The notes below the pieces were generated by a model. It did no database searches. It was not told the origin of the DNA and saw only the letters and a list, made by a program, of their open reading frames with translations. A stretch of 41,520 nt of DNA from a virus. The position numbers and the translations under genes are program-made. The DNA is taken from positions 1 through 41,520 of the IMG/VR virus record IMGVR_UViG_3300009505_000025; one strand, written 5' to 3'. Of the stretch, positions 1 to 41,520 are shown piece by piece; position 1 is the first letter of the stretch; each line of letters opens with the position of its first letter.

Positions 1-1
1 C

Positions 2-1078
2 AAAATAACAAAAGAAAACATAGAACCAATTGATTACCTTGACTTAGGTGGTTATGTTTGGAAGGACCATATCATTAATCGCAAGTTTAAAATTTGTGAT
101 GAAAAGAAATGTGATTACTCTGTGTTCATTGGAAATATTTGTGGCAATGACCGAGACAGAACTAAGACAATGGAAAGTACCATTGGATATATGATGCACG
201 GATATAAAAACTTAAGCTATTGCCCGGCAATCATATTGAATGATGAGGTAATATCAGACAACCCCGAAGGAGGTACGGGTAAAGGTTTGTTTATGAACGC
301 ACTTTCACAAATGAAAAAACTCGTGGTCATTGATGGTAAAGCATTCGCTTTCGAAAAATCATTTCCATATCAATTGGTATCAGCAGACACGCAGATACTT
401 TGTTTCGATGATGTAAAGAAGCACTTTGATTTTGAAAGATTGTTTAGTGTAGTTACAGAAGGACTTACTCTTGAAAAGAAAAATAAAGATGCTATCAAAA
501 TACCTTTTAGTAAATCTCCAAAGATTGCAATCACAACTAACTATGCAATTAAGGGAGCAGGTAATTCTTTTGAAAGAAGAAAATGGGAAATAGAACTTCA
601 CCAACATTACAATAAAAACTTCACTCCTCTTGATGAGTTTAATAAGCATTTCTTTGCAGAATGGAATGAAGATGAATGGTGTTTGTTCGATAACTATATG
701 ACATACTGCCTACAAGATTACTTAACTACAGGTTTAGTTAAAAGTAAATTTGTCAACCTAAAAATCAGACAACTCTCAGCACAAACTTCACACGATTTTA
801 TAGAATGGTGCGGACTTATTGAAGGTCATCAAAAGAATGATAAATTAAGAGTAGACACAAAACTTATGATGCAAGATTTATACTTCGACTTCATAGGGGA
901 GTATCCTGACTACGGACCAAAGGCTAAGATGACAATAAGCAGAACAAGATTCTATAGATGGTTAGTAGCCTATGGCTCATTCACCACCGGTGTTCAACCG
1001 TTAGAGGGAAGAGATATGAACGGAAGATGGTTCACTATTGTAAAACCAAAGGTTAAGCAATCATCAATGGACCTATGA
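2..1078 (+). CDS. Phage primase/helicase-type NTPase, C-terminal part (5' truncated by window)
   Basis: The reading frame is open to the left edge. The GTG at 122 is only an internal codon, because codons upstream to nt 2 continue without a stop, so the true start lies outside. A Walker A motif PEGGTGKG is encoded at nt 263-286. A Walker B-like ILCFDDV follows near nt 395-415, and a sensor-like KIAITTNY lies near nt 520-550. This arrangement is that of the superfamily 3/D5-like helicase domain found in phage primase-helicases (DUF5906-type proteins). It would unwind or load at the phage origin; an N-terminal primase domain, if there is one, is off the window. The stop overlaps the next ATG by four bases (ATGA), which suggests translational coupling in a replication operon. 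The family assignment is from motifs only. It could also be a stand-alone NTPase. Confidence 0.75.
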   Translation, partial: KITKENIEPIDYLDLGGYVWKDHIINRKFKICDEKKCDYSVFIGNICGNDRDRTKTMESTIGYMMHGYKNLSYCPAIILNDEVISDNPEGGTGKGLFMNALSQMKKLVVIDGKAFAFEKSFPYQLVSADTQILCFDDVKKHFDFERLFSVVTEGLTLEKKNKDAIKIPFSKSPKIAITTNYAIKGAGNSFERRKWEIELHQHYNKNFTPLDEFNKHFFAEWNEDEWCLFDNYMTYCLQDYLTTGLVKSKFVNLKIRQLSAQTSHDFIEWCGLIEGHQKNDKLRVDTKLMMQDLYFDFIGEYPDYGPKAKMTISRTRFYRWLVAYGSFTTGVQPLEGRDMNGRWFTIVKPKVKQSSMDL

Positions 1079-1305
1079 TAGATACGGTTCATATCGCTAT
1101 GATTAATTCATTTAATGTTATCATACTTGAATATGATTGGGAAGAAATTGTGGATGGAAAGAATCCATACTTCGCTCATAATATAGCTAAAAGGTTCCCG
1201 GGTATGAGGGACTTAGAAAAAATTTTAAATTATTTTATAGAACAAGAAGACTACAAAAGATGTGCAGCGTTACAAAGATATATTCAGGAAAAACAAGATT
1301 TGTAA
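1075..1305 (+). CDS. Small protein with UVR-like helical motif
   Basis: This is a 76-aa protein of the replication operon. Its ATG sits in an ATGA overlap with the upstream helicase gene, and its TAA overlaps the next start as TAATG. The C-terminal third (LNYFIEQEDYKRCAALQRYI, residues about 51-70) has the spacing of a UVR motif, the short helical hairpin used by UvrB/UvrC and by Clp-type adaptors to bind partners: alternating hydrophobics with ED-Y-R-AA at the centre. The N-terminal half contains a hydrophobic stretch (NVIILEYDW) with no motif I recognise. A role as an adaptor for the neighbouring helicases is only an inference from position. Confidence 0.65.
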   Translation: MIDTVHIAMINSFNVIILEYDWEEIVDGKNPYFAHNIAKRFPGMRDLEKILNYFIEQEDYKRCAALQRYIQEKQDL

Positions 1306-2741
1306 TGGATAGAATACCGGGTTACTCTGATGAGATGATGTATCGTCAGTCAAAGTTACTACACGGAATAGTATTTAAAACCAAATTAGTAAAAACGGGA
1401 AGAGGTAAGAATGCCGTTATGGTTGAGCAGAGATGCTACGAACATACTGAAGAGGTGGAGCGAAGAGCAATCGAAAGTCTTGAATATTACAAAGACAGAA
1501 TGGAAAATAAAAAATCAAAAATTAAATACAGAGAATATCAGAAAAAAATTATTGTTAAAGGAAGCGAAATACTTACATTAAAAGGCTTTTTATATCTAAC
1601 GATGGAGGTTAGAACAGGCAAGACACTTACAAGTTTAGGTATAGCTAAACTTAAAAATAAAAAAAATGTTTTGTTTGTTACTAAAAAGAAAGCAATCAGC
1701 AGCATAGAGAATGATTATGATTTACTTAACCCGGACTTTAGTATTACAATTATAAACTATGAATCATTACACAAAGTGGAAGGTGTTTTTGATTTAGTAA
1801 TATTAGATGAGGCACATAGTATGGGTGCATTCCCTAAACCAAGTAAACGTGCTAAGCAAGTAAAAGAACTATTACAAAAATCAGACAACCCAAATGTAAT
1901 TCTGTTATCAGGTACACCTACTCCTGAATCTTATAGTCAGATGTATCATCAAGTTTATGGGATAAAGGGAAATCCCTTTTCAAGCTTTGTAAACTTTTAT
2001 AAGTTTTCTAAACAGTATGTAAATGTTAAGCAAAGAAAAATCAATTCTCTTTACATAAATGATTACCACGATGGTCATCAAAAGATTATTGATGAGATGA
2101 AACCATATACTATTTCTTACTCACAAAAAGAGGCAGGGTTTAAGGTAGACACTCGTGAACACATACTTGAGGTAGACGTTGAGCCAATTACAAAGAAGCT
2201 TACGGCTCAATTAAAAAAACATAGGGTAGTAGAAGGGAAGGAAGAAGTTATACTTGGAGACACTCCCGTAAAGCTTATGATGAAGCTTCATCAATTATAT
2301 TCAGGGACCATTAAGTTTGAGTCAGGCAACTCAACAATTATAGATTATTCAAAAGCACAATTCATACACGACAACTTTGCAGATGTAAAGATTGGAATCT
2401 TCTATAAGTTTAAAGAAGAACTGAACGCACTTAAGAAGATATACGGAGACCAACTGTGCACAGAACTCAGTGTCTTTGAAGACACAAGTAAGTCTATAGC
2501 CTTACAGATTGTATCGGGTCGTGAGGGTATATCCTTACGAAAAGCAAAGGCACTTGTATATTATAACATAGACTTTAGTGCTACAAGCTATTGGCAGTCA
2601 AGAGATAGAATGACAACTAAAGATAGATTGGAATCAGATGTGTATTGGATATTCGCTAAGGGTGGAATAGAAAAAGATATTTATAAAGCAGTATCAAAGA
2701 AGAAGGACTTTACAGTAAATCATTTTAAAAAGATAATATGA
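1305..2741 (+). CDS. DEAH/SNF2-type superfamily 2 helicase
   Basis: This is a 478-aa superfamily 2 ATPase. Motif I is EVRTGKT with the P-loop lysine at residue 106, motif II is DEAH at residues 168-171, and motif III is LLSGTPTP. The C-terminal lobe carries SGREGISL and YWQSRDRM, which match motifs V and VI of SNF2-like helicases. Such phage enzymes remodel or unwind DNA during replication or recombination. I chose the ATG at 1305 because it overlaps the upstream TAA (TAATG). The frame is open upstream to an ATG at 1260, which would add 15 residues overlapping the previous gene and looks unlikely. One copy of the 16-bp repeat GTGTCTTTGAAGACAC lies in frame at 2470-2485, encoding VFED within SVFEDTS. 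The stop overlaps the next start (ATGA). Confidence 0.88.
   Translation: MDRIPGYSDEMMYRQSKLLHGIVFKTKLVKTGRGKNAVMVEQRCYEHTEEVERRAIESLEYYKDRMENKKSKIKYREYQKKIIVKGSEILTLKGFLYLTMEVRTGKTLTSLGIAKLKNKKNVLFVTKKKAISSIENDYDLLNPDFSITIINYESLHKVEGVFDLVILDEAHSMGAFPKPSKRAKQVKELLQKSDNPNVILLSGTPTPESYSQMYHQVYGIKGNPFSSFVNFYKFSKQYVNVKQRKINSLYINDYHDGHQKIIDEMKPYTISYSQKEAGFKVDTREHILEVDVEPITKKLTAQLKKHRVVEGKEEVILGDTPVKLMMKLHQLYSGTIKFESGNSTIIDYSKAQFIHDNFADVKIGIFYKFKEELNALKKIYGDQLCTELSVFEDTSKSIALQIVSGREGISLRKAKALVYYNIDFSATSYWQSRDRMTTKDRLESDVYWIFAKGGIEKDIYKAVSKKKDFTVNHFKKII
2470..2485. repeat. 16-bp near-palindrome, copy 1 (in helicase gene)
   Basis: Exact GTGTCTTTGAAGACAC on the plus strand: seven-base arms around a TG centre. 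In the helicase frame it reads as part of SVFEDTS. Confidence 0.85.
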
Positions 2742-3055
2742 ATAAACAAATAGCAAAACAACTACAATCATTTACTGATGAGGTGTGTAGAAGGTATTCC
2801 AATAAAGAAAGAAAGAACAACTACAATAATGAAACTTTTAGTGTGCAGGAAATTATACCAACAAGCGACCATACTGCAACTGTTATTTATGAAAAGAACA
2901 CGGGGAAAAGAGCAGCATTCTTTTTCTACTACATCCCCGGCATAAAAAGATGGCATTACTTTGTACCTACCGATAGTCATATAAACGGAATGACTTGCTT
3001 TTCAAATCAAAAGATAGAGGTCGAAAGGCATAACTATAGATATAACTTCCAATAA
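2738..3055 (+). CDS. Hypothetical protein, replication operon
   Basis: This 105-aa protein is one I do not recognise. It starts in an ATGA overlap with the helicase stop, so its expression is probably coupled to it. The sequence is basic and aromatic, with a central segment (KRAAFFFYYIPGIKRWHYF) that looks like a small beta-rich domain. There is no signal peptide or membrane segment. Position suggests a helper in DNA replication or recombination, without direct evidence. Confidence 0.7.
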   Translation: MNKQIAKQLQSFTDEVCRRYSNKERKNNYNNETFSVQEIIPTSDHTATVIYEKNTGKRAAFFFYYIPGIKRWHYFVPTDSHINGMTCFSNQKIEVERHNYRYNFQ

Positions 3056-3062
3056 AATATTT

Positions 3063-3070
3063 TATATTTG
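3063..3070 (+). promoter_or_regulatory. Possible Bacteroidetes-type -7 element (TATATTTG)
   Basis: TATATTTG fits the Bacteroidetes -7 consensus TAnnTTTG and lies in one of the few gaps of the plus-strand operon (3056-3074). No TTG-type -33 box is seen at the usual distance, and only four bases separate the motif from the ATG at 3075. Transcription from it would therefore start at or inside the 60-aa gene. It may be chance in AT-rich DNA. Confidence 0.25.
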
Positions 3071-3074
3071 TTAT

Positions 3075-3257
3075 ATGAGGTTCTTAAGATTTTTACTGAT
3101 TTGGATTAGTCAAAACTTAGCAATACCTTTTTGGGTAGTAGGTCACATACACCTGTCTATTCACAACTATCACGATGTAATAGAGATTGCATCATCATTA
3201 AGTATGAACCTTATTGTTGCTATAGGCTTCTTTGAGGATTACAAAAAGAACGGATGA
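3075..3257 (+). CDS. Small membrane protein
   Basis: This 60-aa protein is dominated by hydrophobic and aromatic residues. A first membrane-like segment (FLLIWISQNLAIPFWVVG) lies at residues about 6-23. A second (SLSMNLIVAIGFF) lies near residues 41-53, and a short charged tail (EDYKKNG) follows. This pattern predicts one or two inner-membrane passes. Its TGA overlaps the ATG of the nuclease gene, so it belongs to the same operon. Function is unknown; membrane association of replication and superinfection effects are both possible. Confidence 0.6.
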   Translation: MRFLRFLLIWISQNLAIPFWVVGHIHLSIHNYHDVIEIASSLSMNLIVAIGFFEDYKKNG

Positions 3258-3493
3258 CTGAACAACAAATACAATCAAAAAGAATAAAGCAGTTAGAAGC
3301 TGAAGGATATTATGTATTAAAATTAGTTAAGACAAACAAGAATGGTATACCGGATATTCTTGCTATACCACCAAACTCTAATGTAATCTTTAGTGAAGTC
3401 AAGACACCGAAAGGTAAAGTGTCAGAACTACAAAAGTATAGACTAAAAGAATTAGAGAAATATGGATTTACAACTGAAGTATTTAGAGGATGA
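3254..3493 (+). CDS. VRR-NUC domain nuclease
   Basis: This is a 79-aa stand-alone VRR-NUC domain, a branch of the PD-(D/E)XK nucleases. The catalytic pattern is visible: GIPDILAI with D34, SEVK with E48 and K50, then KGKVSELQ followed by a helix ending in LEKYGF. Length and order match the small phage members of the family, which act on branched DNA or other replication/recombination intermediates. The start is fixed by an ATGA overlap with the small membrane protein gene. It lies among helicases and a second nuclease, which supports a recombination or genome-processing role. Confidence 0.85.
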   Translation: MTEQQIQSKRIKQLEAEGYYVLKLVKTNKNGIPDILAIPPNSNVIFSEVKTPKGKVSELQKYRLKELEKYGFTTEVFRG

Positions 3494-3872
3494 GTTAGCG
3501 TATGAAGTTGATGATTGGTTTTATCAGCAGCTTAGCTACTACAGTATTGATGATGCATCTTTAATCATTGGACAAACTGTATCTGTAATGGAGTTTCTTC
3601 CAATAAAAAATGGATGGACCCAAGAGGTTGCAGGTGTAATAAAAAAAGAAGAACCCATATTTTTTGTTGTTGAATATTTAAAACAAGAAACAGAAAGACC
3701 TATATTAGTAGACCTTAATGAAATAGAAGTAGATGAATACTTAGATTTCATATCAAATAACAACTCAATCAAATCACATATAATAAAAAATGAGCCAATT
3801 AGAAACTTTATACTTGAAGGAGGAACAATTCAGCCACCTGAGAACGATAGTGAAGACTCTCTTAGGAGTTGA
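3462..3872 (+). CDS. Hypothetical acidic protein
   Basis: This 136-aa acidic protein matches no family I know. Its ATG at 3462 overlaps the end of the VRR-NUC gene by 32 bases. The next in-frame ATG would remove about 40 residues, so 3462 is preferred. The body alternates hydrophobic and acidic residues (for example VDLNEIEVDEYLDF). The last 27 codons overlap the start of the downstream gene in another frame, which leaves the C-terminal tail or the downstream start uncertain. Confidence 0.6.
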   Translation: MDLQLKYLEDELAYEVDDWFYQQLSYYSIDDASLIIGQTVSVMEFLPIKNGWTQEVAGVIKKEEPIFFVVEYLKQETERPILVDLNEIEVDEYLDFISNNNSIKSHIIKNEPIRNFILEGGTIQPPENDSEDSLRS

Positions 3873-4338
3873 TGTACGAAAAGACAGAAGCAGAGTACAA
3901 CACAATGTAAATGCTAAAATGATTTATGCTACCATATTAGGTGAAGCGGGGTATGGTTGTAGTGTTATAGCGAAGTCGATGTTAATGAACCACGCTTCCA
4001 TACTACACTACTTTAAAAACTTTAAGTGGTATGTAAAAACCGATGTTCAACTGCGTAATAACTACGAAAGAATTAAATCAGAATTCAATAAGAATTATGA
4101 CCCAATTTATTATGCGTCAGAAAATGAACTAAAAAAAGAATTAATTTCTTTGAGAATTAGAAACAAAGAGTTATCTTCGGAAACAGAAAAGCTTAGTTTA
4201 CGTCTAAAAGAATTCCAAGAAAAAGACAAAAGGCTTCAAGACTTGTTTAAAGTGATACAAGAAAGAACCCGAGTTGGAACTGAAGATGTAATCTTACATA
4301 AATTAAATCAATTCTACAATGGTATTTACGACAAGTGA
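3790..4338 (+). CDS. DnaA domain IV-like DNA-binding protein with coiled coil
   Basis: This 182-aa protein contains a segment resembling the C-terminal DNA-binding domain of DnaA. An Arg-rich DVRKDRSR entry is followed by two helices and then NHASILHY at residues 67-74, which lines up with the DHTTVLHA signature that contacts DnaA boxes. No AAA+ ATPase domain is present. Residues about 105-160 form a Lys/Glu/Leu-rich coiled coil (ELKKELISLRIRNKELSSET), so the protein is probably a dimer. A role in origin recognition, or in competing for DnaA boxes, is an inference. The ATG at 3790 overlaps the upstream gene by 83 bases; no later in-frame ATG keeps the whole domain. The MarR/Trp repressor-like HTH fold is an alternative reading. 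Confidence 0.65.
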   Translation: MSQLETLYLKEEQFSHLRTIVKTLLGVDVRKDRSRVQHNVNAKMIYATILGEAGYGCSVIAKSMLMNHASILHYFKNFKWYVKTDVQLRNNYERIKSEFNKNYDPIYYASENELKKELISLRIRNKELSSETEKLSLRLKEFQEKDKRLQDLFKVIQERTRVGTEDVILHKLNQFYNGIYDK

Positions 4339-4576
4339 AATAGAAAAGGTACTTTCCTATAAGACTTGGTCCAATAAAAGAAAGCAGGACAGGCTTCTTG
4401 AAATGGATTGCAGTATGCATTGTCATCTTGGTACGGACTCTACAAGGAAAGAGAAAGACGAAGTTAAAAAAATGTCTCGTAGAATTTATTTAGCAATTAA
4501 AACAATTAATAATAGTATGGGAACTTTGTTCTTACAAACAATGGACTCAAAAAACACATTAAAAGAACCCTTATAG
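4319..4576 (+). CDS. Conserved-looking small phage protein
   Basis: This 85-aa protein overlaps the end of the preceding gene by 20 bases. It has a helical, basic N-terminal half (EIEKVLSYKTWSNKRKQDRL) and a Cys/His pair (CSMHCH) at residues about 31-36, followed by a Lys-rich helix. A single C-x-x-C-x-H cluster could bind a metal, but with only these ligands that is speculative. I recognise the general type from phage replication clusters but know no function. Confidence 0.6.
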   Translation: MVFTTSEIEKVLSYKTWSNKRKQDRLLEMDCSMHCHLGTDSTRKEKDEVKKMSRRIYLAIKTINNSMGTLFLQTMDSKNTLKEPL

Positions 4577-4577
4577 A

Positions 4578-4772
4578 ATGGCTCCTGACCCATCAGCGTA
4601 TGACAAAGAACGTATCGCTCACATCAACTACCTGATGGATAACATTCACGACTCTACTACTGAAATCTACGAGGCTCTAATGGATAGAGACTTTGAGGTT
4701 TTAAAATCACAAATTAAATTGTTGCAGTCTATCTTAAAGGATATTTCAATATCAGTTGAGGATGACATATGA
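4578..4772 (+). CDS. Small acidic helical protein
   Basis: This 64-aa protein starts one base after the previous TAG. It looks entirely helical and amphipathic (HINYLMDNIHDSTTEIYEAL, then LKSQIKLLQSILKDI), which suggests a small dimer or helical bundle. There is no catalytic motif. The operon position just ahead of a nuclease gene is the only functional hint. Confidence 0.6.
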   Translation: MAPDPSAYDKERIAHINYLMDNIHDSTTEIYEALMDRDFEVLKSQIKLLQSILKDISISVEDDI

Positions 4773-5193
4773 CTATCAAGAGATTGCTTCGGAGCAGCAG
4801 CTATTTGCATTTATAAAAAAAAACTTTATACAAGATTTAAACCCTACTAAATTTACAAACAGTAGGTATGATTGTTATTCTTCCAAATACAATTTAGATA
4901 TAGAGTTAAAGTGTAGAAGAAAACACTATGATGAATTAATTATAGAAAGAAAAAAATACGACTCACTTATGGAGCGTAGTACAACTTATGGTACAATACC
5001 TGTTTATATAAACTCCACACCTAAAGGTGTTTGGGGTTTTTATTTGCAACAATATGAAGTAGAATGGTCACGCAGAGACCTACCTAAACAAACAGATTTC
5101 TCAGATAGACAAACCATATCAAAAGAAGTAGGCTACTTAAAAGTATCAGAAGGTGTAGACTTAATCCTTCTTCTTTCTTCTTCTTTTCCTTGA
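4762..5193 (+). CDS. Probable PD-(D/E)XK-type nuclease
   Basis: This protein is 143 aa from the ATG at 4762; a TTG two codons earlier is possible. The core has the layout of a small PD-(D/E)XK endonuclease: N-terminal acidic residues (E7 or E11), an aspartate at D37 in SRYDCYSS, and IELK with E48 and K50. A Lys/Arg-rich helix that could touch DNA follows. Known phage relatives cut branched or flapped DNA. It is the last plus-strand gene, and its 3' end overlaps the convergent 51-aa gene by 33 bases. The C-terminal tail (LILLLSSSF) is the antisense of that gene's Lys/Arg codons and may have little function. Family call is from motif spacing only. Confidence 0.6.
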   Translation: MTYDYQEIASEQQLFAFIKKNFIQDLNPTKFTNSRYDCYSSKYNLDIELKCRRKHYDELIIERKKYDSLMERSTTYGTIPVYINSTPKGVWGFYLQQYEVEWSRRDLPKQTDFSDRQTISKEVGYLKVSEGVDLILLLSSSFP

Positions 5194-5316
5194 ACTCTTT
5201 GATAGCTTAGATTTTTTAAATCCATCAGTTGCGTAGTAGAGTTTCACTTGTTTATCAGTGAACACCCTACCACTTGGACTTACGTTTTTATTTGGACCAA
5301 CTTTCTTAAATGGCAT
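5161..5316 (-). CDS. 51-aa basic protein, downstream of the giant ejection protein
   Basis: Reading the minus strand from 5316 gives an uninterrupted 51-aa frame that begins MPFKKVGPNKNVSPSGRVF, continues DKQVKLYYATDGFKK, and ends in a run RKRRRKKKD before TAA at 5161. Its ATG overlaps the TAA of the 2971-aa gene (TAATG), the same coupling seen elsewhere in this genome. The strong basic tail suggests nucleic-acid or virion-DNA binding. The SPSGR-F-KQVKLYYATDGF core looks like a compact conserved domain; I think I have seen similar short proteins in marine phages but cannot name a family. It overlaps the convergent nuclease gene by 33 bases. Confidence 0.75.
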   Translation of the reverse strand: MPFKKVGPNKNVSPSGRVFTDKQVKLYYATDGFKKSKLSKSSRKRRRKKKD

Positions 5317-8300
5317 TAGTTATATATGTCTTTAAGTTCATCTTTAACTTCTTTTTTCATCTGTTTTAACTCCTGCTCGATTTCATATGTGGGTCTTTCT
5401 TTCCCGTATAGTTCTTCGTACAACTCAGGGTCAATAGCCTTTATTGTTCTCTTACCTTCTGCAGTAGTTGTTTTCTTTTTAGTTTTACTCTTTGGTTTAG
5501 TTTGCCCATAACCCGGTCTGTAAGATGGTGTAATACCAAGTGCATCATACATATCATCCGAGTCTCCACTACCACCAAGAAGTTTTATTAATCCTATTGG
5601 TGCATCAAGTTGCATTCCTGAATAAATTTCTAACAACACTCTCGTTGCTTGAACTAACCCATCAGGACCACTGACATCTTTAATACTCTTGAATATTTTC
5701 CTAACTACAGATGTTAATGGGTTTACAACATCAGAGATTGGCTTTCTATCTTTCTCAGCGTATGCTATTGCCGTTTCAATTGCAGAACCCATAATAGGTA
5801 TAGCATAGATTAAGTTAAGTCCTAACGCTGCATCTCTCAATGCTTTGTACGCTCTATCTTTCTCTCCATCTTTACCGTGAAGTAATGCAGGTGCGTATGA
5901 CACTGCGGTAAACGCAACGTTTGCTAATGAATAATTTAAAAGCAATTTACGAAGCTGCTCTCTCTTAGGCATTTTACCCTTCATAATGTCGCTTGTTACA
6001 TTCATAGAAGATTGGTAAACGTTGTTCATCATTAGAAATAAAGAACTACCAAACATTGTAAACGTTCTGTTAAGAGCATCTGTGCTTTGCTGAAGTCCTA
6101 CTTTTTCTGTTGCTCTTCTTGATTGCTGAGTAGAGTTATAGTCATTGAAATTTCTAAGTGCTTCATTTTTATCTACACCATTTCTGATTTGTCTGTTGTA
6201 TAAAGCTTTGTATCCGAGTACACCAAGGATATCCCCTGCCACTGTAGTAAAACCTTTTACTTTTGTAAATGCTCTTGCAGCACGACCCTTTCTACCTTGT
6301 TGTGCTTTTGTTTTCTTAAAAGTTCTACCACCCGATTCAATACCAAATACATCACCTTCTAAACCTTGCTTGATACGATTATCAAAAGTTGCCGATATCT
6401 CTCTTGCTTCCTTAATATTTTTTCTTAAGAACAACAATACCTCAGCATAGTCTTTCATAAACCCAAGTGTGTCTAACCCCGGGATATATTTACCTGATGG
6501 CAATGCGTTATACTTTTGCCACGCAAATATAAATGAAGACATCTGCTTTGGAATCTGAACCAATTTCAGTGCTAAAGCAAAACCTGTAAACAAAGATTGT
6601 AATTTTGTAACGACATCTGCACTCTCTACTTGTGGTCCCGAATCAGGATTAATGGCATAATTAAGCGACCTTGAAAACAATTGCTTCATACCTGTTTCGT
6701 TTAAAAGGTTTTGTATTCCTTGGTCCTGAAGTATTGCGTTCATTTCCTTAACACCTACGGCATATGCTTTGTACTTCTCCATAGCCTTAACGTGCTCCTC
6801 CATAACCTCACTGAAAGACAAGCCTAATAAAACATCTCCTGTTAAATCAACACGCTCTTTAAGTGCAGGTGAAAACTCTGCAGTAAACACCTTGTTAAAT
6901 TCTCCTTGAAGAATCATATCGTTGGTGATTGCTCCTTTACTAATTGTTCTTGTAGGAAAGTAATTTTCTACATAACCAAGACTAACATCATTTACTTGTT
7001 GGTAAACTGCATTGGTCTCTTCAAAATATTTATTACTTAAAAAATCTACAGTTTGCTCTACCAACTCTTGATTGTCTTTACCAATAAATGTTTTAACCAA
7101 TTCTAAATCCACCTCCATCTTAGCCAACTTTTCTGCCTGAATTGGGTTTAGAGATAACGCATAGATTCTCATTGCTTGGTCTTTATTGAAAACATTTGAG
7201 GTTCTATTACCTGTTTCTGTATCTATAAATGACAACTCTTGAACATCTGTTCCTAATGAATACTTCCAATCGGTCCATTTTTTACCGTGAGTAGAATTAG
7301 TCATAGCATTCATATCACTTTCGGTTCTTCTAACACCTTGAAGATTTCTTTCATCGAAGTCGTTCAACACATTAAAAAATGTTTCAGTAAACATTCCGTC
7401 TCTATTTCCGTCAAGTATATTAGTAAACGTTTTAAAGTGAGTAACATAGTTTTGCATAAACTTAGCTACACCATTTGATGTTAAATCTTTTACACCATCT
7501 TCTTTAAACTGATTAAAGAATGCAGTAACCGCTCCAAATAATCCTTTTTCTTTAAATGCTTTTCTAATAAACTGCTTATTCTTCTCAAGACCGTTATCGT
7601 TTAGTGGATTACCGTTCTCATCATATAGCTGACCAAAGTCGTCTTTTATTTGTTCATTAAACTCTTTTTGTTTTTCTTCTACTTTCTGTCTTCTTTCTTC
7701 TTTTCTGTTGTTTAATCTTTGAATTGATTCTTTCCTTGCACTCTTGACATCTTCGAGTAACTCCTGAACATCTTCGAGTTCCATTGTCATAACGTCTGAA
7801 AAAGAATCCATTGCAATTCTTCTGTCAAGAAGTAATTTTTCTTTTGATGTAAGCTTCTTACCTTCCTCTTGTTTCTGAAGTATTTCTGTAATCCTTTCGT
7901 CTCTAACGCTATCTGCTAATTCCTGTAATGTTTCGAAGTCTTGTTTCATTACTGCATCCAAAACTTCTTTTACTTGAGAGAAATAGGCTTGACCTATTGC
8001 ATCTAACCCTGCTGCTCTTACCTTGCCTGAAGATGTTTTAGATTTTCTTGCTTTCTTTTTTACTATAGTTAGGATGTCTTTTATTACTCTGTTCTTTTCA
8101 TTATTTCTTTCAATCTCAACTTCTTTTAAAACCTCAGACATTTTACCTATGAAGTTTTTAGGTGTAGTTGTGTTGACTGTTTTTAGCAATCTGTTGATTA
8201 CTGTTTTAGAATAATTCTTACCTGCAGGTAGAAGCTTACGAATAATCATTCTCATTCTTCTTTGTGCATCTGTAAGATTATCTGCACTTATCTTTCTTTG

Positions 8301-11300
8301 CTTAAGATTTTTCTTAATGTTATTTATTTCTCTTGCAACCTTAGCATTTCCTCTAATACCAAGTGCTCTATCAAATGCAACAAGTAACTCGTTCTGTAAT
8401 TGTTCAGTTTGAATTTTAAATATTGGGTCGGCTTTTAAAGTATCAAATGCTTTTTCTCTTATCTCAGAAAAAGTTTTAATTCTTCCCGTCTTGTCAAATG
8501 CAAATTTATTTACTGCAGTTCTTACATTATTAAATAATCTAAAACCAACTTTTGCACCTTCGTTCACATCTCCAAAAACTCTTGGCATAGGAACTCTTAA
8601 TCCTATGTTTACCACCATTGCCTTGTTGATATCAGTTGCACTAAAGCCTCTGTTTTTTAACACTACTCTAATTGATTCATCAGGGATACCTTGGTCTCTT
8701 CCTTTCTGAATAATACTATCTATACTCATCCCGGAACTAAACATAGCTTCAGGGTTTTTTAAAGCTTTTGTTTGAGCCTCTGTCATCTTCAGTGGCTTAC
8801 CTGCAAAGATATCTGCTAATGCAGTACCTAAGAATTCATCAAGTGTTAAGTTTTGAATCTCTTCTGCTGACAGGTCTTTAGACATTTTAAATTGAGACTT
8901 GATATAATTCCACATACCAATCAACCATTCGCTGAACTTGGACTTGATAGAACCATTAACTATTGTCTCACCTTTATTACCAATAAGAATAGCCATAGCT
9001 TCTCTCGTGGCTTTATCTACATCACCATCAAATCTTTTAAGTTGTTTTTTAAACTCATCAGTTTCTTGAACAACCTCAGCACCCCTCTTGTAAATCTCTC
9101 TACCTTTCTTTGTTGTCTGTAAGTAGTCTGTCCAAACGTGACCCATCTCGTGTATAGATGTATTGTACAAGGAAGACTTGGTTTCGTGCACCTCAGGGTT
9201 GATATAAATATCTCCATCCACTGTTACACCATAAATAATTTCATCACCTCTTAGATACGTTCTAACGTTGTCTTGAGACATTACATTGTTGAATGTATCT
9301 ACGTCTGAATTGATTACTACAGACGGGAACGCTAAGTTCATAAATGCATTTAGTTTGGTAGACTCATCAGGATTGATGGCTGCCATAATACCAATATAAT
9401 CTTTATCCGGAACACCAATCCCCACACCTGTTGTTTGAGTTCTTTTTGTTTTAGCAGCAAACTTTTTACCACTTGATTCAGAGGTAATCATCTTAGCCAT
9501 TATCTTTTCGAAAGCTTTAGGATATACCGTTTCCATTGATTGTGGATTTTCAAGTATACCAATTGACTTTCCTCTAACACCATATTTGTAATTAGGATGT
9601 GTGGTCTCTATGATACCCGGATTTAAAACATCAACACCAACCAACGCAACAACGTTACCAATAGGTACGTTTTTTAGTTGTGGGTCTGTAAGTAAATTAG
9701 TTATCTGAGCCAAGTTTAATTTAGCTGCATCCTGTTCTACACCTTTCAAAAGTTCTTTTACTGTAACCTTTGTGCTTTTAGTTACTCCTCCAACTTTCTT
9801 TTCTTTACCCTTAGCTTCCTGAATGACTCCTGTGGTTAGGTATCCAACCAACTTTGCTCTCATAGGTAGAGACATATTCTCTATAAATTGAGGAGTAAGT
9901 GCTTGGTCCATTGTTTCAACCTTGCCTTCTCTAAATCTTTTTAATAGGTCAGTTAGGTTTCTAATATTCTTTTTATCAGTAGCGTTCTTTTTAGGTTTAG
10001 CCTTTAAATTAACTAAGTCCTGCTTCATCTGTGTTTTTAAAACACGAACTGCTGACTTTCTGTTTCTCTTAGGCAACGTACCTATATTATCTGCTAATAC
10101 TCTTACAACTGCTTCGTTAGATTGCATAGCATCTTGACCCATCTTAACAATGTTCATTGGAACCAAACCATTGTACTCAGGATTCTTTGCCCAAAAATCT
10201 TTAAATATTTCTTGGTTTTCTTGATAGATTTTTTCTGCTCTTCTTATAATAGTCTGAGCCTCTTTCTCTTCCACATTTGCCCAAGCTGCTTGTTCATTGC
10301 CTACAGTTCCATTGAAACCAATCGCACCCTTAAGGTCTTCAATTACATTCCCCGTAACAGGATTAGTAACGGTTCCTGTTGTTAGTTGGTCTGTAATACT
10401 AAACATAGTAGGAACACCCTTGACAACTTTAAGATTAGTAATCTTCAGTGGTTTATCTGTTCTACTATTTAGTTCATCAACATCAATCTTTTCTGATGTC
10501 ATTTCATCAGGTGTAATCTTAACATCAACGTTTGGACTTTCCATTGCGTTTATTGCATTGGTCACTTCATCTTCAGCTTCTTGCTTTGCATTTTCATCAG
10601 TAGTCTCATCTATCTCTAATCTGAAATCTACCTTTGGTTTTTTACCTGATTCCTCTTCTTTTAGTGAAGCCTCAAAGTCTTCTGCTGCTTGTTGGTTTTC
10701 TGTTTCTTTTGTTTCTTCTATAACACCAACACTTGCTTGACCTTGACCTTGATTAAGAGCAGGAGTTGTTTGAGTACCCTCAGGCAATGCCGGAGTGGTT
10801 TCTTCAGTTTGTGTCTTTGAAGACACTTCTTCTGTTGTTGTAGGAACAATGCCTGTTTCTGTAGGAACTTCACTTTGTTCTTCGCTTACCTCTGTTTCAG
10901 CTTCAGGTGTATCTCTTACCTCTGTTTCAGTTTCCGTAGTTGTTTGAGCACCACCTCTTGCTTCTTGAATATTTGCTTCAACTAACTTTCGAGAAACTAA
11001 CTTAGATACCTCATCATCATTATCTACAGTTGCACTCATACGAAGCAACTCATTAGGACTAAGTCCATTTATAAAATTAACAAACTCTTCTTTAGAAACT
11101 TGTTGTAATCTTCCAAATCTATTTTTCTTAATTCTATAAGACGGTAACCCTTCTCTTACATCAGAAACGTTTGCTTGTTCTCCAATAGAAAAAACACCTG
11201 TACCTGCAAGAATAGTTTGCTCGTTTAGTGGTCTTGTTTTTCGAGTAGTAATTATGTCCTCTAACTCTTTATTTATTTCACCAATCTTATTACTGAAAAT

Positions 11301-14231
11301 TGATTTTCTATTTGGTGTTGATGACATTTCTTCCTTAGCTGCAAGAAGTTCCATAACTCTTGTTTCTACTTCGCCATTTCTTTTAATTCTTGAAAATGCT
11401 CCTGTGTTATTTAACAGTTCCCTTGCAGTCTTTCTTAAACCAACATTCATTTGTATACGCTGATTAGTCTCAGCATCTATCTGACCAAGACGTTCCATAT
11501 TATTTGCCCAAGCAGAAATCTTAGTTCCTGAAGACAACTCATCAGACATAAACTTTATATCTGTAAATGCTGATGCTAACTCTAAGTTGTTTCTGCTTCT
11601 TGCTTCCATAGCAAGATTAATTGCCATATTAGATGTGTTGTTACCCATAGCACCACCCATCTCAGCCATTATCTCTTTGATGTTTATATCATCACCAACT
11701 GTTATTTGAGCAGCAAGTTCGCCAAAGCCTTCACCAATTGGGTCAGCTATCATACGTTCTGCAGTTAAAGCTGCAATTCTCGCTCCTTTTCCTGATACAC
11801 TTCCAACTCTTATAAGGTTACCTGCTAATTTTGCAGTAATTAAATCTACAATAGCAATTGGAACACCTCTTTTAAATCCACGCTCTTTACCTTCTGCCCA
11901 AACTTTTTCGTCATTCAAAGCTTTTGCCACAGACTCAGGGTCTGTCATATCGTATCCTTGATTTGTAATAGCCTCAAGAACTGCGTTGGTATATTCCATT
12001 GCCAATGAAGTAGCTGCAAACCCTGTTCTTGTACCCCAAGTAAATCCTGTTGCTGCTCCGGCAGCATTACCTGCACCGGGAACAATACTACCGTAGGCAA
12101 ACCCTGTTGCAGTACCTGCAGCCATAGATATAGGAATAATCTTTTTACCATACGGCAACATCATAGAGATACTATGTGCTGCTAATGATGTCATCCACTC
12201 AAATGGGTCGTCTAAAATAACATCCCAATTCTCATCCATATTGGATGCTTTCTCCCATCTATTTAAAACTCTTGACCTTTTATCAGAAGTTCGATTCATA
12301 TAGTCTACAATCTTCTCTGCCATTAATGAAGTAGACTCAGGGTCTTTAAGGTCAATACCATCCATAAACCCCGGGTACATTGTAGCGGCTAAAATTAAAT
12401 CACCTGCTTTACCCATATTGGTTCCGTTCTCTAAGGCTACTTGAAACCCTTCCCAATTTTCAGCATACTCTTTTTCAGCATACTTGTCGTACTTTAAATC
12501 ATAGTATGTTGAAGCTTCTTTATAAGCATCTGCAGCAATCTGAGATTTGTATTGTTGAGCACCATACTCTAATTCAATAACTTTTTTTAACTCAGCCTCT
12601 CTTTCGTTTTGTGGTTCGTAAAGACTTAATTCACTTGGCTTCACACCAAAATATCTTAAGCTTTTATTTTCAATTGCTTGTTCAGCTTCTTTTGCGGCAA
12701 CGTTTATTTTTATTGCATCCCCAATAGTAGCCTTTCTTCTTTTTTCAAGATAAAGGTCTGCTTCTTCCCTAACATACATTGCTTCGTCATCAAGATATGC
12801 ATCTGCTAATTCTTCTCTTCTTTCTGTAGCAGCCTTTTTAAGTTCATAAGAATCATCCCTTAATCTACCATTGATATAAAATTTATCATATTTTATTTGG
12901 TCCTGAGGACTAAGGTCTTCTTGTTTAAACGGAGCACCACTTAAAAAGTTTTCTGTGTCTTTAGCTTCGTCATAATCAGATAAAAGTTTTCTTTCAGTAG
13001 AATAATCAAGACCTCTCTCTTGATAGTATTTTTCCATCTCTGCCTCTGCAGTAGCCACATCTTTCCAACTGCCCTGAGCAAAAGCCTCTGCTTCTTCTTT
13101 GGTGTCGAATTCAAAAACCTCATCTCTTTCTCTTGCCAATTTTAAAGCATCATCAAAAGTTAAGTCTTGATGCCACCACATTCCATCTGATGTATAGTGG
13201 TCAGGATTAACAGGATGCAGCATAGGTATAACCTTGTGCTTACCATCCTCTTCAAACGAGGTCATTTTAACAGTTGATACTGTTCCGTCTTCGTTTTGTA
13301 AAGGAATCTTTCTTAATGTTTTTGCTTTGATTGCTTTTTGAACTTCAGACGATAAAGGTTTTTTAGCAGCACCACCAAGGTTTCCTTTTATAAAGTTTCT
13401 TAGTTTATCTGCTCCTTGTCTTTCCCCGTCAGATGTGAACGGGTCTAAATCAATTGTAGTTGTAGTTTTTCCATCAGGTGCAGTTACAGTAACGTTATCA
13501 CCAATACCTGATTCAACAAACCTAAACCCATATTTTTTAAATTTCTTTATTAAAAAAGGAACAACTTCTTCCTCTTCTTTATCTATAAGAGAAGCATCTA
13601 TTTGTGATATTTCATTTATAAAAGTTTCGTCTTGTAGTACACCTAATATCTCCGCATTCTTTAACTCTCTTTCTATTTCTTTAGCTTTAGCCTCTTGCTC
13701 TTGTTGTAGTCTTAGGTCCGGTAAATCTTTATTTCTTTGCTCTGTCGTAAAAGCAAAGTCTGCTGCCATTTGGTTTTGTGCTCTTTCAAGAACATTTTGC
13801 TCAGGATACATACCCATATTTTGGGTAGACATAGGACTTACATAACCATCTTCTCTTGTGTCTTGTGGAGCACCCGGTGCGGTTGGGTCAAAACTAAATG
13901 TACTTGGGTCAAATTCAGGAATGTCGGACAAATCCGAAGAACCATCTTCCGAAGAAGAAACCATATCTTCTTGTGGTTGGTCTTTTTTTTTTACTCCTGC
14001 AAAAAATTCAGGAAACTTAGAATTTATAATATCGTAATTTCCTGAGTATTCCGGATTATTATAAGTGGCAATATAGTCCTGTAATACCTGAACATCTATT
14101 CCACTAAATTCAGGAAACTTAGAATTTATTACATCTATATTCCCTTTATATGCCGGGTTGTTAACCGTAGTAATGTAATCCCTTAACAGTTGTTCAACCT
14201 CTTCTTTTGTTTTGCCTTCTAATGGATTCAT
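5316..14231 (-). CDS. Giant ejection/polyvalent virion protein (T7 gp16-like position) with zincin-type HEMGH motif
   Basis: This 2971-aa protein is the last large gene of the ejection block. The N-terminus has two 34-residue repeats ending NSKFPEF. A Gly/Ala-rich hydrophobic region at about residues 690-760 could insert in membranes. A Thr/Glu/Pro-rich linker near 1085-1170 precedes a folded middle region. HEMGHVWTDYL (residues 1694-1704) is a zinc metalloprotease motif. Lys/Glu-rich coiled-coil stretches fill about 1950-2200. The C-terminal 500 residues, with hydrophobic segments and a basic tail, resemble the large polyvalent-protein-associated domains (LPD38 type) of phage ejection proteins. 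It probably enters the host with the DNA, as T7 gp16 does, and may cleave peptide bonds there. No lytic transglycosylase or polymerase motif was found, but I cannot exclude one. Confidence 0.8.
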   Translation of the reverse strand: MNPLEGKTKEEVEQLLRDYITTVNNPAYKGNIDVINSKFPEFSGIDVQVLQDYIATYNNPEYSGNYDIINSKFPEFFAGVKKKDQPQEDMVSSSEDGSSDLSDIPEFDPSTFSFDPTAPGAPQDTREDGYVSPMSTQNMGMYPEQNVLERAQNQMAADFAFTTEQRNKDLPDLRLQQEQEAKAKEIERELKNAEILGVLQDETFINEISQIDASLIDKEEEEVVPFLIKKFKKYGFRFVESGIGDNVTVTAPDGKTTTTIDLDPFTSDGERQGADKLRNFIKGNLGGAAKKPLSSEVQKAIKAKTLRKIPLQNEDGTVSTVKMTSFEEDGKHKVIPMLHPVNPDHYTSDGMWWHQDLTFDDALKLARERDEVFEFDTKEEAEAFAQGSWKDVATAEAEMEKYYQERGLDYSTERKLLSDYDEAKDTENFLSGAPFKQEDLSPQDQIKYDKFYINGRLRDDSYELKKAATERREELADAYLDDEAMYVREEADLYLEKRRKATIGDAIKINVAAKEAEQAIENKSLRYFGVKPSELSLYEPQNEREAELKKVIELEYGAQQYKSQIAADAYKEASTYYDLKYDKYAEKEYAENWEGFQVALENGTNMGKAGDLILAATMYPGFMDGIDLKDPESTSLMAEKIVDYMNRTSDKRSRVLNRWEKASNMDENWDVILDDPFEWMTSLAAHSISMMLPYGKKIIPISMAAGTATGFAYGSIVPGAGNAAGAATGFTWGTRTGFAATSLAMEYTNAVLEAITNQGYDMTDPESVAKALNDEKVWAEGKERGFKRGVPIAIVDLITAKLAGNLIRVGSVSGKGARIAALTAERMIADPIGEGFGELAAQITVGDDINIKEIMAEMGGAMGNNTSNMAINLAMEARSRNNLELASAFTDIKFMSDELSSGTKISAWANNMERLGQIDAETNQRIQMNVGLRKTARELLNNTGAFSRIKRNGEVETRVMELLAAKEEMSSTPNRKSIFSNKIGEINKELEDIITTRKTRPLNEQTILAGTGVFSIGEQANVSDVREGLPSYRIKKNRFGRLQQVSKEEFVNFINGLSPNELLRMSATVDNDDEVSKLVSRKLVEANIQEARGGAQTTTETETEVRDTPEAETEVSEEQSEVPTETGIVPTTTEEVSSKTQTEETTPALPEGTQTTPALNQGQGQASVGVIEETKETENQQAAEDFEASLKEEESGKKPKVDFRLEIDETTDENAKQEAEDEVTNAINAMESPNVDVKITPDEMTSEKIDVDELNSRTDKPLKITNLKVVKGVPTMFSITDQLTTGTVTNPVTGNVIEDLKGAIGFNGTVGNEQAAWANVEEKEAQTIIRRAEKIYQENQEIFKDFWAKNPEYNGLVPMNIVKMGQDAMQSNEAVVRVLADNIGTLPKRNRKSAVRVLKTQMKQDLVNLKAKPKKNATDKKNIRNLTDLLKRFREGKVETMDQALTPQFIENMSLPMRAKLVGYLTTGVIQEAKGKEKKVGGVTKSTKVTVKELLKGVEQDAAKLNLAQITNLLTDPQLKNVPIGNVVALVGVDVLNPGIIETTHPNYKYGVRGKSIGILENPQSMETVYPKAFEKIMAKMITSESSGKKFAAKTKRTQTTGVGIGVPDKDYIGIMAAINPDESTKLNAFMNLAFPSVVINSDVDTFNNVMSQDNVRTYLRGDEIIYGVTVDGDIYINPEVHETKSSLYNTSIHEMGHVWTDYLQTTKKGREIYKRGAEVVQETDEFKKQLKRFDGDVDKATREAMAILIGNKGETIVNGSIKSKFSEWLIGMWNYIKSQFKMSKDLSAEEIQNLTLDEFLGTALADIFAGKPLKMTEAQTKALKNPEAMFSSGMSIDSIIQKGRDQGIPDESIRVVLKNRGFSATDINKAMVVNIGLRVPMPRVFGDVNEGAKVGFRLFNNVRTAVNKFAFDKTGRIKTFSEIREKAFDTLKADPIFKIQTEQLQNELLVAFDRALGIRGNAKVAREINNIKKNLKQRKISADNLTDAQRRMRMIIRKLLPAGKNYSKTVINRLLKTVNTTTPKNFIGKMSEVLKEVEIERNNEKNRVIKDILTIVKKKARKSKTSSGKVRAAGLDAIGQAYFSQVKEVLDAVMKQDFETLQELADSVRDERITEILQKQEEGKKLTSKEKLLLDRRIAMDSFSDVMTMELEDVQELLEDVKSARKESIQRLNNRKEERRQKVEEKQKEFNEQIKDDFGQLYDENGNPLNDNGLEKNKQFIRKAFKEKGLFGAVTAFFNQFKEDGVKDLTSNGVAKFMQNYVTHFKTFTNILDGNRDGMFTETFFNVLNDFDERNLQGVRRTESDMNAMTNSTHGKKWTDWKYSLGTDVQELSFIDTETGNRTSNVFNKDQAMRIYALSLNPIQAEKLAKMEVDLELVKTFIGKDNQELVEQTVDFLSNKYFEETNAVYQQVNDVSLGYVENYFPTRTISKGAITNDMILQGEFNKVFTAEFSPALKERVDLTGDVLLGLSFSEVMEEHVKAMEKYKAYAVGVKEMNAILQDQGIQNLLNETGMKQLFSRSLNYAINPDSGPQVESADVVTKLQSLFTGFALALKLVQIPKQMSSFIFAWQKYNALPSGKYIPGLDTLGFMKDYAEVLLFLRKNIKEAREISATFDNRIKQGLEGDVFGIESGGRTFKKTKAQQGRKGRAARAFTKVKGFTTVAGDILGVLGYKALYNRQIRNGVDKNEALRNFNDYNSTQQSRRATEKVGLQQSTDALNRTFTMFGSSLFLMMNNVYQSSMNVTSDIMKGKMPKREQLRKLLLNYSLANVAFTAVSYAPALLHGKDGEKDRAYKALRDAALGLNLIYAIPIMGSAIETAIAYAEKDRKPISDVVNPLTSVVRKIFKSIKDVSGPDGLVQATRVLLEIYSGMQLDAPIGLIKLLGGSGDSDDMYDALGITPSYRPGYGQTKPKSKTKKKTTTAEGKRTIKAIDPELYEELYGKERPTYEIEQELKQMKKEVKDELKDIYN
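10811..10826. repeat. 16-bp near-palindrome, copy 2 (in giant ejection gene)
   Basis: Exact GTGTCTTTGAAGACAC on the plus strand. It lies in the Thr/Glu-rich linker of the giant gene (about residues 1136-1141), whose minus-strand frame reads it as VSSKT, a frame different from copy 1. Confidence 0.85.
14004..14129 (-). repeat. Two tandem copies of a 34-residue coding repeat
   Basis: Within the start of the giant ejection gene the DNA word AAATTCAGGAAACTTAGAAT recurs with an offset of 102 bases (beginning at 14004 and 14106 on the plus strand). The encoded units share NNP-Y-G-D-INSKFPEF. An exact multiple of three and near-identical DNA point to a fairly recent in-frame duplication. Confidence 0.8.
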
Positions 14232-14240
14232 ACTTTTATA

Positions 14241-16223
14241 TTATCTTGATGTCCCACCACCTGCGTTATTGTTGGCGGCTGCTTGTTTCTTACTTGTTCT
14301 TGTTGTACTCTTTATGTTTTTTCTTTTTCCTTGTGTAATTAAACCCTTCTCTTCCAATGAGGTTTGATTAGTAGACAAATCATAAATAGATTGCCACCAA
14401 GAATCAGGTGGATAGCTTGAACTAAAATCAGGAGATTTAACCACCACATTCTTTTTTGCATCTAATATTTCAATATAATCATCTGTACCCCATCCTCCTG
14501 CTCTAACAGTATAGTTACCTGAAAGACCCGGGAGTGAATTTACAAATGCTTGTACACCGGGGACAGAAGCATTTTTGTCATCAAGTATAATTGCATTTTC
14601 AGGAATAGGATTCTCTGCCTTTATAACTCGTTCAAACGCTTTCTGAAGAGGTTCCTGAGTATCTGCTGCAGTACCTGCACTAAATCCTACTGATTTATCA
14701 TTAAACTCTCTGTCTTTGTCAAATTTAGATTTTGCAAGAGTAGCATCTACATCAGTAATTTTATTGTCGTTGGACAATATTTTATTTACGTTACCTTTTA
14801 TAAATGAAGCTTGGTCTATTCGTACCCCTGCATCATCAGTAAAACTCATTTCTTCTGTAGTTCCGTCTTCGAACTCTACAATAACACTTGTTCCATCCCT
14901 ATCAAAAGATACGATTTTATCGTTAAGACCTCTTAGGAAATCTTCTGCCTCCTTAACCTCTGTATCATTACCATACCAAAGCTTAGCAAAGTTACCTACT
15001 ACAGATTTGTCTTCTTTGACTTTTTTAGCATTTGCATCTTCGGTTGGAGTTTTAGGTCTTGCCTCAAACTTCATTCTTTCTGTATCTACTTTTTCCTTGT
15101 AGTCAATTTGCATCTCTGCTTGAGCGGATAATGTTCTTGCAGCAACTGCATTTTGTTCGTCTGTCATATCTGTAACAGTACGACCATTTTCTGATTTCAA
15201 CAAAATTACATTTTGCTTTCTCTTTCCGTTAGCATCTAAAGTATCAGCCTCATCAAATGTGGTTGTATACTGCTGACCATCGGGAGTGGCTTTGTTAAAA
15301 TCCATAAGGATAGATGCTCCGTTAAACGAGCCGTTTTGCAATTGACCTTGTGCCCAAGTTTTAGAAGACTCTTCCCATAAACTTAATGCCTTCAAATCAC
15401 TTGGCTTGACTCCCATTTCTGCAGCAAGTGCTGCTAATTTTTTGTCATCCATTCCGGCATAGCCACCTTCTCTTTGTCTTATGTCTTCAATTGTTTTTAA
15501 AACACCTGCAGTATATGTTGTGCCCATACTTTGAACAGTTGCTTTTATATCTTGACCTAAGGAATTTGTCCATTCCTTAGCATTACCAACAACATCATAT
15601 TTAGTAATTGATGTTTTTATTCTGTTTTTTAAATTTTGTACTGAAACCAAATTGTTTCGGTTAGGGTCAAGCATTTTTCCACCATTACCATCGTCAATCA
15701 TTTTGCCCATAGACACTAAACCTGTCTCGGGATTAATAACTAATTTTGAATTATTAAAGTTTGAGAACCCTTCAACATTTGCCATAATCTGCAAATCAAT
15801 TTCAGATAACTGTTCACCATACGGAAGTTCTGACGATAGCATATCCATCTTTTTGGTATACTCATCATTATAATCTTGAAGTAAACTAAAACCTTGGTCA
15901 GTTCCATCGGTTAAGTTTTGCCTCATCATCGTGTATTTCTTAGGACTTAATTGACCACTTTTTAACAAAGTCTCTTGCATCAACATTTGTTTTTGTAGGT
16001 CATCAGAAAATTGAATTGCAAATCCATTTAAGTCTTGGTTTTCACCTTGAGGAACATTATTTAAAACTCTCTGATATTCTCTTGAGGCTTCATCAATGGC
16101 AGCTTTCTTTTCCTCTCGGACACGCATCTCCTCTTTGAGCATATTATTAAAGTTGCTACCAACTTCTGCCCAATTAATATTGTCCTCTGCTTGTCTTTCA
16201 ACGTATTTATATGCTGTTGCCAT
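14241..16223 (-). CDS. Internal virion/ejection protein (T7 gp15-like position)
   Basis: This 660-aa, largely helical, Gln/Asn/Lys/Glu-rich protein has no signal peptide or membrane segment. The N-terminal 60 residues look like a long amphipathic helix (NFNNMLKEEMRVREEKKAAI). The C-terminus is a low-complexity basic tail (KRKNIKSTTRTSKKQAA). It sits between a gp14-like and a gp16-like gene, the exact position of the core protein gp15 in T7, which forms the DNA-ejection tube with gp16. That role follows from order and composition, since no catalytic motif is visible. Nine bases separate it from the giant gene. Confidence 0.65.
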   Translation of the reverse strand: MATAYKYVERQAEDNINWAEVGSNFNNMLKEEMRVREEKKAAIDEASREYQRVLNNVPQGENQDLNGFAIQFSDDLQKQMLMQETLLKSGQLSPKKYTMMRQNLTDGTDQGFSLLQDYNDEYTKKMDMLSSELPYGEQLSEIDLQIMANVEGFSNFNNSKLVINPETGLVSMGKMIDDGNGGKMLDPNRNNLVSVQNLKNRIKTSITKYDVVGNAKEWTNSLGQDIKATVQSMGTTYTAGVLKTIEDIRQREGGYAGMDDKKLAALAAEMGVKPSDLKALSLWEESSKTWAQGQLQNGSFNGASILMDFNKATPDGQQYTTTFDEADTLDANGKRKQNVILLKSENGRTVTDMTDEQNAVAARTLSAQAEMQIDYKEKVDTERMKFEARPKTPTEDANAKKVKEDKSVVGNFAKLWYGNDTEVKEAEDFLRGLNDKIVSFDRDGTSVIVEFEDGTTEEMSFTDDAGVRIDQASFIKGNVNKILSNDNKITDVDATLAKSKFDKDREFNDKSVGFSAGTAADTQEPLQKAFERVIKAENPIPENAIILDDKNASVPGVQAFVNSLPGLSGNYTVRAGGWGTDDYIEILDAKKNVVVKSPDFSSSYPPDSWWQSIYDLSTNQTSLEEKGLITQGKRKNIKSTTRTSKKQAAANNNAGGGTSR

Positions 16224-16237
16224 TTCTTAGTTTTAGT

Positions 16238-17053
16238 TTATTTCGGTGCTCCTGTAACCGCAGCAGTATTTCCAAGATATGCATTATAAGGATTAGAGTA
16301 TGCATTTATATATTGTTGGTTTTGAAACAACATATTACTCTGAGCATCACTTAGACTTCTTTTATACACTCTAAAGTCTTTGTTACTCATAGCAGCAATT
16401 GCTTGAGCATCTTGAAAGGTTGCTCCTGTCCCTGCTTTTGCAAATGCATCGGCATCTATGCTATCAATTTGACCAACTGCCGCTCTCTGTGCTGCAGTGT
16501 TCTGACCATATAAAGGAATAAACGCTGCTGCTTGTTGTGCAGTGTTCATAACACCTTGAATACCTTGTTGCTTAGCCATCTCTGCTGCTCTCTGAGCATC
16601 AGCAGCTTTTTGTTGATTACCTGCTACCTCTTCTAAATCTAATGCTACATCTAAATCTCTTAGCCTTGAATCTTCTTCTATAATAGCGTTTTCGATGTTT
16701 GTCATCTCATCAGCCATAGCACCTCTTACCTGTGCTTGTCCTGCCTGTTGTGCAGCATAAACTCTACCTGCAGAAGCAGCCGAGCCTCTTTCACTTTCAA
16801 TACCTGCTTGAGTTGCCATAGCACCCTGTACTAATAAAGCCTCACGCTCATTATCATAAGCTTCTTTCTTGATAGACATTTGCTCTGCAAAATTTACATC
16901 GAGTTTTCCTCTTGCTTCTGCCATTGCTTTGTCTGCATCAATTTCTGCTTGTTGTTGAGCCTTTCTTTGTTTACTTGCTTGAGAGAAGGATACCGCAGTA
17001 GTTCCTATGGATACTGCTAAACCTGCTGCTGCTATTGCCGTTGCTGCTGCCAT
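16238..17053 (-). CDS. Internal virion protein, T7 gp14-like
   Basis: This 271-aa Ala/Gln-rich protein has an N-terminal hydrophobic segment (AATAIAAAGLAVSIGTTAVS, residues 3-22). A long charged helix follows (ASKQRKAQQQAEIDADKAMA), and then Ala-rich helices to about residue 170. This architecture, a short membrane-seeking N-terminus and a helical body, is typical of the gp14-like ejection proteins of podoviruses, which form the outer-membrane pore. It lies directly downstream of the GNAT gene (three-base gap) and upstream of the gp15-like gene, as in T7. Confidence 0.7.
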   Translation of the reverse strand: MAAATAIAAAGLAVSIGTTAVSFSQASKQRKAQQQAEIDADKAMAEARGKLDVNFAEQMSIKKEAYDNEREALLVQGAMATQAGIESERGSAASAGRVYAAQQAGQAQVRGAMADEMTNIENAIIEEDSRLRDLDVALDLEEVAGNQQKAADAQRAAEMAKQQGIQGVMNTAQQAAAFIPLYGQNTAAQRAAVGQIDSIDADAFAKAGTGATFQDAQAIAAMSNKDFRVYKRSLSDAQSNMLFQNQQYINAYSNPYNAYLGNTAAVTGAPK

Positions 17054-17056
17054 AAT

Positions 17057-17470
17057 TTATAAATTTTTTATCATTTCATAAGTATTAGAATCTCCTTTAA
17101 CATATCCCAATGATTCAAAAGTGCCCATTAAAGATTTATGTTTTAACAAAGAGTAGCAATATTTAGCACCATTTCTTTTACTTACATTTGTTAACGTTTC
17201 AATTAACAAACCCATAGCATTTTTTCTATGTGGTTTTTTTCTATATTTTTTACTTGACACCATAAACTCTATAAGACTTACATTCGAATTAGTTATGTAT
17301 ATAAAACCTGCACAAATTGGTGTTCCGTCAGGGTCTAATACCATCATCCCACCTGTTCCTTCTTGAGGTAGAAAGTCTTTTGGAGGAGGTGTCCACCCCC
17401 AATCTTTCCACCAATCTACAAGGATGGTGTCATAATCATCTGAATTAAGTGGTCTTATATCAAATATCAT
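17057..17470 (-). CDS. GNAT-fold acetyltransferase-like protein (T7 gp13-like position)
   Basis: This 137-aa protein has a GNAT layout: an N-terminal DIRPLNSDDYDTI strand and helix, a middle beta region ending in SLIEFMVSSKKYR, and a basic stretch RKKPHRKNAMGLLIETL where the acetyl-CoA loop and following helix belong. LMGTFESLGYVKG is the usual C-terminal strand and helix. The canonical Q/RxxGxG/A loop is degenerate, so catalysis is uncertain. It lies between the tail appendage genes and the gp14-like gene. T7 gp13 is 138 aa and occupies the matching place, so this may be its counterpart in virion assembly rather than a host-modifying enzyme. A promoter-like TATCTTTG ends eight bases before the ATG. 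Confidence 0.7.
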   Translation of the reverse strand: MIFDIRPLNSDDYDTILVDWWKDWGWTPPPKDFLPQEGTGGMMVLDPDGTPICAGFIYITNSNVSLIEFMVSSKKYRKKPHRKNAMGLLIETLTNVSKRNGAKYCYSLLKHKSLMGTFESLGYVKGDSNTYEMIKNL

Positions 17471-17477
17471 TCAACAA

Positions 17478-17485
17478 CAAAGATA
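17478..17485 (-). promoter_or_regulatory. Promoter-like TATCTTTG upstream of the GNAT/ejection genes
   Basis: On the minus strand TATCTTTG matches the Bacteroidetes -7 consensus TAnnTTTG and falls in the 21-base gap before the GNAT gene. Only seven bases (TTGTTGA) lie between it and the ATG, so the transcript would be almost leaderless. No -33 TTG is seen at the usual spacing. It could drive the GNAT-gp14-gp15-gp16-like unit. Confidence 0.45.
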
Positions 17486-17491
17486 AGAAAT

Positions 17492-18313
17492 TTAAGGGAA
17501 TGATTTCATTACTTCGCTTTCTACTGAAAACAATTCAACCTTATCTGTATTATTATTAGTTAACGTAAATACACCATAGTGTCCAAGTATTCCGTGAGAC
17601 TCAGCAACTGAGTTTTTTATATACAAAATATATTCAGTTGTGCTCGGAGCAGGAACACCTATTGAGTTGTCTACAACTATATTATTTATACCTGCAGGAA
17701 AGTCTTGATTAACCTCAATTATTCTACCCAATAATGTTGGTAAAGGTGCACCAAAATAAAGCATATCACCGTCATTGTTTAGTGGAGAACCTACAGATAT
17801 TATACTACCTATAGGCATAGTTACAGGAAAAGAAACAGTTGTGGTTGAACCTGTCACAACAATGTTTGCACTTGTACCTATACCATTTAAAGAACGTAAA
17901 GCATACTCGCTTAATTGAGCCGGTGTTGTTCCGTTGTTTCTAACAAAAGCAAAATAAGCACCTTCCTTTTCTTCGTACCAATCTTTTAATATAAAGCCAT
18001 CGTCTTGTTGGTCACTAATTAATATTGTACCCCAACTATCATCACCCTCTAAGTTTATTGTTTTAAAAAGTTTATTTTCTAAGGGTATGTCATTGAATAC
18101 AGATTGCATTATAGATGGATAGTTTATACCATAGTATCTATTTCTTACAGGGTTTGTATTATGTCGATAAAGATTACCCCCCTTAAACGTATAGAAATAA
18201 TTGTTCATACCAATCATCCAATCCGGATAATATGAATAAAAAGATGGAAATCCTTTAACTCCATTATCATAGGTTAATGTGTATATCGTATCCTTATTTA
18301 CTTGATTACTCAT
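17492..18313 (-). CDS. Tail appendage protein, unrecognised
   Basis: This is a 273-aa soluble protein. The N-terminal 110 residues are rich in Tyr, Trp and Phe (GFPSFYSYYPDWMIGMNNYF, then KGGNLYRHNT), which looks like a compact beta-propeller blade or adaptor fold. The rest is Gly/Thr/Val-rich beta sequence ending in a short strand-rich domain. It follows the Cys-rich 386-aa gene and precedes the GNAT gene, so it is most likely part of the tail tip or an adsorption appendage. I recognise similar aromatic modules from large tail proteins of Bacteroidetes phages but know no exact function. Confidence 0.6.
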   Translation of the reverse strand: MSNQVNKDTIYTLTYDNGVKGFPSFYSYYPDWMIGMNNYFYTFKGGNLYRHNTNPVRNRYYGINYPSIMQSVFNDIPLENKLFKTINLEGDDSWGTILISDQQDDGFILKDWYEEKEGAYFAFVRNNGTTPAQLSEYALRSLNGIGTSANIVVTGSTTTVSFPVTMPIGSIISVGSPLNNDGDMLYFGAPLPTLLGRIIEVNQDFPAGINNIVVDNSIGVPAPSTTEYILYIKNSVAESHGILGHYGVFTLTNNNTDKVELFSVESEVMKSFP

Positions 18314-18323
18314 ATTTTATATT

Positions 18324-19484
18324 TTATGGACAGTGTACTGTGTCATCACAGGCTCTGCTTATTGGACTTACTTGTTGTGCATTTGTTGCACCACTACCTG
18401 TAGAGGTTATTTCACCACAGTAAATAGTTGCTTCAACTTCTTGGGTTACTAAATTTACTCTTTTATACTGAATAACCTCACCGACAACATTAGTGTTAAA
18501 TCTGTCATTCATTGTCCAAAGTTGACCTGTAGTACAATCTTCTAATGTAATAGTATTACAGTAGTTGCTTTGCTTGTCTGTAACTACACCGCTTTGTACC
18601 CTATAGATGTATCCGGTAGGATGTAAATACCACCCATCATTTACGGATACTGCACCGTTTTTATCCGCAAAAATATAATCGTGAACAAACACATTGTTTT
18701 GAGTTGATTGACTATTTACCGGAACGTGATAAACATATTGGTCTAAAATTTCAGCACAAGCTTGTTCTTGGTTTGAGTTGTATCCTGCAAGAAGTTTAGG
18801 TATTTCTACAGGACATTTAACATCAATAGTCCAAGCAGTTCCGCCACAAGGTCCTATAACCTCTACATTTACAACAGTAGGAGATGGGTTGGGTTTTGGT
18901 ATAACCATAATACAATCACCCGGACCACCTGCAGTTAGTTGGTTTTGAGGTGCGTTTATAATTACAGTCTCAGAATTTCCTGTATTAACAAATGAAGAAC
19001 CTGAGTATTCATAAACTGTAAGATTGTAATTTCCTTCTATTGCACCACCACAACCACCTTGACTTCCGGTTGAACCTATGAATGTTGGCACTCCTGCAGT
19101 TACTGATTGTAACAAACCAAACTGTGGTGAACTTAATTTATTGTAAGTTGTTCCGTCATAAATAACTCTAATACCGTCAGGTACATTTGCAGGGTTAAAC
19201 GTTACAACTATAGCACCCGTATCTGTAGCAGTTCCTCCCGTATCTACGTCTAACCTATAAATACCTTCACCACCTGATGCTGCTATAGAAGTTCCGCAAG
19301 GAGTAGCACAAGTAGGACAAATTTGAGGAGGTAATAATTCAAAAACATTGCCTACAGGGACTTGCTCTCTTGAGACCACACCATCTGAATAAAAAGCAGC
19401 AGGTGCATAATTAGCCAACGTAGGGTCTGTGTATACCGCAGTTGAGTTGCTTAGTGTTGTTCCGTCTATGTAATATATTGCCAT
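18324..19484 (-). CDS. Cysteine-rich tail appendage protein
   Basis: This is a 386-aa beta-rich protein with about 13 cysteines, several in pairs or clusters (CPTCATPC at residues about 56-63, then GGCGG, GPCGG and a final VHCP). Short Ig-like or fibronectin-like stretches (GTAWTIDVKCPVEIP) resemble parts of the C-terminus of the neighbouring 1549-aa tail hub, whose end is also Cys-rich. So many cysteines in a protein without a signal peptide suggest metal binding or disulfides formed in the assembled virion. Position after the hub suggests a receptor-contacting or hub-capping part. Confidence 0.6.
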   Translation of the reverse strand: MAIYYIDGTTLSNSTAVYTDPTLANYAPAAFYSDGVVSREQVPVGNVFELLPPQICPTCATPCGTSIAASGGEGIYRLDVDTGGTATDTGAIVVTFNPANVPDGIRVIYDGTTYNKLSSPQFGLLQSVTAGVPTFIGSTGSQGGCGGAIEGNYNLTVYEYSGSSFVNTGNSETVIINAPQNQLTAGGPGDCIMVIPKPNPSPTVVNVEVIGPCGGTAWTIDVKCPVEIPKLLAGYNSNQEQACAEILDQYVYHVPVNSQSTQNNVFVHDYIFADKNGAVSVNDGWYLHPTGYIYRVQSGVVTDKQSNYCNTITLEDCTTGQLWTMNDRFNTNVVGEVIQYKRVNLVTQEVEATIYCGEITSTGSGATNAQQVSPISRACDDTVHCP

Positions 19485-19495
19485 AATATTTAATT

Positions 19496-22400
19496 TTATT
19501 CAGGTGATTCATTACAACCACAACAAGCATCTAATAGGTCGTCACCTTTACATAAATCTATTGCAGTTGGTTTTCTTAAATCCCATACTAAATACAAATA
19601 ATCTCCATCACTACCACCCGGCATTGTGAATTCACCTGTATAAACATTTGGTTGACCCGAAGTGTCAGTAACCAAAGTAGTACACTGTGGTATTAATGCA
19701 GCTATTGATTGTGGTGTGTTTGCAAAGTTATCAGCACTTCTGAGATATCTAAGCTTATTAGTATTGTTATCCCAAACTGCAGTATCTGTAACAAACTTGT
19801 TCCATAACATTTTTACAGTAGAACCTGTTGTTGGAATTGCTCCATTACCTTGCTGACCCGAAACCACATTATAATAACTAACTACAGGATTACCTGCACC
19901 CGGGTCAAACTGAACTAACGTAGATGTTAATGGAGAAACAAAAGTACCATCAACGTATCTAAACTGAGTATGAATATCCAAACCTGATTCATTTGCACTT
20001 GTGGCAACAACCTCTATAACGGTTATTGTTTTTGCATCAGGACAAGGAACATTTAGAGTTAAGGTTACTGCGTTAGTAGGACTTATTGTTACATTTATTT
20101 CAGTAACTGAAATCACATTTTTCTGAATAACTACACTTCCACTTGAATTCTCATTAGATACGGTTGTGGTGTTACCGTTATACTCAATAATAACATCAAA
20201 CGTTCCACTGATTTGAGCAACATCCCAAACTATTTCAACAGGTCCTATAACCTCTCCCATTTCAAAACAAGCATCAAAATCTTGTGAAGCAAGAATTGTA
20301 AGTTGTTGTGATATACCACAAGCCACACATTCTTTTTCCACAGGAATTAATTCTTTATTTGAATTTAAAACGTACTCATTCATATAAGGGTCAAACCCTC
20401 CTAACTTTTGAGTTTCAAATTGTGTGTTAAACAAATCTCTAAACCAAGTCCGCATACCATATCCTGATATAGTTTCAAGACTGTCGTTTTGGTAACTTGT
20501 TCCACTGAGTTTTAAAACTGCACCACGCTTAGCATCAGTGAAGTATTTATCGGGACCCCATTTAGCAAAACTTTCAGGGTTGTGACTAATACCAAACTCT
20601 TCTATTCTTGCTATTTGAGTTCCTAAAACCTCAGGGACCGATTGTAATAAGTTACCTGCACCTGCATCTGACAATAGATTCTTTCCTTGAAGAACATAGG
20701 ATATCTTATCCTCTTGCAATGTTAGTACATCAGTCTCTCTTGCAAATAATTTTTGAATAGGACCAAATGATTCTTCTAAAGCTTTAAAGTTTAGTAATCC
20801 TCCGTTAAATTCATTAAGTCTATTTACGTTTGATTCATCATTGTAAATGCCACTGTAAGTAATATCTGCTCCTCTTCGAACTCTTGAATAGTCTATAGCC
20901 TCTGTAGAAGTTACTCTATTCCCAAGTTTAAAATCCTTGCCAATTACACTGTCTCTAATTTTATAGCTTTCAACACCATTTCCAAACGCATAACAATTAA
21001 AAAACTTTGAATCAATTATTGCAGGTTGATTAGTTGACAATACTTGGTTTTGAATATTACCTAAGTGTGTACCTGCCGGTATTGGGGTTGAACCTATATT
21101 TATATCTGCCGGGTCAAACGGTGGTGTTGAAGGGTTTATACTAACACTACCACATTCTGCAGCTAATGTTATTGTGGTTCCTGAACCTGCTGAACTACCC
21201 GTAACTAAAACCTGCTGAGGTGACCCGTAAATATCAATGTAGTCAAATACCACATCGTTTATATCGTCATTCTCTATTGTGAAATTACATATGTTGTTTC
21301 CTCTAATAACACTAAATGTTTCTGAACCCTCATACCAAATATCCGGTGATGCATCAAGTGGCTCACTTTCAAAAACACAAGTATTCTCTGCTCTAAAAAC
21401 AGTAATACAAACATTTAAAAAGGACCTTCTTTTCTTACTGCTACCACACGCTCTTGTACCTCTTGTCTGAAAAAACAATTCGTTTGTAGAAGAGTTTCTT
21501 AAAAACCCAAAATATATTGTACACAAATCTTGAGGAAGAGAACCTGTAGTTGTACCTACATAATCTGTATCAAAATCACAACCACTTCCCGGATTACCAA
21601 TACTACTAACACCAAGTGCTAATACATCTTTTATATTATCTCCCTCAAACCATTCTTGAAAGTTGTCGTAATCTTGAGAAGCAACTGCAGTTTTTTCTAA
21701 GTTCCATCTTCTACCCTCACACTTATTACCCGAACCTCTTCTTTTAACCTCTATGTCAAAAGTAATTCTTGAGTTTGCAGGAATGGTGTAATCTGTATGT
21801 GTAGAGCCGGGAATATTAGGGTCCGGCTGAGATAAGCTTACCGGATAATTAACCTGTGGGTAACTACCTGATGATTTTCTCGTGTTGCTTTTACAACCAT
21901 AATCTACAACTGCATTCTCTCCTTGTTGAACTCCAAACGAATTAGCCTTAATCTTCATATAAGTTCCTGAAGGAATAGGAAGATTCGTAGTTGGGTCTGC
22001 CTCGGATGCTACCTCTATAAAGTCTTTTTGCTTAGCCTCTTTTTCAAGAACAGTAGCAAATACACAACCTGAAGTTGGACCATCAACATCTCTCTTTACA
22101 ATCAGTCTTTGACCATCTGTAATCTTTTGAGAGTTTTCTCCTTGAAGTAAAAAGTACGTTTGACTGTCTTGTGGGTCGGTAAAGAATATGCTTGAATAAA
22201 TTGTTTCATATGTTTCTCTATCAGGCTTTATAGCAAACTTATAATTTGTTGCCCAAAATGGAGCAATTTGTGATGTTGGTATATTAACATATATACTGTT
22301 AGCGGTATCAGAGTCATCACAGGAAAAATGAGTTGTATTATATTGGCTAACCAATGCAGGTGTTGAACGATTAAACTCATCCATATAAATAATACCAACC

Positions 22401-24145
22401 TCATACCCTCTATTACTATGTAGACTTTCTCCTGAACCTAATTTGTTATATAAAAGTTCTATATCAACTGCTTTAAAATATTCAGTTGTTATGGTTGTAG
22501 GTGTTACAATATCGGGTGAAGCATATTGAGCAGCAGGAAATCTAAATTTAACAACATTAGAACCCGGAGTTACATCAAGCTGAATAGCTTGTTCTACTGC
22601 ACTTATACCGCTTTGATAAATAAGTTCTGTTCCGTCTAAGTCAGGTTTAAATAATCTATTAAAAGCATCTGTCATTGTGCTACCATCATCTCGAGTAGCC
22701 ATAGGCTGAATATTACCACCGGGTAATGAAGTACCTAATTGACCTAATGTAATACTGCTTATTCCCCATTCATACACACTTGCATAATCTTGTTGTAGCA
22801 AGAAAGTATACTGAAATAGTAGTTCTTCATTTGTTTCAACAGGTGTTGTTCCACCACTAAAGGATGCGTGTTCAAATGTACATAACACTGTTATTGTAGC
22901 ACCCTCTACTAAATCAACTCCTTGAAAGTCATATTCTAAACCTGCATCGTTTATTGTTTGAGAGCCATCTATTGTGTAGTTAACATTAAAAGATTCCCCT
23001 TCAACGTCTGTGTCATCAAAAGATTCTGAAACTGCTTCTGTTGTATAATCAAGTCTAACAGGATTACCGTCTCCTGTAACCATATTATATCCCTCAACAT
23101 AGTTACCATACATAATTCTGTTACCCATTAAGGTTGATGCTTGAGCAAGTAACGGAACGTTGTCATACAGTCTTAAAACTTCTGCCTCAGGTAATATTGT
23201 AAAAATTTTACTATTAGTAAAAGAGTATGTTACATCCTGAAAGTCTGAATAACCTTGGTCATTCTTATCAAGTTTTTCAATGATTTTTATAACAGGACTG
23301 TTAGCCTCTTTGAACAAAAGGTCAACCCCTTTTACTAAAGGTCCTCCTGTATTAAACGTAACTAAAGCCGTGTTATAAATATTAACCACACCCTCATTAA
23401 GATAACTCTCACCGGAAAACAGAAAAGGTCCCGGGTTAAAAGCAGGTGGTGTAAACTGTGATGTAGCCGAATACTCATCATCATCATACTTGTATCTATA
23501 TCCAAAACAAACAAATCTTTCCTCTAAAAAGTTTTCCTGACTACCTGTTTGTAATAGTAAAATATCAGGTGCGTGAGTGGGAGGTTTTTTAATAACCAAT
23601 ATATCTTCTGCAGGAAATCCATCTACCCCACTTGCATCAGGATTTGCATAATTTTTTTGTACATTTATCTTTCTTGGAGGATTATAATTATCTGTAAAAA
23701 ACAACAAGTTTTCTACCTTATCAACTCCTGTAAATAAATAGTCATCATTAAAGTTTAATGTAGTATCTACACCGCCACCATCGTCTTTACTAATAATGTG
23801 ATATACAACTATATTATTATTTGAATTCCAAGAAACTATTAAGTCCAACTTACCTGTGTTGCTATCAGTAAATGCAGGGTCGTGTATCATCCAATAAATG
23901 GTTTCAAAAGCACCATCATCAAAAGCACCTATACATTTGGCTTGAGCAGATAATGCAACACCATCAACTTGAATATTGGTTATTAATAGATTACCCTTTG
24001 AGTTTTCTATAACCCCTATTTCAGCACCTTCCGTTGAACCCATACGAACATTTAATGCATCAATGTACTCCCCGTTTGGAACGAGTCGCTCATCAACCAT
24101 TTTGTTCATTTTACCTTGGGTAAAGTTTCTTGTTATATTTGCCAT
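19496..24145 (-). CDS. Tail tube/hub protein, tail tubular protein B-like with large insertions
   Basis: This is a 1549-aa protein, about twice the size of T7 gp12. The N-terminus (MANITRNFTQGKMNKMVDER, then LVPNGEYIDALNVRMGSTEG) is the characteristic opening of the tail tubular B/stabilisation proteins of podoviruses: a short acidic blade beginning that introduces a beta-propeller. A second conserved-looking block near residues 1090-1290 (SRVRRGADITYSGIYNDESN and TDVLTLQEDKISYVLQGKNL) supports this. The final region carries an Ig-like domain and a Cys cluster, with four cysteines in the last 18 residues (DACCGC). It forms the distal tail tube and hub where appendages dock. It lies one base from the tail tube A-like gene. 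Confidence 0.8.
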   Translation of the reverse strand: MANITRNFTQGKMNKMVDERLVPNGEYIDALNVRMGSTEGAEIGVIENSKGNLLITNIQVDGVALSAQAKCIGAFDDGAFETIYWMIHDPAFTDSNTGKLDLIVSWNSNNNIVVYHIISKDDGGGVDTTLNFNDDYLFTGVDKVENLLFFTDNYNPPRKINVQKNYANPDASGVDGFPAEDILVIKKPPTHAPDILLLQTGSQENFLEERFVCFGYRYKYDDDEYSATSQFTPPAFNPGPFLFSGESYLNEGVVNIYNTALVTFNTGGPLVKGVDLLFKEANSPVIKIIEKLDKNDQGYSDFQDVTYSFTNSKIFTILPEAEVLRLYDNVPLLAQASTLMGNRIMYGNYVEGYNMVTGDGNPVRLDYTTEAVSESFDDTDVEGESFNVNYTIDGSQTINDAGLEYDFQGVDLVEGATITVLCTFEHASFSGGTTPVETNEELLFQYTFLLQQDYASVYEWGISSITLGQLGTSLPGGNIQPMATRDDGSTMTDAFNRLFKPDLDGTELIYQSGISAVEQAIQLDVTPGSNVVKFRFPAAQYASPDIVTPTTITTEYFKAVDIELLYNKLGSGESLHSNRGYEVGIIYMDEFNRSTPALVSQYNTTHFSCDDSDTANSIYVNIPTSQIAPFWATNYKFAIKPDRETYETIYSSIFFTDPQDSQTYFLLQGENSQKITDGQRLIVKRDVDGPTSGCVFATVLEKEAKQKDFIEVASEADPTTNLPIPSGTYMKIKANSFGVQQGENAVVDYGCKSNTRKSSGSYPQVNYPVSLSQPDPNIPGSTHTDYTIPANSRITFDIEVKRRGSGNKCEGRRWNLEKTAVASQDYDNFQEWFEGDNIKDVLALGVSSIGNPGSGCDFDTDYVGTTTGSLPQDLCTIYFGFLRNSSTNELFFQTRGTRACGSSKKRRSFLNVCITVFRAENTCVFESEPLDASPDIWYEGSETFSVIRGNNICNFTIENDDINDVVFDYIDIYGSPQQVLVTGSSAGSGTTITLAAECGSVSINPSTPPFDPADINIGSTPIPAGTHLGNIQNQVLSTNQPAIIDSKFFNCYAFGNGVESYKIRDSVIGKDFKLGNRVTSTEAIDYSRVRRGADITYSGIYNDESNVNRLNEFNGGLLNFKALEESFGPIQKLFARETDVLTLQEDKISYVLQGKNLLSDAGAGNLLQSVPEVLGTQIARIEEFGISHNPESFAKWGPDKYFTDAKRGAVLKLSGTSYQNDSLETISGYGMRTWFRDLFNTQFETQKLGGFDPYMNEYVLNSNKELIPVEKECVACGISQQLTILASQDFDACFEMGEVIGPVEIVWDVAQISGTFDVIIEYNGNTTTVSNENSSGSVVIQKNVISVTEINVTISPTNAVTLTLNVPCPDAKTITVIEVVATSANESGLDIHTQFRYVDGTFVSPLTSTLVQFDPGAGNPVVSYYNVVSGQQGNGAIPTTGSTVKMLWNKFVTDTAVWDNNTNKLRYLRSADNFANTPQSIAALIPQCTTLVTDTSGQPNVYTGEFTMPGGSDGDYLYLVWDLRKPTAIDLCKGDDLLDACCGCNESPE

Positions 24146-24146
24146 A

Positions 24147-25070
24147 TTATTTTAGCCACTTATCTCTACCCCTTAAGTTTTGCAATAGTCTTCCGGGATG
24201 TATGTTACTAATTCTAATTTTTGCATTTCTTAAGAGTGCAGCTTTACGCTTTCTCTTTCTTGCAACAATATATTCTTGAGTATTAAGTTTAGTGCTAAGT
24301 ATTGCAAACTCAATGTATGCATAAATAAACTCTTCAAATAATTTATTCACTGTAACTAAACTATCATCACCATTCTCCATACCATCAGAAACATATTCAA
24401 GAACACATAACTCACCTGCCATACCTGAACTAAAATTAATTACACCTCCTTTGGGGTTAATTTTAAAAGTAGGATTAGCGTTTGCAGTCTCTGTATTTAA
24501 ACCATAACGTGCACCAATTCCATATTCAAAGTACCAAGCACCATCTACACAATGACCTGCTTTTCCATAATACTCTGAGTTTTGATTTAAGTATATGCTT
24601 TGTTTAGTTCCTTTTATTCTGTCGTAATCTAAATCTGAATATTGTGGAGATAAAGCATTACCGTCTAAGTCAAACAATATTCTACATTCATTATCCTGTA
24701 AATAAGCACCGGACCAATTAGTCTGAATATTTTCTGTTAGAGGCATTAATAAGCCATCTCTATACAAAGAGATTCTCACCCAATTCACATAGTCTGATGG
24801 AAGAACATATCTCAATGTGTCACAGACACTTAGTTCTAATATTTTTATTTCTTTAAATGCATCGTAGTTCAGTTCTTGAATCGCTCTTTTTGCGTGAAAC
24901 AAAACTTTAAATCTTTCTTCGTTGTTTATCAAGTTATGATTTCCTGCATACATTAACATAAAATTGTTAACTATATCTTCAAGAGAGACATATTGATATG
25001 AACCCCAATTTGCATTTTCAGGAGGTAGTCCCCCATTTTCATAATACTGATATTGTGATATATAACTCAT
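24147..25070 (-). CDS. Tail tubular protein A-like / connector protein
   Basis: This is a 307-aa protein, helical at the N-terminus (LEDIVNNFMLMYAGNHNLIN, then ERFKVLFHAKRAIQELNYDA) with a beta-rich middle and a basic C-terminal helix (ARKRKRKAALLRN). The pattern of N-terminal helices plus a small beta barrel fits T7 gp11-like tail tube A or gp4-like adaptors, longer than T7 gp11 by about 110 residues. It directly precedes the tail tubular B-like gene in transcription order, as gp11 precedes gp12 in T7. The assignment rests mainly on that order. Confidence 0.65.
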   Translation of the reverse strand: MSYISQYQYYENGGLPPENANWGSYQYVSLEDIVNNFMLMYAGNHNLINNEERFKVLFHAKRAIQELNYDAFKEIKILELSVCDTLRYVLPSDYVNWVRISLYRDGLLMPLTENIQTNWSGAYLQDNECRILFDLDGNALSPQYSDLDYDRIKGTKQSIYLNQNSEYYGKAGHCVDGAWYFEYGIGARYGLNTETANANPTFKINPKGGVINFSSGMAGELCVLEYVSDGMENGDDSLVTVNKLFEEFIYAYIEFAILSTKLNTQEYIVARKRKRKAALLRNAKIRISNIHPGRLLQNLRGRDKWLK

Positions 25071-25072
25071 AA

Positions 25073-26038
25073 TTATTTCTCTTCTTGGTTATTGGCTTGT
25101 TCTTCAGCCTGAGCGAATTGAACTGCACCTATTTCTCTTATAGACATACCTGCATATTGCAGTATTTTATTTATTAAATTAACCTCATCATCGTTTGGTA
25201 ATTCAAAATCCTGATAATCAGCAGCACTCTCATCAAATGAAGGTTCTCCATTAATCAATGTAACGTATGTCCAATTTGGTGTATAAGGGAACCTTATGTA
25301 TTGACATATAACTTGACCCGGGTTGTTTATAGTATAAGGAAACATATCACCCACCAATGCCTCTTGCGTATAAGCCGGGTATGTTAGATTCGGAGAAGTA
25401 AGAATAGAGTTGTTAAGCATAGTTATTTTGCTATGCGGAACTTTTTCTGCTTCCTTTACTGTTCTTCCTTTAAAAACGGTATATCTAAGTGGGAATGTAC
25501 TTACCACATTTGGAGTAACAGTGAGAGCATCACCCGTTGTGCTTATCGCAGTTACAACTAAATTGTAAGCAATGTTTCCTATTTCTACACCAACTATATC
25601 TCCTATCTCTACACCATCTGCGTTAAAGTCTGCCGATGAATCTACTATTTTATTTTGACCACCAACATTACTTGTAGTGGTTCCACTTGTAATTACTTTA
25701 TTATTAATAAGCATTTTATTAATTAAGTAGTAATCATTATTAGTGGTTAATAGAGATGGCAAAAAATACCCATTAGTATTTACAACACTTTGAGTTAAAG
25801 GTAGAGTTTCAGAAAATGTGTCAATAACCTCCTCTAATCCTTTGGTAATATCAGCATAACCCGTACCTGATTTACGAGCATTCTCTTTGTTAATCTGATA
25901 GTTGTAAGAATAAAAATAATCTTCAAATAAATCTAACTGTGCTTGTTTTGCAAATAAGTTAAAATCCGATGGGGATATATATCCGTAGTTATTCTTATTC
26001 AGTACCGACATTACTGTTTGTCTAACTGAATTTATCAT
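25073..26038 (-). CDS. Head-tail connector/ring protein
   Basis: This 321-aa protein begins with a helical region (MINSVRQTVMSVLNKNNYGY and then FNLFAKQAQLDLFEDYFY), continues with beta-rich Val/Thr sequence in the middle, and ends in an acidic Gln/Glu tail. Its place between the capsid region and the tail tube genes suggests one of the rings below the portal; crAss-like phages carry extra ring proteins here compared with T7. It has its own promoter-like TATCTTTG 16 bases upstream and follows a strong terminator, so it may start a tail transcription unit. Confidence 0.55.
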   Translation of the reverse strand: MINSVRQTVMSVLNKNNYGYISPSDFNLFAKQAQLDLFEDYFYSYNYQINKENARKSGTGYADITKGLEEVIDTFSETLPLTQSVVNTNGYFLPSLLTTNNDYYLINKMLINNKVITSGTTTSNVGGQNKIVDSSADFNADGVEIGDIVGVEIGNIAYNLVVTAISTTGDALTVTPNVVSTFPLRYTVFKGRTVKEAEKVPHSKITMLNNSILTSPNLTYPAYTQEALVGDMFPYTINNPGQVICQYIRFPYTPNWTYVTLINGEPSFDESAADYQDFELPNDDEVNLINKILQYAGMSIREIGAVQFAQAEEQANNQEEK

Positions 26039-26054
26039 CTGTCATTCTTTTTTA

Positions 26055-26062
26055 CAAAGATA
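26055..26062 (-). promoter_or_regulatory. Promoter-like TATCTTTG upstream of the tail module
   Basis: The minus strand carries TATCTTTG, matching TAnnTTTG, just after the terminator of the 250-aa gene and 16 bases before the ATG of the connector gene. A terminator followed at once by a -7 element and a short A-rich leader is a convincing unit boundary, although no -33 TTG is visible because that space is filled by the terminator hairpin. Confidence 0.55.
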
Positions 26063-26064
26063 AT

Positions 26065-26099
26065 GAAAAAAAAAGAGGAGTCAGAAAACTGACCCCTCT
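26065..26099 (-). terminator. Intrinsic terminator after the 250-aa head gene
   Basis: On the minus strand AGAGGGGTCAG, loop TTTT, CTGACTCCTCT forms an 11-bp stem with one G-U pair (26074-26099), followed directly by a run of eight U (26066-26073). Strength and geometry are those of a classic rho-independent terminator. It separates the head genes from the tail genes. Confidence 0.9.
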
Positions 26100-26122
26100 C
26101 TTAGAATAAGTGATTATTACTA

Positions 26123-26875
26123 CTAATCCAATAAACCCTCTAAGTGTTTTAGTGCTTCTAATCCATCATCACTTTGTAAAAATGAACCTGCCATATCCTC
26201 AGCTTGTGCTCCAAAAGGAACATTTAGCATTTTGGTTTTATTAGTTGGTGTATTGTACCAAACTTCTTTACCGCTCTTACGAGTCGTCAATAAGCCTTGG
26301 TCAAATAATCTTTGTATAGTTCCCATAAATTTCAAATCAGGGTCATTAATAACCTCTAAAAAATCAGAAGGATTATTTCTTGCGAATACTAATACATCTC
26401 TTTTTAATTCAGCAGTTGATAATTTAGTGGTATCAGTGCCAAACAATACTCTACATACATTTTCAAGTTGCTCAATAGATAGTTTTTTAGCTTCAGTTAA
26501 AGCATCTGCTTCCACCATAAGGTCTTCAACCTCTTGTGCCGCATCTTTAGCTTTATCCATTTCAATAAACTTCTTTCCATTTAATGGATGATAATGAAGA
26601 AATTCTTGTAAAACTTGATTCTCTTTAGCAACGTGCAAAAACCCATCTTCAAAAATAATAGGTTCTAACAATGCATTGTCATCTTGCTCATCTACAAAAC
26701 AAGACTTTTGGTTTCGTGCATAACGAAGTTCCCTGTTGGTTCCTGTTTTGTCATCAAAATGTAATAGTGAAAATCTTTTGGAGTGTCTAACCGGCAGCAT
26801 AAAAGATAAAGGTGCTCGGTTTCTTGTAAGCTTGTAACTCTTAGCTACAAATTGCTTGTTGGTTTTTTTTGCCAT
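26123..26875 (-). CDS. Conserved head-region protein of unknown function
   Basis: This 250-aa soluble protein has a basic N-terminus with a segment HFDDKTGTNRELRYARNQKS followed by an acidic part (CFVDEQDDNALLEP). I recognise this arrangement from genes that follow the capsid gene in marine T4-like and podo-like phages, where no function is assigned. Residues 105-180 are helical (KLSIEQLENVCRVLFGTD). The C-terminus is acidic (SDDGLEALKHLEGLLD). It is bracketed by terminators on both sides, so it should be made in amounts different from capsid and tail proteins. Decoration, head completion and assembly-chaperone roles are all possible. Confidence 0.65.
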   Translation of the reverse strand: MAKKTNKQFVAKSYKLTRNRAPLSFMLPVRHSKRFSLLHFDDKTGTNRELRYARNQKSCFVDEQDDNALLEPIIFEDGFLHVAKENQVLQEFLHYHPLNGKKFIEMDKAKDAAQEVEDLMVEADALTEAKKLSIEQLENVCRVLFGTDTTKLSTAELKRDVLVFARNNPSDFLEVINDPDLKFMGTIQRLFDQGLLTTRKSGKEVWYNTPTNKTKMLNVPFGAQAEDMAGSFLQSDDGLEALKHLEGLLD

Positions 26876-26898
26876 TATTATAAAATTTAATTAAAGTT

Positions 26899-26934
26899 TA
26901 AAAAAAGGGAGAGTGTCTTCAAAGACACTCCCCC
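26899..26934 (-). terminator. Intrinsic terminator after the major capsid gene, built on the 16-bp repeat
   Basis: In the minus-strand RNA a 13-bp stem with one G-U pair (26907-26919 with 26922-26934) is followed by a run of seven U (26900-26906). The inner 16 bases of the stem (26913-26928) are exactly the repeat GTGTCTTTGAAGACAC that occurs three more times inside genes. It lies 13 bases beyond the capsid stop, so it should end most capsid transcripts with some read-through into the 250-aa gene. Confidence 0.88.
26913..26928. repeat. 16-bp near-palindrome, copy 3 (in capsid terminator)
   Basis: The reverse orientation GTGTCTTCAAAGACAC on the plus strand. It forms the inner part of the terminator stem after the capsid gene, the only intergenic copy. 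Confidence 0.85.
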
Positions 26935-26946
26935 AATATAATCATC

Positions 26947-28398
26947 TTAATCTTGGAATAAGAAGAAGTTGTTAGCACCTAAAGTACATACTGCTCTTTC
27001 AGATAAGAAGTGAACCTCCATAGCATCTAAGCTTGAAGTTTCTGCTCCACCTGCTGAACCTGTAATCCAAGTCTTGTAACGTCTGTCTTCAGTTTCTGAA
27101 GCTCTATATCTAACGTGCAAGAATGGTCTCTTAGCGTTTTTACCTAACACTTGGTCGTATACTGAAGTAGAACCTGCAGGAACTAAAAGTCCATTAACTC
27201 TACCTGAGCCACCAACACCTACCGGTCCTGATGCTAAACCACCTCTCATAGTTGGGTCGTTTAGATATTTCCAATCAGACTTGTAGAAGTCATATCCTCT
27301 TCTGAATCCTGTGAATCCTAAGTTCAATGCCATTTCTTTTTCGTTGTCAAATAGACCGTAAGAAACACCACCTGCAGCATTAGAAGATTGCAAAGAAAGC
27401 ATATCATCAATGTCGAAAGAGAAATCTCTATCTACAAAGATTACGTTTTCTTCGATTGCTCCTTGCTTGTCAAGTCTTGAAATAACTGTATCCCACTCAG
27501 TAAGAAGGGTTGGGTTTCCACCACCCCATACGTTACCTCTGTCTTCAACAACGTAGAAGATACCTTCAGAACCTTTGTTACCTACATCTTCAGCACCTAC
27601 TACTGATTGAGTAGCAACACCACCTGCTGCATCAGCAGGAACTGCTTCAATCATAGAAGTTTCCAAGTAGTCATCAAATCTAAGTCTTGTTTCGTGCTCA
27701 GACTTCAAATACCATAGGTATCCGTTTGCTCCATTTTCAGTTGTAATTTCTACCCAACCGATTTGAGCCATATCTGAACCTGATACTGCATACTTATCTT
27801 TAATGATAATTGGAGAGTTCTCGAAGATAAAGTCATCAGCCTCAAGAGAACCTTTCATTCCGTGAGTACCTTTTTTAAATTCAGAACCGTAAATGAATAC
27901 AGTAAACTTCGCAGCCGCACCTGCAACAGGAATACCTGTATCAGGATAAGTTGCAACCTTGAAAGTTTGTGCTGCGTAATCTACTTCAGTTACAATACAT
28001 TTAACTGAACCACCACCTGCATTGTCACTCACCATTACAGTTTGTCCAATTCTGATTGCGATACTGTTACTTGCACTGAAAGCAGGGTTACCTGCATCAT
28101 TCACTGCTAATGTAAACTCAATATCTCCTGCAAGTGCAGCAGTAGTACAGTCTACATATTTAGTGTGAAGTCTTCCTTGTTCTGCCCATTTGATAAGGTC
28201 AGAGTTAGAAGGCATTTCTGCTCCTACCATTCTAAGGAATGAGGAGATTGTTCTATTACCATATCTTTCGAATTCCTTTTCATAAGTATCAGGAAGATAC
28301 TGATTCAAGAAATCAAAATTAGTAATATAGTTTGACTTAAGCGGTACTCTTTGAGCACTTGGTTGTAAGTCAAAACCGGGAGTTGTTTGTACACTCAT
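26947..28398 (-). CDS. Major capsid protein
   Basis: This is a 483-aa protein in the capsid position, following the scaffold and portal genes. The N-terminal arm (LKSNYITNFDFLNQYLPDTY) is followed by a helix (RTISSFLRMVGAEMPSNSDL). The long, evenly mixed alpha/beta body with Gly/Ala loops fits an HK97-fold capsid protein of the crAss-like or related podovirus type. Most HK97 capsids of this size are cleaved or rely on a separate scaffold; the separate acidic scaffold gene supports the second. It is followed by a strong terminator and preceded by an unusually A-rich leader (ten A), both fitting high expression. Confidence 0.85.
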   Translation of the reverse strand: MSVQTTPGFDLQPSAQRVPLKSNYITNFDFLNQYLPDTYEKEFERYGNRTISSFLRMVGAEMPSNSDLIKWAEQGRLHTKYVDCTTAALAGDIEFTLAVNDAGNPAFSASNSIAIRIGQTVMVSDNAGGGSVKCIVTEVDYAAQTFKVATYPDTGIPVAGAAAKFTVFIYGSEFKKGTHGMKGSLEADDFIFENSPIIIKDKYAVSGSDMAQIGWVEITTENGANGYLWYLKSEHETRLRFDDYLETSMIEAVPADAAGGVATQSVVGAEDVGNKGSEGIFYVVEDRGNVWGGGNPTLLTEWDTVISRLDKQGAIEENVIFVDRDFSFDIDDMLSLQSSNAAGGVSYGLFDNEKEMALNLGFTGFRRGYDFYKSDWKYLNDPTMRGGLASGPVGVGGSGRVNGLLVPAGSTSVYDQVLGKNAKRPFLHVRYRASETEDRRYKTWITGSAGGAETSSLDAMEVHFLSERAVCTLGANNFFLFQD

Positions 28399-28421
28399 AA
28401 TTTTACTTTTTTTTTTAAACG
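28399..28421 (-). promoter_or_regulatory. A-rich translation leader of the capsid gene
   Basis: The 23 bases between scaffold stop and capsid ATG contain ten consecutive A followed by GTAAAATT before the ATG, with no Shine-Dalgarno sequence. Such A-rich leaders are known to raise translation in Flavobacteriia, whose ribosomes hide the anti-Shine-Dalgarno. No TAnnTTTG is present, so the capsid is probably transcribed together with the scaffold. Confidence 0.4.
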
Positions 28422-29552
28422 TTATTTATTTCTGTTCCTAATCTTTAACCCACGACCTGAGTCATTACTTAAAGATTTTATTTGCATCCCTCCTTTTGAT
28501 GATACTTCAGGAGCACTACGAGTCGTCATATTTACATTTTTTAACTTCTTCATAGTGTCTTCAGCAGCAGCAGATTTACCTTGTTCATAAAAGAACTTAG
28601 CAAATTTGTCGGGGTGCATCGCCATCGCTAATGACCTGTGATAACCACTTGCATCATTCATTAACCCATTGTCATCTAAAAACTTTCTTATAAAGTTAGA
28701 AGGGTCCATTTGGTTCTTTTTGATTTCAGCAGCATCACCGGGAGAAAAATAAACTTTATTGTCGTCTAACGTAAACTCAAAACCTTTGAACTCACTAAAC
28801 ACATTGTCAGTCTTCTTCGTGAACACCTCACTCTTAAGAGCGTTTTGTTCATTAACTGTCTTCGCTTCAGCTATGTATTGTTTATATGCCTTGTAGTCTT
28901 CGTTTTCCACTTCAGGATTATCACCCCTTCTCGACTCGAGAGGAACTTTATATGTTTCCTGTTGCTTCTCAAAAAACTCTTTGGCTTTCGCAATAGTCTT
29001 TTTCTTTGCTAATTTTATTTTCTTAATGGATTTTTCATCATCTATATCTTCATCATAATGATAATCTTCCATTAAGTCTTCAATATCTTCTGCATCCAAA
29101 CCTTTTTCTGTTGCAGATAAATATTCTCTTAGCAAATTGTCAGGTTCCATTTCATCGTAATTCTTTTGCAATTTTGCAAAGTCATCGAATCCACGCCCTG
29201 TATCTTTTTTATACTGTAGATATTTAGAAACATCTTCAGGTAGAGGCTCTTCCTCTCTCTGTTGATTGAGTTCGTCAATAGACTTAAACTCTTTCCCATA
29301 TCTATTACCAATAAATTTAAGAACTTCTTCCTCGCTTAACTCTGAGGATTGAGTTTTAATTTCTTCTTTTGCTTCAGGCTCTGCAGCCTTAGGCTCTTCT
29401 TTAGAAACTACTTCTTCCTTTACACTTACTGTCTCAGGTGTAGGAGTGGTTTCGTTACTTTGTTGTGCTTCGTGTTTATCTAACAACTCTTGCTCAACTT
29501 GTTGTATAGACTTTTCTTCGTTGCCCTCAACTGCTCTTACTTTTATTTCCAT
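28422..29552 (-). CDS. Capsid scaffold protein
   Basis: This is a 376-aa, highly acidic and helical protein. Residues 1-75 are Glu/Gln/Thr/Val-rich and probably disordered (KHEAQQSNETTPTPETVSVK). The middle is Lys/Glu coiled coil (DDEKSIKKIKLAKKKTIAKA). The C-terminus is basic (KSLSNDSGRGLKIRNRNK), the usual pattern of scaffolds whose basic tail binds the capsid inner surface. It lies between portal and capsid genes, as in many podoviruses. There is no visible protease motif. A promoter-like TAACTTTG lies 23 bases upstream, so scaffold and capsid may form one unit. Confidence 0.8.
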   Translation of the reverse strand: MEIKVRAVEGNEEKSIQQVEQELLDKHEAQQSNETTPTPETVSVKEEVVSKEEPKAAEPEAKEEIKTQSSELSEEEVLKFIGNRYGKEFKSIDELNQQREEEPLPEDVSKYLQYKKDTGRGFDDFAKLQKNYDEMEPDNLLREYLSATEKGLDAEDIEDLMEDYHYDEDIDDEKSIKKIKLAKKKTIAKAKEFFEKQQETYKVPLESRRGDNPEVENEDYKAYKQYIAEAKTVNEQNALKSEVFTKKTDNVFSEFKGFEFTLDDNKVYFSPGDAAEIKKNQMDPSNFIRKFLDDNGLMNDASGYHRSLAMAMHPDKFAKFFYEQGKSAAAEDTMKKLKNVNMTTRSAPEVSSKGGMQIKSLSNDSGRGLKIRNRNK

Positions 29553-29575
29553 ATTTAATTGAATTTAATTTTATA

Positions 29576-29583
29576 CAAAGTTA
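29576..29583 (-). promoter_or_regulatory. Promoter-like TAACTTTG upstream of scaffold-capsid genes
   Basis: The minus strand has TAACTTTG, a full match to TAnnTTTG, in the 58-base gap before the scaffold gene, ending 23 bases from the ATG, which is a normal 5' leader length. An AT-rich stretch precedes it, but a clear TTG-type -33 element at the usual distance is missing. Confidence 0.5.
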
Positions 29584-29610
29584 CACAAAAATTATTATAG
29601 TTTTAGACGG

Positions 29611-32046
29611 TTACCTTGGGTTAAATTCTGCAAGGTCAAACCCATCTAAACTATCCTCGTTTGATTCAAAGTTAATCGGAGGTAAATTGTTTTTACGTTG
29701 GTTAATCATTTTGGATTGTTCTGTATTAGCTTGAGAAATTCTTTTTGCTTTTGCATCTTCTCTTTGAGTCTCTCTGCTTTGTAGTAATTCTGCATCTGCA
29801 CCTCTTAATTGCATATTTAAGTCAAACTCTTGTTGCATTAATTGAGATTTCAATTGTGCTTCAGCTTTTAATTTCTCTATTTCAAAAGCAATGTCGGCTT
29901 GTCTAAACTCCATTTTTGCTTTTGTCTCCATTTGCACTTTCATCTGTGCTGCCTGAACTGCCATCTCTTGAGACTTAAGTTGTTGTTGAGACTGCATAGC
30001 TTGTTTCTGCATAGCCATTTTTTCATCTTTCTCTTGCTTAGAAACCCTTTTCATTTTAAGAAGTTGGTTAGCAAGTTTAAGATTTTTTATCTCACGAATA
30101 TCAATAGCATCCTCTAAATTAATATCACCTTTAGATAAAGCCATTTGGATGTTTTGTTCCAATTGTTGTTTTTGTTCTTCATCCGGTGCTAACTCAATAA
30201 ATATTCCGAAATCATATATATACAAATCATTTATATCACTTAATATAGAGACGTTGTATTTACCGATTTGGTTTATAAATTCTTCTTTAAAGTCAGAGTA
30301 TTGCAAAATGTCAGCTACTCTATATGTAGTTGCCTCAGCAAGACTACGATATATGTATAAGCTTCCATCTAAAATATGTCTTGTCGCTACATTTGAATTT
30401 AATGCAGCTAACTTTTGTAACCCAACCAAAGAGTTAGGGTCAGGTGTGCTTCCATCTCTTGCTTCGTTTAGCCCTGTTACTAATCTAATTTGGTTTAGAT
30501 AATGATTGTAGTTGCTTAAAAGCATTTGAGTTTTCGATGCACCCGAAGATGACTGTAACTCTTTTATAGGAATTCTTGCTTGATTAAAGTCTCCTTCTTG
30601 AGTATAACTTCTACCAATAACAGAACCTGTTTGAAAATACAACCTTAAAGCATCCTCGGGATTATAGGCATTCCCTGTGCCAAGGTCCACTTCATTCAGT
30701 CCATCAGCATCAATAAACACACCATCAGGTACAACTCTCGCTATAACCTGTTGTAGTTTTAAATGTGTAATCTGAATCAAATCAGCGAAAGGTATCATTC
30801 TTCTTACTAAAGATTCAATAACACCTTTATACATTCTTGGTGCAACTGCCACATAATTTGGTATAGCGTGTTGGGTTGCTGATTGAGGTCTAACCATATT
30901 TTCCATCAAGTCCCACTTGAGAATAATGTTAGTACCCATAACCATTACCCCTTCATACCATACGTCAACTGTTTTTTGAACTTTTTCAAAGTTTCCTTCT
31001 TCCTGCATTTCAACAGGTGGATTAAAGGTGTCATCCTTTTCCACCATAGTTACATTACCATTATCTTTTACTTTTCTTTTATAAGTGACTTTTTTAGTAG
31101 ACTTATAATTAAAGTACATTAACGTAGCAGTATCCTTATAGAAAATATCATTTTGATAATATTGTGCTACATTAAAATAATCAAACCAACTTTGTGCATA
31201 TGAAGATATTTCTTCTAAATCGTTGTTAGTTAAAGTTGGGTCAATTTTAATTAACTCAGTAATTGGTACTGTTTTAATTTCTCCCCAATAGAAACAATCT
31301 TTAAAGTGTGGGTCTTCTGTATAGCTATAGACAACATTAGCAGGGTCAACATATTTAAGTCTAACCCCATCACCGGGTAAAAATTCGTGCTTTGCTACTG
31401 AAACACCTAAAACAGTTAAATCATAATCTAACTGCTTTCTTATATCATTATATTTATTGCTTTCAAATATTGTTGAAATCGCTTCTTCCTCTGCTATTTC
31501 AATTGCAGGTTTATAGTTCAACTGCATATATAGCTTTAACTCATCATCAGTTTGAGGAAGTTCATCCGGTTCCATAGTAAAAGGATTCACACCGGTTTTC
31601 TGTTGTATAGTTTCGAGCATTGGTTTAGCTACCATTTGCCCTTCAATCATTTGTTGATACTTGCTTCTTTTAGATTGAGACATAGCATCTTGTGCGTAAG
31701 CCTTAACGCTAAACTCTCTATCCTGCATACCGTTAACTACGATATCTACAAACTTAGGTAATACAGGTACGGGGGTCCAATCCAAATTTAGATAAGACAA
31801 ATCTCCGTCAACTGCTAATTCGTTTTTATATTTTCCTGTACCTTGTTCACCTCTTGCGTACAATCTTAGTCTATTGAAGTCTCTCCACTGACTAAAGTAT
31901 CTGCAACCACTGCCGTCTTTTTTAAACCATTCGTATTGAATAGCCTGTCCTATTTGTAACCCAAATTCATCAGTAGATTTCTCTGAATCAGATACAAATT
32001 GACTTGGAAATCCGGCAGATGATATATTTATGTTTACTTTTTTCAT
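29611..32046 (-). CDS. Portal protein
   Basis: This is an 811-aa protein directly after the large terminase, which it overlaps by four bases (ATGA). The first 350 residues hold the wing/stem part typical of podovirus portals (NLDWTPVPVLPKFVDIVVNG, then a conserved-looking LKYVDPANVVYSYTEDP). Residues about 600-780 are a long Gln/Lys/Met-rich helix (KEDEKMAMQKQAMQSQQQLK-like composition), which would form the barrel or crown reaching into the head. Size and order fit the crAss-like and marine podovirus portals. It is the docking ring for terminase and connector proteins. Confidence 0.85.
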   Translation of the reverse strand: MKKVNINISSAGFPSQFVSDSEKSTDEFGLQIGQAIQYEWFKKDGSGCRYFSQWRDFNRLRLYARGEQGTGKYKNELAVDGDLSYLNLDWTPVPVLPKFVDIVVNGMQDREFSVKAYAQDAMSQSKRSKYQQMIEGQMVAKPMLETIQQKTGVNPFTMEPDELPQTDDELKLYMQLNYKPAIEIAEEEAISTIFESNKYNDIRKQLDYDLTVLGVSVAKHEFLPGDGVRLKYVDPANVVYSYTEDPHFKDCFYWGEIKTVPITELIKIDPTLTNNDLEEISSYAQSWFDYFNVAQYYQNDIFYKDTATLMYFNYKSTKKVTYKRKVKDNGNVTMVEKDDTFNPPVEMQEEGNFEKVQKTVDVWYEGVMVMGTNIILKWDLMENMVRPQSATQHAIPNYVAVAPRMYKGVIESLVRRMIPFADLIQITHLKLQQVIARVVPDGVFIDADGLNEVDLGTGNAYNPEDALRLYFQTGSVIGRSYTQEGDFNQARIPIKELQSSSGASKTQMLLSNYNHYLNQIRLVTGLNEARDGSTPDPNSLVGLQKLAALNSNVATRHILDGSLYIYRSLAEATTYRVADILQYSDFKEEFINQIGKYNVSILSDINDLYIYDFGIFIELAPDEEQKQQLEQNIQMALSKGDINLEDAIDIREIKNLKLANQLLKMKRVSKQEKDEKMAMQKQAMQSQQQLKSQEMAVQAAQMKVQMETKAKMEFRQADIAFEIEKLKAEAQLKSQLMQQEFDLNMQLRGADAELLQSRETQREDAKAKRISQANTEQSKMINQRKNNLPPINFESNEDSLDGFDLAEFNPR

Positions 32047-34271
32047 CTAATAATTTCGCTATATTTGCCCTTGTTACTATACCTTGCAAAGTTAACCTTT
32101 ATTTTTGAAACTTTTTTCTCAGGTAAATAAAGGTGTTTCTGTGTTGCCATAATTGCTAAGCCTGAACTAATAGAAGCATCATACTTAGTTCTATTGCTAA
32201 TATCAAACTTTGCCCAATCTTCTAAAGTTCTTGAAAAAACCATATCTCCAACCTCCATATCATCTTTAAAACCTATATTAGTTTCAATATAAGATTCAAT
32301 CGCAGAAGCGTGTGCTTGTTTTACTGCTTCACTTGAGTTAGGTATTCCACCCAACTCTCTTTCAGTTTTTGATAATTTAGTATATGCCTTATCAGGTCTA
32401 TTCATACAAAACCCTCTATACCCTCTGTTTTTAAAATGATATAATAATCGAGGCTTATTGTTTTCTATTAATATGGGCATACCATAAAAAACACAAGCCA
32501 TTAAAACATCTTCAAAAAATATTTCTGCAGTTTGTGGTCTTGCTATGTATTCTAAGAAAAATTCATTACTTGGTGCTTCAGCCATACTAAACATAGTCTT
32601 CCCGTGCAGTGCTCCATTAGAGCCACCACCACCAACTACACCTGATATGTCATAGCTATCACACCCGAATGCACCTATGTGTTCATTGCCGGGATACTTA
32701 ATACCTCTTCTTATATCAACCCTGTTTTGTAAAGACTTATTAGGAGTCCAAGAAACTAAAAACCTTCCTCTATTATTTGGAGAAAATATTACCTCAGTAT
32801 CTTTAACTCCATTCTTCCAACTCAATGACCCTCTCGTAATATGGTGGTCAATAATTAATGAATCATTGTAATCTATTTGCTGATATATTTTAGTTAGATT
32901 AAAAAGAGACTGTTTACTTTCATCTCTAAATGCGTGAGACTCAGTTCTTGGGAATTGTCTGTAATATTCATTTAATGCATCAGGGTCATTTTTTAAAGAC
33001 TCAACTTCGTTTTTCCAATAATTAATTGCTCCTTGATGTATTAATTCATTATCTATTCCAACAACAGGTTCTTCCGGTGTGTCAAAAACGGGCATACCAT
33101 ACCTATCTATAAACCCTTCCATATTCCATTCCATAGGGATAAAAAGTGAATACAAACCGCTTTTGGTTTGACCATTTGCATTTCGTTTTCCCACATCAGA
33201 GTCTGTGTATAGTTTTTTAAAATTATCACCACCCTTTTCAAGTGCATTTGATGTGGACCCCATCATACATTTCCCTATAATTTTACTACCTAACCTTAAA
33301 CAAGTTTTGGTAACTCTCCAATTATTTAAAATGTTATTAGGCTTTATCCATTTACCACTTTCATCGTGGACTAATAATAATAATTTTTCACCATCATAAC
33401 TGTTATCATCTGTGTTCTTCCAATCAATAGTAGTATCTAACCCATACAACTCATCATTAGTTGTATCATACATATTTTTCTTTGTAATCTTTGCCGCAGG
33501 AATTCTAAAAGCCAACTCTGTTTTTGGCTTATCCATACCATCCATAATAGGTTTAAAGAAAAACGGCAGCCTACTGTTTATAGGAACTACTTTATCTGTA
33601 AACATTTTTTTAGCATCAGAACCTGTCTTAGACAATATACCTACTCTTGAATCTTTTGCAAGTGTCCCTGTATTAACACATTCAGATGATGACATAAAAG
33701 AAAAGCCTGAACGTCTTATCTTTAAGTATATCATTCCAAAACTCCTTGTGTCTGCCTTTGATGCTTCCCAATAAAGAAACAATATTCTATTAGCTTCTCT
33801 AAAGTCCGGATAACCCACATCTATACTTGTCCATTGCAGATACATATAATGTGCTCCGGTTATGTATGTTGGTTTACCATTGGACATAAACCATAAACCT
33901 TGCTCCCTTCTATCAAACTCTTCCTCAACATAATCCACCCATCTGTCTTTGAATTCAGATGACATTTCATTCCATTGAAATATAGATTGTATTTTATTTA
34001 ATTGCTTAGGAAGGTCTTCTCTTTCCCAATATTGTTCTTCAGGGTTTTTGTGTCTTTGAAGACACTTTTTTGGTTCTAATGGTAACGCTATCTTTAATCC
34101 ACTTATACTGATAACCTCACCAATCTGACCTGTCTTAGAAATAACTACAAACTCATACTTAGTGTCATACCCATATTTCCACGTTTTAGCCTTGTTCTTA
34201 GACTTTAAAACATTTTTTGGTACAACACCATTAAGGGTTATAAATAAGTTATTTAGACCTTCTCTCTGCAA
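32043..34271 (-). CDS. terL: Terminase large subunit (TerL)
   Basis: This is a 742-aa packaging motor with ATPase and nuclease halves. Walker A is KIRRSGFS (residues 184-191): the lysine normally found after the final glycine is replaced by Phe, with a Lys upstream, as in lambda gpA. Walker B is LLLLVHDES with D303 and E304. A coupling motif MMGSTSN follows near residue 340. The nuclease half has the first acidic residue in FGCDSYD (about residue 540), a second in ILIENNKP and a further Asp-rich stretch near the C-terminus (FKDDMEVGD). An exact copy of the 16-bp repeat lies in the N-terminal coding part at 34050-34065, encoding CLQRH. The gene overlaps the candidate small terminase by 23 bases. 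Confidence 0.9.
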   Translation of the reverse strand: MQREGLNNLFITLNGVVPKNVLKSKNKAKTWKYGYDTKYEFVVISKTGQIGEVISISGLKIALPLEPKKCLQRHKNPEEQYWEREDLPKQLNKIQSIFQWNEMSSEFKDRWVDYVEEEFDRREQGLWFMSNGKPTYITGAHYMYLQWTSIDVGYPDFREANRILFLYWEASKADTRSFGMIYLKIRRSGFSFMSSSECVNTGTLAKDSRVGILSKTGSDAKKMFTDKVVPINSRLPFFFKPIMDGMDKPKTELAFRIPAAKITKKNMYDTTNDELYGLDTTIDWKNTDDNSYDGEKLLLLVHDESGKWIKPNNILNNWRVTKTCLRLGSKIIGKCMMGSTSNALEKGGDNFKKLYTDSDVGKRNANGQTKSGLYSLFIPMEWNMEGFIDRYGMPVFDTPEEPVVGIDNELIHQGAINYWKNEVESLKNDPDALNEYYRQFPRTESHAFRDESKQSLFNLTKIYQQIDYNDSLIIDHHITRGSLSWKNGVKDTEVIFSPNNRGRFLVSWTPNKSLQNRVDIRRGIKYPGNEHIGAFGCDSYDISGVVGGGGSNGALHGKTMFSMAEAPSNEFFLEYIARPQTAEIFFEDVLMACVFYGMPILIENNKPRLLYHFKNRGYRGFCMNRPDKAYTKLSKTERELGGIPNSSEAVKQAHASAIESYIETNIGFKDDMEVGDMVFSRTLEDWAKFDISNRTKYDASISSGLAIMATQKHLYLPEKKVSKIKVNFARYSNKGKYSEIIR
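34050..34065. repeat. 16-bp near-palindrome, copy 4 (in large terminase gene)
   Basis: Exact GTGTCTTTGAAGACAC on the plus strand, followed there by a run of six T. In the terminase (minus) frame it reads as CLQRH, a third reading frame. Confidence 0.85.
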
Positions 34272-34530
34272 ATCCTTGTTTTGTATCAGTTTTACTCGCT
34301 CCTTTTTCTAATGAATCTATTGCATCCTTTTCAGCCTCTATACGATTAAGTATTTCAAAAGCATCAAAGATTGCTAATTTTTTAGTAGCTGCTGCATTCT
34401 TTAATCTATCAGCAGAAAGGTCATCCTCAGGGTCTTGTTTAATAATCGCTTCCTTCGCCACCTTTATCAGTTGTTCCACTGCCCTGTGACCTGCTTCTAT
34501 TATTTTTAATTTTATTTCTTTTGATTTCAT
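34249..34530 (-). CDS. Possible terminase small subunit
   Basis: This protein is 93 aa from the ATG at 34530; an upstream ATG at 34590 would add 20 residues inside the preceding gene. It is wholly helical: EIKLKIIEAGHRAVEQLIKV, an acidic turn (QDPEDDLSADRLKNAA) and a second helix pair. It sits directly before TerL and overlaps it by 23 bases, which is where small terminases are usually found. No HTH can be named with certainty, so the call relies on position and size. Confidence 0.5.
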   Translation of the reverse strand: MKSKEIKLKIIEAGHRAVEQLIKVAKEAIIKQDPEDDLSADRLKNAAATKKLAIFDAFEILNRIEAEKDAIDSLEKGASKTDTKQGFAERRSK

Positions 34531-34615
34531 TTTTAAATCTTTTAGATTTTCTAATTGGAATCTGCGAACCATCGTGTTCGTTCCATTCATCTTCCCAATA
34601 AATATACTTACTCAT
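34439..34615 (-). CDS. Small protein overlapping the terminase-small candidate
   Basis: Starting at the ATG at 34615, which overlaps the SET-gene stop by eight bases, a 58-aa frame begins MSKYIYWEDEWNEHDGSQIP and becomes very basic (RKSKRFKNEIKRNKIKNN). Its last 30 codons overlap the start of the next gene in another frame. The acidic/aromatic first half looks selected, while the end (GSGTTDKGGEGSDY) looks like an out-of-frame shadow. Function is unknown. Confidence 0.45.
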   Translation of the reverse strand: MSKYIYWEDEWNEHDGSQIPIRKSKRFKNEIKRNKIKNNRSRSQGSGTTDKGGEGSDY

Positions 34616-35000
34616 AATATTTTCTTGTGTCAGTATGGTGTCTGTAATTAACAACAATTTCTTCGTCTACTTCGATGTACCCGTTTGCTAACAGTATCAT
34701 ATTTTCATTATCTCTAAAATAATAAAATCCTGCATTAGGATGTTTAGAGTGGTTTGTATACCTACCTGCTATAGTTCTACATCCGTCAAGAGTTCCATAT
34801 CCAATAACATCTCCTTTATTAAAATCTTTTGTTGCAAAAATTCCAAAACCTTCAATGCTTGAATTTCTAACTTCATAATTATTATTACCAAAATCGACAA
34901 CAGGTCCTGCTTGTGACTCAAACTCTTGAGAGTCAATATAATTATTAAGAGTTTCTAAGTCTATATTTTGTTCTTCAAGAAATTTATGAAAATCATCCAT
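34608..35000 (-). CDS. SET-domain protein (lysine methyltransferase-like)
   Basis: This 130-aa protein has the two ends of a minimal SET domain. SIEGFGIFA (residues 48-56) is the first GxG strand, and RYTNHSKHPNA (80-90) corresponds to the RFxNHS motif that forms the pseudoknot and binds S-adenosylmethionine. EEIVVNYR (113-120) corresponds to EELxxDY with the catalytic Tyr (Y119). Pre- and post-SET zinc regions are absent, as in other small phage and bacterial SET proteins. It probably methylates lysines on a protein; the target is not known. It overlaps the 2OG oxygenase gene by eight bases, so both are made together, just before the packaging genes. Confidence 0.8.
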   Translation of the reverse strand: MDDFHKFLEEQNIDLETLNNYIDSQEFESQAGPVVDFGNNNYEVRNSSIEGFGIFATKDFNKGDVIGYGTLDGCRTIAGRYTNHSKHPNAGFYYFRDNENMILLANGYIEVDEEIVVNYRHHTDTRKYYE

Positions 35001-35469
35001 TGTTTATTTCTTTTAAAAAACACACTTGTATTAATCTTGCTTTTTCTGCATAACCAAAATTTTCAAAAATATTTCTTGAATGATAAAGGTTAGATGGAAA
35101 AACAATAAGCCTGTTATATCTTGACCTCAAGATACACATTTTTTCTCCTTTATAATATAACGTAGTTCCATCCTCTTCAGGATGCTCTGTGTTTAAGTAA
35201 AGTATAGCGGTCAAGTCTCCCATCATTTCATCTGTATGAATCCAATTTGGTTCTTCTTGGTCCTTAGGTGAACGTCTAATGAAATTTAAAACTGCTTCAT
35301 AAGATGGATATTTTTTTTCTAAAAACAGAACAAATTCATCTACAGGTCTTATCTGTATATTCTTAAACAAACCCTCATCAAGACTAACATCTTCAAATCC
35401 AAAATCATTTACATCCTGAACATAAGACTCTACATCCTTTATTACATCTTCAAATATTCCTACATTCAT
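34993..35469 (-). CDS. Fe(II)/2-oxoglutarate-dependent oxygenase (prolyl/lysyl hydroxylase-like)
   Basis: This 158-aa protein carries the double-stranded beta-helix iron site: H78-x-D80 in WIHTDEMMGDLTAILYLN, the distal H130 in FPSNLYHSR, and R145 fifteen residues later to bind 2-oxoglutarate. The order and spacing match phage and bacterial prolyl-4-hydroxylase-like enzymes. The N-terminal 65 residues are a helical lid without known motif. It would hydroxylate a protein or small substrate. It overlaps the GroES-like gene by four bases and the SET gene by eight. Together with the collagen-like fibre upstream in the late module this suggests virion protein modification, which is an inference; nucleotide modification is an alternative. 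Confidence 0.8.
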   Translation of the reverse strand: MNVGIFEDVIKDVESYVQDVNDFGFEDVSLDEGLFKNIQIRPVDEFVLFLEKKYPSYEAVLNFIRRSPKDQEEPNWIHTDEMMGDLTAILYLNTEHPEEDGTTLYYKGEKMCILRSRYNRLIVFPSNLYHSRNIFENFGYAEKARLIQVCFLKEINNG

Positions 35470-36029
35470 ATTGACATAACGATTTGATGGTCAAACATTC
35501 TATACATCTTAACATCATCAACGATGAACTCATATTCACTATTGGGTTTGTAACAAACCTTATCTCCTTTTGTGACACCTTTAGATTTTAAATAATCGTT
35601 TGGGTATTCCATAATACCTACTAAAGGCTCTTCGCTTAAAGGTTTGTATACATATGATTCTTCAACGGGAGCAGGTTTGACAAAACAGTATCTATCACAG
35701 GCATTCCATTGTGTGCCATTATGATACATATAAAATTGTTCTTTTTCTACAAAAAACAAATCATCCTTAAAGTAACTTTTACCACTTCGTTTTGCACCCT
35801 TCATATCATTGTAGAACTTAAAAACATTGTGATGTACTAATAAAAAATCTCCCACCTTTATTGGACCTTTATATCCAAGGGGGAGTTCTATTACTTCGGC
35901 TTCTCGATTCGCAAATCGAAAATCCTCTTCAGATGTACTTATAATAATGTCCAATCCGGACATTTCTTTTGTATTGTTGTATCGCTTACCCTTTAAAGGT
36001 TTTACAATAAAAGCAAAAGGTGATTTCAT
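35466..36029 (-). CDS. GroES-like (Cpn10-fold) protein
   Basis: This 187-aa protein follows the co-chaperonin pattern. It has an N-terminal strand (FAFIVKPLKGKRY), a segment where the mobile loop belongs (MSGLDIIIS), then AEVIELPLGYKGPIKVGDFL, matching the conserved ViavG...vkvGDxVlf core. A second, similar half ends in YRMFDHQIVMSI, like the final strand of GroES. Two such halves suggest a double or enlarged Cpn10 like T4 gp31, which helps a host GroEL fold the phage capsid protein. The fit is by eye. A short unrelated beta-barrel protein remains possible. It heads the cassette with the oxygenase and SET genes. Confidence 0.5.
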   Translation of the reverse strand: MKSPFAFIVKPLKGKRYNNTKEMSGLDIIISTSEEDFRFANREAEVIELPLGYKGPIKVGDFLLVHHNVFKFYNDMKGAKRSGKSYFKDDLFFVEKEQFYMYHNGTQWNACDRYCFVKPAPVEESYVYKPLSEEPLVGIMEYPNDYLKSKGVTKGDKVCYKPNSEYEFIVDDVKMYRMFDHQIVMSI

Positions 36030-36037
36030 AATTTAAT

Positions 36038-36220
36038 TTATGAGCCACAACCAATACAGTCTATGTGTGAATCAGTTGGTTTGACTCCATTTAATTTCAT
36101 TTCAATATTGTGAATCTCATCAGCAACTGACATTTGTTCCATCCAATCAGAGATACTTTCTTTTTGTTTTTTAAGAACTTCTACTTTTTCTGTTAGTTCT
36201 TTTCTTTCATTATCTGTCAT
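36038..36220 (-). CDS. Small coiled-coil protein with C-terminal CxxC
   Basis: This is a 60-aa helical protein. Residues 1-45 form a charged amphipathic helix (RKELTEKVEVLKKQKESISD) and the end is DCIGCGS, a CxxC that could bind metal if the protein dimerises or pair as a disulfide. Its ATG overlaps the stop of the upstream gene (TAATG). No family is recognised. Confidence 0.55.
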   Translation of the reverse strand: MTDNERKELTEKVEVLKKQKESISDWMEQMSVADEIHNIEMKLNGVKPTDSHIDCIGCGS

Positions 36221-36447
36221 TACAGAAAATTTATATTGTACTCAATAGAGACAGGCATCATAGATGTGAACTCTTTCCATAATAATATTTCATCATTATT
36301 CTGAATGTATATTAAAATACTATCAGACTCTTCTACAAACTTAATTAAATGAATTGTATAATTACCATTTAACACTGCTTGACCTACAATATAATGCATT
36401 GCTCCTGACTTATAATCAGGTCCTATAGAAATTTTTCTAATATCCAT
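36220..36447 (-). CDS. Small beta-rich hypothetical protein
   Basis: This 75-aa protein consists mostly of alternating hydrophobic residues (GNYTIHLIKFVEESDSILIY), suggesting a small beta barrel or sandwich. It starts in a TAATG overlap with the fibre gene stop and ends in another with the CxxC gene, so the three are translationally coupled. A fibre-associated chaperone or cap is a possibility from position alone. Confidence 0.55.
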   Translation of the reverse strand: MDIRKISIGPDYKSGAMHYIVGQAVLNGNYTIHLIKFVEESDSILIYIQNNDEILLWKEFTSMMPVSIEYNINFL

Positions 36448-38711
36448 TACGCTAATTTATGAATAGCAATCCACGAACTTGGTGCATTAGGCATAGTTCC
36501 CACACCTGTTGTTACTGCTTGTGCACTTCCTTGAAGATTAGACATTGTTGCGAGTAACTGCATTCTAACATTATCAACTGTAGTTTCTAAAGGAAAACTA
36601 ACTTCCCAACCTGAAGCTACTGTATCAGATACTTGTTGAATCCAAGTTTGTAAATAAGGAACACCACTTATTGTTGCAGTAAATGCAGCATATTGAGTTG
36701 TAATATCTTGATTAGCAACATTAACACCTATATTAATAATGTACTTTCCGGGAAGATTAAATGTAACATCACCTGAGGGAGAAATAATTACTTCAGGAGT
36801 TGTTTGTCCTTTACCAAAAAGTATCTGAGTTGCTGAACCGGGACTAATTGCTTGAGTAGCACTTTCTGCATCTTCAATAACCTTATTCATCTGAAAAGGT
36901 GTACTGTTAACTGTAACATCACCTAAACCTGAAGCAGGACTAATACTTACGTTTGTTCCTGCAACTATTGAGGTTACTCCTCCACCTCCTGAAGAAACTT
37001 CCCATTGTGTTTGAACCTCTGAACCATTTATGCTTTTAACTGCTAATACTTGAGATTGTAGAGTTGGTAAAGTTTCAGGTAATGAAATCACTTGGTCAAC
37101 ACCTGCATCCGGTGCTTTAACAGTAACTGTTTGTGGAACACCTGATTTACTTCCTCCTGTTCTAAATTCAACTCTACCACCTTCGCTAATACTGTTTCCG
37201 TCAAGCCTTAATACTCCATAAGTTTCAGATGGAGAAACTTCATAACCTATTTTAACCGTAGCAATTTTATTAACTGAATCTAAGTTATAAGTAAATTGTG
37301 TATCGCCATCTAATAATCCGTTTGCATTATGGAATTGAACATTAGATGGTGCACCACCCGGTGTTGCAGTAGCAGTAATAGCTAAATTTCCACTACCAAG
37401 AAGACTGTTTCCATTAACGGTCTTAATATTTGTGCCACTAACTAAGGCATCTTGTTTACTATTAAAAGTAGCAAAGTCTCCTGATGATAAATACCCATCA
37501 TCTGTTGCCGAAGCTGCACTCATACTAATATCCGGTGTTGTTCCACCGCTACTCTTAATAGGTGCAGTTGCCGTAACACTTGTTACAATACCACTCTTTG
37601 GTAAATCAAATGAAAATGTATTTCCGGTTTGAGAAACTAAAGCACCGTTAAGTGTTATATCTCCTACAACAGATGCATTCGGTCCTATAACCCCTGTAAT
37701 TCCTGAATCAAAATTAATTACAGTTGGACTACTTGAGTTGTTCATAGTAACACCTGAACCTGTAAACTCAAAGAGTCCTGCTTCAGTATCGTTTCCTACT
37801 TTAATACTATTAACTGTAGGAGATGTTTGAGCACTTATGGTTAATGTTTTAACACCATTTACATCTGTATTAACTGAACCTGATAGACCTCCACCTACGA
37901 TTACTTTATCACTAAAATATCCCGACTGAGTATCTGCTGCATCATATTTAAATTTCTCATCAGCACCACTACCACCTACGGTAGACCATAGAGATGTGAA
38001 AGGAGATGTTGGGGTTGCAACTTTATCAATAACTAATACTTGACCTGTTGCCGGTTCGTTTTCCGGTAGAGCAACTGCATAGCTTTGTTTTAATATTTGA
38101 CCCGGAGATGCCCAAGAAGCATATTGACCCGAACCAATTGCATCATAATATCTTGTTTCTCCAAAAAACGAGCCTTCACCACTTCCTGCAAATATATTTA
38201 ACTGACCTTTTAGGACTCCATCTTGACCTATGTTAACTGCAGGGTTTGCGTATCCTTTTAAATCTACTGTGAAAAAATCACCTGCAGCAAAGTTACTACC
38301 ATCATTATATTGAACTCCAAGGGTAGGTGCTCCCGGATTGCCTCCTGAGACACCTGAACCATCTATGTTAATTAAGTTCCCTACTGCAGTTATTGTAATA
38401 CCTCCCTTACCTGCTAAATCAATATCAGGTCCGGTTGCTCCATCAATAGATTGAATACCACTACTGCTACTGCCTGTAATAGTAATGTCAGTTCCGGAAG
38501 CACTAATACTAATGCCTCCGGCTCCAATTAAGTTTAATTCACCCGTAAGAGTATTTAATGACTGAACGGAAGCTGAGCCTCCCGGTACTAATGCAATAAT
38601 GTCTCCAATGGTATAATTCATTGTAACATCAGCATCATCAACGTTTGTACCAATTACTTTATCGTGAATTGTTGGGATGCCATCTATTGCATATGTACTT
38701 ATTCTTGCCAT
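36447..38711 (-). CDS. Tail fibre protein with C1q/TNF-like C-terminal domain
   Basis: This 754-aa protein is rich in Gly, Ser, Thr, Asn and Val, with repeated beta units (for example GAGGISISASGTDITITGSS and GKGGITITAVGNLINIDGSG), typical of phage fibre shafts. The N-terminus (STYAIDGIPTIHDKVIGTNV) lacks collagen triplets and may attach to the virion. The last 150 residues, with NLPGKYIINIGVNVAN and a YLQTWIQQ strand, look like a C1q/TNF-type jelly roll used for trimerisation and receptor binding. Its start is coupled to the coiled-coil gene stop (TAATG). I call it a fibre with confidence, the C1q-like end less so. Confidence 0.7.
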   Translation of the reverse strand: MARISTYAIDGIPTIHDKVIGTNVDDADVTMNYTIGDIIALVPGGSASVQSLNTLTGELNLIGAGGISISASGTDITITGSSSSGIQSIDGATGPDIDLAGKGGITITAVGNLINIDGSGVSGGNPGAPTLGVQYNDGSNFAAGDFFTVDLKGYANPAVNIGQDGVLKGQLNIFAGSGEGSFFGETRYYDAIGSGQYASWASPGQILKQSYAVALPENEPATGQVLVIDKVATPTSPFTSLWSTVGGSGADEKFKYDAADTQSGYFSDKVIVGGGLSGSVNTDVNGVKTLTISAQTSPTVNSIKVGNDTEAGLFEFTGSGVTMNNSSSPTVINFDSGITGVIGPNASVVGDITLNGALVSQTGNTFSFDLPKSGIVTSVTATAPIKSSGGTTPDISMSAASATDDGYLSSGDFATFNSKQDALVSGTNIKTVNGNSLLGSGNLAITATATPGGAPSNVQFHNANGLLDGDTQFTYNLDSVNKIATVKIGYEVSPSETYGVLRLDGNSISEGGRVEFRTGGSKSGVPQTVTVKAPDAGVDQVISLPETLPTLQSQVLAVKSINGSEVQTQWEVSSGGGGVTSIVAGTNVSISPASGLGDVTVNSTPFQMNKVIEDAESATQAISPGSATQILFGKGQTTPEVIISPSGDVTFNLPGKYIINIGVNVANQDITTQYAAFTATISGVPYLQTWIQQVSDTVASGWEVSFPLETTVDNVRMQLLATMSNLQGSAQAVTTGVGTMPNAPSSWIAIHKLA

Positions 38712-38965
38712 TATTCTACTTTAGTTAGTTCTTCTTTCTTTTTTACTTCTCCTGTTTGAACATCAATTTGAGAATCTTCACCATACTTTTTAGATAGTTC
38801 TAATTCTACTGCTGCGTAATCAGATTTTAAAGTGTCAATCTTTTTAACGAGTGCTACTTTTTGTAGTTCTGCATCTCCAAGTTGCATCTTTAATTGATTA
38901 AATGCGTTTAGCATTGATTGAACTTGTGTAAGTTCTTGTTCTGTCAATTTTTTACTTTTTGCCAT
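38711..38965 (-). CDS. Coiled-coil protein preceding the second fibre
   Basis: This 84-aa protein is nearly all helix with heptad hydrophobics (LTQVQSMLNAFNQLKMQLGD, then LQKVALVKKIDTLKSDY) and a charged Lys/Glu tail. It is the first gene after a promoter-like TATCTTTG, and its stop overlaps the fibre start. It may be a fibre assembly factor or minor virion coiled coil. I recognise no family. Confidence 0.65.
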   Translation of the reverse strand: MAKSKKLTEQELTQVQSMLNAFNQLKMQLGDAELQKVALVKKIDTLKSDYAAVELELSKKYGEDSQIDVQTGEVKKKEELTKVE

Positions 38966-38994
38966 TTGATTTATATTAAATTAATTATTAGTTA

Positions 38995-39002
38995 CAAAGA
39001 TA
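38995..39002 (-). promoter_or_regulatory. Promoter-like TATCTTTG before the fibre/accessory operon
   Basis: The 55-base gap between the collagen gene stop and the 84-aa gene carries TATCTTTG on the minus strand, 29 bases before the ATG. A TTG at 39018-39020 lies 15 bases upstream, a little closer than the usual 17-23. It is the best-formed promoter candidate in the window and would drive the fibre, GroES-like, oxygenase, SET and perhaps packaging genes. Confidence 0.6.
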
Positions 39003-39020
39003 TGAAATTTTCTGTTGCAA

Positions 39021-41520
39021 TTAAAACTCACATCGAGTTAACAATATACAAGTTGTACTTCCATCGTCAAAAGTTATTTGCAAGTATGTAGTCTTACCTT
39101 CTGTATAAAAATCTTGTCTAACAATTTTTGTTTCTGTACCGTTAAGGAAGATAACACCACCACCATCTGCTCCTGCAGGTCCTTCGGGACCTTGAGGTCC
39201 TGTTGCTCCTGTTGCACCTTTTGAGCCGGTTGCACCCTGTGGACCTTGGGGTCCTGTACTACCGGTATCTCCCTTAGGACCTTGAGGTCCTGTACTTCCT
39301 GTTGTCCCCTTTGCTCCTGCCGGACCTTGCGGACCTGTCAATCCAATAGGTCCTTGCGGTCCTGTACTACCTGTATTTCCTTTTGCTCCTGCCGGACCTT
39401 CCGGACCTTCCGGTCCTGTTGCTCCATTTTTACCATCTGCTCCTGCCGGACCTTGCGGTCCTATTGAGCCTGTACTTCCTTTTGCTCCTGCCGGACCTTG
39501 CGGACCTTGCGGTCCCGTTAACCCTGTGCTTCCTTTAGGTCCTTCAGGTCCTTCCGGTCCTTCAGGTCCTTCCGGTCCTACACTTCCGGTGCTACCTTTT
39601 GGTCCTGCCGGTCCAACTGCTCCCGTATCTCCTTTTGCTCCGGTACTACCCTTAGCACCTGCCGGTCCTTCAGGTCCTTCAGGTCCAACTGCTCCGGTAC
39701 TACCCTTAGCACCTGCCGGTCCTGTATCTCCTGTATCTCCTTTAGGACCTTCGGGTCCTGTTAGTCCAATAGGACCTCTTGCTCCTGCTGCACCTGTATC
39801 ACCCTTTGGTCCTTGTGGACCTTCAGGTCCTTGTGCACCATTCTTTCCGTCTGCTCCTGCAGGTCCGGTTAATCCTATCGGTCCTTGAGCACCTGTGTCT
39901 CCTTTTACCCCTTGGTCTCCTGTATCACCCTTTGGTCCTTGTGGACCTTCAGGTCCTGTTAAACCTATTGGACCCCGTGCACCTGTATCACCTTTAGCAC
40001 CTGTGTCACCGGTCTTACCAATGTCACCCTGTGGTCCTTCCGGTCCTTGTGGACCTGTTAAACCTATTGGACCTTGGCTTCCGGTATCACCTTTAACACC
40101 TTGGTCACCTGTATCTCCTTTAGGTCCTTGAGGACCCTCCGGTCCTGTCAAGCCTATTGGTCCTCGACTACCCGTATCTCCTTTTGCACCGTCTGCTCCC
40201 GTATCTCCTTTGGGACCCTCCGGTCCTGTATTGGTTGGCATTGTTACAGAATTACCATCACTAATGGTAAGTGTTTGACCTGATACGGATAATGTTTGTC
40301 TATCAACACAAAACTCAACTTGTCTTGCTTCTTGGTTAACAGTTACATTTGTTCCTTTACAACCAACAAAAGTTAAAGTGTCGCTATTTGATGATGCTTT
40401 AATAGTGCCCACACCATCAGTAACATTTTTAAATATTGCCTGAGAAGAGCCTTTGTCGTTATTTGTTAGTGTGATTGTTTCATCTGTAGTTTGGTTTAGT
40501 GTAAAGTCTCCCCCACCACTCATACCTGAACCTGCAGATAATGTAATTTTTTTATCGCTTACTGAAGCTGAGTTGTCTGTCCAAGATGCAGTTAATGTAC
40601 CTCCATCTACTTGAGTAGCAGTTAATGTTTTAGTTGTATTTCCTGTTACTGCAAGTTTATTTATTGTATTATCATAAGCAGAGTTCCATTCATTTGAATT
40701 ACCTCCTGCTGCATACATTCCACCTGTTGTTGTAAGGTCTTTATTATAATTAACAGTAAATGGGACCTGTGCATTGTCAACTCCTGAAAAGTTAGACGTT
40801 AGCATAATATTTAATAGAGGAACTGTTGTATAATTTCCTGTTGTAGGTATTGCACCCCAAGTTAAAGTAAACCTTGTTCTGTTATCTCCTGTATGAATAG
40901 AATTTATAACGTGAGCATTTAATCCCCAATTTGTAAATCCATTTGACCTTTCAAAGTCTGATGTTGCTCCTGCATTAACATCCCACCTTCCGGTAGCGTA
41001 ATCGTACTCTTCTATCTCTACAGTTAATCCCGGATAAGTAAATCCTGTCCACGATGTTTCAATCCATAATATAGCCGTTGTAGGCCACCCCGTTGAAGCA
41101 GTTACTTCAAACCTAAATTTCTTTGTAGTGTTGGTAATAGACCCACCCGAACTTGTAGACTTCTGACCATCCAATATGTTATTAAACATAGTGGTATTAT
41201 TCCAAGCAACCCAAGATGAGCCATTCCAATATTCCGTATTAGAATATGGTTGGTATCTAATAATGTCTGACTTAGCACCTTGTACAAACCATCTTAAATT
41301 ATTATTACCTGAATAGCTATCATAATAGTAAGCATTACTTGCTACACTATGATAGGGTTGAAAACAAGAATCATTAAAGTAAACATCATCGGTGAAAGTT
41401 TTAGTTCCACTTCCAATCGTTTGTGCTCCTGTTGTTCTTACGACTGTACTGTCAACATTAAATGTAACAGTTTCTGCTGAAGATTGGTTTAATGTGAAAT
41501 CTCCGCCACTTGACAAGCCA
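39021..41520 (-). CDS. Collagen-like tail fibre protein (5' end beyond window)
   Basis: The frame is open to the right edge. The apparent start at 41516 is a TTG within the shaft sequence GLSSGGDFTLNQ, which returns later as GMSGGGDFTLNQ, so the true start is outside. The visible 832 residues comprise a beta-rich Thr/Ser/Asn region with repeats of the type GGDFTLNQ..ET(V/I)T, about 118 consecutive Gly-X-Y triplets (39155-40226), and a 40-residue beta cap ending TCILLTRCEF. Such phage collagen triple helices act as rigid trimeric fibres, the cap or flanks giving trimerisation and receptor binding. The motif GPIGLTGP recurs six times. Proline sits only in the X position and lysine often in Y. 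Confidence 0.9.
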   Translation of the reverse strand, partial: GLSSGGDFTLNQSSAETVTFNVDSTVVRTTGAQTIGSGTKTFTDDVYFNDSCFQPYHSVASNAYYYDSYSGNNNLRWFVQGAKSDIIRYQPYSNTEYWNGSSWVAWNNTTMFNNILDGQKSTSSGGSITNTTKKFRFEVTASTGWPTTAILWIETSWTGFTYPGLTVEIEEYDYATGRWDVNAGATSDFERSNGFTNWGLNAHVINSIHTGDNRTRFTLTWGAIPTTGNYTTVPLLNIMLTSNFSGVDNAQVPFTVNYNKDLTTTGGMYAAGGNSNEWNSAYDNTINKLAVTGNTTKTLTATQVDGGTLTASWTDNSASVSDKKITLSAGSGMSGGGDFTLNQTTDETITLTNNDKGSSQAIFKNVTDGVGTIKASSNSDTLTFVGCKGTNVTVNQEARQVEFCVDRQTLSVSGQTLTISDGNSVTMPTNTGPEGPKGDTGADGAKGDTGSRGPIGLTGPEGPQGPKGDTGDQGVKGDTGSQGPIGLTGPQGPEGPQGDIGKTGDTGAKGDTGARGPIGLTGPEGPQGPKGDTGDQGVKGDTGAQGPIGLTGPAGADGKNGAQGPEGPQGPKGDTGAAGARGPIGLTGPEGPKGDTGDTGPAGAKGSTGAVGPEGPEGPAGAKGSTGAKGDTGAVGPAGPKGSTGSVGPEGPEGPEGPEGPKGSTGLTGPQGPQGPAGAKGSTGSIGPQGPAGADGKNGATGPEGPEGPAGAKGNTGSTGPQGPIGLTGPQGPAGAKGTTGSTGPQGPKGDTGSTGPQGPQGATGSKGATGATGPQGPEGPAGADGGGVIFLNGTETKIVRQDFYTEGKTTYLQITFDDGSTTCILLTRCEF
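39155..40226 (-). repeat. Collagen Gly-X-Y coding repeat (about 118 triplets)
   Basis: On the minus strand every third codon is Gly for about 357 codons without a break. Within it the block GPIGLTGPEGPQGPKGDTGD and the following 16 residues recur 63 residues later with one change, while the DNA differs at many third positions, so the duplication is old and held by selection on the protein. Plus-strand open frames here rich in Gly-Pro-Ser are merely the complement. Confidence 0.95.

Follow-up and report, generated by a model that had tools for sequence, protein, structure and literature searches.

The stretch of DNA analysed here (the window; 41,520 nucleotides) is a fragment of a podovirus of about 60 kb, a relative of Flavobacterium and Cellulophaga phages. 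Megablast of positions 1–25000 against named phages returned nothing useful. Four exact copies of a 16-bp word with dyad symmetry are present (Table 1). The first-pass annotation had listed these copies, and all four were found again; a scan with up to three mismatches revealed no other site in the window. As that annotation also proposed, the coding copies are read in three different frames and the word is not expected by chance: the expected number is 0.00, and no copy arose in 100 dinucleotide-preserving shuffles of the window. Watson-Crick pairing ends at 16 bases in the three coding copies and is 2 bp longer at 26913.

Table 1. Copies of the 16-bp word in the window, with the genes and the hairpin at these sites
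Feature	Position	Strand	Remarks
DNA helicase gene	1260..2741	+	phrog_62, E 4e-55; contains word copy 1
Word copy 1 (GTGTCTTTGAAGACAC)	2470..2485	+	in helicase gene, frame 1, read SVFEDT
2971-aa giant protein gene	5316..14231	-	contains word copy 2
Word copy 2	10811..10826	+	in giant protein gene (gene on - strand), frame 0, VSSKT
Terminator-like hairpin around word copy 3	26907..26934	-	12 pairs, loop of 4, then TTTTTTT
Word copy 3	26913..26928	-	in gap between 250-aa gene and structural gene; terminator-like hairpin stem
Virion structural protein gene	26947..28398	-	phrog_13704; upstream of gap with word copy 3
Terminase large subunit gene	32043..34271	-	phrog_6681, E 8.6e-175; contains word copy 4
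Word copy 4	34050..34065	+	in terminase gene (gene on - strand), frame 2, CLQRH

Neither PHROGs (E≤0.001) nor PDB sequences (E≤1) contain a match to the giant protein. The virion structural protein is presumably capsid-like, judging from its position, and the neighbouring gap is here called the capsid gap. It should be pointed out that gene calls limited to ATG starts place the terminase copy outside the open reading frame in several genomes; the copy is within the frame, which has an upstream TTG start, and protein alignment agrees.

The word also occurs outside this genome, at about ten copies per genome in a phage group related to Flavobacterium and Cellulophaga phages. The early region, which is home to most copies in the relatives, is missing from the window. 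Among viral contigs, at least 119 stretches hold the word, compared with a total of 22 for a sibling degenerate 16-mer; this count and the shuffles leave chance or base composition virtually no probability as an explanation. The compensatory word GTGCCTTYRAAGGCAC was found in 22 stretches of viral contigs, at a single place in each and never as a set. Full-length word-bearing relatives have 7–15 copies of GTGTCTTYRAAGACAC (the A word). In a set of 45 records, most of them chosen for holding the word, all 18 records of at least 54 kb that encode an early protein termed P210 contain 7–15 words (18/18). Records G046–G050 were chosen for holding the C word described below. P210 is helical, about 210 aa long and helix-turn-helix-like. 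A literature search found no paper on the word, on repeated palindromes in connection with Flavobacterium, or on the related phage MW202828.

Identical contexts were counted once in the tallies of GTGTCN6GACAC places, early-region words, hammerheads and codon usage. In 1.33 Mb of sequence comprising 80 P210 loci, the pattern GTGTCN6GACAC is found at 419 distinct places, 418 of which are word-like, and the reversed control is found at none. The centre is a pyrimidine-purine (YR) step in 418 of the 419 places, and the 16-bp dyad shows variation in both half-sites. The best explanation of this structure is a double-stranded DNA recognition site in which two GTGTCTT half-sites flank the YR step. 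The first-pass suggestion of a protein that binds the dyad as a dimer is supported by the two half-sites, the variation on both and the YR centre. Outside the 16 bp, the flanks share only weak A/T and G/C preferences.

Within the early region, 254 of 310 distinct copies lie outside sense-strand ATG open reading frames of at least 70 aa; for whole records the corresponding number is 105 of 194, with frames of at least 40 aa. The early gap sites are close to gene borders and therefore suit transcription control: the next ATG follows the word by 10–30 nt in 111/200 cases (some of these ATGs are part of hammerhead ribozyme cores), and the word follows a stop codon by 0–20 nt in 127/173. A fixed promoter element beside the word was considered and rejected, as no position 16–70 bp upstream exceeds 0.08 bits in 359 sites. 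The centre of early gap words is biased on the sense strand (CA 163 versus TG 46), a bias that would not be expected of a symmetric dimer.

The word is a genuine DNA site under selection, as the coding copies illustrate. When terminases were fetched by protein, 25 of the best 80 of 599 rows encode CLQRH, and the exact 16-mer is present in 22 of these 25. The share expected from codon usage is about 0.017, and neighbouring codons vary. (The tally behind this share, 38/41, includes loci that were fetched by the word, and was used for codon usage only.) In the helicase, the same codons carry three word types in different phages, each type (A, C or D) with its own word; the readings are SVFEDT, SLFQQT and SPFERT. 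Codon choice at CLQRH and the type-specific words at the helicase codons both uphold the view that selection acts on DNA and not on protein.

Relatives carry sets of other words. The B word, GTGTCGTTAACGACAC, is present in 14 copies in a relative, the C word, GTCTGTTNNAACAGAC, in 15 and 16 copies, and the D word, a looser GTC[CT]GTT form, in 4 strict and 8 relaxed copies. Phages with A and C words alike have sites in the capsid gap, in the gap between the P210 and amidoligase genes, and in the stretch some 20 bp ahead of the GGACT gene. Both also have sites in the giant gene and in Sak/Erf, at different codons in the latter case. In the B phage MW202828, the helicase and terminase are without sites, and all sites are within the early/replication third of the genome. 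The B, C and D words accompany divergent P210 proteins. With a different word and a divergent P210 going together in relatives, the word looks like P210's private genome-wide address.

Identical copies in unrelated places might also stem from a word that spread through the genome by mobility, recombination or insertion; the first-pass annotation had suggested a mobile or recombination word. Nevertheless, relatives differ at the terminase and helicase sites by substitution and without length change, and other relatives hold sets of other words; the suggestion is therefore unsupported. The flanks, with their weak preferences, also speak against it, and mobility is a most improbable origin of the sets.

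The capsid-gap copy is part of a structure of a different kind. A pattern scan shows that the minus strand at 26913 reads GGGGGAGTGTCTTTGAAGACACTCTCCC and then TTTTTTTAAA, i.e. a GC-rich stem followed by a T run, and the earlier description of one copy as a terminator stem is in keeping with this. In early gaps, the word is often found directly before a type III hammerhead ribozyme. Hammerheads in intergenic regions of phages were already known (PMC3088659), and the core, three stems and intergenic location match RF00008. Those described here differ from known phage hammerheads in that up to several occur per early region, many of them right behind the P210 word. A search of 3 kb of one locus (L280) with RF00008 gave four matches, of which three have E values between 3.7e-6 and 3.2e-5 and the fourth (E 0.062) falls short of the gathering score; the CUGAUGA...GAAA core and three stems, with stem III closing, are present. 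At gathering scores, Rfam reported no hammerhead in 7 + 4 sources, and the ribozymes were found by E value in a short stretch. Our own hammerhead model gave 146 matches in the 80 loci. Of 125 distinct matches, 88 have a word ending no more than 60 nt upstream, and in 78 of these the word end is at -5 to +3 nt from the first base of the model. The remaining 37 have no word there, and thus the ribozyme does not need the word. Many of these 37 appear by eye to have another hairpin.

These associations raise the question of whether the word acts in the transcript, as a 3′-end or processing stem at hammerheads and terminators or as the target of an RNA-binding protein. The close fit to hammerheads, the terminator in the capsid gap and the sense-strand bias of the centre are in favour of an RNA role. 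However, the arms are nearly fixed within a word type while the centre varies, and sense-strand half-site variants in the early region produce C.A mismatches (22) as often as T.G (21). In addition, 100 of 149 copies in 12 records have no Watson-Crick extension past the 16 bp, and the B phage MW202828 has words with no hammerhead match; the hammerheads without a word count against it as well. The variation in the half-sites is more easily accounted for by duplex DNA than by an RNA stem, and an RNA hairpin as the primary function of the word is unlikely. Taken as a whole, the earlier interpretation stands with respect to DNA selection, dimer dyad and terminator, and is unsupported for the mobile word. 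The RNA hairpin that it also named is unlikely to be the function shared by the copies, although the palindrome can double as an RNA stem in the capsid-gap terminator and in many of the early gaps.

The candidate reader of the DNA site is P210, whose gene lies outside the window; in the relative G021, which shares 95% identity with the window across 34.4 kb, it is at L219:4881-5525. A protein search of viral contigs, with a query alignment built mostly from word-bearing A-type phages, found 92 relatives. Among the best 80 of the 92 loci, 78 have the exact word and the other two have variants. Of 54 records searched for P210, the 22 of at least 50 kb that encode it all have a word set (22/22), bearing in mind that the copy-number, other-word and most P210 co-occurrence associations rest on records chosen for words. 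Four records of at least 50 kb are without P210: G009 has one intact word, in the helicase, and elemo, Panino and phi38:1 have none of any type. Relatives without the word had been named as a case against function; here the absence of word sets coincides with that of P210, and so these four full-length relatives support a function. Eight records (G025, G027, G028, G033, G043, G045, G049 and G050) have words and no P210 match, and are fragments of 21–44 kb; the wordless relatives G029–G032 and G034–G040 are fragments of 20–46 kb and were left out of the tally of P210-negative records. The B-type P210 used alone as query retrieved no useful relatives from viral contigs. A search of bacterial genomes with one peptide pattern gave 70 pattern matches and no P210 relative, and thus a temperate life is not supported.

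Other proteins were considered as readers. The winged-helix-like ‘repressor’ UOF82529 was rejected because homologues occur in G009, elemo and Panino, all without P210; there is also a weak match in phi38:1. A 100-aa DnaA-C protein was rejected because G009 has it. The amidoligase and GGACT genes were rejected as the cause, being absent from G048, which has P210 and words. The presence profile of P210 is shared by an SSB-like protein of about 95 aa and by a few late genes; the SSB-like gene is also found in G029, a partial record without words. Perhaps a host protein reads the sites with a host-dependent specificity, and P210 merely travels with the same phages. Word type could then follow the host. 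Nonetheless, those of the compared full-length relatives that lack P210 also lack word sets, and in G048 the words accompany P210 in the absence of its neighbours in the module. Among host regulators, LexA of the Bacteroidota, the likely host phylum, likewise has a palindromic repressor operator, for which the cited account gives the motifs CTAA-N5-TTAG and GGA-N5-TCC (PMC8565304). The word is unlike both, and a LexA box was rejected. A host reader is improbable.

The P210 model is helical with a pLDDT of 90. VIA-align ranks the operator-bound DNA-binding domain of KorB (1r71) second (Z 5.5, rmsd 4.0, 100 aligned), the top row being the unrelated CHD1 at Z 6.0; Z scores below 8 may reflect a common arrangement only. 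The match to the P1 ParB DNA-binding domain is weak (Z 3.7). Foldseek found no PDB match at E≤0.001, PHROGs and a profile search of PDB sequences gave none, and among 15 members of A2 Pfam yielded no convincing match (best E 0.006). G046 and G047 share the C word with different predicted helix-turn-helix segments, and in A2 phages position 6 of the word can be another base with the helix nearly unchanged; therefore the word does not follow in any simple way from the predicted recognition helix.

The structural likeness, weak as it is, and about ten scattered palindromes per 60 kb, some in genes, would also be expected of partition, compaction or clamp-loading sites of the ParB/parS or KorB type, which organize or segregate phage DNA and do not regulate single genes. 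Against such a role, early gap words keep to gene borders, the sites of the B phage are all in the early/replication third, and no ParA-like match was found in the 10 early/replication proteins of G003 scanned (of 87 open reading frames). A partition role is rather unlikely.

On balance, the word is probably a dispersed, operator- or stoperator-like DNA site through which an early phage protein, most likely P210, would brake transcription. Points against this reading are the sense-strand bias of the centre, the B phage without helicase or terminase sites, the intact word in G009, the genes that share the presence profile of P210, the poor agreement between word and predicted helix, and the lack of a convincing Pfam or Foldseek match for P210. 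Each genome would offer P210 dimers about ten binding sites, in the gaps that immediately precede early genes and at a few late positions, namely in the helicase, the giant protein, the capsid-gap terminator and the terminase. Bound in this way, P210 would be a brake on transcription, or a roadblock to it, throughout the genome, as at mycobacteriophage stoperators or KorB operators. The effect would probably be to switch off or meter the transcription of early genes, and perhaps also to provide phage-type-specific exclusion. A broader proposal is tentative, and we consider it somewhat less probable than not: that an undescribed code exists, in which a single early protein, from an unknown family, recognizes its private palindrome at about ten addresses, including helicase and terminase codons, and the set is re-lettered when specificity changes. 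The early-operon palindrome would at the same time be the message-ending hairpin before a hammerhead, with DNA brake and RNA punctuation in one element.

If true, these phages represent a clear natural example of the re-lettering of many dispersed sites after a change in one DNA-binding protein, with some of the sites in essential genes and paid for in protein sequence. P210 is a candidate for the master regulator of a phage group that is widespread and little studied, and the word can be used to find and type its members. With this system one can also ask directly whether control of the stoperator kind occurs beyond temperate mycobacteriophages.

Two known systems bear comparison. Plasmid RK2 has about 12 palindromic OB sites over about 60 kb. 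KorB of RK2, a ParB family protein, is described as a DNA-binding protein with a 16-bp operator that is promoter-proximal or distal (PMC11790492). P210 may resemble KorB in its DNA-binding domain, going by the weak match of the structural model, but no CTPase domain was recognized in P210, and the ParB family is absent from the Pfam matches (E≤1) of the 15 A2 members. In cluster A mycobacteriophages (L5, Bxb1, Trixie, TipsytheTRex), the cited accounts describe many sites for a phage-encoded repressor (stoperators), many of them in short intergenic gaps, with motif and protein diverging together between relatives (PMC6550527, PMC9283540). The word is likewise present in many copies over one phage genome. 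Stoperators, in contrast, are 13 bp and asymmetric, bound by a monomer (predicted or shown) and oriented with transcription, whereas the word is 16 bp with dyad symmetry; several word sites are inside genes, and the predicted protein is different. As to orientation, the arms of the word are symmetric and its centre has a sense-strand bias. The B, C and D words go with divergent P210 proteins, but G046 and G047 share a word despite their different helix-turn-helix segments. The word sites thus resemble mycobacteriophage stoperators and plasmid KorB operators, and both are candidate identities.

Four exact copies of the 16-bp word, GTGTCTTTGAAGACAC, are present in the window, a podovirus fragment of 41,520 bases. 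Scanning it with up to three mismatches revealed no further site, and the word appeared in none of 100 shuffles of the same stretch. By terminase and portal, the nearest named phage record is MW202828 (75%), followed by Flavobacterium elemo, Maribacter Panino and Cellulophaga phages. Record G021 is 94.7–94.9% identical to the window across 34.4 kb and reaches into the early region, which the window lacks. Phage GroEL genes are present in the full-length relatives compared, and GroEL/GroES genes in locus L239 and the compared virus records.

Features of the window and of related loci (L numbers)
Feature	Location	Remark
Word copies within helicase, giant-protein and terminase genes	window 2470, 10811, 34050	
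Word copy in gap before structural gene	window 26913 (-)	Stem of terminator-like hairpin
GroES-like protein	window 35466-36029	phrog_13932
831-aa protein	window 39021-41516	Many tail-fibre and collagen-like repeat matches
Type III hammerheads between early genes (L267-L346)	e.g. L280:11637-11695, L281:14548-14607, L276:4180-4239; also L377:1252, L219:6545	Sense
tRNA T-arm-like pieces	L273:6782, L290:10661, L294:10649	Replace hammerhead in some word-to-gene gaps (by eye)
100-aa protein, replication module	L222:398-700	Matches only DnaA C-terminal DNA-binding domain (PF08299, E 2.4e-8)
Amidoligase-like protein, early module	L224:11443-12384	Weak match
Glutamine amidotransferase + gamma-glutamyl cyclotransferase fusion, early module	L224:16107-17219	

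The first-pass annotation held that selection could not be on protein, and codon choice at the terminase site indicates that it acts on DNA. In a set of 80 terminases retrieved by protein search, the site codes for CLQRH in 25 and for other residues in 55; 22 of the 25 spell CLQRH exactly GTGTCTTCAAAGACAC. In a larger set, which takes in loci fetched by the word, CLQRH is spelt as the word in 38 of 41 sites and the nearby QYWER in 16 ways. Codon usage alone would give the word spelling in about 1.7%. In one terminase relative (L131:2208-2223) the site reads GTGCCTTCAAAGGCAC, a symmetric double change; a separate scan of viral contigs showed no record with a set of GTGCCTTCAAAGGCAC copies.

The word is a property of a phage group. 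A scan of viral contigs found it in at least 119 stretches, and a sibling degenerate 16-mer in 22 stretches in all. GTGTCTTYRAAGACAC is present in 33 of 45 records examined, the majority of which were picked for holding the word; its reversed control occurs in none of the 45. The 18 of these records that are at least 54 kb and also hold P210, an early helical protein of about 210 aa, have 7–15 copies each, and one 41-kb record has 18. Searches of a literature collection for the word and for MW202828 found no paper there.

Other phages carry other words, in part at the same addresses. MW202828 has no copy of the window's type of word (A) and 14 copies of GTGTCGTTAACGACAC (B), all within 43.7–55.2 kb of its 60.9 kb. 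GTCTGTTNNAACAGAC (C) occurs 15 times in G046 and 16 times in G047, with A and T flanking nearly all copies, and G048 has a related form (D) in four strict or eight relaxed copies. The dominant repeated palindrome is the A word (or the B or C word) in the word-bearing genomes checked for dominance, except in G048, where sites vary and no single palindrome is dominant. Helicases of 18 records were compared, that of G012 being cut. The A word lies at homologous codons in eight, including G009, which has no P210; G046 and G047 have the C word there (SLFQQT/GLFQQT) and G048 its own (SPFERT). G010 places the A word 12 columns earlier, and G018, MW202828, G029, G030 and G031 have no word at the compared codons. 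A and C phages also share sites in the gap beside the capsid-like gene, in the gap that follows P210 and some 20 bp upstream of the gamma-glutamyl cyclotransferase (GGACT) gene. Both have sites in the Sak/Erf and giant genes, those in Sak/Erf being at different codons.

The palindrome could be read as duplex DNA or as an RNA stem. The P210 loci (1.33 Mb) contain the core GTGTCN6GACAC at 419 distinct positions, all but one of which are word-like; 418 of the 419 have a pyrimidine-purine step at the centre. Where a half-site differs by a single base, the change is mostly at position 6, and it is seen in either half. On the early-region sense strand, C.A mismatches number 22 vs 21 T.G wobbles, and in 12 records Watson-Crick pairing past 16 bp is absent in 100 of 149 copies. 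The half-site variation, the near equality of C.A and T.G and the bounded pairing fit symmetric duplex recognition. Centres in early gaps are CA in 163 cases vs TG in 46, a bias that a symmetric dimer leaves unexplained.

Distances from word to next ATG peak at about 15–30 nt and 70–85 nt, and the longer gaps often contain type III hammerhead ribozymes, which are known from phage intergenic regions (PMC3088659). RF00008 gave four matches in 3 kb of L280, all below gathering: three have E values of 3.7e-6 to 3.2e-5, the fourth 0.062. Our own model, built from 14 hammerheads, gave 146 matches (125 distinct) in 80 P210 loci, all on the sense strand. Of the 125, 88 follow a word that ends no more than 60 nt before them, and for 78 of the 88 that end lies between -5 and +3 nt relative to the first base of the model. 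The sequence upstream of the remaining 37 is different, and many of them, judged by eye, have an inverted repeat of another kind there. The model matched once each in G046, G047, G048 and G021, once weakly in elemo, and not in MW202828, G009, Panino, phi38:1 or the window. Words often lie directly upstream of hammerheads, and thus the palindrome can in places also serve as an RNA stem; words are also found without ribozymes, and ribozymes without words.

The likely reader of the word is P210. Queries with G003 proteins pick out two early proteins, P210 and an SSB-like one of about 95 aa, that all 14 word-bearing genomes compared have and that G009, elemo, Panino and phi38:1 lack. With other queries, BLAST left P210 undetected in one or two of these 14 genomes; a profile search recovered all. 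The SSB-like protein also occurs in G029, a wordless partial record, and some late genes share P210's presence profile. The relative G009 (61.8 kb; terminase 73.5% and helicase 68% to G003) lacks P210, the amidoligase and the GGACT gene; a single intact word lies in its helicase, and a repeated palindrome is absent. In G048, P210 and words are retained and the amidoligase and GGACT genes are missing. A P210 search gave 92 relatives; among the loci of the best 80 of the 92, 78 have the exact word and two have variants. Because the query was mostly A-type, the link seen here is between A-type P210 and the A word.

No Pfam family matches P210 convincingly. The predicted model (pLDDT 90, pTM 0.71) shows a helical protein that has a small beta-beta-beta-alpha unit at one end. 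The KorB DNA-binding domain is its best DNA-bound structural neighbour and is a lead only, because its Z of 5.5 ranks second to an unrelated helical domain (Z 6.0). G046 and G047 share the C word and differ in the predicted P210 helix-turn-helix, a pair that argues against a simple recognition-helix account of word reading. Their P210 proteins (L363, L370) are nearly identical at their ends and differ in the middle, which looks like an exchange of the helix-turn-helix segment. One peptide pattern found no P210 in a genome collection of 84,980 species, and a temperate life style is therefore not supported by that search.

We favour a dispersed, operator- or stoperator-like system, read by P210, that restrains transcription and is densest over the early genes. 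P210 would bind the dispersed words, probably as a dimer, and once bound may block initiation or elongation; transcription would thus be restrained through the words, most densely across early genes. The Bacteroidota LexA motifs CTAA-N5-TTAG and GGA-N5-TCC (PMC8565304) do not match the word. The system would work like mycobacteriophage stoperators (PMC6550527, PMC9283540) and KorB operators (PMC11790492). We do not assign it to either class, because the site, a 16-bp dyad, is unlike the 13-bp asymmetric stoperator, and the fold match of P210 to ParB/KorB is weak.
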